DNA of 64,000 nt from Marinoscillum sp. 108 (lineage in GTDB: Bacteria; Bacteroidota; Bacteroidia; Cytophagales; Cyclobacteriaceae). A program made the position numbers and the translations under genes. Shown piece by piece: positions 1 to 64,000 of the stretch. A model generated the notes under the pieces. It was given only the letters and a program-made list of their open reading frames with translations, was not told the origin of the DNA and ran no database searches. Within the stretch, counting starts at the first letter, position 1. Each line of letters starts with the position of its first letter. Location of the stretch: NCBI RefSeq assembly GCF_902506655.1, contig NZ_LR734808.1:806001-870000 (forward strand), read 5' to 3'.

Positions 1-332
1 GGGGAAGAGCTATCAAAGGAATTTTCTAATGCGGCGTTGAAAATGCCTCTGGAATTTTGCCGGGTGATTTTGACATTGTCTGTGATTACATCTTGATTTT
101 CCTCCAATGTCCAATCTGCCCCATTGGCCTTCGTAAAAGTGATTTTACTGGCAGAAGGAATGGAAATATCAAGAGAAATAGATGATGCACTTTGATTGGT
201 GAGTTTTATGATCTGGGTAACTGAGTCACCACTAAACACCTCTTTGGTTACATTCGTCAGGTCTGCTCTGAAGGATTGGGAGAATCCGATGATGGTAAGC
301 AATAATGATTGAATAGTTAATAATGATTTCAT
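1..332 (-). CDS. Secreted protein of unknown function, N-terminal fragment (runs off left edge)
   Basis: The frame opens with an ATG at 330-332 (minus strand) and stays open to base 1, so about 110 residues are visible and the C-terminus is missing. The first 19 or so residues form a signal peptide (charged start, then a Leu/Ile-rich core ending near GFSQS). The mature part is a beta-rich, Ser/Thr-rich stretch about loss or gain of order in 'KLTNQSASSISLDISIP'-like strands. This resembles the Ig-like or DUF11-type extracellular domains common in Bacteroidota adhesins, but I cannot assign a family. It lies 222 bases downstream of the hybrid sensor gene on the same strand, so it could be a target of that regulator. 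No function is claimed. Confidence 0.6.
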   Translation of the reverse strand, partial: MKSLLTIQSLLLTIIGFSQSFRADLTNVTKEVFSGDSVTQIIKLTNQSASSISLDISIPSASKITFTKANGADWTLEENQDVITDNVKITRQNSRGIFNAALENSFDSSS

Positions 333-554
333 TTCAAATGGATTTAGTGTGCGTAAATGACTTCCATGTGCAAATGGAGGGTAGGCTTTGATTTACCTAT
401 ACATAACGAAGTTGGGTAGTTGTTCAGAGAAGCTATACCACAAACAGGTCAAATCTTAACACGGATTGGGCAAATGGTAATAAATAGGCTTTTGAAGCCT
501 TTTTGAGATCATTGAGCCATGGGTTTTATACTGCCCCATGGGAAGAGTGAGCTT

Positions 555-3500
555 CTATTTGGTGTATTCGGAGGGTAGTTTTTGGAATTTTTCTTTGAAA
601 CATTTGGTGAAATAGGATAAGTTATTAAATCCCACAGCATAAGCCACCTCAGCAACTGTTCCGAAATTTTGCTCAATAAGTTGAGATGCCCTGATTAATT
701 TACTGTTGCGGATAAGTTCATTGGGGGATTGTCCTACTAGCCCTTTTAGTTTTCGATAGAACTGGGAACGACTCATTCCTAATTCCTGACCAAAAGAATT
801 GACATCAAATTCGGATTCGGTAAGATGTTCGTCTATGATCAGTTGCACTTTTTCCAGAAAGCGTTGATCTATCGATTTTATGCTTATTTTCTTTGGCCCA
901 AGTTCGATAAACTGACTAAACCTTTTCTTAAGGTGAACAAGTTGTTCAATACGGTTCGCCACTTTCAGAATCAACTCTTCGGCTTCAAAAGGTTTGGCTA
1001 TATAGTCATCCGCCCCGATTTCTAACCCTTCCAATTTACTCTGTTGGTCCGCCTTGGCTGTGAGTATAATAACAGGAATATGGCTCGTTTTTTCATTATT
1101 CTTCAGCTGATGACATAATTCAAGGCCATCCATTTCAGGCATCATGAGATCAGAAATAATGATATCAGGAACAGCTTCTATTGCCATAGTGAGGCCTTCT
1201 AGACCGTTGGCTGCTTCAAGTATTCTCGGGTGATTAATTCTTTCATTATTTTCAAAATGATGTTTGATATATTTCATCAAATCCTGATTGTCTTCAACAA
1301 TCAGAATAATGTTTTCATTGTCATGTAGTTCAATCTCCTGCTCCACTTCATGCTCTTCAGCTTGATAAACGATCTTGGGAGGGTGGTCTCTGGTTGAAGG
1401 TATTTTGGCTTTTTCTCCCTGATCCAGGGGAGCAAGACTAATGGGTAGGCGAACGGTGAATGAACTTCCAACGCCAGGCTTACTTTTCACTGCGATTTTT
1501 CCATGGTGTAAATCCACTAATTCTTTGGTCAACGCCAAACCAATACCTGTTCCTTCAAAGGCTCTTTTATGAGAATCATCCACTTGATAAAATCTATCGA
1601 AAATAGTTTCCAGCTGATCACCAGGAATTCCTTGTCCAGTATCCTTCACCACTATTTCAATATACTCTTTTTCTCCTCCCCTGCTCTTCACGGAGCGTTT
1701 CGTATCCTTAGTTATTGATACGCTCACTTCACCACCTTCAGGAGTGAACTTAAAAGCATTGAATAATAAATTGCTTATAATCTTCTCTAATTTATCGGCA
1801 TCAAAAAGCATTTCGAAAGACTCCTCTGGAACAATGCTCCGAAAGGTAATATGTTTACTTTGCGCAAGCGATGAAAATGAGGCAAATAGTGGTCTTAGAA
1901 AGGCATGCAAGTCCATCTGTTCCACCTCCAATTTCACGCTTCCAGCCTCCAGTTTGGATAAATCCAGCAGTTGATTGATCAGGACATTTAGGCGATCAGC
2001 ATTGCGTTTTATAAGGTGGTACTGGTCTAATTCTGAGGTGTTTTTAGAAGCATAAATTAAGTCCTTCAGAGGCCCTAAAATCAGCGTGAGTGGTGTTCTG
2101 AATTCATGAGAAATATTGGCAAAAAATCGAGATTTCATTTGATCAATAGTGGCCAATTTCTCGGCTTCCATGCTTTTTAATTCTAATTGATTTTTTAAGT
2201 GGATACGTCTTAAGTCATAGACTCTCCAGAGGTATATTAAACATATGAGGATCGTTCCGTATAGAAGGTATGCCCACCAGGTTTTCCACCATGGGGGAGC
2301 GATAATTATATGAAGTGATGAAGCCTTTCCATTCCAAATACCATCGCTATTTGCTCCTATCACTTTAAATTCATATACTCCGGGGCTAAGGTTGGTATAC
2401 CGGGTGGAGTGTTGATTACCAAGGTCAACCCAGTCTTTATCATAGTTTTGAAGTTTGACCTTGTATCTGTTTTGCTTTGGAGCCACAAAATGTAAACCCA
2501 CAAAATCGAAAGTAAGATCATTCTGATCATGAGCTAACCGGACTTCCTCCGTTACTGAAATCGATTGATTGATCACTGACTCTGGAGAGGGGCGCACAAT
2601 CTGATTGAATATTTTCAGTTGCGTGAGCACCACGTCCGATGCGGTGGTATCAAAATCATACGAATCAGGATCAAACCTTGTAAATCCGCTGACGTCTCCA
2701 AAAAACAGCTCGCCATCCTTGTTTTTGTAGGGATTCTTTGGGCTGCTGACCGGTAATCCAGAGGCTGGAGTGAAACTTTTAAATAGGTTACGTTCAGGGT
2801 CAAAAAGAGCTATCCCGTTATTAGTACTTACCCACAAATAACCCCGATCATCTTCTTCTACTCCCGTGATTGTCTTTCCTGGCAACCCGTCTAAAACGCC
2901 ATAGAATTTTGTATCTCCGGTGGCTCGATTGTAAAGCCCAAGACCATCGGTATTTGAACAAATCCAAAATCTATTTTTAGAATCTTCAAGGAATTGGTAA
3001 ATCATCACCTCTCTATCGAAAATATGGGTGAATTTTCGAGTAGATTCATCGAATTTCATCACTTCGGTATTGTCATTCGCTATCCAAATATTACCCCCCT
3101 GATCTTCATAAAGAGTGCCTCCACAGTCACACACTACGCTATCTGGATAATAGTATTTGTTGAATATGCCAGTATAAGGATTGTACTTATTCAAAGCCAT
3201 CTGTGCTCCAATCCAGAGGTTTCCTTTTGAATCGGTCATCAGATCAAAGATGTTTTCTCCTTTTGGAAGAAGCGGGTTTTGATCGCTGGAGGGGTAGTGA
3301 TTAAATGATTCACTTTCAGGAATGAATTTGTGGAGCCCTTTATTGGTGCCAATCCAAAGTGAGCCTAAATCATCCTCGGTTATTCCACGAATGCTATTCC
3401 CCTTAATACTATTTGGGTTTGATGAGTCCTCTCGGAATCTCTGAAAATTGTTATCTGAATTCCGACTCCTTGTTAACCCGTCCCGTGTTCCAATCCACAG

Positions 3501-4820
3501 TGTTTTGTTGGAGTCCTCGTAAATGGATAGCACCACATCAGCTATTCGAGAGAAAGTTCCACTTTCCAGTGTACTGAATTTTGGGAATAACTTTAGTTTG
3601 GGGTTCACTTTGTTCAAGCCATTTACCGTCCCAACCCATAAAAGACCTTGCCTATCTTCCATGATGCACCAAACGCTATTGTGGCTCAGGCTAAATCGAT
3701 CATTTTGGTTTAATAGATGATGAGTTGCCTTTGACGATTTGAGATCAATGGTCAATATACCTGCTCCAAACATCCCAACCCATAGAGTATTTGTTTCTCT
3801 GTGTTCATGAATGAATGATATTGTTTTATTGGCCATAACATCTAATTTATCAGGACTTAGATCATATTTGAACTCAACTAGTTGATCCTTTTCATCATTG
3901 TATGTATACAAACCATCCGGTGCGGTACCAATCCAAATATTGTTATTTGAATCTTCAGCTATCGATTGCACTCGATTAGGTTTTATTCCCTTGAATTGTG
4001 GTGGCTGATAAGTGTAATGATGGAAAGTTTGAGTTGAATGATCGTAGCGATTCAACCCGCCACTTATCATGGATTCAAAATAATTACCCGTTCCCACCCA
4101 TATTCTCCCTTTTGAGTCTTCGTAAATAATCCGCACTTTCTCACCTCTAACACTCCTCGGATTTCCTTGATCATTGAAAGGGATATGTTCGAAATTTTCC
4201 TTGCCATTTCTCCTCACTTTCAAACCATTACCATTGGTGCCTATCCACAAATTACCTAAATGATCCTCCAGTATAGCCGAAATAGTATGAGACCTTAGAC
4301 TGGTCAAATCTTCCGGTTTCAGGTCAGCGTAATCGAAACTGTCGTGTTCTTTGTTATAAAGAAGAAGTCCTTCCGTATGTGTCCCCACCCAAAAATTTCC
4401 CTTGCTATCTAAATGAAGGGCAGTGGAATTAATAATGGTTGAATCCTTGGCTAAATACTTATAATGTTTAAATACATATCCATCATATCGAAACAATCCC
4501 TCCCAGGTATTCAGCCAGATAAACCCATCTGCATCTTGTGCGATTGCATCTACAAAAGCGGTGGTAAAACCATCTTCTAAGGCAAGATGATCAAACTTAT
4601 AGGTCTGACCACTGGTGATTGAGAAAGCTGAAAAGGCTATGATTTGCACAATCAATCTTAATTTTGGCAGAAAAATGCTCCGTGCTTTCGAAACGAAATG
4701 CCTTGCAGTTAGTGAGGAGTCGGTTCTTGCGCATAGAGTTGATATATCTTTAATTTGAGGCTCACGTATGTGTCCAATAAGTATTTGAGGGAATTGCTTA
4801 TGAACGATATGCGATAGCAT
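555..4820 (-). CDS. Hybrid two-component system (propeller sensor kinase / response regulator / AraC)
   Basis: This is a one-protein signalling system of the Bacteroidota HTCS type. It senses a ligand, usually a glycan fragment, in the periplasm and activates transcription. Domains in order: probable signal segment at about residues 50-72; a long beta-propeller of Reg_prop repeats (recurring 'DSKGNLWIGT'-like units) at about 73-770; a Y_Y_Y domain at about 775-835; one membrane segment near 843-865; HisKA with H905 in the ISHEFRTPL box; HATPase_c with DTGQGIP and GTGIGL boxes; a receiver with phospho-acceptor D1224 in SDLMMPEMDG; and a C-terminal AraC-type HTH at about 1320-1421. The only ATG leaves about 45 residues before the hydrophobic signal, so the true start may be a non-ATG codon further in. 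No CAZyme gene is adjacent inside the window; the target may be the cut-off gene at the left edge or beyond. Confidence 0.93.
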   Translation of the reverse strand: MLSHIVHKQFPQILIGHIREPQIKDISTLCARTDSSLTARHFVSKARSIFLPKLRLIVQIIAFSAFSITSGQTYKFDHLALEDGFTTAFVDAIAQDADGFIWLNTWEGLFRYDGYVFKHYKYLAKDSTIINSTALHLDSKGNFWVGTHTEGLLLYNKEHDSFDYADLKPEDLTSLRSHTISAILEDHLGNLWIGTNGNGLKVRRNGKENFEHIPFNDQGNPRSVRGEKVRIIYEDSKGRIWVGTGNYFESMISGGLNRYDHSTQTFHHYTYQPPQFKGIKPNRVQSIAEDSNNNIWIGTAPDGLYTYNDEKDQLVEFKYDLSPDKLDVMANKTISFIHEHRETNTLWVGMFGAGILTIDLKSSKATHHLLNQNDRFSLSHNSVWCIMEDRQGLLWVGTVNGLNKVNPKLKLFPKFSTLESGTFSRIADVVLSIYEDSNKTLWIGTRDGLTRSRNSDNNFQRFREDSSNPNSIKGNSIRGITEDDLGSLWIGTNKGLHKFIPESESFNHYPSSDQNPLLPKGENIFDLMTDSKGNLWIGAQMALNKYNPYTGIFNKYYYPDSVVCDCGGTLYEDQGGNIWIANDNTEVMKFDESTRKFTHIFDREVMIYQFLEDSKNRFWICSNTDGLGLYNRATGDTKFYGVLDGLPGKTITGVEEDDRGYLWVSTNNGIALFDPERNLFKSFTPASGLPVSSPKNPYKNKDGELFFGDVSGFTRFDPDSYDFDTTASDVVLTQLKIFNQIVRPSPESVINQSISVTEEVRLAHDQNDLTFDFVGLHFVAPKQNRYKVKLQNYDKDWVDLGNQHSTRYTNLSPGVYEFKVIGANSDGIWNGKASSLHIIIAPPWWKTWWAYLLYGTILICLIYLWRVYDLRRIHLKNQLELKSMEAEKLATIDQMKSRFFANISHEFRTPLTLILGPLKDLIYASKNTSELDQYHLIKRNADRLNVLINQLLDLSKLEAGSVKLEVEQMDLHAFLRPLFASFSSLAQSKHITFRSIVPEESFEMLFDADKLEKIISNLLFNAFKFTPEGGEVSVSITKDTKRSVKSRGGEKEYIEIVVKDTGQGIPGDQLETIFDRFYQVDDSHKRAFEGTGIGLALTKELVDLHHGKIAVKSKPGVGSSFTVRLPISLAPLDQGEKAKIPSTRDHPPKIVYQAEEHEVEQEIELHDNENIILIVEDNQDLMKYIKHHFENNERINHPRILEAANGLEGLTMAIEAVPDIIISDLMMPEMDGLELCHQLKNNEKTSHIPVIILTAKADQQSKLEGLEIGADDYIAKPFEAEELILKVANRIEQLVHLKKRFSQFIELGPKKISIKSIDQRFLEKVQLIIDEHLTESEFDVNSFGQELGMSRSQFYRKLKGLVGQSPNELIRNSKLIRASQLIEQNFGTVAEVAYAVGFNNLSYFTKCFKEKFQKLPSEYTK

Positions 4821-5176
4821 ATTTTGGGCTAGAAAAGGATTCTTAGATTATATATAAATATACAGAATTATGGGGTTCTGACAGTTGAATTAGATTACGA
4901 AATGAAGGTTTGGTCTGTTGAGTATTAGGGAATTAGACTGAAAAAATGGCTGCTTTTTGTTTCTAATACCAATAACGGCATTGGTCCCATTTAGGTCAGT
5001 TGACCAATAACTGCTAATTTAAAAGTGCCAACAGAAAATTTTGAAATTTACTAATAAGGGTAACTTTACCCAAAATTCAAGCCAGAGTGAGCCAATAAAT
5101 GAACTACTGCCTATGCCGAATGGACTCCTCCTTAAGGATGAGCTAGTCTGATCTAAGCCAGGAAATACAAAGTCCA
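4821..5176. other. Intergenic region without a recognised gene
   Basis: This is AT-rich sequence between the SPOR protein gene (ending at 5177) and the sensor-kinase gene (starting at 4820). It should hold the promoter of the sensor gene. The only structure I see is a short inverted repeat, attggtc (4980-4986) and gaccaat (5002-5008). There is no tRNA and no ORF with a plausible start. Confidence 0.5.
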
Positions 5177-5818
5177 TTAATAACCCAACACCCAAACTTC
5201 GTCTGAGAGATTGCTGAAGGCTACCGCGGCAGATTCTGCTTTCTCCCGCGAGGCATAATCACCCACGGATACCCTATAATAGACCAGCTTGCCAGTATCA
5301 TGCTCTATAATTTTGACGGCATTCCCCTCCTGAGCCAGTTTGTTGGCATAGTCCATGGCCAGGTCATCGTCTATACTGCTGGATACGATAATGTAGAAAC
5401 GACCAGTCCGTGTCGCCACTGACTCTACTACTCCAGCGGCTCTTCTGGCTTCCAGTGCTGCTAATTCGCCCAGTTTTTGATTGACGATGGCTAATTGATC
5501 CTTGGGATACTGTTCATTGGGGAAAAGAGATGATGCCTCGGTATACAGAGACTTTGCCCTTTGCCAGTTTTCCTGCCCCATTTCTGTGTCAGCATCTTTG
5601 ATCAGTTGATCATATTTGATTTTATTCTGAGTCTTGAGTTCTGCCGCTTTTTTAGCAGCTTCTTCTTTAGCAATCTGCTCCAGCTTCACCTGTTCCTTGG
5701 CCTCTTGCTGTGGCTTGTACATGACCCAGTACCACAAGCCCACCAGTCCGGCTAGTGCAAAAACCACGATTATAATAATTCCAACGGTCTTACCGCTTTC
5801 GTTAGATTGCTCACTCAT
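5177..5818 (-). CDS. SPOR-domain membrane protein
   Basis: A 213-residue bitopic inner-membrane protein. Residues 11-34 form a hydrophobic helix (IIIIVVFALAGLVGLWYW). Residues 35-130 are Glu/Lys/Ala-rich and probably coiled-coil, with a TPR-like stretch near 70-110 (QENWQRAKSLYTEASSLFP). The C-terminus (about 137-213) has the SPOR fold pattern: a first strand 'RFYIIVSSS', a helix 'AMDYANKLAQEG', then 'YRVSVGDYASREKAESAAVAF'. SPOR domains bind glycan strands of peptidoglycan stripped of stem peptides, usually at division sites. The gene stands alone, with about 350 bases on its downstream side, and nothing ties it to a specific pathway. Confidence 0.85.
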   Translation of the reverse strand: MSEQSNESGKTVGIIIIVVFALAGLVGLWYWVMYKPQQEAKEQVKLEQIAKEEAAKKAAELKTQNKIKYDQLIKDADTEMGQENWQRAKSLYTEASSLFPNEQYPKDQLAIVNQKLGELAALEARRAAGVVESVATRTGRFYIIVSSSIDDDLAMDYANKLAQEGNAVKIIEHDTGKLVYYRVSVGDYASREKAESAAVAFSNLSDEVWVLGY

Positions 5819-6149
5819 TTGATTAAATCAATTTTAATGTTAAAGGTAGCCATTTGGTTTAGAATACCACAAAACGTTATTCCGGTTTTAGTCAAGTCAG
5901 CGAAGAATGCTCCATCCTCATTCCGGTATTGGTCGAAGAGTAATGTAGTGCGAATACCGGAATGGTGGTAGCGAAGATCGTGCATTTGTAAATCGGGAAT
6001 GTGGCAATAAAGTTTTTACTCAAGAGCCTGAAAATCGGTAATATCTTGCTATTTTAATCACAGTAAAAGCATCAGAGCGTTGTGATGTCTTACAAATTGA
6101 TGAGTTGAATTTAATTTTACCGGACATATTTAATCCCAGCACTACACGT
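5819..6149. other. Divergent intergenic region holding a palindromic repeat
   Basis: This separates the divergently transcribed SPOR and DoxX-like genes. Apart from the palindromic repeat at 5876-5966 it contains a T-rich run followed by tactcaag (6013-6024). That resembles one half of the PUL motif described elsewhere but lacks its partner, so I take it as chance. No RNA gene is seen. Confidence 0.45.
5876..5966. repeat. Palindromic intergenic repeat, copy 1
   Basis: Inside a gene-free stretch there is a perfect 12-base inverted repeat: cattccggtatt at 5919-5930 and aataccggaatg at 5953-5964. Just before it lies gttattccggttttag (5876-5891). The units cgaataccggaatgg (5951-5965) and tccggttttag (5881-5891) recur in the same order at 13247-13290. 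The 13-mer gttattccggttt recurs inverted at 13345-13357. This looks like a REP-type dispersed palindromic element. Confidence 0.5.
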
Positions 6150-6518
6150 ATGAAAAATCTTAACATCTATTACTGGATTTCTATAGGGTTGATCCTTTTT
6201 TTTCTGGTTCCCGGCTCTATTATGAACATTATGAAAAGCCCCGACTGGGTGGAGGTATTTACACAATTGGGTTACCCTGAGTACTTACTTCCTTTTCTGG
6301 GAGTGGCCAAGTTGTCGGGATGCATAGCCTTAGTGCTTCCGAAGTTTAACCGCCTCAAAGAGTGGGCATATGCAGGACTGTTTTTTGATCTGATCGGAGC
6401 TACGTATTCAGGATTAATGGTGGGAGGATTTGAACCTGCCATGCTGATTATGTTTGTCGCGATTGCGACTGTGTTGATCTCCTACTGGTTGTGGCACAAG
6501 AAACTGGCTCAGGGATAG
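6150..6518 (+). CDS. DoxX-like membrane protein
   Basis: A small four-helix membrane protein of 122 residues when started at the ATG at 6150. An earlier in-frame ATG at 6105 adds 15 polar residues that do not fit the family. The order of segments is typical of DoxX-like proteins: 'YYWISIGLILFFLVPGSIMNIM', a loop with the 'LGYPEYLLPFLGVAKLSG' signature, 'GCIALVLPKFNRLKEWAYAG' and two more hydrophobic helices ending in WLWHKK. Relatives are often annotated as DoxX-like or DUF4267-type proteins. Their biochemical role is unsettled; some DoxX proteins act with thiosulfate or redox enzymes. It is a single gene ending before a hairpin at 6576-6600. Confidence 0.8.
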   Translation: MKNLNIYYWISIGLILFFLVPGSIMNIMKSPDWVEVFTQLGYPEYLLPFLGVAKLSGCIALVLPKFNRLKEWAYAGLFFDLIGATYSGLMVGGFEPAMLIMFVAIATVLISYWLWHKKLAQG

Positions 6519-6575
6519 TTTCGTCTATTCGGTTAGTCAGGCCTTTGCTCAAAGTTCTTCTGGAATAAAGACCAT

Positions 6576-6600
6576 CTGAGATGAGGGAACCTCATCTCAG
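6576..6600. terminator. Hairpin between convergent genes, probable bidirectional terminator
   Basis: A perfect 10-base inverted repeat (ctgagatgag at 6576-6585, ctcatctcag at 6591-6600) with a five-base loop lies between the convergent DoxX-like and nuclease-fold genes. The plus-strand tail is moderately T-rich. The placement fits a terminator, although there is no strong U-run. Confidence 0.5.
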
Positions 6601-6656
6601 GATTGGTCATTTGTTCATCTTATATGGTATTTACCATCTTTGTGGTCATACTGAAG

Positions 6657-8135
6657 TTATTTCTTGTAAAGCTTAACTGTTTGGGTCTGACCCTCTTTCT
6701 GCACCTTAGCTACATAAATACCTTCCTTAAAATCCGAAACATCAATGTCATGTTTGCCTTCCTTATATGTCCTGTCCAGGAGCAAGTGGCCTGATAAACT
6801 GTAAATAGACAATGAAACATTGGGTTCTGAATTGGCAAATGTTAATTTGTCGACACAGGGATTTGGGTAAAAACTATTTTCAACCGACAATTCAACAACC
6901 TCGTCTCCCACTCTGGCTGATGAGTTGGCAGTGCCCCACCTGAAAACTTCCCAACCCTGATAGGCATGTCTATTGCAATTCATTCCGGAGGTTGAACCAT
7001 TTTCGGATGAGACATATTTGTTGTTAAACCCAAAGAGTGCCACCTCATCTGAACTCACAGCAACCCATTCAAACTTTTCCCAGTCATCATAGCTCACGCG
7101 ATTGCAGGTCATTGCTGAATAGCCATTCTCACAACTTACATACTTTCCGTTGGAGCCTTTTAAGGCAACTCGTCCGCCTCCCGCATCCACTACCAGGAAT
7201 TTTTCCCAGTCCTGCACGGAAGGTCTGTCGCATGTAATGGGAGATCCGCCATCATTGGAGCTGACATATTTATTGCCGTTCTGGAGCCAAATAGTCTGCC
7301 CTATGGGCAAATTCGAATGTCCGCCTATCCTTACAGTGGCCACGATGGGTAGGTGGTCAGACGCTACGGGTGAGTTAACTACGTAAGTGCTTAATGTTGA
7401 ATTGGAACTTTGATTTTCTATAAAAATATAATCGAGGCGGGTACCAAATCCAGTGGTGACCGAGCCCGTTGGGTATACCTCGCGATAGGTATCACGCATT
7501 TTGAGCGAACTCCCATTTTTGATGTATTCAATAGGATTTATTTCGCCTTCTGTGGAGTTAAAATCACCGGTAAAAATCACCGGATCTTTAATTGCTCGAT
7601 TAATGGCACGCTGACAAAGCAGTTCCGCACTCTGAACGCGTGCACCGTGGTATGATACCATAGGAAAATGGCTGTTATAAACATAAAAATGATTTCCGGT
7701 GGCCTTGTCCCTGAAGCGTACATAAGTAACAACCCTATTATAATCCGGATCGTACCCCCTTCCACAATTCCAATAGTCATCTTTGAGCCAAAAAGTACCA
7801 CTGTTGGCATAATCTACATCGTATTTATTGGTTTTGTAAAAAATGTATGAACTCTCACCTGAACCATCGCACTCACGGCTTATTCCGTAGGTCGAGTACC
7901 CTGAAGTCCTGCCCAGGATTTGATCTCGCATATAGCCATGTAGCTCTTGTGTGCCCAAAATATCAGGCTGATGTGTGTTGATGATGCTCGCTGCATTATC
8001 AACTCTACGGTCCCAATTGGTTCCGTATGGCTGTTGCATGTTATATGACATCACTTTTATATCCTGACCGTGAAGATTAAAAATGAAAAAATAGAACAGT
8101 GCGGATAAATATATTAAGTATCTTTTTTTAATCAT
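6657..8135 (-). CDS. Secreted endonuclease/exonuclease/phosphatase-fold enzyme with fascin-like repeats and T9SS tail
   Basis: A 492-residue secreted enzyme with a signal peptide (about 1-23, ending HG-Q). Residues 24-275 form an endonuclease/exonuclease/phosphatase (DNase I-like) domain. The landmarks are 'VMSYNMQ', 'QPDILGTQELHGY' (metal Glu), 'FTGDFNST' and the terminal 'SDHLPIVATVRI' with the catalytic Asp-His. Residues about 280-405 hold three fascin-like beta-trefoil repeats of the form NGKYVSxENG...CNR...WExF. Residues about 420-492 are a T9SS type A sorting domain (FYPNP...GIYVAKV...KLYKK). Substrates in this superfamily include nucleic acids, inositol phosphates and sphingomyelin, so the substrate is open. 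The upstream GH5-like gene carries the same repeat module, which suggests co-function on one extracellular target. Confidence 0.88.
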   Translation of the reverse strand: MIKKRYLIYLSALFYFFIFNLHGQDIKVMSYNMQQPYGTNWDRRVDNAASIINTHQPDILGTQELHGYMRDQILGRTSGYSTYGISRECDGSGESSYIFYKTNKYDVDYANSGTFWLKDDYWNCGRGYDPDYNRVVTYVRFRDKATGNHFYVYNSHFPMVSYHGARVQSAELLCQRAINRAIKDPVIFTGDFNSTEGEINPIEYIKNGSSLKMRDTYREVYPTGSVTTGFGTRLDYIFIENQSSNSTLSTYVVNSPVASDHLPIVATVRIGGHSNLPIGQTIWLQNGNKYVSSNDGGSPITCDRPSVQDWEKFLVVDAGGGRVALKGSNGKYVSCENGYSAMTCNRVSYDDWEKFEWVAVSSDEVALFGFNNKYVSSENGSTSGMNCNRHAYQGWEVFRWGTANSSARVGDEVVELSVENSFYPNPCVDKLTFANSEPNVSLSIYSLSGHLLLDRTYKEGKHDIDVSDFKEGIYVAKVQKEGQTQTVKLYKK

Positions 8136-8191
8136 GATGATCGATTTTAAGTCATTGAATGGTAATTATCAGATGTTGTGAGGATGGGGTG

Positions 8192-8234
8192 TCAGAATCT
8201 CCGGATTAGAATGAAAACGATCCGGAGTTTCTGA
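8192..8234 (-). terminator. Hairpin after the GH5-like gene
   Basis: There are 15-base arms with one mismatch (8192-8206 and 8220-8234) and a 13-base loop, located between the GH5-like gene (ending at 8259) and the following gene on the same strand (starting at 8135). No U-run follows, so it may be a weak terminator or an mRNA-stabilising stem that sets unequal expression of the two genes. Confidence 0.4.
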
Positions 8235-8258
8235 TCACCCTACAAGAATTTATGGTAA

Positions 8259-9974
8259 CTACTTAATAACCAACTTTTTAGATATGGTTTGTTCTGGACT
8301 TGATAGTATCACCACATACGCACCTGAACTTAAGCTTGACACTTTGAGCTGTCCGGTTTCTAAGAGCGATGAATAGACTGTGCGACCACTTAAGTCTACT
8401 ACTTTTACCTGATCAAAGTCCACTGCGTCGATAGTGAAAGATTCGACTGCAGGGTTTGGGTAGATTTTAACCTCAGCATCAGTTTGCAGTTTCACGATTT
8501 CACCTGTGGTCACTCTGGCGCCTGAGGCTACCTCCCAGGTAAATTTCTCCCAGATATCGGCACTAATCCTATTGCACATCATTTCGGAATTTCCGTTTTC
8601 TGAGGAGACGAATCGACCGTTGTTGCCTTGTAATCCAAAAGAGCCATTCCCAAAATCGACCCAGGAAAAAGCTTCCCAATCACCAATAGACAGTCGGTTG
8701 CATAGGATGCCTGATTGTCCATTTTCTGAAGAAACGTACCGGCCATTATTCCCACGAAGGGCGATAAGCCCATTGCCGGCATCCACTACGGTGAACTGTT
8801 CCCATTCCTGCGGGGACTGACGATCGCAATTCATGGGTGATAAGCCGTTTTCTGAGCTTACGTATAGTCCGTTACTCCCCCTAATCCCAATTGTCTGCCC
8901 GATGGGACCTCCGGCACTGGCTGTGGGCCAATTGCCATAATCAGGGGTCCAGACGACATTATTGTCATCCATAGCACCTTTGAACCATTGCAGATCACCA
9001 TCACTCGCTCCGAGAAATGTAAATTCAAGCCATCCCAACTGATGACTTTCTATCATGTTGTTGAAACCACTATAAGAAGTACCTGGGTCAAACTCCGTGC
9101 AAATCAAAGCTGGTGTCATGCCACCACCTGTATCATATTTGAATTCTGAAATACACGCATCTACAGAAGCCATGGTTTCATATCCGTGAAAGGCAACTGA
9201 AGCATTGCTAAAGTCAACACCTCTCCAGCGCATGTAACCAATTCCGTCCAGTGCTTCACGACCAGAATTGAAAGACATAAATGAACAAGTCATAATATGA
9301 GTATCAGGTGCTTTAGACCTTATCGTATTGTAAAGTACGACTTGATTTTCCCAATCGGAAGTTGACCAAGCAGCAGGGTTATAAGGACCCGGTTCGTTAT
9401 GTGTTTCATATATAACATGGGTGCGATCCTTATACCGTGGTGCATAGAAATTCCAGAACTGTTGAGCCCATGCCATACTGGCAATTTGCCCATTGTTATT
9501 CCCGCATCCAATGGTGATAATAAGATAAAGATTAGCTTGGGCTGTCATTTCTACCAACTGGTCGCAAATTGCAGCATTTTGGCCTACTACGTGATTATGA
9601 CCACCTATCGGGCAATCCATTTCAAGGTACACATGAAGACTGTTGAGTCCGTAAACCGTAGAAAGAGCATTGAGTTGACTCTGAGTTGGCATAACAGCCG
9701 CGCCGGTATGAGTTGCATTGTCTCCGCCATCCCAAGACAAACTTACTCCACGAAGCGGAGTGTTTTTGTCGGTCAGTAAACGGTTGAAGCCACTGTCGCT
9801 ATTGATATGTGGCCTGCCTCGGTCAGCAAGTACTTCTAACTGTGAGCACAAGAGAATTATCAGACAAATAAGGCTGACTGGTAAGTGTCTGGATAAGTTT
9901 ACCCGGGCTACCTTGTTTGGGTCATGCATTTCAGATGCCCTGAGGGGTTTCAAAACTGAAGAAGATTTTCTCAT
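8259..9974 (-). CDS. GH5-like secreted glycosidase with fascin-like repeats and T9SS tail
   Basis: A 571-residue extracellular enzyme. The hydrophobic signal lies at about residues 31-50 ([15 protein letters not shown]) after a longer than usual basic leader. Residues about 70-345 form a (beta/alpha)8 barrel of the cellulase/GH5 type. The acid/base candidate is E194 in YETHNEPG. The nucleophile candidate is E294 in [10 protein letters not shown], 100 residues later as expected for clan GH-A. Residues about 356-485 are three fascin-like repeats (NGxYVSSENG...CxR...WExFxW), close relatives of those in the next gene. The T9SS sorting domain is at about 500-571. The GH5 subfamily and the sugar cut cannot be told. 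It is probably co-transcribed with the downstream nuclease-fold gene (124-base gap containing a hairpin) and controlled by the propeller/LuxR regulator just upstream. Confidence 0.85.
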
Positions 9975-10144
9975 AATATTAGGTTTATGGTTTAGTAAAA
10001 CATGGTGCAGAAGATAGCTGAAAGGATTGCCTGCACAGAAATTCAGGCCTACGACAAAAGATAGACAGAATTGTTACTCTCTGATAATCAGGCAATTAAA
10101 TTTGCTAACCTAAGTAACTGAAGGGGGTGAGACGGGAAGTGTAG

Positions 10145-13100
10145 TTATAAGGTAAGGAGGTAATCTGTAATACTCTCACTTGAAGATAAGCCTAGCTTTT
10201 TGCGCAGGCGGTAGCGACTTTTCTCCACTCCACGTACTGAGATGTTAAGAATGTTTGCAATCTCTTTGGTCTGAATATTCAGCCGAATAAAGAGGCACAT
10301 TTGCAGGTGCGATTTGGTTAAGCCAGCATGCTTCTCGTGTAAACGCTGAATGAATTGGTGATGTGTTTCGTTGAAATGAATTTCAAATTGTTGCCAGTTT
10401 TCATCATCGGCAATTTCCCTATCCACTGATCTGACCAATCTTAAGTATTGGTTTTTAACAGGCGTCGAATTGGTATTTGTCACATTTTCTAATTCCTCCT
10501 TGATGTTCCGTAACACCTTGTTTTTGTGGGCAATGTGCAGAATGGAGGTCGTAAGTTTGGAGTTTTGATTGACTAAGGTGGCTTCCAGATTTTCATTTTG
10601 CAGTTTGATGATTTCCTTCTCAGCAGCCAGTCGCTCTTGTTTTAATATGCGCTCTCGTTTAATCACTCTGGTCCGATACCAGGCGGTAACCATTATGGCT
10701 AAAGCGATGAAGATCAAACATCGAAACCACAGAGTATTCCAGAATGGTGGAGCTACACGGATAGTAAGGGTGCGTACATTGTCAGACCAGATACCATCAG
10801 GGCCGGCGGCCAGCAACATAAATTGATACTCCCCACTTGGCAAATTGGTATATGTGGCGAATCGTTTCTCCGAATTGACAAGATTCCATTCATCATCGAA
10901 TCCTTCGAGCATGTATTTATACCTGATCATCCGGGGGTTGGTGTAGTCTATGGCGGCAAACTCAAGGGATACCGTCTTATCTTTGAAGGTCAGATCCAAT
11001 TCTGAGGTGAGGGCTAAAGATTTTTTCAATACTATTCGATCATTGATCTTCTCCCCCACTTTGACTGACTTATTGAGAATCCGGAGGTTTGTAATCTCCA
11101 GGTGGGGCTCAGTGTTGTTCAGTTCAAATTGGGTTGGATGGATTTCATTGAACCCGTTGATCCCCCCAAAAAACAAGGTGCCATCGCTTGTTCGAAGGCA
11201 CGAACTCATGTTGAATAAATCGCCCTGAAGGTTGTTGTTGGTACTGTAGTTTTTAATAGTACCATTAACAGTATTGAGCTTGGTTAACCCCTTCGTCGTG
11301 CCTAGCCACAATTGGTATTGGTCATCCTCCAGAACGGAATAAACGGTGTTGGAAGCAAATCCTGATACTCCATCGTATCTGGCAAATGTGCCATTGTTCT
11401 TTAGAATAACCAGGCCATTTCCTTCCGTGCCAATACATAACTGGCCTTTGGAATCCTCAAAAAGTGTCCGAATGAAATTACTGGGGATACTGCCAGGGTC
11501 ATCCGGGCGGTTGCTGAAATGTTCAAAGCAGTCACATTGAGGATCATATCGGTCAAGCCCGGCATCTTCTGTGCCAATCCATACCCTGCCTTGGTGATCG
11601 ACTAAGGTGCACATCACCTGAAAGTGCGAAATACTCGCCGGGTCTTCAGGGTCGTGAATATACCGTCTGAATTGTTTCGTATTTAGGTTATACCTAAAAA
11701 GTCCACCACCCAATGTGCCCATCCAAATATTTTGATTATGATCCTCTGTGATGTTCCAGATGTTGGCATCTTTTATATCTTCTGGTATACCGGGTATTTC
11801 GGCATTATGCTCGAATGAATTGGATTGTAGGTCGTATCGATCGATTCCGTTGCCATAGGTGCCTACCCATATGTAGCCTTTCGAATCTTTAAATAAGGCT
11901 TTCACGACATTTCCACCTATACTCTTTTTATTATCCTGTGAGTGTTTGAGGTGCAAAAAGGATTGATGGGGCCTATTGTAAATATTCAGGCCGCCACCAT
12001 CTGTTCCGATCAGAAGGGTTTCATTATCCACTTCCAGCAATGCAAGCACAGACTTCTGACTCAAGCCATCATTTGCATCTGTTCGTACTGAATGGGCTAC
12101 AAATTTCTCAATATTTTTAGATGCCAGGTTCAGTCCTTCTCGGAATGTTCCCAGCCAGAGATTTTTGTCATTATCTATGTAAACCGAGTGTATGGCATTG
12201 CTGCTGATTCCGTTTTTATTACCTGGGTTGTGTTGATAATGTTCAAATGTTTCTGAATCCGTATGGAGTAATTCCAACCCGCCACCATCAGTGCCAATGG
12301 CTAAAATACCAGGTGATAGCTCCTGAATGGCAGTTACGATATTGCTTGTGAGATCACCAGTCGCATCGCCCTGAATATAGTGTCTGACTTGTTTTGTGTC
12401 AATGTTATACCTATAGAGACCCGAACTAATACTACCAATCCATAGCTCGTTGTTGGAATCCACATACAGGTACTTTAAATATCCGTCTATGTTTACCTTT
12501 TCCTCCAGGGAATCAGTCATACATACCAGTTCGCTCTGTGCAGATGGATAATAGCACAAATCTCCTTCATAGTGTCCAACCCATATTTTTCCAGAGTTGT
12601 CTTCGGCAAAAGAGGAGACGTGTCGTTCACTGTAGGTGCTGCCAGGTGTCGTTAAATGCCGAAAGATCTTTTTCTCCTTATCAAAGATGTCTACCCCGCC
12701 CCCAAGTGTACCTATCCAGATATTTCCTTTCGAATCCTGAAAAATACTCTTGACGGTGTTATTAATAATGCTTCCAGGTACATCATCACGGTGAGAGAAA
12801 CCTTCAAACTGTTCGCTTTCTCTATTGTAAATACAGAACCCACGTCCATTTGTACCAATGAGTATATCCTTGTCAGCATCTTCAATGATGGCATTGATAT
12901 AATTGCCAGAAATACTTGTGGAGTCATTATATGTATATCTGGTGAAGTGATAGCCGTTATACATAAATAGGCCCTCGGTAGTTCCCAGCCATATGTAGCC
13001 ATAGCTATCCTGGGTAATACAATTAATCGGGACATTTGGCAATCCTTCATCCAGTGATATATGATTGAATATCAGCTTTTTATCTTGCGAATACGCTGGT

Positions 13101-13150
13101 TGATTCAAAAAGCAGAAAACAAGAATACATTTTTGGACGATTTGCTTCAT
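10145..13150 (-). CDS. Membrane-bound propeller sensor with LuxR-type DNA-binding domain
   Basis: A one-component transmembrane regulator of about 1001 residues. I start it at the ATG at 13148-13150, because that begins a clean signal peptide (KQIVQKCILVFCFLNQPAYSQ). An ATG 30 bases earlier adds non-signal residues. About a dozen Reg_prop repeats (IWLGT/GGG motifs) fill about 25-690, followed by a Y_Y_Y domain, a membrane helix 'LWFRCLIFIALAIMVTAWY' and a basic coiled coil. A C-terminal LuxR-type helix-turn-helix contains 'TKEIANILNISVRGVEKSRYRLRKKLGL'. There is no kinase or receiver, so the ligand signal must reach DNA from the membrane through one chain. It sits directly upstream of the GH5-like and nuclease-fold genes on the same strand and probably controls them. 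Confidence 0.9.
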   Translation of the reverse strand: MKQIVQKCILVFCFLNQPAYSQDKKLIFNHISLDEGLPNVPINCITQDSYGYIWLGTTEGLFMYNGYHFTRYTYNDSTSISGNYINAIIEDADKDILIGTNGRGFCIYNRESEQFEGFSHRDDVPGSIINNTVKSIFQDSKGNIWIGTLGGGVDIFDKEKKIFRHLTTPGSTYSERHVSSFAEDNSGKIWVGHYEGDLCYYPSAQSELVCMTDSLEEKVNIDGYLKYLYVDSNNELWIGSISSGLYRYNIDTKQVRHYIQGDATGDLTSNIVTAIQELSPGILAIGTDGGGLELLHTDSETFEHYQHNPGNKNGISSNAIHSVYIDNDKNLWLGTFREGLNLASKNIEKFVAHSVRTDANDGLSQKSVLALLEVDNETLLIGTDGGGLNIYNRPHQSFLHLKHSQDNKKSIGGNVVKALFKDSKGYIWVGTYGNGIDRYDLQSNSFEHNAEIPGIPEDIKDANIWNITEDHNQNIWMGTLGGGLFRYNLNTKQFRRYIHDPEDPASISHFQVMCTLVDHQGRVWIGTEDAGLDRYDPQCDCFEHFSNRPDDPGSIPSNFIRTLFEDSKGQLCIGTEGNGLVILKNNGTFARYDGVSGFASNTVYSVLEDDQYQLWLGTTKGLTKLNTVNGTIKNYSTNNNLQGDLFNMSSCLRTSDGTLFFGGINGFNEIHPTQFELNNTEPHLEITNLRILNKSVKVGEKINDRIVLKKSLALTSELDLTFKDKTVSLEFAAIDYTNPRMIRYKYMLEGFDDEWNLVNSEKRFATYTNLPSGEYQFMLLAAGPDGIWSDNVRTLTIRVAPPFWNTLWFRCLIFIALAIMVTAWYRTRVIKRERILKQERLAAEKEIIKLQNENLEATLVNQNSKLTTSILHIAHKNKVLRNIKEELENVTNTNSTPVKNQYLRLVRSVDREIADDENWQQFEIHFNETHHQFIQRLHEKHAGLTKSHLQMCLFIRLNIQTKEIANILNISVRGVEKSRYRLRKKLGLSSSESITDYLLTL

Positions 13151-13246
13151 GAGGTAATTAGAGCCTGCATGGGAAATCAAGCTGTTACTTGCAAGTTCAG
13201 TAAGTTACCTAAAAAAATAACCGTTCAAACTCAACCTTTTCGTCAA

Positions 13247-13357
13247 TCCGGTTTTAGACGGAGCGCAGCGCAGGACGAATACCGGAATGGAATCTTTATT
13301 GATCTGAAGTGAACGGTGAGATTAAGGCATTGCTCGAGCCTCACAAACCGGAATAAC
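13247..13357. repeat. Palindromic intergenic repeat, copy 2
   Basis: tccggttttag (13247-13257) and cgaataccggaatgg (13276-13290) flank a GC-rich centre and can pair imperfectly. Both words occur in the same order at 5881-5965. Further on, aaaccggaataac (13345-13357) is the exact inverse of 5876-5888. The copies differ in their spacers, as expected of a diverged REP-like family. Confidence 0.5.
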
Positions 13358-13395
13358 TAACTCAAAGCTTGATCCTGGCAAACTCAGGATCTCTC

Positions 13396-13647
13396 CTACC
13401 CAATTCTGGACTCGGAGTACAGATTATAAGCCGCGACCAGGGACTCGCGCCCTGTGGATTCCTGATACCGCTGATACTCCTGCATCTGCTCGCGTCGCTC
13501 CGCATAGACTGGCTGGTATGCCGCCTCAAAGGCGTCCCAAACGATCAGGAGGAAGCCATAGCTAATTTTACTCTGGCGACCATTCTCCAACCACTGGTCA
13601 AAAAGGGCCTCATCTAAGGGTTTTGGGAAATCTGAACCATCAAACAT
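13396..13647 (-). CDS. Small hypothetical protein (83 aa)
   Basis: A short polar protein with no signal peptide or membrane segment. It begins MFDGSDFPKPLDEALFDQWL and ends in an Arg/Glu/Gln/Tyr-rich helix (REQMQEYQRYQESTGRE). The ATG start, the stop, and a composition with many Glu, Tyr and Gln look like a true cytosolic protein rather than noise. I do not recognise a family. It stands alone between the sensor/LuxR gene and the divergent kefF-like gene. Confidence 0.55.
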   Translation of the reverse strand: MFDGSDFPKPLDEALFDQWLENGRQSKISYGFLLIVWDAFEAAYQPVYAERREQMQEYQRYQESTGRESLVAAYNLYSESRIG

Positions 13648-13838
13648 ATTGAAAGGATGTCATAGCGAAACAAGGCTGCAAGTTAGGGAGTTCTCCCCCT
13701 TGTCCCCTGTGAAAAGTCTCATTTTATCAGATATTGTATGCATGCTCTAGTGAAATGACCAACTCTCATGATTCAAAAGGAAGTATCAAGGCATCCTGAG
13801 TCTGACGCTCAAAATTGAGTTTGAAAGGCTATAATTGT

Positions 13839-13850
13839 AACTGATCAGTT
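13839..13850. promoter_or_regulatory. Palindrome upstream of the kefFC-like pair
   Basis: A perfect 12-base palindrome, aactgatcagtt, centred about 30 bases before the kefF-like start codon, in an AT-rich promoter-sized gap. It follows a second loose palindrome (ctcaaaattgag). It could be an operator, but there is no regulator gene beside it and short palindromes occur by chance. Confidence 0.25.
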
Positions 13851-13875
13851 TTCAAGTGAATCAATCGTCCAGATT

Positions 13876-14475
13876 ATGTCTAAAATACTCGTCTTGTTTG
13901 CTCACCCCAAATTTGAAAGATCCCGAGTCAATAAATTGCTGGTAGAGAAAATAAGGAAGCGATCCAGTGTCACGTTCCACGACCTGTATGAGCGTTATCC
14001 CGATTTTAACATTGATGTAGTATTCGAAAAGGAGCTATTGGCCAAGCATGACATCATCATTTGGCATCACCCCTTCTATTGGTACAGCTGTCCCCCACTC
14101 ATGAAGCAGTGGATCGATGTGGTTCTGGAGTTTAAGTGGGCTTATGGACCTGAGGGGAATGCCCTTAAAGGTAAGCAAGCACTCAACGTCCTTACTCTGG
14201 GTGGATCCAGAGAAGTCTATTGTGCGGAAGGACGCAATCACTTTACGGTCAATGAATTTTTAAGGCCTTTTGAGCAGACCGCCAGGCTATGTGGGATGGA
14301 TTATCTCCCTCCCTTTGCGGTCCTGGGTACGCATCGGCTGTCGGACAATGACCTGGCGAAGTACGCCGCCCAGTACGATGCGCTGATAACCTTACTCCTG
14401 CAAGGGGTGACTCCCAGGGAGGTGGGTAAATGTGACTATTTCAATGATGTGGAGGAACTCAAAAACCTAATGTGA
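13876..14475 (+). CDS. KefF-like NAD(P)H:quinone oxidoreductase, efflux-system ancillary protein
   Basis: A 199-residue flavodoxin-fold protein of the NQO2/KefF family. The N-terminus 'KILVLFAHPKFERSRVNKLL' is the flavin-phosphate site; 'DIIIWHHPFYWYSCPPLMKQWIDVVL' is the family signature that covers the flavin and dimer interface; 'LTLGGSREVYC' follows. In enterobacteria KefF docks on the KefC antiporter, is needed for full activity and reduces quinones and electrophiles. Here the stop codon is one base before the start of the antiporter gene, so the two are surely co-translated. That context supports an ancillary role rather than a free-standing reductase. Length and motifs are complete. 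Confidence 0.88.
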   Translation: MSKILVLFAHPKFERSRVNKLLVEKIRKRSSVTFHDLYERYPDFNIDVVFEKELLAKHDIIIWHHPFYWYSCPPLMKQWIDVVLEFKWAYGPEGNALKGKQALNVLTLGGSREVYCAEGRNHFTVNEFLRPFEQTARLCGMDYLPPFAVLGTHRLSDNDLAKYAAQYDALITLLLQGVTPREVGKCDYFNDVEELKNLM

Positions 14476-14476
14476 T

Positions 14477-16357
14477 ATGAGTGGAAGTATTTTATTTCAG
14501 GCAATTATCTTTCTGGCAGGTGCCATTATTTGTGTTCCCATTGCCAAACGGTTTGGCTTAAGTTCTGTGCTCGGGTACCTCCTTGCGGGGATACTGATCG
14601 GTCCGTACGTACTCGGTTTTGTGGGTGAAGAAGGGGAAGACATCCTTCACTTTGCTGAATTCGGGGTGGTTATTATGCTTTTCCTCATCGGCCTGGAAAT
14701 TGAGCCGAAGAGCTTCTGGAAAATGAGAAAGACTATTGTGGGAATGGGTGGCTCTCAGATGGCCATCACCCTGCTGCTGTTTTACCTGGCCTTTTTAACC
14801 ATGGGTTTTAGCTGGCAGGTATCCCTCGTGATTTCGATGGCTGTGGTTTTGTCTTCTACGGCGATCGTCCTCCAAACCATCAAGGAAAAGGGATTGATGG
14901 ACACGTCTTTTGGCTCTTCCGCCTTTTCTGTGCTTCTATTTCAGGACATCATCGTCATCCCCATGCTGGCGATCATTCCACTGCTGACCAACTCTGCACC
15001 CACAGAAGTAGCGGGAGGTCATGAGGGTGAATCGCATACCTATATCCTCGAGAATTTGCCATTGGGAATTCAAACCCTGGGGGTATTCCTTTCCGTGGTG
15101 CTGGTGGTTGTTGCTGGCCGATACCTGATCGTGCCTGTACTCAGACTTGTGGCCACTACCCGCTTGCGGGAGCTACTGACCGCCTCAGCCCTGCTGATTG
15201 TTTTAGGGCTTGCATTCACCATGGAGCTCGTGGGGTTAAGTCCGGCACTTGGGGCTTTTTTGGGTGGAGTGGTATTGGCCACCAGTGAGTTCAAACATGA
15301 ACTTGAGAGTGACCTGGAGCCTTTCAAAGGGCTGCTGTTGGGTTTGTTTTTTATGGCCGTAGGTGCTTCAATCAATTTTATCGTCATTGGTGATAACCCA
15401 CTGATGATTAGTGGATTGGTGTTTGGTGTCATTGTACTGAAGGCCATTGTCCTGTTTTTGGTAGGTACCTTTTTCAAAATGAAAATGGATCAAAAACTGC
15501 TCCTGAGCATTGGACTCGCTCAAATTGGAGAATTTGCGTTTGTTTTACTGTCCTTCGCTTTCCAGCTCAACATCCTGGATCGTGTGGATCTGGACATGAT
15601 GCTGGTGGTGACGGCCCTTTCTATGACGTTGGCCCCTATTCTGGGCATTGTCAACGAGCGGTTCATCCTGCCTAAAGTAGGTACCAGACAGTCCGAGCCC
15701 AGGAAAATGGATCACATTGCCAAGACACATAAAATCATTCTGATCGGGTTTGGACACTTCGGCAGTACTATCGGTCGCTTTCTGAGATCTTATGGTATAG
15801 AGGCCACTATACTCGATCATGATTCCAACCGGGTGGATATTCTGAGAAAGATGGGTTTTGAAGTGTACTATGGGGATGCCACCAGAATTGAACTTCTGGA
15901 ATCAGCTGGGATAGCGGAAGCCGAACTGTTGATTTGCGCCATTGACAACCCTGATGCCAACATTAGCTTAGCTGGTCTTATACGGGAAAAATACCCTCAC
16001 GTAAAACTGATGATGCGTGCTAAAAGCCGGATGGATGCCTCTGAGCTCTTGAACATGGGTATTTCCAACGTCTATCGGGAATCCCTAGAAACATCCGTGC
16101 GATTAGCTAGTGATGTCCTCCATCATATGGGTTTTAGAAGATACACCGTACACCGGCAGGCTCAGAACTTTATCAAATACGACGAGGAAAGCCTCAGAAG
16201 ACTGGCCACTGAACCGATGAACAGCGACCAGTATGTTTTCAAGGTAAGAGAGGAAATGGAGCAGCAGGAGAAGCTGCTCGAGGAAGACTTGAAAAGAGGT
16301 ATCGTGGACAATGACCATCAATGGGACAGTGCACGAATCAGGAAAGACGCAGACTAG
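14477..16357 (+). CDS. KefB/KefC-type CPA2 monovalent cation:proton antiporter
   Basis: A 626-residue potassium efflux antiporter. Residues 1-390 contain about 12 hydrophobic helices with the CPA2 hallmarks: 'LGYLLAGILIGPYVLGF' near residue 33, 'VLSSTAIVLQTIKEKG', 'LLFQDIIVIPMLAIIPLL' and 'GLAQIGEFAFVLLSFAF'. Residues about 417-550 form an RCK/TrkA-N domain with the NAD-binding 'ILIGFGHFGSTIGRFL' loop and 'YGDATRIELLESAG'. A Glu/Lys-rich tail follows. Family members exchange K+ for H+ and acidify the cytoplasm when electrophiles such as methylglyoxal conjugates appear. The KefF-like gene immediately upstream makes the Kef assignment firm, although glutathione is rare in this phylum, so the activating ligand may differ. 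Confidence 0.92.
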   Translation: MSGSILFQAIIFLAGAIICVPIAKRFGLSSVLGYLLAGILIGPYVLGFVGEEGEDILHFAEFGVVIMLFLIGLEIEPKSFWKMRKTIVGMGGSQMAITLLLFYLAFLTMGFSWQVSLVISMAVVLSSTAIVLQTIKEKGLMDTSFGSSAFSVLLFQDIIVIPMLAIIPLLTNSAPTEVAGGHEGESHTYILENLPLGIQTLGVFLSVVLVVVAGRYLIVPVLRLVATTRLRELLTASALLIVLGLAFTMELVGLSPALGAFLGGVVLATSEFKHELESDLEPFKGLLLGLFFMAVGASINFIVIGDNPLMISGLVFGVIVLKAIVLFLVGTFFKMKMDQKLLLSIGLAQIGEFAFVLLSFAFQLNILDRVDLDMMLVVTALSMTLAPILGIVNERFILPKVGTRQSEPRKMDHIAKTHKIILIGFGHFGSTIGRFLRSYGIEATILDHDSNRVDILRKMGFEVYYGDATRIELLESAGIAEAELLICAIDNPDANISLAGLIREKYPHVKLMMRAKSRMDASELLNMGISNVYRESLETSVRLASDVLHHMGFRRYTVHRQAQNFIKYDEESLRRLATEPMNSDQYVFKVREEMEQQEKLLEEDLKRGIVDNDHQWDSARIRKDAD

Positions 16358-16363
16358 GTCCCT

Positions 16364-17155
16364 CTAAAAGAGTTTACTAGCGAAGGTATCAAGCACCTCA
16401 ATGATGATGAGGATGATAATGATCCATTCCAGGCGACTGCTCTCCCGGTGGTGGTTATAGGACATATACACCGTGAGATTATCCTCTACAATCTTCAGGG
16501 TATTGTCGATCTCCCTGTAGCGTGGCACCAGTTCGAAATGACGCACCAGTGTGTCATGAAGTCTGTCGAGGTATTCATTTTCCCAGGCTACATCCGGACT
16601 ATCCAGAATGTAAAGGTTTTCGGCAATGGTGTTTTTGGTATTCAATGTTTTGCCAATAAAGCTCATGGCTTTTTTCTGACTCAGTTTCACTTTGCCATAT
16701 ACCTGCATGTCGTGCGTATAGGCCTTGATTTCACTAAGAATAGACTGACTGAGGCCATTAAAATGATCAAGAGCCACGGATTGCGCCAGGTGCATCATGA
16801 TCATCTTGTTCACAGAATGATTAAAAGTGCCGAGTGCAAGGGTGTCAAAACTCAGGGTGATTTCATCCTCTCTCTCACCCAGTAAAATCTCCAGATCATC
16901 AGATGTCGCGCTGCTTTTAGGACGAATGGATGAAGCCTTCAAGAGCTTGAGGTACTCTTCGATATCGGGCTTCGTCATTCCTGCAAACACCACAGCGCCA
17001 TAGCTTACGATATAGACGTATCGTGTGATGTCTAATTGGTAATACAGCTCAAGGGAGCTTTTGGTGATCAGGTGCTCCGGATGAAGTAGCCGGTAGTTCG
17101 CTACATCTATCCTGTCCGCAATGTGATAAGCGGTGTATAGTATTTTATCGTCCAT
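16364..17155 (-). CDS. RMD1/YagE (DUF155) family protein
   Basis: A 263-residue member of the RMD1/YagE family, known in yeast for mitochondrial Rmd1 and Rmd8 and widespread but uncharacterised in bacteria. Features seen are an N-terminal 'YHIADRIDVANYRLL' start; a strand-rich core 'RYVYIVSYGAVVFAGM'; a long helical section with 'LAQSVALDHFN' and 'LDSPDVAWENEYLDRLHDTL'; and a single C-terminal membrane anchor 'RLEWIIIILIIIEVLDTFASKLF', which is typical of the family. It converges on the antiporter gene with only six bases between stops. No operon partner and no assigned reaction. Confidence 0.85.
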   Translation of the reverse strand: MDDKILYTAYHIADRIDVANYRLLHPEHLITKSSLELYYQLDITRYVYIVSYGAVVFAGMTKPDIEEYLKLLKASSIRPKSSATSDDLEILLGEREDEITLSFDTLALGTFNHSVNKMIMMHLAQSVALDHFNGLSQSILSEIKAYTHDMQVYGKVKLSQKKAMSFIGKTLNTKNTIAENLYILDSPDVAWENEYLDRLHDTLVRHFELVPRYREIDNTLKIVEDNLTVYMSYNHHRESSRLEWIIIILIIIEVLDTFASKLF

Positions 17156-17246
17156 TCTAGGTTATTTTAAACCTTAAACGATAAATAGAAATAAACAATC
17201 AGAGCTTCCGTGAAATAATTTTTGACCCTACCGAAAGCTATCAATG

Positions 17247-18113
17247 CTAATTGACCTGAAACGTTCTTGATATGTTAAAACCAAAATGGATTTCGCCATC
17301 AAAGAAGTTATTGGTAGTTTCAGAAATGAACCCTTTTGGAACCATTGACGTGGCATTGGTAAACTGAAGTTGAAACACATGGCCACCCGTCTCCAAATCT
17401 ATCCCTATGGCCAATGAATTCCTTGTGTTTTCATTGAGTTGCTGGAACTGGTGATAATATTCTACACAAAGGGCCAGTCGCTGTGAAAACTTAACCCTAC
17501 CCCCCATTCCGAGAGCAAAAATATCATTGTTTATGTCCTCTACCCTGATCAAATTCCTATGGACCCATGTGGGTACCAATTGAAGAGAAATACTGCTGTT
17601 GAGCTTTCTGGCAAGGAGCAGAGAATGTGTATTGGCAAGTCTATTTGCCAAACTAAGGTCATATTCTGGATCCTTTAGTGTCTTGAGTGCAATAGAGCTC
17701 AACCATGTCGCGGAAAAGGGAATACTACCTTCTCCGGTAGATTGACGCACTATTCGATACTTAATAAAGCTGTCATAGGTCTTTTCGAACGAACTTCTAC
17801 CTAACCCAAGGTAGAGTCGATCGTTTAGTGCATACTCCAGCCCGATTCGGATGGTGGCATTGTCTAACCCAAAAAGTTCATAGCCACCACCATCGATGGT
17901 ACCGAAGCGGTGAGCAATGATAAAATCCATGACCCCCTTTTTTCGGGTTTCTATAGAATGTCCATTAATAAGTCTCGTTCCCTTAAAGGTGGCCTCAGTC
18001 AATGTCTTTTGATCCCCTCGTTCATCCTCCAGCATTGACAACAGGTCATCCTGAGCAGCTAAGGTGAGTGAAAATATCAGAGCGATTGATGTAGATAAAC
18101 AATGTTTTAGCAT
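17247..18113 (-). CDS. DUF5777-family outer-membrane beta-barrel protein
   Basis: A 288-residue protein with a signal peptide (about 1-19, ...LTLAAQ) and alternating amphipathic strands ending in Phe, fitting an outer-membrane barrel. The segments 'MDFIIAHRFGTIDGGGYELFGLDNATIRIGLEYA' and 'DRLYLGLGRSSFEKTYD' match what I know of the DUF5777 family. It follows the YceI gene by four bases and the heme/SprB-like lipoprotein is next upstream, a gene trio seen repeatedly in Bacteroidota. The trio probably works together at the outer membrane, possibly in redox or lipid-ligand handling, but this is inferred from neighbourhood only. Confidence 0.82.
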   Translation of the reverse strand: MLKHCLSTSIALIFSLTLAAQDDLLSMLEDERGDQKTLTEATFKGTRLINGHSIETRKKGVMDFIIAHRFGTIDGGGYELFGLDNATIRIGLEYALNDRLYLGLGRSSFEKTYDSFIKYRIVRQSTGEGSIPFSATWLSSIALKTLKDPEYDLSLANRLANTHSLLLARKLNSSISLQLVPTWVHRNLIRVEDINNDIFALGMGGRVKFSQRLALCVEYYHQFQQLNENTRNSLAIGIDLETGGHVFQLQFTNATSMVPKGFISETTNNFFDGEIHFGFNISRTFQVN

Positions 18114-18117
18114 GATT

Positions 18118-18669
18118 TCAAAGTGAGAAGTTGAACAATGCTTTTACTTCCACCACCTCGGCGATATTTTGAAACACGAGTGAGGGGATTTCAATATCAA
18201 ACTCTGCCACAGAGAGTTCGAAATTAGTGGCTGCGGTCAGGGTAGCTGCTGTCCTGGCAAATTTCACCACTGTTGTGAGGGGCTTCTTCACGCCATGGAT
18301 TTCAATTTCGCCGGATACCTCTGCCTCGAAACTTCCGCTATTCGAGAAGTCCAGATCAGCGAAGTTTTTGATTTGCCCCTTAAAGGTAGCCTTCGGGAAT
18401 TTCTCAGACTCGAGATAGTTTTCATTGAAATGTTCCTCCATCAGGCTTTTATCAAAATGAAAACCTTTGATCAACATTGAGACTGCCAATGTGCCTTTGT
18501 TAAGATCAATAGCGCCTAGCACCTCCTTATTAATGGCCTCAATGTTTTCTAAAGGCGCTTCCGAGAAAAATGAGGCTGTGCCTTTACGGTCTAAAATTGG
18601 CCCTTGGGCGGATATTTGAGCAATGGCACATAATGCCATTACCAGTGATAGTATTCCGATCTTCAACAT
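18118..18669 (-). CDS. YceI-family periplasmic protein
   Basis: A 183-residue secreted protein. A signal peptide ends near AQISA-Q. The rest has the YceI lipocalin-like pattern: 'GTASFFSEAPLENIEAINKEVLGAIDLNKGTLAVSMLIKGFHF', 'EHFNENYLESEKFPKATFKG' and 'VSGEIEIHGVKKPLTTVVKF'. Such proteins bind isoprenoid-like lipids in a long barrel. The middle gene of a three-gene unit, it starts 36 bases after the lipoprotein gene and ends four bases before the DUF5777 gene starts. Length and motifs are standard for the family. Confidence 0.9.
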   Translation of the reverse strand: MLKIGILSLVMALCAIAQISAQGPILDRKGTASFFSEAPLENIEAINKEVLGAIDLNKGTLAVSMLIKGFHFDKSLMEEHFNENYLESEKFPKATFKGQIKNFADLDFSNSGSFEAEVSGEIEIHGVKKPLTTVVKFARTAATLTAATNFELSVAEFDIEIPSLVFQNIAEVVEVKALFNFSL

Positions 18670-18705
18670 GGTAGTTTAATTAAGAATAAATAGTTAGGCA
18701 ATTGA

Positions 18706-19494
18706 TTAATTGTTCAGAGCACCATCATTTACCCAGCAACTTATCAGGTCAATCTGTTGCTGAGAGAGACTAGAGCCTTTAGGCATTGATTTGTTACCGG
18801 TTTTTGTTTTGATGGAACTGGCTCTTGATTGTATGGTGCTGAATGAAGTCAAGTTTGGTGAAACGCTACCATTGTGGCATCCAGAAATGGCGCAATTGTT
18901 TTCAATGATGCTTTTTATGGAAGCTTCATAACTCACCCCAGAATTGATCTCCACACTTTGCGCACTTTCACATCCGTTCTGATCAATCACCGCAACCGAA
19001 TAAGTCCCAAGCCCCAGCCCCTCAAAAGTGTTCCCAATTTGCACTTCTCCGTTATTGATCTGATAAGAATAGGGTTCCATTCCTCCAGTAGCATTCACTC
19101 GTATGCTGCCATCTGTAGTCCCACAACCAGCATTATTGGTAATTACTTCGGTAAGATTTACGCCACCAGTGTTTTCAATGGAAACTGAAAGCTCGTCGGT
19201 GCAGTCATTTGCATCTGTTGCCACTACGATATATGATCCAGCTTCCATATTGGCGAATATTCCATCCACATTGGTCTTGCCAGCAGATGTAAAAGTATAA
19301 GGAGGCTCCCCACCAGAGGCAGCCACCGCAAAGCTGCCTACAGGTGAGTCGCACTGAGATGCCTGAACTTCCAATGTCGCAATAACCACTGGGGAGGTTG
19401 AGCAATCTATTTTTGGGTTCATTTGTTCCCACTGGCAGGATGTGGCCAGAAGAAACGTTAGTACATATAGCAATCTAAGGACTCGATCGTTCAT
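18706..19494 (-). CDS. Lipoprotein with SprB-like repeats and a variant heme-type C-terminal domain
   Basis: About 262 residues if started at the ATG at 19492-19494, giving 'NDRVLRLLYVLTFLLATSC', a clear lipobox. A start 21 bases earlier is also open. The middle holds two SprB-like repeats ('GGEPPYTFTSAGKTNVDGIF...GSYIVVATDANDCTDE' and 'GGMEPYSYQINNG...GTYSVAVIDQNGCE'). The C-terminus resembles a c-type cytochrome domain of surface lipoproteins: 'IIENNCAISGCHNG', later 'MPKGSSLSQQQIDLISCWVNDGA' with the distal-Met pattern. The cysteine motif is CX4CH, not the normal CX2CH. It is the first gene of the lipoprotein-YceI-DUF5777 operon. The heme assignment is inference and is open to test. Confidence 0.78.
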   Translation of the reverse strand: MNDRVLRLLYVLTFLLATSCQWEQMNPKIDCSTSPVVIATLEVQASQCDSPVGSFAVAASGGEPPYTFTSAGKTNVDGIFANMEAGSYIVVATDANDCTDELSVSIENTGGVNLTEVITNNAGCGTTDGSIRVNATGGMEPYSYQINNGEVQIGNTFEGLGLGTYSVAVIDQNGCESAQSVEINSGVSYEASIKSIIENNCAISGCHNGSVSPNLTSFSTIQSRASSIKTKTGNKSMPKGSSLSQQQIDLISCWVNDGALNN

Positions 19495-19794
19495 TGGATG
19501 TTCTTCTAATTTCACGAGACAAAAATCATTTCTTTAATGCTTTCTAACTATCAGTATTCCGGCATTTGATTGGAAATTTCCGACACTCTTAGGTGCGATT
19601 ATTTCCCACTGTAAACTTTACGACATTTTGTCACCAACCATCTCGAATAGGTTTGAAAGGAGGCGCCGGATCATATGATTACAAACTCCCCACACCACAA
19701 CATCCTTCTTAGCCAGTGTGTCTGTTGATTGATCAGCCATGCGATAGCTAACGTGCAACTGTAGGAAATCCGACATGATAGGGAGAATTAAGCC

Positions 19795-21453
19795 TTAGCT
19801 CAACAAATCTGATGGGCTATGCCCAAATTCCCTTTTGAAGCACTTAGAAAAATAAGAAGGGCTTGCAAAGCCTGTTTGGAATGCTACTTCGGCGATTCCT
19901 TCATGATTACTCAAGATCAATTCTTTGGCCTTATGTAACCGCACAGAAGAGATCATCTGATTGGGTGATTTGTTGGTGATGGACTTAAGCTTTCTCTGCA
20001 GCTGTCTTTCACTAATCCCCACCTCCTTGCATAGCATATCTACTCCGAACTTCTCATTGCTCATGTGACTTTCGATACACTGAAGGATATTTTCGAGAAA
20101 TGAATCATTTTGCCTGGCAAGAGTCGGTTGGCTAGTATACTCGTTTTGGTAATTAAGTTGATCAGTGACGCTATAAAGTAAAAGGTGGTTGGCGGTTGTT
20201 GTTTCAAAAACAGTATTGTGTTGAGCGAAATTCAAGCCTGCTCCAGACAAGAGATGTTTCACTGTCTGGGTGATCAGTATTTGACTAGGCCCGGCCTGTT
20301 TAAGCATGGACGTCACAAAGCTCCCGGTTTCATTGCTAATGAAATGGGCCTGATCCACTGGCATTTCTTTGATATGAACACCGACGCAAACCTTTAAATC
20401 AAGGGACTCAAAGGTATCTATTAGGGCTATGCCACAATGTACAGCTTTGCTTGGGCCTTGAAACGAAGCAATAAAGGTGTCCTGATTAAACCGAATGACC
20501 TTCCCCCTATACTGTACCACCAATCGGTTAATGAGCTGCAGAAGCTCATTATCTCCCTTGTTTGATGAAAGAATTCGCCCGGCCATAATGGTAAAAAGCT
20601 GCCTCTCGTAATTTGGCCGAGGTTTTACATTGAGGATAAATGCTTTCATTTCATTGAGAACCTCTTCGGTATTCCCTGCCCAAAATAAGTGATCATCACC
20701 ATCAAACTCCACAAACCTTGCGCCGGCAATGCGCTGGGCTATAAACCTTCCCTCTTCAATTTTCACATCAACATCGTTGGTTCTTTGCATCATAAGGGTA
20801 GGCACCTTAATGGATCCTAAAATATCAACGATATCCACCTCAGTGTTGGTTTTAGTGAGGACAAGTGCAGCACTAGGACTTGCCCCTGATCTTAAGTAGT
20901 TGGCCAGCCAATCCATAAAAATGGGATCTTTAGCTTTTGATGGAGCGAGTGTTTCGAGATTCATTTCGCCACCGCCCCAGCTGTTTTCGATCATGTCATA
21001 CACCTGCTGTCGTTGCTCATCTGTAGGTGCCCAGGGATAATCAGGTGCATATCTCCTCTTGGCAAAAACTCCAAATGTTATGAGTGAAATAGTGCGATTG
21101 GGATACGTAGCTGCAAACAAAGCGGAAACGGAACCACCCTCAGAATGCCCGAAGAGTATGGCTTTTTCGGCTCCCACGGCATCCATCACGGCTCTCAAAT
21201 CATCCATTCGCTCTTCTAGTGTGGAGAGTTCCACTACTCGGTCTGACAGACCAGTCCCCCTTTTATCAAATAAAATAACCCGACATATTTTACCCAGTTC
21301 ATACAGGAAATGGACCAATTCCGGACAAGCCCACATCCAATCAATGTTGGATACCCAACCTGGGATATAGACCAAGTCAATAGTGCCTGAGCCAAATACC
21401 TGATAGGCAATATTGATACGGCCGCTTTTGGTATATTGAGTAGAGGGTTTCAT
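19795..21453 (-). CDS. Alpha/beta-hydrolase / degenerate class III cyclase-like / AraC-type HTH fusion protein
   Basis: A 552-residue cytosolic regulator with three parts. Residues 1-260 are an alpha/beta-hydrolase with the nucleophile elbow GHSEGGS, an acid candidate in 'MQRTNDVDVKIEEG' and His in 'FDGDDHLFWAG'. Residues about 275-425 resemble a class III nucleotidyl cyclase ('LVVQYRGKVIRFNQDTFIASF', 'AVHCGIALIDTFESLDLKVCVGVHIKEM', 'GPSQILITQTVKHLL'). The metal-binding aspartates of active cyclases are not present at the expected places, so it is probably a fold relic or ligand sensor. Residues about 450-552 are an AraC HTH ('ISERQLQRKLKSITNKSPNQMISSVRLHKAKELI', 'FASPSYFSKCFKREFGHSP'). I infer that the hydrolase fold binds or turns over a small ester or lactone signal. 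It is a single gene with no tied target. Confidence 0.85.
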   Translation of the reverse strand: MKPSTQYTKSGRINIAYQVFGSGTIDLVYIPGWVSNIDWMWACPELVHFLYELGKICRVILFDKRGTGLSDRVVELSTLEERMDDLRAVMDAVGAEKAILFGHSEGGSVSALFAATYPNRTISLITFGVFAKRRYAPDYPWAPTDEQRQQVYDMIENSWGGGEMNLETLAPSKAKDPIFMDWLANYLRSGASPSAALVLTKTNTEVDIVDILGSIKVPTLMMQRTNDVDVKIEEGRFIAQRIAGARFVEFDGDDHLFWAGNTEEVLNEMKAFILNVKPRPNYERQLFTIMAGRILSSNKGDNELLQLINRLVVQYRGKVIRFNQDTFIASFQGPSKAVHCGIALIDTFESLDLKVCVGVHIKEMPVDQAHFISNETGSFVTSMLKQAGPSQILITQTVKHLLSGAGLNFAQHNTVFETTTANHLLLYSVTDQLNYQNEYTSQPTLARQNDSFLENILQCIESHMSNEKFGVDMLCKEVGISERQLQRKLKSITNKSPNQMISSVRLHKAKELILSNHEGIAEVAFQTGFASPSYFSKCFKREFGHSPSDLLS

Positions 21454-21686
21454 AAAGGCGGTTTAGTACTATTCTCTCTTAGAGCGAATGACGATTCAAC
21501 TGTTCACACTTCAAGTCGAAAGCAAAGTTTAATTAATTTCAGTTGTATTTTATCCGACTTTTGTAAAAACCCGCCAAACACCCATTCAATTAATGCACAC
21601 AGTTCTGAGATTGTTAATTAGCTGTATGTGGAAGTTTTCCCGAAGGGGAAGTCTAGGTGGTGGTCAATTTCAAAGGATTAATGAAA

Positions 21687-21725
21687 AAAACCTGTGTTTT
21701 ACTCTTAAAGCAAAACACAGGTTTT
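21687..21725 (-). terminator. Intrinsic terminator of the FtsX-type permease gene
   Basis: A perfect 14-base inverted repeat (21687-21700 and 21712-21725) with an 11-base loop lies 28 bases after the permease stop codon. On the minus strand the stem runs into seven T residues (21684-21690 read in reverse, overlapping the stem end). This is a strong rho-independent terminator. Confidence 0.85.
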
Positions 21726-21752
21726 GAGTTTAGTTTCTTAGGGCCATCGCTC

Positions 21753-24152
21753 TTACTCATACCTAATGGAATTCACTGGATTCACCATCGCAGATTTGAG
21801 GGTTCTGAATCCCGCAATCATAAGTGAAACCACTATGATGGTGGTGGATGGAATCCCGAAAGTGAAGAAATCCATTGGTTTATAGTTGTTAAATATGGAG
21901 CCAATGAGTCCATCCACCAGATAAAATCCGGCGGTTATCCCTATTACTGAGGAGATGAAAAGGAGTAAGAAGTAACTTCTGCTGATCAGGTAGACGATGT
22001 GCCCTACACTACCCCCCAGTACTTTGCGCACACCGATTTCTTTGGTTCTCTTGATCAGGTTGATAGACACCAGGGTATAAAGGCCAAGACAGGAAAGCAC
22101 AAAAGCTACGGTGCCCAGAAAGCCAAAGATCATGAGGATGTTGTTATTCACCTCCTTGGCTTCCCTGAGCAGGTCATCCTGATAAAACCCTGCAAAAGTC
22201 TTGGTGGGGATTTTACTGTTCCATTCGGTTTCCAGGTAGTCATAGACCTCTTTCACATGGTTGATGTTGACCTTAGCCACCATGAAGCTGTAGGTGCCAT
22301 CGTCCTGAAACTTGAGGCTTTTCAGGCGCATGGCTGTAGGCTCTATTGGCGCCCAAAAACCATACATGTAGAAATTCTTCACCACCCCTACCACTGTGAG
22401 TGTAGTGGAATCATTGAGATAGACCCGCTGCCCAATCGGGTTGGTCCAGCCAAACTCTTCCACAGCCCGCTCATTTACGACCAGGGAGTTTTGACTGTCA
22501 GAAGCCTCCAGCTCTTTGGAAAAGGACCTGCCATTCACGATTTTCAAGCCCATCGCTTCGATATAGTTGATCCCTACGTCCAGCATGTTGGTCTGAACTT
22601 CCAAATCCTGATTTTTCAGGAGCGCACCATAGTTTCCCCTGCCTATGTGGTTCTTTGCACTGGCTATTTGCTCTATGTCAGGGTTAGCCAGCATAGAAGC
22701 ATAAATTTTCTGCTGCTGGGTTTCGTTTAGCAGGCTCACTCCTATGATCTGGTCACGGTTAAAGCCCATGTCGAGGGTTTCCTGATAGCGGGCATTTTGA
22801 ATGAAAGCCACACTGGCGAAAATGGCGATCACAGTGAAGGCGTACTGAGTGGCCAGCAACACTTTCGTTAGCTTGCCTGCTCCACCAATGCTGAGGCTCC
22901 CGCGGAGGATGCTCACAGGCTTGTAGCGACTGATGTACAGCGATGGATAAAACCCGGCAAGTAAGGTGGTGAACACCAGCAGGCCTACCAGAAACAAATA
23001 GAATTTAAAATCCTGGGTGAGATCCAGCTGTAGGTCGAGTCCCTGCCACATGGCACCATAGGCAGGCACCAAATAGGACGCAATCCCCAAAGACATCAAC
23101 AAGGCCAACAGGCATACAGTGAGGTTTTCCGTCATAAACTGCTTGATCAGCTGTCTTCGTGTGCCTCCGAGCACTTTTCGCACCCCTATTTCTTTCAGTC
23201 GGCGGTTGGAGTTGGCAATGGCAGTGTTGGTGAAATTGAAACAAGCCACCAGCAAAATCAACAGCGCCATCACCTGTGGAGTAAGAATGGCCGCAGGCGG
23301 CATGGCATTGCGCAGATTGTCCCATCGGAGCTGCCTTGATATCTGGGCGTGGTTGTTCATGGGGCTAAGGACAAACCGGGCAATGGTGAAATCCGGTCGG
23401 GCCTCCTGCTGAACCGCCAGGTATTGATCCAGTAATGGCTCGAAGGTTTTTGCCTGGTTGGGGTCATTGAAATACACGAAGGTGTTTTGCGCAAAAGCAC
23501 CCCAGTTTCCTTTCACATTGTCATCATACATCCGAAACCGATTTTCAAATGAAGTGAGGATTTCAAAATGCACGGAGGAGTTTTGTGGTGGAGCTTCCAC
23601 CACTCCTGCTATGGTGAAGTTGAAACTCATGCCGGTATCGTCAAAGACCGTGAGCACTTTTCCAATGGGGTCTTCATTCTCATAGAACTTACGGGCATAC
23701 TCCTCTGTCACCACAGCCTGGTCCAGCTTGTGATATGCCAGTGGATCACCGGTGACTACCGGAAAAGTGAAGGACTCGATCAATCCCGGATCGGCATAGC
23801 AGACGCTCGTATTAAATACCTTATCCATGTTCACATCCCTGACCGTGAACACGTGACTTTCGAAGCGAAAGACCCGATCTGCACCCGCCAGGTCATTCCT
23901 GATGGCATCGGCCATGGGCATGGGAATGCGGCCATATTCTATCAGATCCCCCTGAGTTTCCCGGAGGTTATGGATCTTATAGATGTGATCAATCTGCGTG
24001 TGACTCTTGTCAAAGTCCCAGTTCTGCTTAGAGTTCAGATAAGCCACTATACAGCAGGCAAGTGCGAGGCCCAGCCCCACGATGTTGATGGCCACGTAGA
24101 CCTTGTTTTTCAGGAGGTTACGGAGGGCGACTTTTAGGAAGTTCTTAAGCAT
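21753..24152 (-). CDS. MacB/FtsX-type ABC transporter permease
   Basis: A 799-residue permease with two MacB periplasmic core domains and two FtsX domains. Order: an N-terminal helix in 'YVAINIVGLGLALACCIVAYL'; a periplasmic domain with 'QNWDFDKSHTQIDHIYKI'; a first FtsX block with 'NRRLKEIGVRKVLGGTRRQLIKQF' and following helices; a second periplasmic domain with 'VVNERAVEEFGWTNPIGQRVY'; and a second FtsX block 'KRTKEIGVRKVLGGSVGHIVYLISRSYF'. This long duplicated form is typical of Bacteroidota. ATPase partners are often encoded elsewhere, and none is next to it here. The substrate is unknown; relatives export lipids, peptides or antibiotics or act as mechanotransmitters. It ends at the strong terminator at 21687. 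Confidence 0.9.
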   Translation of the reverse strand: MLKNFLKVALRNLLKNKVYVAINIVGLGLALACCIVAYLNSKQNWDFDKSHTQIDHIYKIHNLRETQGDLIEYGRIPMPMADAIRNDLAGADRVFRFESHVFTVRDVNMDKVFNTSVCYADPGLIESFTFPVVTGDPLAYHKLDQAVVTEEYARKFYENEDPIGKVLTVFDDTGMSFNFTIAGVVEAPPQNSSVHFEILTSFENRFRMYDDNVKGNWGAFAQNTFVYFNDPNQAKTFEPLLDQYLAVQQEARPDFTIARFVLSPMNNHAQISRQLRWDNLRNAMPPAAILTPQVMALLILLVACFNFTNTAIANSNRRLKEIGVRKVLGGTRRQLIKQFMTENLTVCLLALLMSLGIASYLVPAYGAMWQGLDLQLDLTQDFKFYLFLVGLLVFTTLLAGFYPSLYISRYKPVSILRGSLSIGGAGKLTKVLLATQYAFTVIAIFASVAFIQNARYQETLDMGFNRDQIIGVSLLNETQQQKIYASMLANPDIEQIASAKNHIGRGNYGALLKNQDLEVQTNMLDVGINYIEAMGLKIVNGRSFSKELEASDSQNSLVVNERAVEEFGWTNPIGQRVYLNDSTTLTVVGVVKNFYMYGFWAPIEPTAMRLKSLKFQDDGTYSFMVAKVNINHVKEVYDYLETEWNSKIPTKTFAGFYQDDLLREAKEVNNNILMIFGFLGTVAFVLSCLGLYTLVSINLIKRTKEIGVRKVLGGSVGHIVYLISRSYFLLLFISSVIGITAGFYLVDGLIGSIFNNYKPMDFFTFGIPSTTIIVVSLMIAGFRTLKSAMVNPVNSIRYE

Positions 24153-24517
24153 GACGAATCAGGTATTGGGTGAGTATATGATGAGTTTTGACCTTGCCTC
24201 CAAAAAGCCAATCATTGTGCCAATAACCATAACTCATTGTAAAACAAGTGGATAAGGACTTGCATTACTTCACTGGACGTTCATAACCGAACAATCGGAC
24301 AGCGTTTTATGTCCGGTTTGGCGAGAATTCAGAGCGGGGAACACATTTGAGGGTCTAGAAAACAGTTGAATAGACTCAAAACGTCCAATCATCTTTCAAT
24401 CAAGGGTACACCGCCACCTGCTCTGCCGTGTTTCTTCTAACACCCTTCGTAATTTGCTCCCAATAAAACCCCCAAAATAAAAAAGGCTCCTATTTTTGCG
24501 CAAATCAAAAATCACAA
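24153..24517. other. Divergent intergenic region, permease / tyrS, with inverted repeats
   Basis: No gene is seen. Two inverted repeats lie in the permease promoter area: ccga-N4-tcgg (24287-24298) and cggac-N10-gtccg (24296-24315), which share bases and could be alternative stems or a regulator site. A Bacteroidota-type -7 sequence for tyrS lies at 24491-24498. Confidence 0.4.
24491..24498 (+). promoter_or_regulatory. Candidate -7 box of tyrS
   Basis: TATTTTTG fits the Bacteroidota -7 consensus TAnnTTTG and lies 20 bases before the tyrS ATG. No TTTG is found at the usual 19-21 base distance upstream, so only half of the promoter is supported. Confidence 0.35.
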
Positions 24518-25816
24518 ATGAAAGATTTCGTAGCAGAACTAAAATGGAGGGGCATGATTCAGGACATCATGCCAGAGACGGACGAACACCTGATGGAAAG
24601 CATGCGATCTGCTTATCTCGGCATTGATCCTACTGCCGACTCTCTGCACATTGGTCACCTGGTGGGTGTGATGATGCTGAAGCATTTTCAGCAATGTGGA
24701 CATAAGCCCTATGCCCTTATTGGGGGAGCTACAGGCATGATCGGAGATCCTTCCGGGAAATCTGCCGAACGAAATCTTTTGGATGAGAAAACCCTCCGTC
24801 ATAATCAGGATGCCATCAAGTCACAGCTATCGAGGTTTCTGGATTTTGACTCAGATGCGCCCAATGCTGCTGTGCTGGTCAACAACTACGACTGGATGAA
24901 GGACTTCTCCTTCCTCGGCTTCATTCGCGACGTGGGCAAGCACATCACTGTCAACTACATGATGGCCAAAGACTCAGTGAAGAAGCGATTGTCCTCAGAA
25001 TCATCTGATGGCATGAGTTTCACAGAGTTCACCTACCAGCTGGTGCAGGGGTATGACTTTTTGCACCTTTACAAAGAAGCTCAGTGTACGCTGCAGATGG
25101 GCGGTAGCGACCAGTGGGGTAACATCACCACGGGTACAGAGTTGATCCGTCGCATTGGCGGTGGTAAGGCCTATGCCCTCACCTGTCCGCTGATCACCAA
25201 AGCAGACGGCACCAAGTTTGGGAAAACTGAAGGCGGTAATATCTGGCTGGATGCCGAGCGCACCTCACCTTACCAGTTTTACCAGTACTGGCTCAATACC
25301 TCCGATGCAGATGCAGAGAAGTACATCAAAATCTTCACGTTCCTCTCCAAAGAGGAAATCGAATCACTGATAGCCACACATCGGGAAGCACCGCATCAGC
25401 GAGCCTTGCAAAAGAAACTAGCTGAGGAAATCACGGTTAGCGCACATTCTCAGGCGGATTTGGAAATGGCCATCAAGGCCTCAGATATCCTGTTTGGGAA
25501 ATCTACCACAGAAGACCTCACGGCTATCAATGAAAAGACCCTGCTGCAGGTTTTTGAGGGGGTGCCGCAGGTAGAAATCTCCAAAGCGGAGTACGAAGCG
25601 GTGGCCAACGTCACCGATTTACTTAGTGAATTGACGCAGGGCGTAGTGTTTCCTTCCAAAGGGGAAGCTCGCAAAATGATCAAAGGTGGTGGTGTCAGCA
25701 TTAATAAAGTGAAAGTAGAGTCCTCCGAGGCAGCAGTCAATTATGATTTGCTGCAAGGCAAATACCTCCTGGCGCAGAAAGGCAAAAAGAACTACTACCT
25801 GATCAAAGTATCTTGA
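24518..25816 (+). CDS. tyrS: Tyrosyl-tRNA synthetase
   Basis: A class I aminoacyl-tRNA synthetase of 432 residues that charges tRNA-Tyr with tyrosine in the cytosol. The Rossmann core carries the HIGH motif at residues 44-47 ([10 protein letters not shown]), '[17 protein letters not shown]', the tyrosine-binding '[13 protein letters not shown]' and '[14 protein letters not shown]', and a KMSKS-type loop KFGKTEGG near residue 232. The C-terminus has an S4 RNA-binding domain (about 365-432: '[29 protein letters not shown]'). Length and motif spacing are those of bacterial TyrRS. It appears monocistronic, with the next gene 49 bases downstream on the same strand. Confidence 0.97.
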
Positions 25817-25865
25817 GTTTCGGGTAATTGCATTATTTTTACTTCTAATTGAATTTTTACCAGCG

Positions 25866-27650
25866 ATGAACAGAGCCCTAATTTACCTTTTCTTCTCAGT
25901 TTTTTTGTTGAGTTTGTCGGTGCCCGTTTGGGCACAGGATACAGAGGAAGACCCTTATGCTGACTACTCCTATTTGTGGGAGGATACCAAAAAGAAGAAA
26001 AAGAAAAAGAAGAAGAACGATGCCCCTGAAGTAAAGACGGTACCTGATTATGAGCCTGTACAGCCAGAAGAGGAAGCAATCTATACACCTCCGGCAGATC
26101 CGTTGATAGACGAATCACCGGTTGACAGCCTTCAGCAGGAAGAAGAACTTCGCCTTGATTCGCTGGAAGAAGCACCTCAGGAAGAGGTCCAATATCCGGT
26201 GGATAGTCTGGATAAGCCTATCGAGAAAGAACCACTGGAAGAGCTGAATGAAGAAGAGTATCAGGAGATCGAGAAAGCGCCCAAAGAAAAGAAAGAGCGC
26301 AAGGATCGATCAGGTGCACCACCCGTGCAGGACTTTCGCTCAGGGATGGGAACAGAAAGTGGTGGAGGTTCATTTGATGGTGGACTCACGGTCACCCAGA
26401 TAGACGATCAGTACTTTGTGGGCTTGGTACTGAACCCGGAGTTTTCGATCGGGAAAGTGGGTGTTGGTCTGAATGTGCCGGTGCTGTATGGCCTGGATGA
26501 CCAATCTATCCGTACGGAGATTTTTAAAGATGGTGTAGGAGCAGCAAGGCTCATCACTTACATCCGATATGGGGTGCAAAAGGCTGATCCTGTGTATGTA
26601 AAGGTAGGCCAGCTCAATAATACCATGGTTGGTTTTGGTGGTCTGATCAATAACTACACCAACTCTACCAGTTTTGAAAAGCGAAAAGTGGGTCTTCATT
26701 ATGACCTGAATGTGAAAGGACTTGCGGGCATCGATGGAGTCTATAGCGATTTCAGTCCAGGGTCTTTTAATCTTTTTGCCATCCGGCCCTACGTGAGACC
26801 GATGGCCTGGACACCTATTCCTATTGTCAGAACCTTTGAGTTTGGAGCGACTATCGTCCGGGATAAAGACCAATCGAAGATCGTAACCAGCGACAGCACA
26901 TCTACCTCATATCTGTTTACCAGGAATGGTATTGGTGCTTTTGGGTTAGATATGGGGGTCACTTTGTTGCGGGTGCCGTTTATTCAAATCGACCTCTTCG
27001 CTACCTACTCTAAACTAAATGTGACATCTGAGGTACTTACAGACTCTTTGGAGTCCAACTACGCGACCACCAATGAACCCTCTATCATGTCTGATGGCTT
27101 TGAAAATGGAAGTGGCGCCAGTGTGGGTATCAACTTTCGGTTCCATTTCATAGCGGATATCCTCAGTACTGACGTTCGCATAGAGCGCCTGAACTACTCA
27201 GACCATTACTTACCGCAGTTTTTCGATGCCACATATGAAATTAACAAAGACGCTAGAATCTATGCACTGGGTGGCGCAGAGAAAATGAGTGGCTTCTACG
27301 GAAGTCTCACTGGCCACATTTTGAAGAAAGTGCAGCTGGGCGGTAGTCTGATGATTCCAGATGACGTCACCGAAGCTACACCAGCAACCGTAAGGGTCAA
27401 TGCAGACCTGGACAGACTGGCGGATAAGTTTTCATTTCACGGTAGCTACATCAAAGGAAACCTCACAGACCTTGGGGACACCTTTAAGTTTGATGAGCGC
27501 TCCCTGGCGAAACTGAGGGTGATTTACCATCTTAATAAATTTCTGGCTGCCGGGTTTGACTACTACTGGGCCTTCACTCCTACAGCGGATGGTGGTTACA
27601 AGCCTACCAAATATGTCTCGCCGTATTTTGGTGTGAGCGTCCAGTTCTAA
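25866..27650 (+). CDS. Outer-membrane-like protein with Lys run and acidic low-complexity region
   Basis: A 594-residue protein of unknown function. The signal peptide covers residues 1-24 (LLSLSVPVWAQ). Next comes a run of nine or more lysines (about 42-51, within DTKKKK...NDAPE). About 100 residues follow that are very rich in Glu, Asp and Pro with repeated 'VDSLxxEEE'-like units (periplasmic and disordered). From about residue 175 there are alternating strands with Tyr/Phe ends and a final residue F ('KYVSPYFGVSVQF'), fitting an outer-membrane barrel. The family is not recognised. It follows tyrS by 49 bases and converges with the next gene, overlapping its stop by four bases. The charged linker may contact peptidoglycan or partner proteins; this is a guess. 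Confidence 0.7.
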   Translation: MNRALIYLFFSVFLLSLSVPVWAQDTEEDPYADYSYLWEDTKKKKKKKKKNDAPEVKTVPDYEPVQPEEEAIYTPPADPLIDESPVDSLQQEEELRLDSLEEAPQEEVQYPVDSLDKPIEKEPLEELNEEEYQEIEKAPKEKKERKDRSGAPPVQDFRSGMGTESGGGSFDGGLTVTQIDDQYFVGLVLNPEFSIGKVGVGLNVPVLYGLDDQSIRTEIFKDGVGAARLITYIRYGVQKADPVYVKVGQLNNTMVGFGGLINNYTNSTSFEKRKVGLHYDLNVKGLAGIDGVYSDFSPGSFNLFAIRPYVRPMAWTPIPIVRTFEFGATIVRDKDQSKIVTSDSTSTSYLFTRNGIGAFGLDMGVTLLRVPFIQIDLFATYSKLNVTSEVLTDSLESNYATTNEPSIMSDGFENGSGASVGINFRFHFIADILSTDVRIERLNYSDHYLPQFFDATYEINKDARIYALGGAEKMSGFYGSLTGHILKKVQLGGSLMIPDDVTEATPATVRVNADLDRLADKFSFHGSYIKGNLTDLGDTFKFDERSLAKLRVIYHLNKFLAAGFDYYWAFTPTADGGYKPTKYVSPYFGVSVQF

Positions 27651-28495
27651 AGCAAGAGGAATACACCAATCCCAAAGTTGGGAGCAGCAAGGATACGTTT
27701 GCCTGATGAGGCAAAACCGGCAGAGGCCGCAAAGCCAAGACCATTATCCACGGAGTAAATCAGTTCTGGCGTAAAAGACATGTACTCGGTGTTGTTGGCA
27801 AAGACGCCATTGGCATTAGACGTGTCTGCATCACCATTGTACAGCGAGTTGACACTGTAAACCTTCAACAGTGTGGTAAACTGATTCAAAGACACCCCGA
27901 TCTCTCCACCATAGTGAAACTCGTCAGAAAAGCCCTGGGTTCTGTTATTGAAACCCAAAATACCCGTGATGTAGGCGGGGGTACCACTGATAGAGTGACT
28001 GGCTTCCAATTTCAGTAGCTGATTGAACTCACCATCACCGGTTTGGAGAATGCGATCACTGGAGACCTCCGATGATCCAAATGGTAATCCCAAAATCAGA
28101 CTGGCAGCCAGGTGAACCGGCTGATCCTGAAACATGCCATATTTCAGCCCGATATTGGTATCTCCAAAGGAGTTGATCTCATCACCTGGTATGGTGTTCC
28201 CACTTTGGTTAAACTCCACACGATTCAGTGTAGATCTCACGAAAAATGGAACATACAAGATAGCATTGAATCGATCCGAAAGTCCATACTCGCCATAGAA
28301 ACTGGTGGTATAAAGACTCACTGTGGGAATATCGGTAATGTTTCCCCCCGAATTGAAAAAGTACTGGGAGCGAATCATATTCTGACCCAGCTTCAGGAAG
28401 CCTTTATTTTTCTGATAAACCCATCCCCCTCCGGCAATCGTCTGCAGGGAGATTGACAGTAAAATGGATGCGAGTATGTGCTTTTTCTGATTCAT
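27647..28495 (-). CDS. Putative outer-membrane beta-barrel protein
   Basis: A 282-residue protein with a signal peptide ('ILASILLSISLQTIAGG') and regular amphipathic strands: 'FLKLGQNMIRSQYFFNSGG', 'SLYTTSFYGEYGLSDRFNAILYVPFFV', 'FGDTNIGLKYGMFQDQPVHLAASLILGLPFG' and 'YMSFTPELIYSVDNGLGFAASAGFA'. This pattern resembles the MetA-pathway or 'transporter'-type outer-membrane barrels seen in many Gram-negatives. No ligand can be assigned. It starts four bases after the Ig-like lipoprotein gene, so the two form an operon and may form a surface complex. Its 3' end overlaps the convergent gene by four bases. Confidence 0.7.
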   Translation of the reverse strand: MNQKKHILASILLSISLQTIAGGGWVYQKNKGFLKLGQNMIRSQYFFNSGGNITDIPTVSLYTTSFYGEYGLSDRFNAILYVPFFVRSTLNRVEFNQSGNTIPGDEINSFGDTNIGLKYGMFQDQPVHLAASLILGLPFGSSEVSSDRILQTGDGEFNQLLKLEASHSISGTPAYITGILGFNNRTQGFSDEFHYGGEIGVSLNQFTTLLKVYSVNSLYNGDADTSNANGVFANNTEYMSFTPELIYSVDNGLGFAASAGFASSGKRILAAPNFGIGVFLLL

Positions 28496-28499
28496 AGTG

Positions 28500-29429
28500 C
28501 TAGTTGAGTGCTGCGGATCCGAAAGTGATGCTGGCGGGCTTACAGAGAAGAATCACATAGTTATAGTCATTCAGTCCCACGCTGGAGTTTACCAGACTCA
28601 CGTTATAGGTCTTGGCGCCATTGGTAGTTACCTCTGCGATTTCCAGACCCTGTGAGCGCACCACTGTGCCGCTGGTAGAGTTGGCCAGGTACACGAAAGT
28701 TCCCAGTGCAAAGCTCGTCTCAAAGTCTGCACTGAAAGTAAGAATCAACTGGTCATTATCGTCAATAAACAGTGTGACAGTACCCACTGCCTTATAGCTC
28801 CCGCTCCCTTCAAAAACACCTGAACGAGCCTGCGTGCCAATCATAAGCTGAAAAGGTGGACTTTTTACGTCTTCTATCTCCGCCGTGATGGATACAATGC
28901 CATTGGCATGGGCAGTGACCAGTCCTGAGCTATTCACTGTAGCGAGGGTTTCATTGGAAGAAGTCCAGATCACTGGTTTGTCTGTGACTTCCACATCATC
29001 CATGGTAAATGCCCTGGCAGTGAGTTGGATCGTTTCATTGATCATCAGAGAGCTCCCTGGCGCTGTGATTTGCACCCGGGCCACATCGTCTGTGTTTTCT
29101 ACTACAGTTACATCCACCGTTACGGTTTCTTCATTGGCATAGCTGATCTGAATTTTAGTCTGGCCTTTTCCTACAGCAGTCACTTTTCCACTTTGATCTA
29201 CCGAAGCCACACTCCGGTCATTGCTTTGCCAGATGAGCTCAGCATCTTCTTTTGCCACCCACATATTGTAATAATAGGTGGCCTCTATCTGAACAGTCTC
29301 TCCCACTTTCAAGCTGATACTGGTCACCTCAGTGAGAATGGCGGCATCCTTTGGATCATCTATAAAGTCTGTGCCTATGCATGATGCAAGGGAAAGTAGG
29401 CAGAGTAAATACATTTCACGGTACCTCAT
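28500..29429 (-). CDS. Lipoprotein with two bacterial Ig-like (BIG2) domains
   Basis: A 309-residue lipoprotein with a short signal peptide, 'MYLLCLLSLASC', starting at the sixth codon; the annotated ATG is five codons earlier. Two BIG2 modules are plain: 'ISLKVGETVQIEATYYYN...WQSNDRSVASVDQSGKVTAVGKGQTKI' and 'LMINETIQLTARAF...WTSSNETLATVNSSGLVTAHANGIVSITAEI'. A C-terminal beta domain of about 100 residues ('GVFEGSGSYKAVGTVTLFIDDNDQLIL') follows. Such proteins sit on the cell surface and hold other domains away from the membrane. It is co-transcribed with the downstream barrel gene (four-base gap). Confidence 0.82.
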   Translation of the reverse strand: MRYREMYLLCLLSLASCIGTDFIDDPKDAAILTEVTSISLKVGETVQIEATYYYNMWVAKEDAELIWQSNDRSVASVDQSGKVTAVGKGQTKIQISYANEETVTVDVTVVENTDDVARVQITAPGSSLMINETIQLTARAFTMDDVEVTDKPVIWTSSNETLATVNSSGLVTAHANGIVSITAEIEDVKSPPFQLMIGTQARSGVFEGSGSYKAVGTVTLFIDDNDQLILTFSADFETSFALGTFVYLANSTSGTVVRSQGLEIAEVTTNGAKTYNVSLVNSSVGLNDYNYVILLCKPASITFGSAALN

Positions 29430-29610
29430 GAGATAAATTTAGGGAGTCGCTCGCCAAAAGTGACTTTTCAAATGTCAGCGTTGAGGCATTTGGAGTAATT
29501 ATTGTCCTGTCATGTCATTTCATTCGCATCAAAAATCACCCGATCAAGTAATACCCGGGCAAGGACTTTGACTTTTTTGCGTAGGTTTATCGCTTCCAAA
29601 TTAAACAACT

Positions 29611-32600
29611 ATGAAAAGATATTTTACTTACCTCCTAATCACCCTTCCCTTGCTGATATATTCCCAAAAGGTGGACATGGAGTTACTCAAAGGGATACAA
29701 CCAAGGAGTATAGGGCCGGCTGGCATGGCCGGACGTGTCACCGCCATTGACGTGGTGAATAGTCGGCCTGAGGTGATCTATGCAGGTACCGCATCAGGGG
29801 GTCTCTGGAAGTCAGAAAGTGGTGGTACCGCCTGGGAGCCCATCTTTGACAAACAGACCACAGCGTCTATAGGTGCCGTGGCCATTCAACAGTCTAATCC
29901 TTCAGTGATTTGGGTAGGTACAGGTGAAGGCAATCCAAGAAATTCACTGAATGGTGGAGACGGGATTTATAAGAGCCTTGACGGAGGCAAGAACTGGATT
30001 AAGTCTGGTCTGGACAAAACCCGAAATATTCATCGAATCATCATCGACCCACAAAACCCAAATACCGTGTATGTAGGGGCCATTGGCTCCCCCTGGGGTA
30101 TCCATCCAGAGCGCGGAGTATTCAAAACCACGGATGGTGGCAAAACCTGGAAAAAAATCCTCTACGTGAACGATAAGACCGGAGCCGCAGACCTGGTGAT
30201 GGATCCTTCCAACCCCAACAAGCTCATGGTGGCCATGTGGGAGCATTACCGACAGCCCTGGTTTTTCACTTCGGGAGGGCCAGGGTCAGGCTTGTATGTG
30301 ACTCATGATGGTGGCGAAAACTGGGTAAAGAGAACCGATGAAGATGGGTTGCCCAAAGGTGATCTTGGGCGTATGGGGCTGGCCATTGCTCCCAGCAATC
30401 CCAAAATCGTGTATGCCCTGGTAGAGTCTAAAAAGAACGCGCTTTACAAATCAGAAGATGGAGGTTTCAAATGGACCAAAGTAAATGATAAGAGCGAGAT
30501 TGGTAACCGACCTTTCTACTATGCAGACATTTTCGTAGATCCGGTGAATGAAAACAGGCTCTATACGGTCTATACCTACATCAACGTAAGTACTGATGGT
30601 GGCCGGTCTTTTGATCAGCTGATGCCCGCCTACAACACCACACGAGGTGTACATCCTGATCACCATGCCTGGTGGATTCACCCCTCTGATCCCAATTATA
30701 TCATCGAGGGAAATGATGGGGGGCTGAATATCTCCAGAGACCGGGGCACGACCTGGCGGTTTGTTCAGAATCTACCGGTGGCACAGTTTTACCACATTTC
30801 GGTAGACAATGATTTTCCATACAATGTTTACGGAGGCATGCAGGACAATGGCTCATGGGCCGGCCCTGCTTATGTATGGAAAGACCAGGGCATCAGAAAC
30901 AGCTACTGGCAGGAAGTTTCCTTTGGTGACGGCTTTGACGTGGTACCTGATCCGGACGATAACCGATATGGGTTCTCTATGGCCCAGGAAGGCTGGGTAG
31001 GTCGATATGACTTGAAAACCGGCCATTTCGAATATGTGAAACCCCATGCACCCGAATTGGATGTGAAGCTTCGATTCAACTGGAATGCAGCCATTGGTCA
31101 GGATCCTTTTGACAGCAAGACCCTCTACTTTGGTAGCCAGTTTGTACACAAAAGCACTGACAAAGGTCAAACCTGGGACATCATTTCCCCGGATCTTACC
31201 ACCAACGATAAGAGTAAGCAAAAGCAGGACGAGAGCGGTGGGCTTACGATGGATGCCACCGGAGCAGAAAATTATTGTACCATATTAGCCATTACTCCTA
31301 GCGTATTGGAAAAGGACGTGCTCTGGGTAAGTACTGATGACGGAAATATCCAGTTGACCCGAGACGGAGGAAAGACCTGGACGAAAGTGTCTCAAAACAT
31401 TAAAAACCTTCCTGTAAATGTCTGGATACCTCAAATACAGGTGTCTAATAAAAATGCAGGTGAGGCTTTTGTGATTGCCAACAACTACCGAAACTTTGAT
31501 TTCAAGCCATATGCCTATCACACCACCAACTATGGTAAAACCTGGGAAAGAATAGTGGATGAGAATGACGTGACTGGCTATGCGCTATCGATCATTCAGG
31601 ATCCTGTAGAGCCAAAACTGATGTTTCTGGGGACTGATGACGGGCTCTATATCTCCATTGATGCAGCTAATACATGGACGAAATGGACCAATGACTACCC
31701 TACCGTGAATACCATGGATATGGTGATTCATCCACGTGAACATGACTTGGTGATTGGGACTTTTGGTCGTGCTGCATACGTCATCGATGACATACGTCCA
31801 TTGCGTGCACTGGCATCCGCAGGTATCAGCATACTGAGTAAGCCGATTCATCTTTTTGAACCACCTACCGCTTACAATGCCATTTGGCAACAACCCACAG
31901 GTACCCGATTTGGGGCCGATGCTATGTTCAATGGTGAAAACAGGAAGAGCGGTGCCATGCTCTCTTACGTGATCAATGTCCCAAAAAAGGATGATGACGA
32001 AAAAGAAAAATCCAAAGAGGAAGATGAGAAGAAAGGACTTGATTCATTAACCTTAGAGGTGTTTACCCTGGACGGCAACCTGATCAGAACCATTAAGCAA
32101 AAGGTGCCTGAAAAGAATGGAGTGAACAGAATGTACTGGAGACTCGATGAAAAAGGCGTGAATAGCCTCACCCGCAAAGAGCTGGATAACAAACGTGAAC
32201 CCGGAGGCGTGGATGTGATGCCGGGAACTTACAAACTACGCCTGTCCTATGCGGGAGAATCATCCGAAACTCAGGTGGAGGTGAAGTTTGACCCCAGAAT
32301 GGACGTTTCTATGGAAGCACTCCAGGCAAGGTATGAAGCCCTCAAAGCGTTGGAATCGGAGAAAGAACTGGCCCTCGGTCGCGTGGAGCAGATCAAAGAG
32401 AAGCTGACGATCATTGATGAATTAACCAAACGCATGAAAGCCAAGAATGAAAAGGCTTTTGAAGCTGAACTCAAGCGCTCGAAGGAAACAAAGGATACCC
32501 TGAACAGCCTGCTGGATCTGTACCTCGGTAAGGAAGATGACCGACAGGGAATCACCGCAGATCAGACGGACAATGTCGACAGTTATTACGGAACAGCTTA

Positions 32601-32775
32601 CTTCTACCTGTCCAACGGTCTGCATGTACCCACAAGGACAGAAAAGGCCATGGTGGCGAAATTCAAGTCGGTGATGGAGGTGGCTAACCAAAAGACGGAT
32701 GATTACCTGGCCGCTAATTGGGCTCAATATAAAGAGCAAATGGAAGCCCTTGATCTGAGTCCTTTTAAGGACTGA
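29611..32775 (+). CDS. Sortilin/VPS10-type BNR-repeat secreted protein
   Basis: A 1054-residue secreted protein of a family often labelled 'glycosyl hydrolase' in Bacteroidota. After a signal peptide (1-18, LLIYSQ) come two propeller-like regions, about 25-760, with many Asp-box (BNR) motifs: THDGGENW, SEDGGFKW, STDKGQTW, TRDGGKTW, 'SIDAANTW'. The 'VIYAGTASGGLWKSE' and 'GRMGLAIAPSNPKIVYALVE' segments are sortilin N-terminal hallmarks. A Lys/Glu-rich linker near residue 795 and a charged helical tail with coiled-coil character (about 900-1000) follow. No catalytic pair is recognisable, so I treat it as a binding or scaffold protein rather than an enzyme. No operon partner. Confidence 0.85.
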   Translation: MKRYFTYLLITLPLLIYSQKVDMELLKGIQPRSIGPAGMAGRVTAIDVVNSRPEVIYAGTASGGLWKSESGGTAWEPIFDKQTTASIGAVAIQQSNPSVIWVGTGEGNPRNSLNGGDGIYKSLDGGKNWIKSGLDKTRNIHRIIIDPQNPNTVYVGAIGSPWGIHPERGVFKTTDGGKTWKKILYVNDKTGAADLVMDPSNPNKLMVAMWEHYRQPWFFTSGGPGSGLYVTHDGGENWVKRTDEDGLPKGDLGRMGLAIAPSNPKIVYALVESKKNALYKSEDGGFKWTKVNDKSEIGNRPFYYADIFVDPVNENRLYTVYTYINVSTDGGRSFDQLMPAYNTTRGVHPDHHAWWIHPSDPNYIIEGNDGGLNISRDRGTTWRFVQNLPVAQFYHISVDNDFPYNVYGGMQDNGSWAGPAYVWKDQGIRNSYWQEVSFGDGFDVVPDPDDNRYGFSMAQEGWVGRYDLKTGHFEYVKPHAPELDVKLRFNWNAAIGQDPFDSKTLYFGSQFVHKSTDKGQTWDIISPDLTTNDKSKQKQDESGGLTMDATGAENYCTILAITPSVLEKDVLWVSTDDGNIQLTRDGGKTWTKVSQNIKNLPVNVWIPQIQVSNKNAGEAFVIANNYRNFDFKPYAYHTTNYGKTWERIVDENDVTGYALSIIQDPVEPKLMFLGTDDGLYISIDAANTWTKWTNDYPTVNTMDMVIHPREHDLVIGTFGRAAYVIDDIRPLRALASAGISILSKPIHLFEPPTAYNAIWQQPTGTRFGADAMFNGENRKSGAMLSYVINVPKKDDDEKEKSKEEDEKKGLDSLTLEVFTLDGNLIRTIKQKVPEKNGVNRMYWRLDEKGVNSLTRKELDNKREPGGVDVMPGTYKLRLSYAGESSETQVEVKFDPRMDVSMEALQARYEALKALESEKELALGRVEQIKEKLTIIDELTKRMKAKNEKAFEAELKRSKETKDTLNSLLDLYLGKEDDRQGITADQTDNVDSYYGTAYFYLSNGLHVPTRTEKAMVAKFKSVMEVANQKTDDYLAANWAQYKEQMEALDLSPFKD

Positions 32776-32804
32776 GTGAGGTGAAGTGAAAAATGAAGAA
32801 ATGC

Positions 32805-32835
32805 TTTGAGAAATCGTATGGTTTATCGTATTTTG
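32805..32835 (+). promoter_or_regulatory. vapBC promoter (TTTG-N20-TATTTTG)
   Basis: TTTG at 32805-32808 and TATTTTG at 32829-32835 are separated by 20 bases, matching the Bacteroidota -33/-7 layout (TTTG, 19-21 bases, TAnnTTTG) with a one-base-short -7 box. It lies directly before the antitoxin gene and inside its operator. Confidence 0.6.
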
Positions 32836-32853
32836 TACGATAAACTATACGAT
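32813..32853 (+). promoter_or_regulatory. vapBC operator: 18-base inverted repeat
   Basis: The arms 32813-32830 and 32836-32853 are complementary at 17 of 18 positions around a five-base centre. The repeat covers the -7 box and ends one base before the antitoxin ATG at 32855. It is a textbook autoregulatory site for a VapB dimer or the VapBC complex. Confidence 0.8.
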
Positions 32854-32854
32854 C

Positions 32855-33070
32855 ATGAAGGTCACAGCACTCATAGAAGACGATTTGATTGATAAAATCA
32901 AAGAAGCTACCGGTGGCAGAAACATCACCGATAGCATCACCATTGCGCTCAAAGAGTATCTCCGAAACAAGAACATCGATAAAGTCATTGATGAAGTTGA
33001 GAAAGAGCCTTTTGTATTCAATGAAGACATGGCAGCCTATGGTATCCGCAACCTGAACAGAAACAGATGA
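32855..33070 (+). CDS. vapB: VapB-type antitoxin
   Basis: A 71-residue antitoxin. The N-terminal half (MKVTALIEDDLIDKIKEATGGRNITDSITIALKEYL) has the ribbon-helix-helix pattern of a DNA-binding dimer, as in DUF2191-type VapB proteins. The charged C-terminal tail (KVIDEVEKEPFVFNEDMAAYGIRNLNRNR) would wrap the toxin. Its stop codon overlaps the toxin start by four bases (ATGA), so the two are translationally coupled. The long inverted repeat immediately upstream is its presumed binding site. Confidence 0.88.
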   Translation: MKVTALIEDDLIDKIKEATGGRNITDSITIALKEYLRNKNIDKVIDEVEKEPFVFNEDMAAYGIRNLNRNR

Positions 33071-33438
33071 TTTTGGTGGATACCTCGGTTTGGATTTCTT
33101 TCCTCAGAAACTCAGATCCGGATCTCACGGCCATCCTGAAATCCTATTTGAAAAGGAAGGAAATATATGCCGTAAGTGCGGTCTTTGGAGAGCTTTTGCA
33201 GGGTGTAAAGAACAAAAGGGAAAGAGAACTGGTTGTCACCCTTTGGGAAAACCTGCCTGCAGTGGATGAGACTGATTTATTCATTCATGCAGGAAATCTT
33301 TCGAATGAACATAAGTTTTATGCCCACGGGATTGGATTGATTGACTGCTATATTCTGGCGGCAGCCCTTCGCAATGACCTTGGACTTTGGACCCTGGACA
33401 AAAAGCTGGGTGAAGCGGCGGATAGTCTGGCCCGGTAG
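33067..33438 (+). CDS. vapC: VapC-type PIN-domain ribonuclease toxin
   Basis: A 123-residue PIN-domain protein. The acidic metal ligands are D5 in 'ILVDTSVWISFLR', a Glu in 'VFGELLQGVKN', the pair in 'GLIDCYILAAALRN' and a last Asp in 'LWTLDKKLGEAA'. The set is complete, so it should be an active endoribonuclease; family members cut tRNA or rRNA sites. It is coupled to the antitoxin by a four-base overlap. No mobile-element remnants are visible around the pair. Confidence 0.9.
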   Translation: MILVDTSVWISFLRNSDPDLTAILKSYLKRKEIYAVSAVFGELLQGVKNKRERELVVTLWENLPAVDETDLFIHAGNLSNEHKFYAHGIGLIDCYILAAALRNDLGLWTLDKKLGEAADSLAR

Positions 33439-33588
33439 CAGAAAGTTTTAAATTCCAGGTGGTCAAAGACCATTTGGAAGAACATCATAGCGGAAAGGCA
33501 ATATGGTGAGGTGTTCAGATTTTGCGACAAGCCTTTACCAAAACCGGGCTCACCCACCGCCTTTCCGATTGATGTGTTTACTTTTATA

Positions 33589-33990
33589 TCATGCGTGTTC
33601 GCTCATTACTTTGGTAGAAAGCGACACCACTTCTTCATCCTGCTGAGGGGATAATCCACTTACCCCCATTCCTCCTATTACTTTATTGTTTCTGACAATG
33701 GGAAGTCCCCCACCTAGTCCGGTGATCTTGGGATCTACCCAATGTGAAATGTCCTTACCGTTCTCAATCGCCCATTCACCAAGAAGTAGCGTTGATTTTC
33801 GCATTCTGGCAGCAGTATATGCCTTGGCGATGGCCAGTGGTCCGGTTTGCAGGCCCACTCCGTCCATTCTGGAAAACGCCACCAACTCCCCGTGATCATC
33901 ACACACGGCAATGGATAGTTGCACATTCCATTCTGCTGCTATTTTCATGGCCTCCTTCACTAGTAGTGAGGCTTCAGATAAGGTAATCAT
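33589..33990 (-). CDS. HbpS/GlcG-like (DUF336) protein
   Basis: A 133-residue protein of the GlcG/HbpS family, with the usual 'AAEWNVQLSIAVCDDHGELVAFSRMDG' strand-turn-strand, 'AKAYTAARMRKST' helix and a glycine-rich 'KITGLGGGLPIVRNNKVIGGMGVSG' region. Relatives bind heme (HbpS) or accompany glycolate or small organic acid catabolism (GlcG), often with unclear role. It is the last gene of a chain and overlaps the transporter gene by four bases. That links it to uptake or use of an organic acid from the PUL rather than to heme sensing. No signal peptide. Confidence 0.85.
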   Translation of the reverse strand: MITLSEASLLVKEAMKIAAEWNVQLSIAVCDDHGELVAFSRMDGVGLQTGPLAIAKAYTAARMRKSTLLLGEWAIENGKDISHWVDPKITGLGGGLPIVRNNKVIGGMGVSGLSPQQDEEVVSLSTKVMSEHA

Positions 33991-35102
33991 ACTGTCTCCA
34001 TTTTGGTGAAGGTTTCAGGTTGTGTTTCGGGCATTTTTCTGCTCCACCAGGTAGCGAGCATAGATCCCGTGATATTCATGATGGGGCCATTGACAGCTGC
34101 TGCCAGTCCCAGGGTGCTGATTTTGCCCATAGATGCTGCTATTCCCGAAGCAAGACCTCCATTTTGCATACCAACTTCTATTGCGATTGTCCTGCAGTCA
34201 TTCTCTGGCATTTTGAACAAACGAGCACCCCAATACCCTAGGAAATATCCACAAGTCATATGAATGAACATGGCCAGGATCAACAGGAAGCCCACGTTGA
34301 GCAAGCTGTCATGTCCGGCGGCCGTAATGATTACGATAATGAAAACAATACCCGCCATGGAGACCTTGGGCATGAGTCTATCCAGCCAGGTAAATTTCCC
34401 ATGAAAGAAATGATTGAAAACGAGTCCCAGGCCTACCGGGAGAAGCACCATCTTCACTACACTCATCATCATGGCGCTCACATCCACAGGTACGAACTCT
34501 CCACCCAACTGACTCATTAAAAAAGGAGTCGCCAATGGAGCCAGTACCGTAGCCACGGAGGTCAGGGTAATAGACAATGCCAGATTGGCCTTGGCGATGT
34601 GTGCCATCACGTTCGAAGCGAGTCCACTTGGTGATGAACCCACCAAAACAATGCCCGCTGCGATTTCATTGGGAAACCCAAATAGATAAGCGATGGAAAA
34701 CCCCACGAGAGGCATAATGGTAAACTGACACAACAAACCCACACCCACTCCTTTGGGCATCTTTAGTACACCCCTGAAATCACCAATGCTCATGGCGGTG
34801 CCCACACCAAACATGATCACCTGGAGCAATGGTACGATCAGAGATTTTAACTGGAGTGATCCTACCTGAGTGAAGGCAGATGGAAAGCCCATGGATAAGG
34901 TGACGGCTGCAAATATGAGCAGGGTGAATGCCAGTTGGCCGAATGATGGAAATCTCCTGATGCCGACAGCTAATGACAGCCAAAATCCGGCTAAAAGCAG
35001 CGCTCCAGCGGTCAGGCTTTCGGCCATAAACATGATGATCGCTGCAATCAGGAATCCAACTGCCAAATAAAGAAAGAGGGTGTTCAGGCTGTTATTTTTC
35101 AT
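33987..35102 (-). CDS. Bile acid:sodium symporter (BASS) family transporter
   Basis: A 371-residue polytopic inner-membrane protein with about ten hydrophobic helices. BASS features are 'LKSLIVPLLQVIMFGVGTAMSIGDF', 'LLCQFTIMPLVGFSIAYLFGFP', the 'GIVLVGSSPSGLASNVMAHIAKANLALSITLTS' sodium-site region and 'EVGMQNGGLASGIAA'. Family members carry organic anions (bile acids, pantothenate, pyruvate-like acids) with sodium. It overlaps the aldo/keto reductase gene upstream and the HbpS-like gene downstream by four bases each (ATGA), so it belongs to the DUF4861-GH105 operon. I infer that it moves a keto- or uronic-acid product, but the direction and substrate are not shown by sequence. Confidence 0.87.
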   Translation of the reverse strand: MKNNSLNTLFLYLAVGFLIAAIIMFMAESLTAGALLLAGFWLSLAVGIRRFPSFGQLAFTLLIFAAVTLSMGFPSAFTQVGSLQLKSLIVPLLQVIMFGVGTAMSIGDFRGVLKMPKGVGVGLLCQFTIMPLVGFSIAYLFGFPNEIAAGIVLVGSSPSGLASNVMAHIAKANLALSITLTSVATVLAPLATPFLMSQLGGEFVPVDVSAMMMSVVKMVLLPVGLGLVFNHFFHGKFTWLDRLMPKVSMAGIVFIIVIITAAGHDSLLNVGFLLILAMFIHMTCGYFLGYWGARLFKMPENDCRTIAIEVGMQNGGLASGIAASMGKISTLGLAAAVNGPIMNITGSMLATWWSRKMPETQPETFTKMETV

Positions 35103-36103
35103 ACTTCCAATATTAAATCATTCAATAGAGAATTGATAATCAGCAGATCGGCTTCATCCAGCATAAAATTCAAGGCCTGAGCGTTGTCCTTCATCTGATG
35201 CTTGTCTCGCGCGCCCACCAGTACTGAGGTAATTCCCGGTTGCTGCATGGTCCAGTTGATGACGAGCTGACTCAAGGTACAGTCCCATTTCCTGGCAATG
35301 GGATTCAATGAATCCAGAAAAGTGACAATTTTTTGGTGGTTATCGGGCTTAAACATTGGGTTCTTAGCCCGATGGTCTCCCTCGCCAAACTGATGGCCGG
35401 GCCGAATTTTTCCTGTGAGCAATCCCTTATGGAGTATGGTATGTGAGAGGATGCCTATTTCGGTTTCTACACAATAAGGCACCAGTTCTTTCTCAATACT
35501 TCTATTGAGCATGCTATAGGCTACCTGATTTGTGGACAATATGCCATCCGAATCTGCTCGCAAGAGCTCTATGTTGGAATTACATAGGCCCGCTGCTCTG
35601 ATCTTGCCGGACTTTTTCAACTCACTCAAAGCTTCGAGCACTTCATCAATAGGTGTGACAGACTCAGGCCAGTGCATTTGATAGAGGTCTATATAGTCTG
35701 TGTTGAGTCGCCTCAAACTGGCTTCACATTCTTCAATGATGCTTTCCTTACCGTTGTATTTATAGATTTTCACCGGGTTTCCGTCATTATCCTGAGAGTC
35801 GATGAAAAAATCACCTTTTTCCAAATCCCATCGCATACCGAATTTGGTGAGAATTTGAACATTGCCTCTTTGGTGCCTAATGGCCTCTCCAACGATGGCC
35901 TCACTCCTGCCCATGCCGTAGATAGGCGCCGTGTCAATGGAGGTAATCCCCAGATCAATGGCTGTTTCTATGGCTTCAATACCATCTGATTTGCTGGCAC
36001 CCCCCCAGAACCAGCCACCAATGGCAAAAGCTCCATAAGTAATAGGTGATATCTCTACGTCCGAATTCGGAATTAGTATTCTTTTTTGTTCTGCTACATT
36101 CAT
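35099..36103 (-). CDS. Aldo/keto reductase
   Basis: A 334-residue cytosolic NAD(P)-dependent oxidoreductase of the AKR superfamily. The catalytic tetrad is visible: D57 and Y62 in 'SIDTAPIYGMG', K87 in 'QILTKFGMRWD' and H144 in 'YIDLYQMHWPES'. The phosphate-binding end 'GITSVLVGARDKHQMKDN' is present. The N-terminus 'ISPITYGAFAIGGWFWGG' is like that of sugar-dehydrogenase members such as the D-threo-aldose type. It begins ten bases after the GH105-like gene and overlaps the transporter gene, so it likely reduces or oxidises a sugar or keto-acid released by the PUL enzymes. Confidence 0.92.
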   Translation of the reverse strand: MNVAEQKRILIPNSDVEISPITYGAFAIGGWFWGGASKSDGIEAIETAIDLGITSIDTAPIYGMGRSEAIVGEAIRHQRGNVQILTKFGMRWDLEKGDFFIDSQDNDGNPVKIYKYNGKESIIEECEASLRRLNTDYIDLYQMHWPESVTPIDEVLEALSELKKSGKIRAAGLCNSNIELLRADSDGILSTNQVAYSMLNRSIEKELVPYCVETEIGILSHTILHKGLLTGKIRPGHQFGEGDHRAKNPMFKPDNHQKIVTFLDSLNPIARKWDCTLSQLVINWTMQQPGITSVLVGARDKHQMKDNAQALNFMLDEADLLIINSLLNDLILEV

Positions 36104-36113
36104 TGCTTTAAAA

Positions 36114-37310
36114 TTATTTTGTCATTTCGTCCGCTGCCACCATCAAAATGCCTGGCACGAACCCACGAAAGTTTTCATTCATTCTATTGACCTCCTTTGC
36201 CTCCGCCGTTTTGGCCCAGGCAGTATATACGTTTGTGATGTTTCCATTTTCATCCACACTCTTCTTTAGAAAATCATACCCCTTTTCGAAAAACGCGCTA
36301 TACTGATCCGGGATCCAGCCGTTTCGGACTGATTCTTTCATTGCACTCAGGCACATGGCCATTCCGGTCACTTCTTCGGGAGAAGTCGGATCGTCCACGA
36401 GTACGTGAAGACCGCCATTTTTTCCCTGATATTTCTGTACTGCATCAGCGATTGTTTCAGCCTGCTTGGCGAAATACTCAAACCTGGGGTGAGTATTCGG
36501 CAGGTTGCGGAGAAGGCCTACAATAGACCACAACAACCAACCCTGAGAACGACACCAATAGGTTTTGCCAATGACATCATCAAAGATTCCGGTGATCACC
36601 AGACCCGTTTTTTTGTCGAGGAAAATATCTATTCCTGTGTCCAACTGAATAATCGCCTGCTTATAATAGACCTCAGACAATTCACCAGTCGTTAGATTTC
36701 CCGCAATTGCATTGGCCCTCGTAGCCCAATATGTGGTATCTGGTATCGCAAATCGTGTGAAATTGCCATCATCGTGTGCCACCATCCCATATCTATCCCG
36801 GGCGCACTCATGCAGGATGGCATCGGCCACATCAAGGCACACAGTCCGTGCTATGGGATTATTCGTCAACTTATATAAGTCGTAGACAGGGAAAGCCACT
36901 CCCAGATTGGCTGAGTAAATTGAAAAAGTCAGGGGCCCTCTTCGGTTGATCCGTGCTCTGGCCTTCGTGATGTACTGTTGGAAGTACTCCTCATCAGTCA
37001 TTTGGCTGTCGGTTTTCAACCTGTATTCAAACCATTCTTTGGCATAGGTAAATGATGCTTCATGACCTCTTTTAGCAAAACGCAGGAGACCTTCAATTTG
37101 AATAGATCCGTCCCAATTGGTGGTGATTTCGCTATAAGGTTTGGCCAGCGTATTCTCTACCATTTTCCTCAGGTTATCAGGAAGGTTGTCAGGGAAGCCA
37201 CCATCGGACTTTTCAAATAGTTTGGCACCCGCAGATGCCATTCCCGGGGCAAGTACCATACTCCCTACACCACTCAGCATAATAAGATTTGTAAATTCTC
37301 TTCTATCCAT
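36114..37310 (-). CDS. GH88/GH105-like unsaturated uronyl hydrolase
   Basis: A 398-residue enzyme with a Tat-like or Sec signal (DRREFTNLIMLSGVGSMVLAPGMASA), so it is periplasmic. The body is an all-helical (alpha/alpha)6 barrel: 'PVYDLYKLTNNPIARTVCLDVADAIL', then 'YWCRSQGWLLWSIVGLLRNLPNTHP' near residue 250, then 'GGLHVLVDDPTSPEEVTGMAMCLSAM'. This matches the PF07470 family, which removes 4,5-unsaturated uronic acid left at the non-reducing end by polysaccharide lyases. The usual WxRGxGW signature reads WCRSQGW here. Its start overlaps the DUF4861 stop by one base (TAATG). The presence of such a hydrolase implies that a lyase acts upstream in the pathway. Confidence 0.75.
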   Translation of the reverse strand: MDRREFTNLIMLSGVGSMVLAPGMASAGAKLFEKSDGGFPDNLPDNLRKMVENTLAKPYSEITTNWDGSIQIEGLLRFAKRGHEASFTYAKEWFEYRLKTDSQMTDEEYFQQYITKARARINRRGPLTFSIYSANLGVAFPVYDLYKLTNNPIARTVCLDVADAILHECARDRYGMVAHDDGNFTRFAIPDTTYWATRANAIAGNLTTGELSEVYYKQAIIQLDTGIDIFLDKKTGLVITGIFDDVIGKTYWCRSQGWLLWSIVGLLRNLPNTHPRFEYFAKQAETIADAVQKYQGKNGGLHVLVDDPTSPEEVTGMAMCLSAMKESVRNGWIPDQYSAFFEKGYDFLKKSVDENGNITNVYTAWAKTAEAKEVNRMNENFRGFVPGILMVAADEMTK

Positions 37311-38515
37311 TACTTTTTGATGATTTGTATTGTGTTGGAAAGCTTATCCGCCTCTTTCTGCAGGTATTCTTCAAAGTTTGAACGCTTCGAAAAATAGACA
37401 TCACTCAGCTCCCAACAAGCGAAAAAATAAATCCTGGTCTCAGGTTGGCCTTTCAGGGCCACATAATGTGTATCCGATACGGTTCCCGTGGTATCAGTGG
37501 ATCCATGATCCACATACTGATCACTGGAAAACAGTACGGCTAGTCCTAGTTTTGAGTCCGTCCCGTCTGCCTGATTTTCGTAGGTGGATATGGATGAAAA
37601 TAGATCATTATGTTTCCGAAAGGTGACAGAGTCACTTTTAAAGCTTGGTATTCCTACCGCTAGGGTGAGCGTGGTATCACTTATGCCAATGTCGTTTCTG
37701 TAGTAGTATTTTCCCTTGGTAAGTGTCAGCCGCTCGGAGCCATCAATTTTCCTGCTTCCTGAGTCCCATCCTTTGAATTCCAATCGATGGGATGATTCCA
37801 GGTCTCCACTGTAAAGCTCCTGGTAGGTGATTTCATCTGCATCTCCCAGACGGTATAGTGTGCCTTCTTCTATCACGCCTAAGCCCCCAGCTCCAAGGGA
37901 TTGACCCACCCGAAGGATATCCATTCCCCAATCCGATAGTTGATGCCAGCTACTCCCGATTCCTGCACGATCGAGGATCATTTGGTCTGTGGTCTTCCCA
38001 TATATGTCTTTGCCATTGCGGGGATCAAAGAAAGTACGAAAGGCTACTTTATCGTTTTCTATTCCCGGGCCTTCCAGCTGAAAGAATGGGTCACTGATCC
38101 GCTGAGTAGCCCCTCTTTTCCTCACGATTTCCGTGATTTTAGAACCAGCAAACCTGTCCTGAGCCTTCACTGAGAATGAAATGTTTGTATAGGGCTCTGC
38201 GCTGATTTGGTTGTCAGCTTTATCGGCTGCTATCTCGAGGGCCTTTACTTCTTTAGGTTCAAAATCACATAGAAGCAATACCTGATCCCAGTCGCCATCA
38301 CCGTCAGTGTCTATCTGCTGAGCGGGGATTTCATAATTGCTGCTGGTGATTCTCAAATTGCCTTGAATTAAACCAATGTCGTTTTTATCCAAATAGACAA
38401 TCGCTCCCGTTTTCTCCACATTGTCCTGATTGATCAACCGAATGACTGGACTGGAGTCAGCCGTACAGCCAAAAAGTGCTGCGTACAATAAGCTTGCAAG
38501 GACCATCCACTTCAT
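37310..38515 (-). CDS. DUF4861-family lipoprotein
   Basis: A beta-rich lipoprotein of about 401 residues. I start it at the ATG at 38513-38515, since 'KWMVLASLLYAALFGC' is a lipoprotein signal. An ATG 39 bases earlier is open but would lie within about 16 bases of the conserved upstream motif. DUF4861 traits are 'IVYLDKNDIGLIQGNLRI', 'TDGDGDWDQVLLLCDFEPKEV', 'GRDGIDIYGKTTDQMIL'-like and 'SSWHQLSDWGMDILRVGQSLGAGGLGVI'. The family is a regular neighbour of GH88/GH105 and lyase genes and may be a lyase or a glycan-binding protein; no activity is settled to my knowledge. It heads the operon that runs through GH105, AKR, BASS and HbpS genes. Confidence 0.85.
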   Translation of the reverse strand: MKWMVLASLLYAALFGCTADSSPVIRLINQDNVEKTGAIVYLDKNDIGLIQGNLRITSSNYEIPAQQIDTDGDGDWDQVLLLCDFEPKEVKALEIAADKADNQISAEPYTNISFSVKAQDRFAGSKITEIVRKRGATQRISDPFFQLEGPGIENDKVAFRTFFDPRNGKDIYGKTTDQMILDRAGIGSSWHQLSDWGMDILRVGQSLGAGGLGVIEEGTLYRLGDADEITYQELYSGDLESSHRLEFKGWDSGSRKIDGSERLTLTKGKYYYRNDIGISDTTLTLAVGIPSFKSDSVTFRKHNDLFSSISTYENQADGTDSKLGLAVLFSSDQYVDHGSTDTTGTVSDTHYVALKGQPETRIYFFACWELSDVYFSKRSNFEEYLQKEADKLSNTIQIIKK

Positions 38516-38569
38516 TTTTCCAATTTCGGGTTGATTATTCACTTTGGTTGTCAATGATTTGTTTGACTT

Positions 38570-38602
38570 AAAGAGAGCGTGAAGTCACATTTCTACTCAA
38601 AA
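38570..38602 (-). promoter_or_regulatory. PUL motif, copy upstream of DUF4861-GH105 operon
   Basis: On the gene strand, TTTTGAGTA (38602-38594) is followed after 16 bases by a weaker copy of the second half (38577-38570). Only its CTCTT core (38575-38571) is exact. The core-to-core spacing of 18 bases is the same as in the other three copies. It ends about 55 bases before the preferred start codon. Confidence 0.6.
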
Positions 38603-38654
38603 AACAGTTTAAAAATTCAAATTACTGACGTAACCCTATCAGTATCAATGGTAT

Positions 38655-40235
38655 TCAATACTCTATGTATTCCTGATCACCAATGTTGACCTGACTGGCC
38701 CATGATTGAAACAGGGAATCCAATTCCTTCAACTTCTGCGGGTTTTGCAAGGCCAAATTGGACTGCTCCAACGGATCAGAAGCCAGATCGTAAAGCTCAG
38801 TTTCGAACTCATCTCCCTGAGATACCAGCTTCCAATTGCCCTGCCGGACTGCACGATGCTCCTTGGGGTTACTCTGCCAGAAAAGAAGCTCATGTCCAGA
38901 ATCAGGGGCTCCTTTGAGGACTGGAACCAGACTCTTACCGTCAATAGGCAGAATGGGTTTCTCATTGAATTGGTCAGGATATTGGGCGTTGGCCAGTTCT
39001 AAAAAAGTAGGCATAAAATCAATTAAATGACCGACCCGATCAGTTGTACTTCCGGATGCGACCACACCCGGCCAGTTGACAATTAGTGGAGTTTTGATCC
39101 CTCCTTCATGGTTCCATCTTTTAAATCTCCTGTAGGGTGTATTGCTGGCGTTGGCCCAGCCAGCCCCTACTGAGCGGTAAGACTCCACAGGACCAGGTGC
39201 TATATCTGGTGTATAGTTGGCATCCTCAGCACAGCCCCCATTGTCAGACAGGAAGATAATGAGGGTGTTTTCTCTTTCACCCAGGGCCTCGAGCTTGTCC
39301 AGTACCCTTCCCACGTTTTGGTCTACCCGATCGATCATCGCCGCGTATACAGCCATTTTAGAAACCCACTCATCCTTATCTTCCACTTGCTCCCAGGGCT
39401 CTACCTCTTCGTCCCGATCGCCCAAGACCAGATGATCTTCTACTAAATTTAAGGCTTTCAATCTTTCAAACCGCTCCTGGCGAAGTGAATCCCAACCTGA
39501 TTTATACCGTGTTTTGTATTTCTCAATATCCTCAGGCCAGGCTTGCAGAGGATAGTGTGGTGCCGTATAGGCGATGTATAGGAGGAAAGGATCTGGCTCG
39601 TTTTTGTATTCCTCTAAATAGCTCAAAGCATAATCCGTGAAGGTATCTGTGGAGTAGAAATTTGGCTTCACGGTTTCGTATGGCAGATATTCCTGATCAT
39701 CAATGGCCCACCGTCTGGGATAGCCCCGGGGAACGGTAGTAAGCTTGCGGCCCGGCTCGGGTTCATTGAGTCTACCGGGGCCCGGATTGAAATGATTGGC
39801 TGCCCCGTCAGTCAATCCAAAATGCCGATCAAAACCGCGTTGAAACGGGGTTTCATCAGCGTGCCATTTACCCACCATCAGTGTTCGATACCCTGCGGGT
39901 TTTAGGGCTTCTGCAAAGGTGATGCTGTTTTGGTACTTACCAGGTCTGTTGGTATATATTCCTGCTTTTTGAGGATACACCCCCGTCAGCAGAGAGGTTC
40001 TGGAAGGAACACAGATGCCGTTATTATAAAAATTTGTGAACTTCATGCCTGAAGCTGCTAGTTGGTCAATGTTAGGCGTGTGAATCTCACCTCCAAAACA
40101 TCCAATATCAGAATAGCCCATATCATCTACCATTACCAAGACAATATTGGGCCGCTCCGTTTGGCTGGTATGCTGTTGACATCCCCCAAAGAGCAGACAG
40201 ACTACTAAGAATAGGTAACTCGACTTAAAGATCAT
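38655..40235 (-). CDS. Cys-type sulfatase (S1 family), lipoprotein
   Basis: A 526-residue sulfatase. The lipobox LLFGGC has Cys19 as the lipidation site. Metal ligands are at D37-D38 in 'IVLVMVDDMGY'. The modifiable formylglycine cysteine is C75 in C-V-P-S-R, the standard CxPSR motif, so it needs the maturase. Later landmarks are 'GKWHADETPFQRGFDRHFG', 'LYIAYTAPHYPLQAWPE' and 'LIIFLSDNGGC'. It hydrolyses sulfate esters on glycans, and the anchor places it in the periplasm or at the surface. It lies between the CBM96-like protein gene, after a strong terminator, and the DUF4861 operon, so it is probably its own unit. The S1 subfamily and sugar cannot be read off. Confidence 0.93.
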   Translation of the reverse strand: MIFKSSYLFLVVCLLFGGCQQHTSQTERPNIVLVMVDDMGYSDIGCFGGEIHTPNIDQLAASGMKFTNFYNNGICVPSRTSLLTGVYPQKAGIYTNRPGKYQNSITFAEALKPAGYRTLMVGKWHADETPFQRGFDRHFGLTDGAANHFNPGPGRLNEPEPGRKLTTVPRGYPRRWAIDDQEYLPYETVKPNFYSTDTFTDYALSYLEEYKNEPDPFLLYIAYTAPHYPLQAWPEDIEKYKTRYKSGWDSLRQERFERLKALNLVEDHLVLGDRDEEVEPWEQVEDKDEWVSKMAVYAAMIDRVDQNVGRVLDKLEALGERENTLIIFLSDNGGCAEDANYTPDIAPGPVESYRSVGAGWANASNTPYRRFKRWNHEGGIKTPLIVNWPGVVASGSTTDRVGHLIDFMPTFLELANAQYPDQFNEKPILPIDGKSLVPVLKGAPDSGHELLFWQSNPKEHRAVRQGNWKLVSQGDEFETELYDLASDPLEQSNLALQNPQKLKELDSLFQSWASQVNIGDQEYIEY

Positions 40236-40286
40236 TCCAACTTATTTGAATCCATTATAGAATACGACCCACTATCATGAGTACTT

Positions 40287-40323
40287 AAAAAAAGACCCAC
40301 CACGATTTCAACGTGATGGGTCT
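40287..40323 (-). terminator. Intrinsic terminator of the susCD-CBM96 operon
   Basis: The stem arms are 40293-40304 and 40312-40323 (11 of 12 pairs) with a seven-base loop. On the minus strand it runs into seven T residues (40293-40287). It starts 19 bases after the stop codon of the DNRLRE protein and marks the end of the FecR-SusC-SusD transcript. Confidence 0.88.
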
Positions 40324-40341
40324 TTATCACTATTTACTCTG

Positions 40342-42000
40342 TTATTGCTTAATAACTCTGCTCGTTTTGGAGCGTCCTTGTACATCGAATGTTTCGATCA
40401 GGTAGTTACCGGAAGTAAGTCCCTCGAGGGAAATCTCTACCAGCGAAGCTCCCGCCGGCACATCCTGCGCTCTTACCATTTTACCGGTAATGTTGTATAG
40501 TACCACTTTTACAATCTTCTGATCAGGGTTAACAATGGTAACCTTGTCCGAACTAGGATTTGGGTATACGTTAATCTTGTTGGCTTTCAACTCACTTGAC
40601 AGGACAACTTCGGGTTGTTCTACCACAATTTCAATATATGATCCACCATTGGAATGTTCTTTGGAATTGTATTGAGCCTTGAAGGTGGAGCCCTGTAGCG
40701 TAGTGCTTAGTTTCAGGGAAAGGATCTTGTCTGTCTCACCTTTTACTGCATCTGTTATATCGATGGCATGTGGTGATTCCAATGTTTCTCCTGCCGCAGA
40801 AGTTGTCTGAACTCCGGAAAGAGAGTCAAGAGAAGCCGGTCTGGTGTTACCTGTAATGGTGGCCTCAGACCAGGTGTCATCCTGGATATAAGAAACCCAT
40901 TGTGTACTGCCCTCTTCTCCCCACTTATTACCATAAGGGATCATGTACAAAGTGGCTGATTTAATCGCAGACAGATCAGAGATGTCCTTGGATAGGTCAT
41001 ATTTAAGGAATATCTCATGCAGGTTACTTCCTTCACCGGAAGCTGACTGCAGGTAGTCCTTATCACCATAGTTGTCATCGCCTCTGGAGCCAGTCCTCGT
41101 AAGCGCATCCTCTGCAGCGTAAACCTTAATGGTGGATACACCTTCAGCATCTACAACAATGTACCCTGATTGAGTCAATGAACTGGTACCCCCTGCATTG
41201 GTCGCTTCAAGTGTCACATCATATTTACCTTCTGCAGCATAAGTAACGGTTGGGTTTTGATCTGTACTTTCAGCGGGAGACCCACCCTCAAAAGTCCATT
41301 TCCAGCTTGTTGGTGAGTATTGGGATTCATCAGTGAAAGTGACTGACCCACCAGCCTTCAAAGATTGTTTGCTTGCCGAAAACGCAATTTTGGGTGAATA
41401 GAGTTCTACTTCAAGATACGTACCACCTTCTGAATATTCTTTCGAGTGGTATTCAGCCTTAAATGTTCCGGCTAAAAGACTACTACTCACTTTGATAGAA
41501 AGTTTCTTATCACTTTCTGCCTTTACCAAATCTGTAACATCAATGGTATGGATCGTTTCCAATGTAGCACCTCCAGCAGAAGTTGTCACAACGGCCGCCA
41601 CAGAATCCTGGGTTGAGCCAGGTGCGGTATTATACGTGATAGTCGCTTCATCCCAAGTATCGTCCTGAACATAAGATACCCACTGTGTACTACCGTCTTC
41701 CCCCCATTTAGAACCAAATGGAACAAGATTCAATTTAGCAGACTTGACCAGTTCAAGGTCTGGAATATCTTGAGACAGGTCATACCGTAGGTATATTTCA
41801 TGCAGATTACTTCCCTCTCCAGATGCAGCTTGCATGTAGTCTCTTGTTCCGAAGTTGTTATCTGACTGAGAGCCGGCTCTTACAAATGCATCGGCCTCTG
41901 CCTGAATTTGAACCTGAGCTTGCGCCGTGCCCACCTGAAGAATGATCATAAATGCCCATATGACACAAGCACTTAAAATTCGTTGTATGTTTTTGTTCAT
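40342..42000 (-). CDS. Surface glycan-binding protein: DNRLRE/CBM96-PKD-DNRLRE/CBM96-T9SS tail
   Basis: A 552-residue secreted protein without a catalytic domain. The signal peptide ends near GTAQAQ. Two copies of a DNRLRE (CBM96-type) module lie at about 29-205 and 295-465, both with 'AFVRAGSQSDNNFGTRDYMQAASGEGSNLHEIYLRYDLS'-like starts. A PKD domain lies between them (about 207-290, 'GKYDVTLEATNAGG'). A T9SS sorting domain is at 475-552 ('INVYPNPSSDKVTI'...). CBM96 modules in other systems bind uronate polymers such as alginate; here that is analogy. It follows susD by 111 bases, the place where SusE/SusF-like binding lipoproteins usually sit, and it ends at a strong terminator. I infer a surface glycan trap exported by T9SS instead of a lipoprotein. 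Confidence 0.85.
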   Translation of the reverse strand: MNKNIQRILSACVIWAFMIILQVGTAQAQVQIQAEADAFVRAGSQSDNNFGTRDYMQAASGEGSNLHEIYLRYDLSQDIPDLELVKSAKLNLVPFGSKWGEDGSTQWVSYVQDDTWDEATITYNTAPGSTQDSVAAVVTTSAGGATLETIHTIDVTDLVKAESDKKLSIKVSSSLLAGTFKAEYHSKEYSEGGTYLEVELYSPKIAFSASKQSLKAGGSVTFTDESQYSPTSWKWTFEGGSPAESTDQNPTVTYAAEGKYDVTLEATNAGGTSSLTQSGYIVVDAEGVSTIKVYAAEDALTRTGSRGDDNYGDKDYLQSASGEGSNLHEIFLKYDLSKDISDLSAIKSATLYMIPYGNKWGEEGSTQWVSYIQDDTWSEATITGNTRPASLDSLSGVQTTSAAGETLESPHAIDITDAVKGETDKILSLKLSTTLQGSTFKAQYNSKEHSNGGSYIEIVVEQPEVVLSSELKANKINVYPNPSSDKVTIVNPDQKIVKVVLYNITGKMVRAQDVPAGASLVEISLEGLTSGNYLIETFDVQGRSKTSRVIKQ

Positions 42001-42111
42001 GATTTGATTGTTTTTAGTTAGAAGTTCAATTACAGACGGACATAGTTTTCCTGTCTTTAAATAGTCATATTTAAAATTTACTAGTGAAATATGTATGCTT
42101 ACTTTTATCTC

Positions 42112-43611
42112 CTATTCATAGCCTGCATTTTGTGGCAGCAGGTTTGGATTTCTGTCCAATTCATCCTGCGGCAATGGCAAGTAGTAGTGTTTTGATGGAT
42201 CAAAGTTTGGCTGAGGCTCCATTGAATTAGCGCCCAGGAAAACCTCGTTACCCAATTTTCTTCTTTTGATGTCGTACCACCTTTTAAACTCAAAGGCCAA
42301 TTCCACCCGACGTTCTTCCATCACTGTTGCTCTGAATGCAGCCGCGTCTGCGGCCTCTATGGCACTCACATCTGCAGGGGTGGAAGCTCCATTTCTGGCT
42401 CTTGCTCTTACTTGATTGATATAGCCCTGCGCCTCAGCTGATGGGCCACTGATTTCATTCAGTGCTTCTGCCGCAATCAGGAGTACCTCGGCATAGCGAA
42501 AGAAAGCGTAGTTGTTGTCCGTTTTCCGGCCCTCGTTCTGTGCATTTCCATAAAATCTAAAATACTTCGCACAGTGTGGCCGTTTTTCGAAGGGATAGTC
42601 AGGATAACTTACCAGTGAATCTCCGATAAGGGTGGCAGACTCAAAAGTCACCGCTTTGCGATAATCTGAATCTGAAAAAGAATCGAATACAGCCATGGTA
42701 GGAACATTTACGCCCCAACCATTTTTGTCCGCTCCTCTAATACCTGTCATCGCACCCATGAAATCGTCATTAAGGTTGTTCTTTGTCACCAGTCCTAAAT
42801 AATCCAGTGAAAAGATGGTTTCAACTTGGTCATCCTGAAGGGCAGAGTTGAATAAATCCTGAAAGTCTGGGACCAAATCATAATTGAGCGCGGCACGATT
42901 GTCTATCACCCACTTGGCATTGTCATAGGCATCCTGCCAATTTCCCAGTGTCAGATGCACGGACGCTAAAAGTGTATAGGCACTGCCACTTGTAGCACGA
43001 CTCCTGATATTCCCAGGATGCTGCATGGGCAGATGCTCTCTGGCAAATTCCAGATCTTTGATGATGAACTGATAAACTTCATCCTCGGAAGTTTTGCTCA
43101 AAGTCGGCAGATCATTGGCCGGAGTGGTCTCAGTGACATACGGGATATCACCGAAAAGCCTGACCAAATGATAGTATATCAGTGCTCTTACAAATCGAGC
43201 TTCTCCCTCCAGTGCTCTTTTCACTTCAGGGTCAGCTGAAACATTTTGAGCTCCGAAAACGGCATTGTTGGCGGAAGCAATGATCTGATAGGATGCTGGC
43301 CAAAACTCTGTAATCATGCCATTCGTGGCATCCATGGTAAACTCATTGATCTCGATGCGTCTGGCAGCAGTTGAAGTATTTCCTATGTCCGCCATGTCGC
43401 TTAATAGCTGAATGGTGGTAGACAACTTGCGCCCCCAGAAGGTTTCCTGGGTCATCAGTCCATAGGCTCCAAAAATGCCCATTTCGACATCACCCGGGGT
43501 TCTGAAAAAACCATCCGGAGCCAGGTTACCGATAGGATCTTCCTCCAGATCTGCACAATTGAAGGTGCCAAAAGCGAGTGCGAAAAGTAATATTTTATTT
43601 AGGTATTTCAT
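42112..43611 (-). CDS. susD: SusD/RagB-type glycan-binding lipoprotein
   Basis: A 499-residue outer-membrane lipoprotein that lids the SusC pore. The signal peptide 'ILLFALAFGTFNC' ends in the lipidated Cys. 'DLEEDPIGNLAPDGFFRTPGDVEMGIFGAYGLM' is the family start; the TPR-like helices are around 'GEARFVRALIYYHLVRLFGDIPYVTE' and 'YTLLASVHLTLGNWQDAYDNAKWVI'. The C-terminus has 'YAEVLLIAAEALNEI', 'FRATVMEERRVELAFEFKRWYDIKRR' and 'YYLPLPQDELDRNPNLLPQNAGYE', all typical. It follows susC by 27 bases. The partner set (sigma factor, FecR) makes this a regulated Sus-type importer; the glycan is unknown. Confidence 0.95.
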   Translation of the reverse strand: MKYLNKILLFALAFGTFNCADLEEDPIGNLAPDGFFRTPGDVEMGIFGAYGLMTQETFWGRKLSTTIQLLSDMADIGNTSTAARRIEINEFTMDATNGMITEFWPASYQIIASANNAVFGAQNVSADPEVKRALEGEARFVRALIYYHLVRLFGDIPYVTETTPANDLPTLSKTSEDEVYQFIIKDLEFAREHLPMQHPGNIRSRATSGSAYTLLASVHLTLGNWQDAYDNAKWVIDNRAALNYDLVPDFQDLFNSALQDDQVETIFSLDYLGLVTKNNLNDDFMGAMTGIRGADKNGWGVNVPTMAVFDSFSDSDYRKAVTFESATLIGDSLVSYPDYPFEKRPHCAKYFRFYGNAQNEGRKTDNNYAFFRYAEVLLIAAEALNEISGPSAEAQGYINQVRARARNGASTPADVSAIEAADAAAFRATVMEERRVELAFEFKRWYDIKRRKLGNEVFLGANSMEPQPNFDPSKHYYLPLPQDELDRNPNLLPQNAGYE

Positions 43612-43638
43612 CTGAATTAATGTCTTGTTTTGAAACGA

Positions 43639-46600
43639 TTAAAATCCAACACTCAGTCCAACGGTATATGATTTAGCCATTGGATAACTGGCAAAGTCAA
43701 GCCCCAAATTCCTATTGGAGTCTTGTGCCCCTGAACTTCTGAAACTTACTTCAGGATCTACACCACTGTAATTGGTCGCTGTCCACAGGTTTTGTCCACT
43801 GACATAGATCTTGAAAGACCTCATATTCATCTTTTGAACCCATGACTTAGGTAATGTGTAGCCAATCGCCAGAGACTTCAGTCGGATGTAGCTACCGTCC
43901 TCAATCCATCGGGAAGAGAATCGTGCTGGTCGTGCTTTGATCGCCGGCACATCAGTATTGGTGTTTTCTGGTGTCCAGCTGTTTTTCATAGCCGCTGTGG
44001 CGTTGCTCTTGCCAATCAGCCCATCCAGCTCATACCTGGTATAGTTGGCAATCTCATTTCCTTGTGAACCCTGAAAGAAAATATTGAGATCAAAACCTTT
44101 GAAAGTGAAGGTGTTGTTGAATCCCCAAATGAAGTCAGGATTCGGGTTACCCATGATGGTACGATCCTCTGAAGTAAGCATTCCATCTTCATTCACGTCT
44201 TTGAATTTTTCTCCACCGACACCCTCACCACCGGACAGGACTTCTTCACCTTCCTGCTGTACACCTTCATAGACATAGCCGTAAAACATGCCCACTGGCT
44301 CTCCAACTCTTAGAATTTGATTTTCTCCTCCAAGCACTGCTCCGGGTGTGTTTTTGTAAAATACATCCACTGTGTCGCTCAACTTGAGGATTTTATTCCT
44401 GTTGATAGAGAAATTGACATCCATATTCCACTTAAAGGCTCCTACAATATTTCTGGAACTGATCCCGAGTTCGTACCCTCTGTTTTCCACTTCACCGGCA
44501 TTCCTCAGTGCTGTACTAAACCCTGAATATTCCGGTAGCGGCACTTCAAACAGCAAATCACTGGTGACCATTCGATAATAATCTGTGTTAATGATGATCC
44601 GGTCTTCAAACAATCCAATGTCTGCCCCTATGTCCACCTGGGCCGTACTCTCCCAAGTCAGGTCATTGTTGGCGATAGTAGCTGGTGCCACAGCGTTCAC
44701 AATGTGGCCTTGCTGAGTAGTGAGTACTTCTTTCAATGAAGCCAGGGTTTGATAAGGGTTTATGGCCTGGTTTCCGGTGACTCCATAGCTCGCACGGAGC
44801 TTCAATTCACTTAAGAATGACACGTCTTGCAGGAAAGCCTCATTATGTGCATTCCATCCAAGAGCAGCAGATGGGAAGTACGCCCATTTGTTATTCTTTG
44901 AAAATCTTGAAGACCCGTCATATCTGTTGGTCACGGTCAGGAGATACTTGCTTTTGTAGCTATAGTTGAGACGTCCGTAGTAGGAACTCAAAACTGACTC
45001 TTCGAGTGAAGATGATGGAAGAACCATGTTGGTACCGCCGCCCATGTTCCAATAGATGCCAGCATCATTCACAAAAGTTTGATTGGCCGAAAATCCGTAT
45101 TCACTGATGAAAGACTGGTATGAGTACCCGGCCACAATGTTCAAATTGTGGTCGCCTCCAAATTGCTTTGAGAAGGTGAAATAGTTCTCATTCAGCAAAG
45201 TAGATTTTCTGCGGAAAGTAAGCTCCGCTACCCCGCCTAAGCTTTCACCCTGAAGCAACGTGCGAGGCGCATAATAGCCTCTGCGCTCATTGGATATCAC
45301 TGCGCCTATGTTAGAACGGAACTTCAAATCCTCTAAGATTTTGACTTCTGCATAGATATTGGGCTGCACCCTATCCTCCTGCGTACTACTTTCTCTTTCA
45401 GTCGCCAAAGCGTATGGGTTGTCACTGGGGTCACCTACTATACTGCGAGTAAAATTCCCGTCTTCATCATATATTCCCAATGTTGGTGAAAACTTGTAGG
45501 CAGCACCTATCACTCCCTGGTTATGAGCACTACTGCTCGTCTCCTGAGTCTTGATTGCACCCTGGTCGATCCTTCGGGTGAAGAGATTCAATCCCAAATT
45601 CACCCGATCTGAGGCTTTTATGTCCAGGTTGCTGGTGATGGAGTATCGTTGGTAGTCAGAGTTTGCAATAATGCCCTGGTGGTCATAGTAAATCCCTGAG
45701 ACGTAATATTTCATATTGTCACTTCCTCCGGAGATGGATATGCTGTGGTTCTGGATGCTTCCCCTTCTCAGAATTTCGTCCTGCCAATTGGTTCCTTTAC
45801 CCATTGCTGCCGGATCGTCAAACATGGGATCTCTGCCACCACTGGCTTCTACAGCATTCATGTATTCCGCAAACTCGGAGGCATCGAGCAAATCCAACTT
45901 GTTGATTTCGGATTGTACGGAATAAGAAGACCTGAAATCTACCCTGGTCTGTCCGGCTTTCCCTCGTTTTGTGGTGATCATGATGACCCCATTGGCCCCT
46001 CTTGACCCATAAATCGCTGTGGCAGATGCGTCTTTCAAGATTTCAATAGACTCAATGTCCTCGGCTGGAGGTGCCGATCCTGTAGGGAAACCATCCACAA
46101 CAAAGAGTGGGTCACTGCTCGCATTAATAGAAGTACCACCTCTGATTCTTACCTTGTAACTGCCTCCCGGGTCGCCATTGTTAGACTGCACCGATACACC
46201 TGGTGCACGGCCTTGAAGTGCCTGTGTTACTCCAGAAGCAGGATATGCCGTAAGTGCTTCAGAACCTACTGATGCCACAGACCCTGTCACATCACTTTTC
46301 AAAACCGTACCATATCCGATGACCACTACTTCCTGAAGCTCACCTAAATCAATGGTGAGGTCTATATTCAATTGCGTCTGATTCGAAATGGTGATTTCCT
46401 CTGACTGATAGCCTATGTATGAAAACAGGAGAATGTCACCTCTATTGACTTCCAGTTCATAGTTTCCATCTATATCGGATACCGTTCCGCGGTTCAGGCC
46501 CTTGATTACAATGGTTACTCCGGGAACACCGGACGGACTGTCTTCAGCTGTGATTTTTCCTTTGATTGTCCAAGCTTCCTGTACCGGGGCGGTGTTTTCC

Positions 46601-46980
46601 TCCTGATTCTGCTCTTCATCCTTGGTGGTCACAAAGACATCATTGTTAACCCTTCGGAACATCAGGCCAGATTCCTTTGATAGGTCTCTCAATACATCTC
46701 CCATAGGCCGGCTACTGGCCTCAAGGGACACTCGATTGTTGACATCAAGTATGCCTTCGTTGTAGAGAAATTGGAATCCTGTTTGAGATTCGAGGTTTTT
46801 CAATACGCTGAGCAGTTGAGTATTCGTATCGCTGAGCGAAACATAAATCTCATCAATGCTTTTGGTTTGCCCAAAACTGGCTATCTCAGAAGCGAGGAGC
46901 AGAAACAAAGTGGGTAGCCAAATTCTGAAAAAGCTAAATGAGCTATGCTTTGCCTTATGGGGTTGAGGTTTCATCATCAA
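43639..46980 (-). CDS. susC: SusC/RagA-type TonB-dependent transporter with STN signalling domain
   Basis: A 1113-residue outer-membrane transporter. Domains: signal (about 10-38), STN secretin/TonB short domain (about 45-125, 'LKNLESQTGFQFLYNEGILDV...RDLSKESGLMFRR'), carboxypeptidase-like domain (about 136-215, 'GVTIVIKGLNRGTVSDIDGNYELEV'), plug ('VVVIGYGTVLKSDVTGSVASVG', 'PLFVVDGFPTG', 'DASATAIYGSRGANGVIMITTKRG') and the long barrel ending 'SYTVGLSVGF'. The STN domain contacts FecR, so substrate binding can be signalled across the envelope. FecR is encoded 53 bases upstream. It forms the import gate with SusD. Confidence 0.95.
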   Translation of the reverse strand: MMMKPQPHKAKHSSFSFFRIWLPTLFLLLASEIASFGQTKSIDEIYVSLSDTNTQLLSVLKNLESQTGFQFLYNEGILDVNNRVSLEASSRPMGDVLRDLSKESGLMFRRVNNDVFVTTKDEEQNQEENTAPVQEAWTIKGKITAEDSPSGVPGVTIVIKGLNRGTVSDIDGNYELEVNRGDILLFSYIGYQSEEITISNQTQLNIDLTIDLGELQEVVVIGYGTVLKSDVTGSVASVGSEALTAYPASGVTQALQGRAPGVSVQSNNGDPGGSYKVRIRGGTSINASSDPLFVVDGFPTGSAPPAEDIESIEILKDASATAIYGSRGANGVIMITTKRGKAGQTRVDFRSSYSVQSEINKLDLLDASEFAEYMNAVEASGGRDPMFDDPAAMGKGTNWQDEILRRGSIQNHSISISGGSDNMKYYVSGIYYDHQGIIANSDYQRYSITSNLDIKASDRVNLGLNLFTRRIDQGAIKTQETSSSAHNQGVIGAAYKFSPTLGIYDEDGNFTRSIVGDPSDNPYALATERESSTQEDRVQPNIYAEVKILEDLKFRSNIGAVISNERRGYYAPRTLLQGESLGGVAELTFRRKSTLLNENYFTFSKQFGGDHNLNIVAGYSYQSFISEYGFSANQTFVNDAGIYWNMGGGTNMVLPSSSLEESVLSSYYGRLNYSYKSKYLLTVTNRYDGSSRFSKNNKWAYFPSAALGWNAHNEAFLQDVSFLSELKLRASYGVTGNQAINPYQTLASLKEVLTTQQGHIVNAVAPATIANNDLTWESTAQVDIGADIGLFEDRIIINTDYYRMVTSDLLFEVPLPEYSGFSTALRNAGEVENRGYELGISSRNIVGAFKWNMDVNFSINRNKILKLSDTVDVFYKNTPGAVLGGENQILRVGEPVGMFYGYVYEGVQQEGEEVLSGGEGVGGEKFKDVNEDGMLTSEDRTIMGNPNPDFIWGFNNTFTFKGFDLNIFFQGSQGNEIANYTRYELDGLIGKSNATAAMKNSWTPENTNTDVPAIKARPARFSSRWIEDGSYIRLKSLAIGYTLPKSWVQKMNMRSFKIYVSGQNLWTATNYSGVDPEVSFRSSGAQDSNRNLGLDFASYPMAKSYTVGLSVGF

Positions 46981-47033
46981 TGTGGGTATTTAATTTATAA
47001 TATGTTAGGCATTAGGTTTGTTTTTTAGCCCCT

Positions 47034-48110
47034 TCATCCAGGAGCTCTGGGTTTTTCCACTTCCATGATCTTGATTTTCTTTCCTTCTATTTTAAAATCA
47101 AATTTTGAGGTGTAACCGATCCCCTCCAGCACTCTTCTCAGCGATTGGTTATCAAATCTTCCTGTAAAACCATCGGTGATTTCCACAGATTTTTCGATTT
47201 CGAACTCCACGCCGTACCATCGCTCGAGTTTTTTCACGATTTCCTCAAAAGTGGCTCTCTCAAAAACAAGAATTCCGGATTTCCATGCGAGTATTTCATC
47301 AGTATCCACTTCCACGATTTCAGAAAACTTGTCTTCGTTGATGTTATAGCTTACCAATTCGGAAGGGTTCAATACCACACCGGAAATATTATCCCACTGG
47401 AGTCTGTCGGGTTCACTTTGATTGAAGCGGGAGACAGAAACCAAACCTGACACTACTGCCACATCAACCAGTCCTTCCTCTCCATAGGATTTCACATTAA
47501 AAGAGGTGCCCAGAACCTGGGTTCGGATGTTACCGGAAATTATCACGAAAGGTTTGTCAGTATTCCTCTTCACATCGAAAAAGGCTTCACCTTCTAGCCA
47601 AACGGCACGAAGGTCTTTGTCAAAACTACTTTTGTAAGTAAGCCGACTGCCCGAATTCAACTTCACAGTACTTCCATCAGGTAGGGTTACCTGCATTTTT
47701 CGGCCATTGGGACAGTCCTTGGTGATGGTAGTTTCCACCATCTCAACGGGGCCCTCATTCTTCTGGAAATTGGAGATGAGCCAAAAGGTAGAAACCACTA
47801 TTGGGATCAGAACTGCTGCTACTTTTACCCAATCACGAAGCTTCCAGCCCATCTGCACCTGGTGAGTATCACTCGTCAATCGATCAATTCGATTCCAGAT
47901 TTGCTCCTCTTCATGCCGTGTGAAGCTCAAATCCTGATATTTTAAGGATTGAATCACTTCGGCCGCTTCATTCGCTATGCTCACTAAATCCGGTGTTTGA
48001 GCCAGTCTAACGCGCCATTCTCTACCATCAGGTGAATCATGATCCATGATGTAGGAAATAAACGAGTTATCGTTTAGTAAATCTTCTACGGTGTAATTCT
48101 TTTTGTTCAT
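47034..48110 (-). CDS. FecR-type anti-sigma factor
   Basis: A 358-residue inner-membrane protein. The N-terminal cytosolic part (1-93) carries an anti-sigma-like helical region. One membrane helix is at about 94-113 (WVKVAAVLIPIVVSTFWLI). The periplasmic part has the FecR domain ('CPNGRKMQVTLPDGSTVKLNSGSRLTYKSSF...VWLEGEAFFDVKRNTDKPFVI') and a C-terminal DUF4974 domain ('FERATFEEIVKKLERWYGVEFEI...FTGRFDNQSLRRVLEGIGYTSKF'). It would hold the ECF sigma factor inactive until SusC carries substrate. It is separated from the LacI gene by 118 bases, which include the conserved PUL motif, and followed by susC, so FecR-SusC-SusD-CBM96 form their own transcript. Confidence 0.93.
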   Translation of the reverse strand: MNKKNYTVEDLLNDNSFISYIMDHDSPDGREWRVRLAQTPDLVSIANEAAEVIQSLKYQDLSFTRHEEEQIWNRIDRLTSDTHQVQMGWKLRDWVKVAAVLIPIVVSTFWLISNFQKNEGPVEMVETTITKDCPNGRKMQVTLPDGSTVKLNSGSRLTYKSSFDKDLRAVWLEGEAFFDVKRNTDKPFVIISGNIRTQVLGTSFNVKSYGEEGLVDVAVVSGLVSVSRFNQSEPDRLQWDNISGVVLNPSELVSYNINEDKFSEIVEVDTDEILAWKSGILVFERATFEEIVKKLERWYGVEFEIEKSVEITDGFTGRFDNQSLRRVLEGIGYTSKFDFKIEGKKIKIMEVEKPRAPG

Positions 48111-48128
48111 TATTCAATCAATTATTAC

Positions 48129-48161
48129 TAAGAGGACTCTCATTCTTCTTTTTACTCAAAA
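48129..48161 (-). promoter_or_regulatory. PUL motif, copy upstream of fecR-susCD
   Basis: On the gene strand, TTTTGAGTA (48161-48153), 16 bases, then TCCTCTTA (48136-48129). It ends 18 bases before the fecR start codon. If the two halves are -35 and -10 elements the transcript would start only about a dozen bases before the ATG. Confidence 0.7.
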
Positions 48162-48228
48162 AAAAGTGATTTTTTTTTCGGAAGATGTGATTGAGTCCTT
48201 TGAGTTGTCATGTTCATTGGTCCGTTTC

Positions 48229-49245
48229 TTATGTTCTCGATCTATTCGTGGATTCGCGAATGATGAGTTTTGGTTTGATCAGAGTGGAAACACTCACAGA
48301 TTGTTTGTTGCCCTCGATGCTATTCAACAGCAGCTTGGATGTTGACTTGCCCATATCCACTCCAAATTGCTCCAATGTAGTGAGCGAGGGAGTAATCATT
48401 TCAGTAAGAGGCTCATTGCCAAATCCGGCAACGCCCACCTCCTGAGGAACGTTGTACCCTTTACATTTAAGATAATTGAGTGCCCCAAGAGCAGAAAGGT
48501 CACTGGCAGCAAAGAACGCATCAGGTGGGTTATCACTTTGCATGATCCCTCCTGCAACCACCTCTGCTGTATCAATAGTGATGGCTTCCAAAATCAGACT
48601 TTGATCAAACGGAATGTGAGCAGCTTCGAGTGCGCATGCATATCCGTCTAATCGCTCACGATAAAGTTTGAGGTTTTGCGGTCCTGATAGATGTGCTATT
48701 CTGGAATACCCCTGGTCAATCAGGTGACTTACCATCTCATAGGCACCTGAAAAATTGTCGTTGACAACTTTGCTTGAATTCAGATCATCCACTATCCGAT
48801 CAAATTGCACAAATGGTATTCCTGATTGGTTAATTAATTTCAAATGATCGTTTCCGTGAGTTTCTTTTGAATTTGAAATCAGGATACCATCCACACGGTT
48901 ATTAATGAGGGTTTCAATCGCCTTCTTTTCCTGATTCAGGCCTTCGTTGCTTTGACAGATGACAAGATTGTACCCGTGGGCATTCAATACCACCTCCATG
49001 CCATGAATAACGCTCGCAAAAAAATGTCTCTGAATTTGAGGAAGGATCACCCCAATGGTATTACCCCTACCGCTCCTTAGGTTAGACGCAATTTTATTTG
49101 GTCGATATCCAAGCTCCCTGGCCTTCTCATTTACCAGTTTTTTCGTCTTTAAACTGATTCGGGGATTGTTAGCAATAGCCCTAGAAACGGTTGCAGCACT
49201 GATCTCAAGCTCGCTGGCTATATCATAAATGGTAGCATCTCTCAT
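48229..49245 (-). CDS. LacI-family transcriptional regulator
   Basis: A 338-residue regulator. The N-terminal helix-turn-helix is 'TIYDIASELEISAATVSRAIANNPRISLKTKKLVNEKARELGYRPN' with the hinge helix 'KIASNLRSG'. The rest is a periplasmic-binding-protein fold, with 'NTIGVILPQIQRHFFASVIHGMEVVL', 'RVDGILISNSK', 'QGYSRIAHLSGPQ' and 'VGVAGFGNEPLTEMITPSLTTLEQ'. It would respond to a small sugar or oligosaccharide. Its ATG overlaps the sigma-factor stop (ATGA), so they are translated together. A LacI regulator fused into a sigma/FecR control cassette gives the locus two separate inputs: one cytosolic and one from the cell surface. Confidence 0.93.
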   Translation of the reverse strand: MRDATIYDIASELEISAATVSRAIANNPRISLKTKKLVNEKARELGYRPNKIASNLRSGRGNTIGVILPQIQRHFFASVIHGMEVVLNAHGYNLVICQSNEGLNQEKKAIETLINNRVDGILISNSKETHGNDHLKLINQSGIPFVQFDRIVDDLNSSKVVNDNFSGAYEMVSHLIDQGYSRIAHLSGPQNLKLYRERLDGYACALEAAHIPFDQSLILEAITIDTAEVVAGGIMQSDNPPDAFFAASDLSALGALNYLKCKGYNVPQEVGVAGFGNEPLTEMITPSLTTLEQFGVDMGKSTSKLLLNSIEGNKQSVSVSTLIKPKLIIRESTNRSRT

Positions 49246-49931
49246 ATTCCGAAAGAACCGGTACCACTTATCAGCCAGGGCAATACCACGTGAAGTCTAT
49301 CCCTCAGTACTTCCAATGCCCGATAGATGTTATTGTAAACTGACTGCATGTTGATCCCCAGGATGTCAGCGATCTCCTGGTTGGTCATGTTAGAGTAATA
49401 CTTCAAATAAAGCACCTCCTTTTGTCGCGGTGTGAGGGCATCCAGTTCCCTTCTCATTTTCAGTATTCGCTCGGAGGATTCTTCCCCCAGGATCTTGATC
49501 ATTTCATAAGAAGGCTGAAAGTCCACTTTTGAATTTCCGGTAAGGGAGCTCAGAGATGATTTCTTATTTCCACGAGCCATTTTGCGGATCACATCCCGCC
49601 GGACTGACTTCAATAAATAAAACCTGATTGAATTTACAGAAGCGAGCTCTCCCCGCTTATTCCAGAGATGGACAAAAATATCCTGGATGGAATCCTGAAC
49701 GAGATCTTTGTCCGATGCAATCCTCATTGCATAGTTGGTCAAATACTTGATAGAGTTGTTATATATTGTTTCAAATGCTAACCGATCTCCCGATTGGAAT
49801 GCCTTCCATAATTCACGTTCTGAATTATCATCTTTCACTGATTTGATCATATTCAACTCTGGTCTTAAATCTGGGGTTTGAAAGGACGGTTGCATATTCT
49901 TAAGCAGATAAGTTAATGGAAATGGGATCAA
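49242..49931 (-). CDS. ECF-type RNA polymerase sigma factor
   Basis: An ECF sigma factor of up to 229 residues. Region 2 is 'AFQSGDRLAFETIYNNSIKYLTNYAMRI...LVQDSIQDIFVHLWNKRGEL'. Region 4 is 'ELDALTPRQKEVLYLKYYSNMTNQEIADILGINMQSVYNNIYRALEVLRDRL'. The first 27 residues are not part of the fold; an ATG at 49848-49850 giving 202 residues is a good alternative start. The FecR gene and an STN-bearing SusC gene lie downstream, the classic set for surface signalling. The gene begins 41 bases after the GH2 stop, so it may be co-transcribed with the enzymes as well as controlling them. It is the candidate reader of the bipartite motif found before four PUL units. Confidence 0.92.
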   Translation of the reverse strand: MIPFPLTYLLKNMQPSFQTPDLRPELNMIKSVKDDNSERELWKAFQSGDRLAFETIYNNSIKYLTNYAMRIASDKDLVQDSIQDIFVHLWNKRGELASVNSIRFYLLKSVRRDVIRKMARGNKKSSLSSLTGNSKVDFQPSYEMIKILGEESSERILKMRRELDALTPRQKEVLYLKYYSNMTNQEIADILGINMQSVYNNIYRALEVLRDRLHVVLPWLISGTGSFGI

Positions 49932-49972
49932 ACATCAAACAGCCCGATCACTTATAAATCACAACATTAAGT

Positions 49973-52900
49973 TCAATTTAAATCACTGTTTCGCTCACTT
50001 TCTTCACTCTCTAATGGAAAAGCAAGCATATTGAGCACAAACTGTAAACAGACCGGATCGAACCTATAGTCATAGAGGTTTGATCCTGAAATTTCTTTAG
50101 TCAAACGCCCTGCGGTAAACAGGTTGGAAACGATGAGTTTACCCCCGTTTGCAAAGTCGATCATTTGGATGGGGGTTTTGTTCAACCCATAGCCCGCTAT
50201 GGCCAGGGGAACTATCTTTTCTGATTTTCCACCCAGACTACTATATACCCTGGAGATGTCCTGGATCTTCGCATCACTGTCTGGATCCAGAAGCCCACGG
50301 AGGGATACCAGATCCTCTACTACGAAATGTACTCTTTTGTACAGGTCTTGAAGCACCAGTAGGTCGTCATTGGTATCGGAAAATCCAAAGTAGCCTTCTA
50401 GTTCATAGGCATAGTATGGGGCATTTTTTATCCTTGCCGTATCTGCGCCACGTTTTAGCCAGAAATCTAAGTAGCCATTTTGGTCTAAATCATCGACAAA
50501 AACATCAATAGCGGGGACTGTAAGCCCACCCCTCAGTCCATTCCAAAGCCATGTGCGATCCTTCCCCGAAAGATCATTCCAGAGCTCGTTTCCAAAGGGA
50601 CTTGGGTGAAAATGGCTTTCTGGCTCGAGTGCGTATTTCATACTCATACTCACTCCACCAGGGAAATCGCCAGACCAAATATCTTTCTCACGCCTGGCTT
50701 CAAATTCGTCAGAAAAGCTCTGGCTCGCTAGCAGCAAGGTATTCTTAGAGGTATCTCCTTTTTGGATGATGTGCGCGGGATACTCGGTACCGTCCGCTCC
50801 CACAATAGGCGCAGGTGTGGGACACTTCTCTCCATGGAATTTTGGCCCTACGTCCAGCATCACTACTTTTTTGCCCGCTCTGATCGCCCCATCCAATTGC
50901 GGCATCACAGAGGAGTCTCCTTTGTAAATAGCGTCCCATGTGATGTGAGAGGTGACTATGATGTCAACTTCATCAGTGATGGACCCGGGTTTCAGGCCAA
51001 GGTCCCGAAGTATTGCACTGAGCTCCAACTCTGAATCAGGTACGCCTATGCTGGCACTTTTCAGCACCGAAGGAACGACCACCTCATGAACATTTACCTC
51101 CCACCGTGAAATGACAGGCACCTTCACTCCTCCCACGGGGTTGAGTAGTTCGGCTTCCAGGACGTAATCACCACCAGTCGCAGGCATGGATACATTGACC
51201 TTTTTAACCGCTTCTGCGAACGGGTCAAGCCAATGACTCAATCTGACCGACCAAATGGAAGCTGATTCCTCATTGAGGATCCGGAGTTCCACCTGAACAG
51301 AATCCCCCTCAGGGTACTCATTGAAGAGGTACAGCGGTAATTCAATATTCTGATTGGGCTCGAAATTTCTATCCCAAATTTCCATGCTCACCGAGCGTGG
51401 TGAATAGGCCGACGCCAGCGAGCTCCAGAGTGGCTTCAACCTTGCTTCCTCCAGCGGGCCTTCATACCAGTTTCCACCATCCTCAAAAGGTCCTAATGTA
51501 CAAAATGGCGCAATGCCCTGAATCCCAATGCGTCTCCAATACTCCCCGATCCTGCCGTAAGACCATTCCTGCATTTTACTGCGCATTTCCGGAGTATGGC
51601 CCACATTCAGGAACCTGTCAAAGCCAGGTTCTGCTCGCGGGTAGCTACTCACCTCCCAGTTTTCATTCATATAGTTGGCACCAAACTCATCAATAACCGT
51701 AGGGCGATCATAGTCTTTCCATGAGTTTGCATACAAGGCCACATTTTCTGCCATACTCCACCAGTAGCGATGTAAGTTGTAAGTATCACTATTGGCAATT
51801 AAGTAGTTCGGGAATTGGCTGCTGATTTCCAGATAGGAATCGTGCATGATTTTTTCCAATTCGGGTTCTGTCTCGTTGAACAGCTGAATCAAGGCCGTAG
51901 AGGGATGCTGTGCACCAAGCGTGAGTAATTTGGAATAATATACTGGCAGGGTCTCCCGTGAGCCACCCATTCCATGGAAATATTGCGCCTCCAGCTGAAC
52001 CAGCAAACCGTATTCATCACATAAGTCAATCATCCATTCTGGTGGTGGATAAAGGTGAAACCTAAGTAAATTGGCTCCATGCTCTTTGAAGGGTTTGATG
52101 ATGGCTTCATAAAACCACTCCCGATCATCTATCAGGTCTTTGGCAACAGCCTCACGGGCAAACCGATTCCAAACGATGCTGCCACCCCTCAAAGTACAGG
52201 GGTTTCCGTTCAACAGAAACTTGCTCTTATCCTCTGAAATCCCAAAAGTTTTGGGCGCATAATTAATCACCTTCTCATGGGCTACTTTTCCTTTATGGAT
52301 GACCTGGGTTCTTAACTGATATAGATTCGGGTCCAGTGGTGACCACAACTTCAATTGATCATTGAACGGAATGGTCACAGAGCCGGCCAATGATTTGGGC
52401 TTCACCTTAGAGGTGAGTACCACTGCGCCAGTGGCATCCAAAATGTCAAACTTCACTTGATCAGGAACTGAAGCGTCTTTCCCATCAGGGCTAATACCCC
52501 ACTCGATATTAACGGAGGTTCTGCTTTCAGAGATAAAGGGTATCAGTCTGGTTATCTGCCAGTTATTATAAAAAATCAGAGATACATCATCCCTGATCCA
52601 TGAGGCCTGACAAGACCTCCATAAGTCTGCTGGTGATGGTTTTGCCGGGTCATCCTCAGGCACATCCTTTAAAGAGGTCAGTTCTATTTCCAGGACGATC
52701 TCGTTTCCTGGTTTCACCTGTTTGTGAGACAGCCCAAATGAAATGGGCATCATACCGCCGATGGACTCTCCCACTTTATCACCATTGATATACACCCTGG
52801 GCCTATACAAAGCACTCTTGAGCACCAGGCTCACGTTTGTCCAATCACCTTCCGGTAGCTGGATCTGTTTTTTGAACCAGACGCTCCCCGGAGCTGGGTT

Positions 52901-53056
52901 GTGTGTATTGGTGGTGGGAATACCCGGAACCATGGTCTGGCTGGTATATTGCCGGTCTATCCCTGTTTCCCATTCACCGTTGAGATTCAGGGTTTGACCT
53001 GAGAGTATGACGGACCAGCACAAGGTTAGTACTATTATTATGGATTTTAACTTCAT
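49973..53056 (-). CDS. GH2-type beta-glycosidase
   Basis: About 1027 residues from the ATG at 53056, which gives a clean signal peptide 'KLKSIIIVLTLCWSVILSGQ'; an ATG 21 bases earlier is also open. Domains: a jelly-roll sugar-binding domain (about 22-155, 'LNLNGEWETG...SVWFKKQIQLPEGDW'), an Ig-like domain (about 175-285), and a TIM barrel (about 290-560) with acid/base candidate E395 in 'LIQLFNETEPELE' and nucleophile candidate E457 in 'PTVIDEFGANYMNENW'. About 450 C-terminal residues include a further beta domain and a Rossmann-like domain ('KPGSITDEVDIIVTSHITW...AIRAGKKVVMLDVG'). GH2 enzymes cut beta-galactosides, beta-glucuronides or beta-mannosides; which applies is not visible. It is eleven bases behind the third beta-helix gene. 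Confidence 0.85.
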   Translation of the reverse strand: MKLKSIIIVLTLCWSVILSGQTLNLNGEWETGIDRQYTSQTMVPGIPTTNTHNPAPGSVWFKKQIQLPEGDWTNVSLVLKSALYRPRVYINGDKVGESIGGMMPISFGLSHKQVKPGNEIVLEIELTSLKDVPEDDPAKPSPADLWRSCQASWIRDDVSLIFYNNWQITRLIPFISESRTSVNIEWGISPDGKDASVPDQVKFDILDATGAVVLTSKVKPKSLAGSVTIPFNDQLKLWSPLDPNLYQLRTQVIHKGKVAHEKVINYAPKTFGISEDKSKFLLNGNPCTLRGGSIVWNRFAREAVAKDLIDDREWFYEAIIKPFKEHGANLLRFHLYPPPEWMIDLCDEYGLLVQLEAQYFHGMGGSRETLPVYYSKLLTLGAQHPSTALIQLFNETEPELEKIMHDSYLEISSQFPNYLIANSDTYNLHRYWWSMAENVALYANSWKDYDRPTVIDEFGANYMNENWEVSSYPRAEPGFDRFLNVGHTPEMRSKMQEWSYGRIGEYWRRIGIQGIAPFCTLGPFEDGGNWYEGPLEEARLKPLWSSLASAYSPRSVSMEIWDRNFEPNQNIELPLYLFNEYPEGDSVQVELRILNEESASIWSVRLSHWLDPFAEAVKKVNVSMPATGGDYVLEAELLNPVGGVKVPVISRWEVNVHEVVVPSVLKSASIGVPDSELELSAILRDLGLKPGSITDEVDIIVTSHITWDAIYKGDSSVMPQLDGAIRAGKKVVMLDVGPKFHGEKCPTPAPIVGADGTEYPAHIIQKGDTSKNTLLLASQSFSDEFEARREKDIWSGDFPGGVSMSMKYALEPESHFHPSPFGNELWNDLSGKDRTWLWNGLRGGLTVPAIDVFVDDLDQNGYLDFWLKRGADTARIKNAPYYAYELEGYFGFSDTNDDLLVLQDLYKRVHFVVEDLVSLRGLLDPDSDAKIQDISRVYSSLGGKSEKIVPLAIAGYGLNKTPIQMIDFANGGKLIVSNLFTAGRLTKEISGSNLYDYRFDPVCLQFVLNMLAFPLESEESERNSDLN

Positions 53057-53087
53057 TGTTGTCAACTGACTCTTCATAGATTAGCAT

Positions 53088-54653
53088 TTAATTGATCGGC
53101 GATAAAGCACCTACCCAGTTTTGATTCAAAATCAGATCATCCACTCCCCGATCCTTATTGGCACCGACCACTGGAGTATCAGACAAGCTGGCCACCAATA
53201 TTTTTTCATTGGGCACTATCTTATTGATGCATAGTGTCTTGGGTGTTGTAAATCGTTGAAATTCAAAACAATAGTCGCCAAATTCATCCAGCTTCGAGAT
53301 GTCAAACATGCAGCTATTGCCCCCTTCCAGTGGTAAAAATTCGGTGTTGTAAAAGACATTGTAATCCGTGTTGACTCCTTTATTGGCTGCTATTACAGCA
53401 TTTTGACCATTGATGATCAGATTACCCATGATATCACTATTCCAGATTTCTGACTCCATCCACAGACCGGGCTCCTCTACGTCCACTATCGTATTGAAAT
53501 AATACTCATGCGAAAACTGCTTTTGAGTGACAGGTCGGATGGCGGCAATGGATGCCTTGTAGAATATATTTCGCACAATAGAAAGGTGATTGGAAGACCC
53601 ACCGCCACTTCCTGTGGCGGTTGTGAATGGTAGTACGCATTCATAAAAGACATTTTCACTGAACTTTATATAGGCCTTATGCCCTGAAGCGTTGCTGAAA
53701 TCGATGGCTCCGGGAGACCCACCCGAGCCGCCTTCCGTAGAGCCAATCCATGCAAAGTGATTTCGCTCCACTCTCACCCAATCCTTAGGGTCAGATGAGC
53801 CACCATCTTTAAAATCAATGCCGTTTTCATGAGGAAACCTATCAATTACCTCAAAGTACTTTGTAGGGTCTATGTAGATGTCATTGTCCCGAATGATGCA
53901 CCCTTTATGTACATCATCCGAAGGGTGTATTTGTATAGCGTCACCCGCACAATTGTAGATTTCGCAACCAATTACCTGGGAGTAGTCCGTCTCGCTTGTA
54001 AACACGATTCCATGATTATCCCGACCAGGAGTAATCATAGTGTTTCGCACTACACTGTTTTTAACCACATTATAGTCACCCACAATTTGAATCTGACCGC
54101 CCCCACTGCTTCCAAATTCAGTGAGTACAGAATTCACCACATTGCTATCCCCTTGCAGTTTTATGATATGCGTGCGGGTTTGATCCTTATATCCTTCCCC
54201 GTACAGTCCTACAATTTGCCAGTTGTTACCAGCTACAGTCAATTGTCTGATGGCAGCACGATCCGTATTGGCCAGGCTGACCGGATGCGTCATAGGGTTC
54301 TGCCCCAGTGCCGGGTTATAGTAAATAACCCATCTTGGCGCTGACGTGGATCCACTTTGAGTGAGCACAATTTCTCCCAGGGCAGTATAGTCACCTGGGG
54401 AAACAAAGAAATAACTCTTATCCTCATCATTCACCTGCTCCCAGTCTTCCAGATTCTTTATCAGAGCCATAGCCGAATTGGAAGTATCATAAATGGGTAG
54501 ATCATCAGCATAAAGCACCTCTTTACCCAAATCCTCCGTATGCACATCTGAATTATTGCTGGCACATGAATTGACTCCTAACCAGATGATGCTGACTGCT
54601 AACACCATCCGGGTTGATTGATATATTTTACTTTTTACCTTCATTCTTTCCAT
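53088..54653 (-). CDS. Beta-helix protein P1 (lipoprotein), candidate polysaccharide lyase or hydrolase
   Basis: A 521-residue right-handed parallel beta-helix protein. The signal region ends in a lipobox (AVSIIWLGVNSC), so it is anchored, unlike its two relatives. The family start is 'PGDYTALGEI' and 'PRWVIYYNPALGQNPMTHPV'. Helix coils carry repeated 'NVVKNSVVRN', 'QVIGCEIYNCAGDAIQIHP' (D238), 'GCIIRDNDIYIDPTKY', 'FPHENGIDFKDGG' (H275, E276) and 'GAIDFSNASGHKAYIKFSENVFYECVLPF'. Asp, Glu and His residues conserved in all three paralogs are candidate catalytic or calcium-binding sites. I cannot place it in a known PL or GH family. The start codon overlaps the stop of the P2 gene (TAATG), so they are co-translated. 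Confidence 0.78.
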   Translation of the reverse strand: MERMKVKSKIYQSTRMVLAVSIIWLGVNSCASNNSDVHTEDLGKEVLYADDLPIYDTSNSAMALIKNLEDWEQVNDEDKSYFFVSPGDYTALGEIVLTQSGSTSAPRWVIYYNPALGQNPMTHPVSLANTDRAAIRQLTVAGNNWQIVGLYGEGYKDQTRTHIIKLQGDSNVVNSVLTEFGSSGGGQIQIVGDYNVVKNSVVRNTMITPGRDNHGIVFTSETDYSQVIGCEIYNCAGDAIQIHPSDDVHKGCIIRDNDIYIDPTKYFEVIDRFPHENGIDFKDGGSSDPKDWVRVERNHFAWIGSTEGGSGGSPGAIDFSNASGHKAYIKFSENVFYECVLPFTTATGSGGGSSNHLSIVRNIFYKASIAAIRPVTQKQFSHEYYFNTIVDVEEPGLWMESEIWNSDIMGNLIINGQNAVIAANKGVNTDYNVFYNTEFLPLEGGNSCMFDISKLDEFGDYCFEFQRFTTPKTLCINKIVPNEKILVASLSDTPVVGANKDRGVDDLILNQNWVGALSPIN

Positions 54654-57259
54654 TAAAAACTGTTCTTTCCTGACTTAATCATTTTTATGGTGACCTGCTC
54701 ACCACTTTGAGTTCCCACCAATACCATATACACCCCATCAGGAATGCCTGAAATGTCAACCGGCTGATGAGACTGGAGTAACCCTTCTGCTATGATTTCT
54801 CCATGAATGGAGTAGATGGCATACGTGGTATGATCTGCTATACCACCCATCATGAAATATTCACTTGCAGGGTTTGGGAAAATCATTGCATGGGGCCGTC
54901 GCAAAGTCACTTCAAGTACGTGGTTGAAAACCTCTATGGAGACTGCTCTTGATGGCACCGCGTTGCCATCCGAATCAGTAGCAATAGCCACTAATTTGTA
55001 TTCCCCATTTTCAAAATCTTTTGTGCCCCATATCAGCGAATAGGGTGCCGCGGTAACAGTCCCTATGGATTGATCTCCGGCCATGAACTCCACTGAAGTC
55101 ACGTCATCGTCCACATCGGATACTTCTGCCAAAATCTCTACATCGCCGCTTAGAATTGAATCACCAGCAATGTTTACGATGGATACCAGTGGTGGATAAG
55201 AATTGTCAACAGTGACATTCACCACATCGGACACGAATTCTCGGCCACCCATATCACGGGCCACTGCCCATAATTGATAACTTCCATCCGGAACAGTTTT
55301 GGTGAACCACACCCGCTCGAAAGGTGCCGAGAAGCGCTCTACTCCGAGTGCCGCGCCTTCCAGAATGAACTGCACACCGACCAAATCACCATCCGGATCA
55401 CTGGCTGTGGCGGTGAGGATCACCTCATTCGCCACTGTAGCTCCGTCTTCTGGAGTCGTCAAAGCAACTACCGGCGGGGAATCCGGAGTATTGTCCAGAA
55501 ATCGGGTAATTGGGTCGGAGTAGGTTGTGTTTCCGGCCTGATCTGTGGCCAGCGCTTTCAGCGTGTAAGACCCATCGGTCAGTGATTTGGTATCCCAACT
55601 GTAGCTATAGGGTTCATTTTCCATCAGCTCACCCAGAGCTCCCCCATCCAAAAAGAGCTGCACGCCAGTCAGGTCATTGTCTTCATCTGCAGCGAGCACC
55701 TCTATGTTTACAATACCCACCAACGTATCCGCTAAATATTGAAAATCTACCGACGGAAAGCCCGTCACATGTGCTGGAGACAAGGCTCCCACCCAATCCT
55801 GGTTATAGCTTTGATCATTGACCCCTACTCCGGCCGTTTCTCCAAAATACTGAGTAGCTGTCAGGTTGGTGAATGCAGCGGATTGAGTAGGTCGTGCACC
55901 AGGGATGCACAAGGTTTCAGGGTTAGTGTGCATTTTAAACGGATAACAATAATCTTCAAAATCAGAAGCATTAATAGATTCCAGTACAATAGAATGAGAT
56001 CCTTCTTGCGCAGGCAGTGTGGTATTAAAAAATACGTTATAATCAGACTTACAATTTGCTTCGGGTAGGGTAATACCGTGACCATTAAAGATCAGATTGC
56101 CATAAACTTCAAGCTGTTGGCATTTGGTGTTCAACCATTCTTGATCTCCGTTAAATTCTGCTACACCAATGATTGTATTGAAAGTAACCTCATGGTTGTA
56201 GGTCTCTTCTGCGTCCATCCATACCCCAAACCTGGAGGCATTATATATAAGGTTTTTGGTGATGGTAAAATTGGAAGTTTGTCCGCCGCCTTTAGTGTTA
56301 AAAGGAATCTTGCAATCATAAAACACATTGCCCTCTACCAGTACGTGGCTTTTCGGGTCATTCTTATTACTAAAATCTATAGTCCCCTGATCCGGGTTGG
56401 GGCTTGTGCCACCTGGTGTATGAGCGATGTTTCGAAACCGGTTGTTCTTGATCAAAACATAGTTTTGTGGTCCTCCAGGAACTCCGGCTTGCTTGATGTC
56501 GATAGCGTTTTCATGTGGAATTTCATCTACCTCTTCAGGGTATAATGACAGGTCAATATAAAAGTCATTGTTATAGATAATGACCCCTTTAAAGGATTCG
56601 GGCTTATCACCCAGTTGCACTCCATCACCGGCAAAATTGTAGATCTCATTGTTGACGATTCGTACATCGAAACCTCCGCTGATCTTCATGCCGTGGATGT
56701 CACTATTCGGGATGATTTGTGTATTTCTCATCACGCTGTTTTGAACGACTATATTTGAGGCGTTTATTGCGACCTGTCCGGCTCCTCCACCCCCACCTTC
56801 GCACAGCATTCGGTTGACAATAATATTGGCTCCATGTAAATCCAGGGTAGGATTCTTTGACCCTGCGGTAGCCGTACCATAGAGTCGGTCCACTATCCAG
56901 TGGCTTCCACTCAGCTCTATTCGCTCAAACTCAGCTCTTTGATCCGCTGACATATCTACAGGATGCGTGACAAGATCCGCTGAGTTTTCGGGATTGTAAT
57001 AAACCAACCAGCGTGGAGTTTCGGCTGTGCCGGGAGTAGAAATCTCGATCTCACCAAGGGCCGTGTAATCACCTGGAGTGACGAAAAAATAAGTTTTATC
57101 CGGGTTATTGATCATATTCCAATCCTCGTTGGTCTCGATGAGCACCATGGTAGGATCTTCAGGATTATATTGAGGGAGCGTGATCGGCACCTCGTATGAC
57201 TGGCCATGCACAGCGATGGACAGTAAGATAAAAAGCATAGTGGGGAGCCGGTATTTCAC
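54653..57259 (-). CDS. Beta-helix protein P2 with three Ig-like modules and T9SS tail
   Basis: An 868-residue secreted protein. Signal peptide about 1-19 (LLSIAVHGQ). A beta-helix domain lies at about 20-490, homologous to P1 and P3: 'PGDYTALGEIEI', 'PRWLVYYNPEN', 'RIVNNEIYNFAGDGVQLGD', 'IIYNNDFYIDLSLYP' and 'IPHENAIDIKQAG' (H249). Three Big_7/cadherin-like Ig modules follow at about 500-780 ('DLTGVQLFLDGGALGELMENEPYSYSWDTKSLTDGSYTLKALATDQAGN'-type repeats). A T9SS sorting domain is at about 788-868 ('MIFPNPASEYFMMGG...PDGVYMVLVG'). Secretion by T9SS suggests work on intact polymer outside the cell. A 240-base leader separates its ATG from the upstream copy of the PUL motif. Confidence 0.82.
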   Translation of the reverse strand: MKYRLPTMLFILLSIAVHGQSYEVPITLPQYNPEDPTMVLIETNEDWNMINNPDKTYFFVTPGDYTALGEIEISTPGTAETPRWLVYYNPENSADLVTHPVDMSADQRAEFERIELSGSHWIVDRLYGTATAGSKNPTLDLHGANIIVNRMLCEGGGGGAGQVAINASNIVVQNSVMRNTQIIPNSDIHGMKISGGFDVRIVNNEIYNFAGDGVQLGDKPESFKGVIIYNNDFYIDLSLYPEEVDEIPHENAIDIKQAGVPGGPQNYVLIKNNRFRNIAHTPGGTSPNPDQGTIDFSNKNDPKSHVLVEGNVFYDCKIPFNTKGGGQTSNFTITKNLIYNASRFGVWMDAEETYNHEVTFNTIIGVAEFNGDQEWLNTKCQQLEVYGNLIFNGHGITLPEANCKSDYNVFFNTTLPAQEGSHSIVLESINASDFEDYCYPFKMHTNPETLCIPGARPTQSAAFTNLTATQYFGETAGVGVNDQSYNQDWVGALSPAHVTGFPSVDFQYLADTLVGIVNIEVLAADEDNDLTGVQLFLDGGALGELMENEPYSYSWDTKSLTDGSYTLKALATDQAGNTTYSDPITRFLDNTPDSPPVVALTTPEDGATVANEVILTATASDPDGDLVGVQFILEGAALGVERFSAPFERVWFTKTVPDGSYQLWAVARDMGGREFVSDVVNVTVDNSYPPLVSIVNIAGDSILSGDVEILAEVSDVDDDVTSVEFMAGDQSIGTVTAAPYSLIWGTKDFENGEYKLVAIATDSDGNAVPSRAVSIEVFNHVLEVTLRRPHAMIFPNPASEYFMMGGIADHTTYAIYSIHGEIIAEGLLQSHQPVDISGIPDGVYMVLVGTQSGEQVTIKMIKSGKNSF

Positions 57260-57606
57260 GAGATCTATTGATTAAGAAACGACACTATGAAACCTGCTGA
57301 TGAATGAGCTGACCCGATGAGGTCAAGTTCAAAACTTTTTTGGCAGCTGCGAGGAATTCCCTGTGTCCTTGCGCTTGGGTATGCGGCTAGGCGTTTCTTA
57401 TTCATTTCTTTCCGAGTTAGTTGAAATGGCTAATTCGATTAGCCCAATTCTTTAAGTTTCAAAATTTGCAAGAGCGACATCAATCCCTCCATTCACATGT
57501 AAGAGGAAGCACACTGCTTTTTTTACTCAAAAATTTTCAATTATTTCACTCGACTCGGTGGATGCAATAGAGATCGGCTGAATCTTAAAGGGTTTTGCTC
57601 ATCCCT
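57260..57606. other. Intergenic region before beta-helix P2, long leader with motif and palindrome
   Basis: No gene. It holds the PUL motif (57500-57532) and, inside the presumed leader, a 7-base inverted repeat ggctaat-tcg-attagcc (57428-57444) that could be a hairpin or a regulator site. The remainder up to the esterase stop codon is AT-rich. Confidence 0.5.
57500..57532 (-). promoter_or_regulatory. PUL motif, copy upstream of beta-helix P2-P1-GH2-sigma unit
   Basis: On the gene strand, TTTTGAGTA (57532-57524), 16 bases, TCCTCTTA (57507-57500). All 17 defined bases match the fecR copy. It lies 240 bases before the P2 start codon. Confidence 0.7.
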
Positions 57607-58509
57607 CTATTTGGTGGGCTCCGGTTGTTGGAGCAGGTTATTCAGTTCTCTTGCAAACCGAACACCCAGGTCAATATAGTCCGCGCTGGTGTAATGCCAT
57701 GGGTCTGAATATTGGTAATATCGGGTTTGACGAACGATCGCTGCATTCTTATCCGTCCTTACAAATTCTTCCTGTCCGTATTGAACCAATTCGCCATATT
57801 TCCATACTTTTCCATGGTATCGCTCATGCCAGGAATCCGAAATTTTCCCAATGACAATGGGTAGGTTGTCATCCCTCAGAGCTGCCCTCAATAGTGTCAT
57901 TAGTTCCCTCAAGTGATTGTAATATCTCCCGGCGATCTCAGCGGTAGGTGCGTCGCTCTCGCCCTGCATCCAGATGATACCTGAGGGCACCAGCACTTCA
58001 TCTACTCCGTCCAGGTCAATGTCGGTATTCGCAAAGGCATTTCGCAACGTGCTAAGGAAATGGTCATATTGATTGATTTTACTCCGAAAGTGGGGATCCC
58101 AATTTCCTCTGCGCGGATTGCCGAGGGTATCTATAGCTGTACCACCCTTGGAGTATTTAATGAGCGCTATTTTTTCTCCAGGGTAGAGTTCCTGCATTTT
58201 TGCAGCGAATGACAACTCCACGCCGAATCGCTCTGACAATTGATTGCTATCTGCAGTGCTTTGATGGCCTGTGCCGTGCCCGGGTTTCAATACTTCCCAA
58301 ACTCCGTCACCACCTGCTTCGCCATCATTGGCCCTATTGCCATGGAAAATATAAACATCATCAAAGGATCTCAAATCATTTGGCAGGTCTGTGTTATATC
58401 CATGCCCGTCCATATTGGACTGACCACCCAGATAAAATACTTTTATGGTTTCCTGCCCAGTCGATAAGAGAGGAATGAGAAATATGAGGCTCAATACAAG
58501 TTTTAGCAT
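57607..58509 (-). CDS. SASA-type SGNH carbohydrate O-acetylesterase
   Basis: A 300-residue secreted esterase. Signal peptide about 1-18 (IPLLSTGQ). The nucleophile is Ser31 in 'YLGGQSNMDGHG', the block I motif of SASA/CE6-like esterases. Block III is 'PSGIIWMQGESDA'. The catalytic Asp-His pair is D269 and H272 in 'SDPWHYTSADYIDLG'. Length and triad are complete. It should remove acetyl groups from the glycan so that backbone enzymes can act. It stands between two beta-helix genes, starting 83 bases after the P3 terminator and ending 347 bases before P2. The family includes sialate- and xylan-acetylesterases, so the acceptor sugar is not fixed. Confidence 0.87.
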   Translation of the reverse strand: MLKLVLSLIFLIPLLSTGQETIKVFYLGGQSNMDGHGYNTDLPNDLRSFDDVYIFHGNRANDGEAGGDGVWEVLKPGHGTGHQSTADSNQLSERFGVELSFAAKMQELYPGEKIALIKYSKGGTAIDTLGNPRRGNWDPHFRSKINQYDHFLSTLRNAFANTDIDLDGVDEVLVPSGIIWMQGESDAPTAEIAGRYYNHLRELMTLLRAALRDDNLPIVIGKISDSWHERYHGKVWKYGELVQYGQEEFVRTDKNAAIVRQTRYYQYSDPWHYTSADYIDLGVRFARELNNLLQQPEPTK

Positions 58510-58592
58510 GTCGAAGTTGATTAAGACAAATGAAAGCCCTCGCCTTTGGTAAAGTCAAGCAGCCTTCAGTTTAGAGTGATATAAAATAAGTA

Positions 58593-58621
58593 ACCCACCC
58601 CTGGAATTTCCAGGGGTGGGT
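58593..58621 (-). terminator. Intrinsic terminator after beta-helix P3
   Basis: A perfect 12-base GC-rich inverted repeat (58593-58604 and 58610-58621) with a five-base loop, 16 bases after the P3 stop codon, followed on the minus strand by a T-rich tract. It should end the P3 transcript before the esterase gene. Confidence 0.85.
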
Positions 58622-58636
58622 CATTTTAAAGATTAA

Positions 58637-61600
58637 TTACTTTTTGATTATTCTGACAGCCTTTGGCTCCTCGCCGGCAAGTCTCAGATCGAGGATGTAA
58701 ACTCCTGATGGCAACTGACCGGTTTTGATGTTGAAAAGCTTCCCAGAAAGTTCACCACTGGAAATAACCGCTCCGCTAATAGACCGGATGCTATAACTTC
58801 CGTTGAGATCAAGATCCGTTCTGCTTATTTTAAGAAAATCAGCTACCGGATTTGGGTACACACTCACGGAGGTTTCTTCTTTAAAGACCTCTTCCACCGC
58901 AATTTCTGTGGCTACTCTGCTACCCGAATTGATAGAAATATTGCAGATATCAACCTGATAGCCTGAATTTGTGGAGGCTAAAATGGCAGCCAGATTGTTA
59001 ATCGCAGAAGGAGTTCCATTTAAATTATTGTCACTGGCAATCTGAGATGGGGAGTCCCCTATTTTATTAGCAAAAACATCATACGTGTAGTTGGTCATAT
59101 CAACAACCATCTTAATATGATAGGTTTCACCAGCTGAAAACGGAATTTGAGTAGATGGCCAACCCTGACCACTTCTGGCGACAATTTTACCATCCTTAAA
59201 CCTTATCATAGTGGCTACGTCATTGTCATGGCTCGATGAACCATTTGACAAACCGATTCGAGAGTGTACGTTATGACTTGGCGTCACATCGAACTCTGCT
59301 GTGAAGTCACCCGACTGGCTTGTGATGGAGGTATTGACCCATGAATTATTGTTAGGCAGCACCACACAACTCCCTCCAGAATTAGAAACCGTAACGGTAA
59401 TACTTGAAGAAGTGGTCGAATTGCTCGCCGCATCAGTTGCTACAGCTGTCAAAGTATGCGATCCATTTGATGCATTGTTGGTATCCCAGCTAAATGAATA
59501 TGGTGCTGAGGTATCCTGTGAACCAAGGTTATTACCATCCAATTTGAATTGTACCCCTACCAGATCACTATCAGGATCAGAGGCTGTTGCCGTAATACTG
59601 ATCGTCCCAGATACAGTAGCACTATTACTTGGAGAAGTAATCGACACAGTAGGCGAACTACCTCCACTTGCGTTGGAAACAGTTACTGATCTGGCTGCTG
59701 AAGTAGTGACATTACCAGCAGCATCTGTTGCCACAGCAGTGAGCGTATAAACAGCATTCGACACACCCGTCGTGTTCCAGCTATAGGAAAAAGGAGAGCT
59801 AGTATCCTGCGAACCAATATTACTACCGTTCAATTTAAATTGTACACCAACCAAATCTGAATCTCCATCTGAAGCAGTAGCAGTAATGCTAACGGTACCA
59901 GAAACCGTGGCGTTATCACCAGGTGCTGTAAGTGCCACGACAGGAGGTGTAGATGAACTACCATTCCCATTTATCACTATATTGCATATATCCACCGCAT
60001 AGCCACTGTTCGTGCTTTTTAGGACTGCTGGTAGTCTATCGATTTTGGTGATAGAAGATGAATTACTGTGAAACGCATTGTCGTCTCCGATCTGAGTCGG
60101 TGAATCTCCATCCGCATTGGCAAAAACATCATAGGTATGATTGGTAAGGTCAACCACCATCTTGATGTGGTAGACTTCATCCGCGATATAGGTAATGTGT
60201 GTGGAGGGATACCCCTGATTGTCTCTCACGTGTATTTTACCACTTTGGAACCTAATCATGGCTGCCACATCGTTGGCCGAACTCACATCTCCATCCGACA
60301 AACCAATTTCACTGTTTACCGTCGCGTTTGGAGTAACATCAAATTCGATGGTAAACCCACTGGTTTGGTTGGCCAAACTGGTGTTTACCCAGGTGTTTGT
60401 GTTGGGAAGTGTGATACACGTGGGCGCTACATTGTCTACCGTCACGTTAATAGTGGAAGATGTGGTGCTCAGACCAGCCGCGTCACGGGCAACTGCTGTA
60501 AGCGCGTAAGAACCGTTCGTGACTGATGAAGTATTCCATACAACCGAATAAGGATATGAAGTATCTTCCGCCCCAAGATTGACGCCATCTAACTTGAATT
60601 GGACACCCACAAGGTCTCCATTGGTATCGCTGGCAGTAGCCGACACTGTTACCATTTCACTCACCGTTGAATTGTTAGCAGGTCCGGAAATCGATACTGT
60701 AGGTGCCACATCGACTTGATTGTCAACGATCACGGTAATCGAGGAAGAATACCCCAAATTTCCATTATCATCTCTGGCCACCGCAGTGAGGACATGATTC
60801 CCTTCACTTGCACCAGTGGTGTTCCAACTTACAGAATAAGGGGAACTAGTGTCCTCAGATCCAAGATCTACTCCATCCAATTTGAATTGGACACCTGCCA
60901 AATCATTGTCGGTATCTGACGCTGAAGCAGTGACAGTGATGGTCCCGTCAACGGTTGCATTATTGGCTGGGCTTGTAATGGAAACCGTAGGTATAGCACC
61001 ATTGGCACTAGGAGCCAATGCTCCTGCCCAGGCTTGCTGGTAAGTGTCAGAACTACTGTATCCAACTCCAGAAGTACTTCCAAATGTGATCCCTGAAGTA
61101 AGGTTGTAATGTGGAGAGCTTGTGGTAGGGCGAGCATTAGGGATGACGATGGTCTCTGGCCCTGTAAACATACCCATGGTAAAAGTATAGCTGGTATTAT
61201 TGGCCGCTGCGGCTGTAGAATAGCTGATCGAATTGGATCCTTCAAAACTATGCCCACTGCTGTTATAGAAAGCATTGTAGTCTGAAATGGTTCCAGATGG
61301 TGAGTCACTTAATGTCCCTCCACCGTCGATGATTACATTACCTACTATGCGGGTATTGTACGCTCTGGATTCAAACCATTCCTGATCTCCAAACTTTTCC
61401 TCTACCTCAATAACAGTATTCAGATAAATATCATGACTGTGCTCGGTATTTTTCTGAAACCAGAAAGCAAAGCGCTCAGCCCGGTACATCAAGTTTCGAC
61501 GGATCGTATAATGATCTGTCTTATCTCCACCTCTGGTATTGAAGGGTATCCTGCAATCCACAAAGATATTGTCTTCCACCAGCATGTAGCTCTTATACGT

Positions 61601-62530
61601 GCCGTCATTGCTATGATCGATTGCTCCCTGATCGTCGTTCGGGCTGGTGCCTCCAGGGACTTTTGACAGGTTTCTAAACCTATTCTTTTTTATCAGGATG
61701 TGGTCGCCAGATGTCGATGTTCCCGCATTTTTGATGTCAATGCCGTTTTCATGAGGTATCTCGGAGACACTGGAACTGTACTTGGATGGATCGATGTAAA
61801 TATCATTGTCATAAATGACCGTGCCTTTAAAGGGCTGATCAGGTCCAAGCTGGATACCATCACCTGCGAAATTGTAAATTTCGTTGTGAACGATTCGATT
61901 ATAATCGCCCACGTCAAACTTGATTCCATGATTGTCCTCATTGGTGGAGATTTGAGTGTTCCGAATCACACAGTGCTGTACCACGGAGTAGTTGGCTGGA
62001 CCCTTCCCACTGCCAGAACCTCCAATGGCTATTTGACCGGCTCCTCCGCCTCCTTTCTCTATCAAGCATCTGTTCAACACTTGATAATCATCTACGAGGT
62101 ACACGTTGGGGTTTCTGGTGGGTTCGTCACCAATAGCCCTGATCCGATCCAATCTCCAATAAGCGCCTTCTACATTGATCCTGCCAAAGGTGACATAATC
62201 AGAAGGGTCCATATCCACAGGGTGTGTGGTATAGTCCGTGGGGTTATTTGGATCATAATAGATCAGCCACCGTGGATTGCTGGCTGTGCCATCTCCGGTC
62301 AATGCCGTGGTGCCTAAACTGGTATAATCACCAGGCTGTATAAAGAAAATACGCTTTCCAGATGTATTAATGACCGAACTGAAATTAGCCGGGGAAGTAA
62401 TCATCCCCATTTCGCTATTGCCGGAATCATAGACAGGAATCGTGAGAGACTCCTCGTAGGGCCCCTGGGCCCGAGCGATAAAAATTAATGCCATCACCAT
62501 GAGGCATGTTAGTAGGGTTTTTTTCATCAT
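58637..62530 (-). CDS. Beta-helix protein P3 with four Ig-like and two LamG-like modules and T9SS tail
   Basis: A 1297-residue secreted protein, the largest of the paralogs. Signal peptide 1-21. Beta-helix at about 25-500 with 'PGDYTSLGTTAL', 'PRWLIYYDPNN', 'RIVHNEIYNFAGDGIQLGP', 'VIYDNDIYIDPSKY', 'IPHENGIDIKNAG' (H260) and 'DQGAIDHSND'. Then Ig-like (Big_7) modules at about 508-700, a concanavalin/LamG-like module at 703-860 ('FTIEFDVTPNATVNSEIGLSDGDVSS...MIRFQSGKIHVRDNQG...YHIKMVVDLTNHTYDVFANADG'), two more Ig-like modules (860-1053), a second LamG-like module (1053-1200) and a T9SS domain (1213-1297). The doubled unit Ig-Ig-LamG arose by internal duplication. It has its own motif upstream and terminator downstream. 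Presumed extracellular depolymerase with glycan-binding arms. Confidence 0.83.
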   Translation of the reverse strand: MMKKTLLTCLMVMALIFIARAQGPYEESLTIPVYDSGNSEMGMITSPANFSSVINTSGKRIFFIQPGDYTSLGTTALTGDGTASNPRWLIYYDPNNPTDYTTHPVDMDPSDYVTFGRINVEGAYWRLDRIRAIGDEPTRNPNVYLVDDYQVLNRCLIEKGGGGAGQIAIGGSGSGKGPANYSVVQHCVIRNTQISTNEDNHGIKFDVGDYNRIVHNEIYNFAGDGIQLGPDQPFKGTVIYDNDIYIDPSKYSSSVSEIPHENGIDIKNAGTSTSGDHILIKKNRFRNLSKVPGGTSPNDDQGAIDHSNDGTYKSYMLVEDNIFVDCRIPFNTRGGDKTDHYTIRRNLMYRAERFAFWFQKNTEHSHDIYLNTVIEVEEKFGDQEWFESRAYNTRIVGNVIIDGGGTLSDSPSGTISDYNAFYNSSGHSFEGSNSISYSTAAAANNTSYTFTMGMFTGPETIVIPNARPTTSSPHYNLTSGITFGSTSGVGYSSSDTYQQAWAGALAPSANGAIPTVSITSPANNATVDGTITVTASASDTDNDLAGVQFKLDGVDLGSEDTSSPYSVSWNTTGASEGNHVLTAVARDDNGNLGYSSSITVIVDNQVDVAPTVSISGPANNSTVSEMVTVSATASDTNGDLVGVQFKLDGVNLGAEDTSYPYSVVWNTSSVTNGSYALTAVARDAAGLSTTSSTINVTVDNVAPTCITLPNTNTWVNTSLANQTSGFTIEFDVTPNATVNSEIGLSDGDVSSANDVAAMIRFQSGKIHVRDNQGYPSTHITYIADEVYHIKMVVDLTNHTYDVFANADGDSPTQIGDDNAFHSNSSSITKIDRLPAVLKSTNSGYAVDICNIVINGNGSSSTPPVVALTAPGDNATVSGTVSITATASDGDSDLVGVQFKLNGSNIGSQDTSSPFSYSWNTTGVSNAVYTLTAVATDAAGNVTTSAARSVTVSNASGGSSPTVSITSPSNSATVSGTISITATASDPDSDLVGVQFKLDGNNLGSQDTSAPYSFSWDTNNASNGSHTLTAVATDAASNSTTSSSITVTVSNSGGSCVVLPNNNSWVNTSITSQSGDFTAEFDVTPSHNVHSRIGLSNGSSSHDNDVATMIRFKDGKIVARSGQGWPSTQIPFSAGETYHIKMVVDMTNYTYDVFANKIGDSPSQIASDNNLNGTPSAINNLAAILASTNSGYQVDICNISINSGSRVATEIAVEEVFKEETSVSVYPNPVADFLKISRTDLDLNGSYSIRSISGAVISSGELSGKLFNIKTGQLPSGVYILDLRLAGEEPKAVRIIKK

Positions 62531-62918
62531 TCTTAGTTTTTGTTTAACTGTTCATTAACTGGTGTTTTTCATCTGTTCTTCTTTTTTAGAGTGCGAGTAT
62601 GACCTGACTGTGGGGCATTTATGCCAGACAACAGAGGTTGTCAGTGTAGATCGATCGAATTCCACAGTGCGTACATAAGAGGAGATCTTCAGTTTTTTCT
62701 ACTCAAAATATTTTGATAATTTTTCATTTCACTGCTTGTGATGTCTTATCTAAAAGGTGAGGTTCTCAATAGATTATTTGTGAAAAAGCGACTCAGACGG
62801 ACTTTTACCAAGCCAATCCGGAATAGATTTTTTTGATGATTAGTGAGTATAGACTGTCCCTTTCGTCCTCTTTTTAAAGTCCACCCTTTAGGTTTTAAAA
62901 TGTGTACTTCTCAATGAA
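62531..62918. other. Divergent intergenic region between P3 and LamG gene
   Basis: 388 bases without a gene. It holds the PUL motif (62676-62708) 145 bases before the P3 ATG. In the P3 leader there are two small hairpins, ggcat-tt-atgcc and gacaac-agag-gttgtc (around 62618-62642), which could shape the 5' end of the P3 mRNA. No canonical promoter is evident for the plus-strand gene. Confidence 0.5.
62676..62708 (-). promoter_or_regulatory. PUL motif, copy upstream of beta-helix P3
   Basis: On the gene strand, TTTTGAGTA (62708-62700), 16 bases, TCCTCTTA (62683-62676). All 17 defined bases match the fecR and P2 copies. The bases around it also resemble the P2 copy, as if the promoter regions were duplicated together with the genes. 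Confidence 0.7.
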
Positions 62919-63614
62919 ATGTGTATGAATATTAACACCACCTTTTTAGTGACAGTCGCCTTACTGGGCCTCCATTTTGGTCAGCCGTTGCCCGATGTAT
63001 ACTGTCGGACGACAAGACATTGTGCGAATTCTGTTATTTCTTGGGAGTTGGCAGATATGATACGAACCAAACCTAATGACCTGAGAATTGTGGGTTTGCC
63101 GGGCATAGTGGAGACACCTTTTGGTCAGTCGGTATATTTTGATGGAGTAGATGACGCCCTTTTTCTGGAAGACATGCCACTGGATTCGATGGAATCATTT
63201 ACCATCGAGATGATATTTTATCCGGATACTGCCGGCCCCTTTGAGCAGCGCGTCGTGCACATAGGTGAAGTGTTTGAGGACCGTATGCTCCTGGAAATCA
63301 GGGCTGTGGATGATCAATGGTATTTTGATGGGTTTGTCTCGTCTGCCGGAAACAACAAAGCCCTGATTGATGAAAATCTCACTCACCCCCTGGGTCAATG
63401 GTACCATGTGGCTTTTGTTGTCTCTGACAGTTCGCTTGACACTTATGTGAATGGCTCTCACGAACTACATGAACCATTTACATTCAAAGGCATCCAAACC
63501 GGGAAGTGTGCTATCGGTGTGCGACTAAATGAAGTGTCGTGGTTTAAAGGGATCATTCACGAAATCAGAATTACCCCCGGTCAGCTAGATCCATCAGCAT
63601 TCATCAAGCTATGA
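62919..63614 (+). CDS. Secreted LamG/concanavalin-fold protein
   Basis: A 231-residue protein with a signal-like start (NTTFLVTVALLGLHFGQPLPD; a second ATG two codons in is equally possible). The body is a LamG/jelly-roll domain: 'VETPFGQSVYFDGVDDALFLEDMPLDSMESFTIEMIFYP', 'HPLGQWYHVAFVVSDSSLDTYVNG' and 'WFKGIIHEIRITPGQLDPSAF'. No catalytic motif and no sorting tail. It is transcribed away from the P3 gene and shares its intergenic region, so it may be a small periplasmic or surface glycan binder of the same locus. That link is positional only. Confidence 0.75.
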   Translation: MCMNINTTFLVTVALLGLHFGQPLPDVYCRTTRHCANSVISWELADMIRTKPNDLRIVGLPGIVETPFGQSVYFDGVDDALFLEDMPLDSMESFTIEMIFYPDTAGPFEQRVVHIGEVFEDRMLLEIRAVDDQWYFDGFVSSAGNNKALIDENLTHPLGQWYHVAFVVSDSSLDTYVNGSHELHEPFTFKGIQTGKCAIGVRLNEVSWFKGIIHEIRITPGQLDPSAFIKL

Positions 63615-63626
63615 TGTAGCCGATCA

Positions 63627-64000
63627 CTAATCAGCAAGAGTCAACTTTTCGCTCAGTCTTGAAGTCCTTGTGCCTACTTCAAACTGATAGTTGGTGGCCT
63701 TATCGAGGTTGGTAATGGTGATTTGATGGTTGGTTTTCTCTGTCAAATCCTCCTTGCGGTATTGTAACGAGCCATTCAACTTCCCATATCGGACGACACT
63801 CGAGGTTGGTTGATTTGTTTGCCATGAAATAGTTACCGAAGAGCTATCTAGAACAGTCAAGGATGGATCTGCTGACAAACTATCTGACATCATGTTTCGA
63901 TCGAAATAGAAAGGGTGGTTCCTGTCCCACGATACCACTACCTGAAGGACACTTTGCGTTAACTTATCCTCATCAATAACCACTCTCAGAAAATTATCAA
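63627..64000 (-). CDS. C-terminal fragment with fibronectin type III-like domain (runs off right edge)
   Basis: The reading frame stays open from the stop at 63627 to the right edge, so the apparent GTG start at 63983 is probably internal and the N-terminus lies outside the window. The visible 124 or so residues end in a fibronectin III-like or purple-phosphatase-N-like fold: 'LTVLDSSSVTISWQTNQPTSSVVRYGKL' and 'HQITITNLDKATNYQFEVGTRTS'. The preceding part 'VVVSWDRNHPFYFDRNMMSDS' is not assigned. The protein end is at residue D of 'SEKLTLAD'. It converges with the LamG gene with 12 bases between stops. Confidence 0.6.
   Translation of the reverse strand, partial: DNFLRVVIDEDKLTQSVLQVVVSWDRNHPFYFDRNMMSDSLSADPSLTVLDSSSVTISWQTNQPTSSVVRYGKLNGSLQYRKEDLTEKTNHQITITNLDKATNYQFEVGTRTSRLSEKLTLAD

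Follow-up and report, generated by a model that had tools for sequence, protein, structure and literature searches.

Heme signalling in the genus Serratia is carried out by the HasI/HasS/HasR system. According to the cited passages, the ECF sigma factor of this system drives the promoters of the receptor gene and of the gene for its anti-sigma factor, with a common -35 sequence, TTTACGGGTTT, given for a possible HasI target, and the one promoter under FecI control in E. coli is that before fecA (PMC9249621). FecI-like groups are said, in the section of PMC3817407 cited here, not to autoregulate, and their promoters are left out there for that reason. Many Bacteroides glycan loci carry ECF sigma factors; for B. 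thetaiotaomicron, the cited portion of a 2013 paper gives 26 sigma/anti-sigma systems that come with sugar genes, and it calls the promoters of Bacteroides ECF sigma factors challenging to predict (PMC3878776). The promoter for any B. thetaiotaomicron ECF was stated as not known in a passage from 2020 (PMC7366714), and for SigW-1 and SigH-1 the cited part of a paper from 2025 puts forward a non-canonical element of TGTT type, the SigW-1 motif being non-significant (PMC12596196). A published 5' end lies inside BT1876, 291 bases ahead of BT1875 (cited passages of PMC11501099).

The 64-kb window (the whole stretch of DNA that was analysed) contains a glycan locus (PUL) in which a sigma factor with regions 2 and 4 and a FecR-type anti-sigma factor are both present, as in FecI/FecR/TonB-receptor surface signalling. 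It also contains a bipartite motif, TTTTGAGTA-N16-TCCTCTTA, in three exact copies and one copy with three mismatches. Judging from the sequence, this motif is very probably the promoter read by the FecI-like ECF sigma factor that the locus itself encodes; it would control sigma factor, anti-sigma factor, SusCD and enzymes together. The features are as follows; generic-model ranks are those of the fecR-promoter model described below.

62676..62708, minus strand: putative ECF promoter P3, TTTTGAGTA-N16-TCCTCTTA (exact match; generic-model rank 1)
57500..57532, minus strand: putative ECF promoter P2 (exact match; generic-model rank 5)
49242..49931, minus strand: FecI-like ECF sigma factor with regions 2 and 4, proposed to read the sites (Pfam Sigma70_r4_2 2.7e-14, Sigma70_r2 9.9e-6)
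48229..49245, minus strand: LacI-family regulator, between sigma and fecR (LacI 2.1e-11, Peripla_BP_1 7.2e-30)
48129..48161, minus strand: putative ECF promoter before fecR-susC-susD-CBM96-sulfatase (exact match; generic-model rank 2)
47034..48110, minus strand: FecR anti-sigma factor (FecR 2.8e-16, FecR_C 5e-20)
43639..46980, minus strand: SusC-like TonB-dependent receptor (TIGR04056 906.8 bits)
42112..43611, minus strand: SusD-like lipoprotein (SusD_RagB 1.4e-35)
38570..38602, minus strand: putative weaker ECF promoter before the DUF4861 unit (3 mismatches; generic-model rank 4)
62841..62873, plus strand: candidate extra site, not established (3 mismatches; lowest of the 25 top-scoring places listed, at 9.25)

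A pattern search recovered the three exact copies reported in the initial annotation, all on the minus strand, as well as the weaker copy, whose second half, CTCTCTTT, keeps the CTCTT core unbroken and the spacing exact. Downstream of the P3 site is a unit (62530-57607) of a large T9SS-tailed Ig-domain protein followed by a SASA esterase. The P2 site precedes a unit (57259-48229) encoding two beta-helix proteins, GH2, the ECF sigma factor and LacI, which would imply auto-activation of the sigma factor. Another putative sigma promoter stands ahead of the fecR-susCD receptor operon, and the weaker site precedes genes for DUF4861, a GH88/GH105-type protein (PF07470), an aldo/keto reductase, an SBF transporter and HbpS. 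The sigma factor reaches 96.3 bits against TIGR02985 (Sig70_bacteroi1), under the cut-off of 126.4, and residues 69-119 of the SusC-like receptor give a nearly full-length, sub-threshold match to STN (E 0.032, 14.5 bits, cut-off 28.4). Measured from the end of the motif, ORF starts lie 145 (P3), 240 (P2) and 18 bases (fecR) downstream, and DUF4861 starts after 15 bases at the TTG of the listed ORF or after 54 at the ATG at 38515. Start-codon distances, given earlier as 18 to 240 bases, range from 15 to 240 with the TTG start counted.

At 0-3 mismatches the window holds six matches, versus a mean of 0.19 and a maximum of 1 in 100 dinucleotide shuffles. The earlier observation that the motif occurs nowhere else in the 64 kb is correct for 0-1 mismatches but had overlooked two 3-mismatch matches, one at 35444-35476 (minus) within the aldo/keto reductase gene and the candidate at 62841-62873 (plus), 45 bases upstream of the ATG of a divergent LamG-domain ORF (62919-63614). 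The SASA, CBM96 and sulfatase genes are each preceded by a gap of 100-130 bases, and none of these three gaps contains a match at 0-3 mismatches.

Searches of the whole genome and of related genomes had been proposed in the initial annotation. Throughout the 5.2-Mb genome the exact form was found only in this locus, and the search at 0-1 mismatches returned the three exact sites alone. At 0-3 mismatches there were 31 places (the window's six included), no more than the 14 + 18 = 32 of a backward-pattern control, so the 3-mismatch places elsewhere in the genome are at chance level. Among 146 genomes, the window's own (G000) included, the only ones in which 0-1-mismatch copies adjoin a sigma-fecR pair are G000 and the same-genus genome G001, the genomes with an orthologue of the proposed cognate sigma factor (49242-49931), encoded here with its putative regulon. 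Other 0-1-mismatch places number 10, in nine genomes, and control places also number 10; two of the former are in G092 on different contigs and one, in G140, is exact. No fecR was found in the 3 kb around these 10 places, and a sigma-like ORF is near only one (G016), overlapping the place itself. At E 1e-40 the sigma factor was detected in G000 and G001 only, among six genus genomes; across 390 family plus 6 genus genomes the only close orthologue was that of G001, and the runner-up by E-value is 40% identical. One contig scan for further orthologues gave 18 loci at 21-27% identity, none of which was used further.

The locus of G001 is collinear with that of the window, and its ECF sigma factor is 63% identical, the region 4 segment SVYNNIYRALEVLRD being the same in both proteins. 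Four sites are found at the four corresponding gene starts, with generic-model ranks 1, 2, 3 and 5; the place ranked 4 is none of them. Between the two genomes the -35 box agrees at 9/9 positions each time and the -10 box at 27/32 (6/8 for the counterpart of P3, 8/8 for P2, 7/8 for fecR and 6/8 for 38570-38602), N16 is kept, and 20/64 spacer letters are shared. The fecR site lies 18 bases from the fecR start in both genomes. At all eight sites two boxes flank a fixed N16, as in ECF promoters, whose spacing is close to 16, and the spacer opens with AAA or GAA. Because the motif stands beside this sigma factor in only two genomes, this footprinting rests on one genome pair.

An independent model was built from fecR promoters of other genomes. 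We used 108 sigma loci from the upper part of longer match lists (G192:C78 being retrieved twice); 19 were dropped for want of a detected downstream fecR and then four for redundant or short upstream regions, which left 85. Without the window's lineage there were 83 regions; 73 passed the anchor score and entered an offset count, and 72, with enough sequence, entered the model. This model ranks the window's four sites 1, 2, 4 and 5; rank 3, at 58852 on the plus strand inside the P3 gene, was taken as chance. With regions aligned by the upstream tract and the -35 only, C[CT][CT]TT occurs at offset 25, the window's own, in 20/73 regions, versus 36 occurrences over the other 54 offsets combined; the binomial value of 4e-24 for this count treats related sequences as independent and is not a probability. 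Six held-out tests put on average 38% of regions above the 95% shuffle level, versus 6% of reverse complements, and one of the six failed (15% vs 15%). The de novo optimum differed between runs (TGAGtAa/CtcTTA in one, an A/T tract plus -35 in another), and for the latter the shuffled runs had 100 starts each vs 200 for the real runs.

Taken as a group, 41 regions upstream of fecR genes (29 from a class-level search and 12 from this genome, with that of the window among them) had a median score of 7.8 vs 4.2 for both shuffles and reverse complements, with many single regions not above these; three of this genome's 12 fecR genes score at least 17, the window's own (L028) among them. A predicted scaffold of this kind is seen again upstream of many, though not all, fecR genes in the order. 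For the distant genome G551, 32 regions upstream of fecR led a de novo run to a different pattern, so an extension of the scaffold to G551 is not supported. Upstream regions of sigma genes passed in 6 of the 36 cases long enough to test vs 71/83 for fecR, the latter being mostly training data. Similarity of sigma factors was weakly correlated overall with that of promoters (Mantel test, rho 0.07 for -35 and 0.10 for -10), more strongly only above 50% identity; the spacer gives a rho of 0.05, likewise rarely reached by permutation, thus shared ancestry contributes to the correlation. The broader proposition, for and against which we see the case as evenly balanced, is that FecI-like sigma factors of the order's glycan loci use one scaffold (A/T tract, GAGTA-type -35, CTCTT-type -10, fixed offset) before fecR, not before the sigma gene, each lineage with private letters.

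For the locus itself we propose that the -35 box TTTTGAGTA(RAA) and a -10 box close to TCCTCTTA would be read by RNA polymerase with the sigma factor. Glycan entry via SusC would give a signal to FecR, which would free or activate the sigma factor, and this in turn would switch on four units, namely the operon that encodes it, fecR-susCD and two more enzyme units. Since sigma and fecR are both under the motif, the circuit would combine positive and negative feedback. We infer the sigma dependence of the sites and, with it, sigma binding, transcript starts and extents, the signalling steps and the inducing glycan. The ECF promoter class suggested in the initial annotation draws support from the G001 footprinting, the independent fecR-promoter model, the same -10 offset elsewhere and a genome with no further 0-1-mismatch copies.

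That annotation had left room for another regulator, such as the LacI encoded beside the sigma gene, between it and fecR and adjoining one site. LacI operators are usually palindromes; the motif is non-palindromic, its halves being by inspection neither inverted nor direct repeats. Moreover, all four sites are kept in G001, at whose locus no lacI counterpart was found (first 50 kb of the contig), the best LacI elsewhere in that genome, one of 12 matches, being only 44% identical. A distant LacI of G001 may read the same site; on the missing symmetry and the lacI-free locus we rejected the operator, a very improbable reading. A different activator encoded elsewhere in the genome, of the two-component or AraC type for example, is also improbable. 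Bipartite sites of fixed spacing are typical of dimeric activators too, and HTCS sites in Bacteroides are described as two-part direct repeats in the cited part of PMC3878776, but by inspection TTTTGAGTA and TCCTCTTA do not repeat one another, fecR promoters of other genomes agree with the motif in spacing and -10 offset, and the multi-copy motif stands beside a sigma gene in just two genomes, those that carry the sigma orthologue.

The promoter might instead be common to several sigma factors of the cell, since its -35 core GAGTA also precedes other fecR genes here (e.g. L024, L027). We consider this unlikely, as nowhere else in the genome do both boxes together match at 0-1 mismatches, and the form that belongs to the L024 paralogue is exact only once, with two 2-mismatch places vs two control places; given this single exact copy, no multi-copy L024 regulon is seen. 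T-rich words arise easily in AT-rich upstream DNA, yet chance or a translation or RNA element is hardly credible, given the shuffle and genome controls, start-codon distances of 15 to 240 bases and a spacing kept while spacer letters are not conserved. A housekeeping promoter (consensus TTTG / TAnnTTTG in Bacteroidota, as given in the cited passage of PMC7366714) was rejected, no TAnnTTTG -7 box being found in the 350 bases ahead of any of seven PUL gene starts; this absence is weak evidence, as only 0.08 boxes are expected per stretch by chance.

Elsewhere in the order, other bacteria have predicted signals similar to the motif ahead of related genes. With a defined two-box site and one proposed sigma factor, the question of PUL ECF promoters becomes directly testable, and recurrence before other fecR genes suggests that the place to search is ahead of the anti-sigma gene and not ahead of the sigma gene. 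If the scaffold reading is true, sequence alone could suffice to read off the regulon of each PUL sigma factor.

As far as the cited passages describe these systems, the locus resembles Serratia HasI in having anti-sigma and receptor genes behind the sigma factor's promoter, proposed here from sequence; it differs in serving a glycan locus and not heme, in having the sigma gene also under the motif, in two added enzyme units and in other boxes. With E. coli FecI/FecR/FecA it shares a sigma factor, a FecR-type regulator and a TonB-dependent receptor, the N-terminal signalling domain being only a sub-threshold match here; unlike the single promoter described for FecI, there are four predicted promoters, those of sigma and fecR included. 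Sigma factor, FecR-like anti-sigma factor and, as proposed here, SusC-linked signalling in a glycan locus are as in the Bacteroides PULs covered by the cited parts of PMC3878776 and PMC11501099, whereas the two-box site defined here is different from the TGTT-type element proposed in the portion of PMC12596196 cited. An ECF-type promoter motif in Bacteroidota is likewise described for Flavobacterium psychrophilum SM6, whose promoters, in the passage cited, have a CGT -10 box and T9SS targets (PMC9723704), in contrast to the CTCTTA -10 and predicted PUL targets of this locus.

A pattern search for the two-box motif TTTTGAGTA-N16-TCCTCTTA, whose halves we read as -35 and -10 elements, returned six places in the window with at most three mismatches:

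62676-62708, minus strand: motif site, exact
57500-57532, minus strand: motif site, exact
48129-48161, minus strand: motif site, exact
38570-38602, minus strand: motif site, 3 mismatches
35444-35476, minus strand: extra copy, 3 mismatches, inside the aldo/keto reductase gene
62841-62873, plus strand: extra copy, 3 mismatches, 45 bases before a LamG-domain ORF (62919-63614)

The three exact sites and the weaker fourth lie where the initial annotation had put them, all on the minus strand; it had noticed the motif nowhere else in the 64 kb, which holds for the exact form and fails for the 3-mismatch form, of which there are the two further copies. Shuffled windows gave a mean of 0.19 matches at 0–3 mismatches (maximum 1). 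In the whole genome (5,210,585 bases), a search that the initial annotation had proposed, places with 0–1 mismatches are confined to the three exact window sites, and the exact form is thus specific to the locus. At 0–3 mismatches there is no excess: 31 places, including the window's six, versus 32 for a control using the backward pattern. The plus-strand copy, before its divergent LamG-domain ORF, is possibly another promoter.

Each of the four sites heads one minus-strand unit, with unit extents judged from ORF positions:

Unit 1, minus strand: large P3 protein, SASA esterase
Unit 2, minus strand: two beta-helix proteins, GH2, ECF sigma factor, LacI
Unit 3, minus strand: FecR, SusC, SusD, CBM96 protein, sulfatase
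Unit 4, minus strand: DUF4861, GH88/GH105-type protein, aldo/keto reductase, SBF transporter, HbpS

P3 had been taken for a beta-helix protein; Pfam finds Ig-like and T9SS domains in it and no beta-helix. The 100–130-base gaps before the SASA, CBM96 and sulfatase genes hold no motif match at 0–3 mismatches. P2 (54653-57259, minus) and P3 (58637-62530, minus), the proteins heading two of the units, match each other's counterparts in the same-genus genome G001 at 41–43% identity and look like paralogues.

The locus of G001 is collinear with that of the window (15 proteins, 52–82% identical). Since the lacI gene (48229-49245, minus) and the SASA esterase gene (57607-58509, minus) are absent from it, each was gained or lost after the two genomes parted; the best LacI elsewhere in G001 is 44% identical. 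When 50 kb of G001 was scanned with a promoter model that used neither genome in its training, four sites ranked 1, 2, 3 and 5 (at 40584, 27978, 36312 and 18483), every one preceding the counterpart of a window unit. Direct comparison of the four site pairs showed -35 boxes identical at 9/9 positions throughout and -10 boxes identical at 6/8, 8/8, 7/8 and 6/8, with only 20 of 64 spacer letters in common and a spacing of 16 at every site. A promoter would be expected to look like this, its boxes conserved and its spacer drifting in letters but not in length. When the P2 upstream regions were aligned automatically, the two sites did not come into register, because site-to-gene distances differ between the genomes. 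Both sigma factors contain the same region 4 segment, SVYNNIYRALEVLRD.

Matches with 0–1 mismatches were found in 11 of the 146 genomes searched, a survey of relatives that had likewise been suggested. Outside the window genome and G001, nine genomes contribute 10 places, two of them on separate contigs of G092; the control also gave 10 places. The place in G140 is an exact match. Within 3 kb around these 10 places, a profile of the window genome's FecR proteins found no fecR, and a sigma-like ORF was seen in G016 only (E 7.5e-8, overlapping the place). At E 1e-40, the locus sigma factor is present in two of six genus genomes, the window genome and G001.

A wider scaffold (an A/T tract, a GAGTA-type -35 and a CTCTT-type -10 at fixed offset) recurs in front of many, but not all, fecR genes of the order. 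Among 108 sigma-homologue loci fetched from the family and order, fecR lies downstream in 89, giving 85 non-redundant upstream regions. The first de novo two-box run yielded TGAGtAa and CtcTTA; a longer run on the 83 regions without the window lineage favoured the A/T tract with tGAgtAaA (log-likelihood 232.7), and a run on all 85 reached 199.7, versus at most 111.4 for 20 shuffled sets given half as many starts. Once regions were aligned on the A/T tract and -35 alone, positions 25–29 read C, T, T/C, T, T. C[CT][CT]TT stands at offset 25, the -10 offset of the window sites, in 20 of 73 regions, versus 36 occurrences over the other 54 offsets together.

With both strands scored, a generic model from 72 of these promoters put the window's four sites at ranks 1, 2, 4 and 5. 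The 35444-35476 minus copy, upstream of the SBF transporter gene, scored 13.7, eighth in that list. Medians in one two-fold held-out test were 9.7 for the regions, 5.5 for their reverse complements and 3.9 for shuffled sequence; over six further tests, one of which failed, a mean of 38% of regions passed versus 6% of reverse complements. Three of the 12 fecR genes of the window genome, including the window's own, scored 17 or more. The scaffold was found upstream of sigma genes in 6 of 36 regions; therefore the apparent target in most of these loci is the anti-sigma gene rather than the sigma gene. In the window and G001 the operon holding the sigma gene carries a site too.

In the distant genome G551, a de novo run on 32 fecR upstream regions settled on a different pattern. 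Loci L206-L237 of G551 carry a conserved aTGCCTATGa in the fecR-susC interval, shortly 3′ of the fecR stop (log-likelihood 130.7 versus 61–73 for six shuffled sets), often followed before susC by a G+C-rich inverted repeat recognised by eye; a short leader or an attenuator is one possible role for the element.

Sigma pairs 50–70% identical agree in 80% of their -35 letters and 66% of their -10 letters, versus 51% and 34–36% for pairs 20–40% identical; spacer letters differ less (33% versus 27%), and the overall rank correlation between sigma and promoter similarity is weak. For one paralogous sigma-fecR pair the motif takes a distinct form, TTTGGAGTA-N18-TYCTTTCTA, at G000:C1:3592552-3592587 (L174) and in L054 of G002; two species of the genus share it, and the window genome has a single exact copy.

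The best reading is that the motif is the promoter of the locus's own ECF sigma factor, which would use all four sites. To judge from their sequences, this factor, FecR and SusC together form a set for surface signalling; the STN match of SusC is weak (E 0.032). Glycan would act through SusC and FecR to release the sigma factor; the sigma gene, under the motif, would provide positive feedback and fecR, under the same motif, negative feedback.

Predicting ECF-controlled promoters has been called a challenging task (PMC3878776). One paper credits B. fragilis EcfO with a known motif and no B. thetaiotaomicron ECF with one (PMC7366714), and in another FecI-like groups were excluded because they lack autoregulation (PMC3817407). 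For PUL-linked SigW-1 the motif was non-significant; SigW-1 and SigH-1 were proposed to recognise non-canonical promoters, in the case of SigW-1 a TGTT motif near -10 (PMC12596196). A flavobacterium ECF motif has a CGT -10 box (PMC9723704). Titles and abstract openings, a scope outside which the 2021 ECF reclassification falls, yielded no published description of the scaffold. The arrangement at the window locus resembles that of HasI, described as driving hasS and hasR (PMC9249621).
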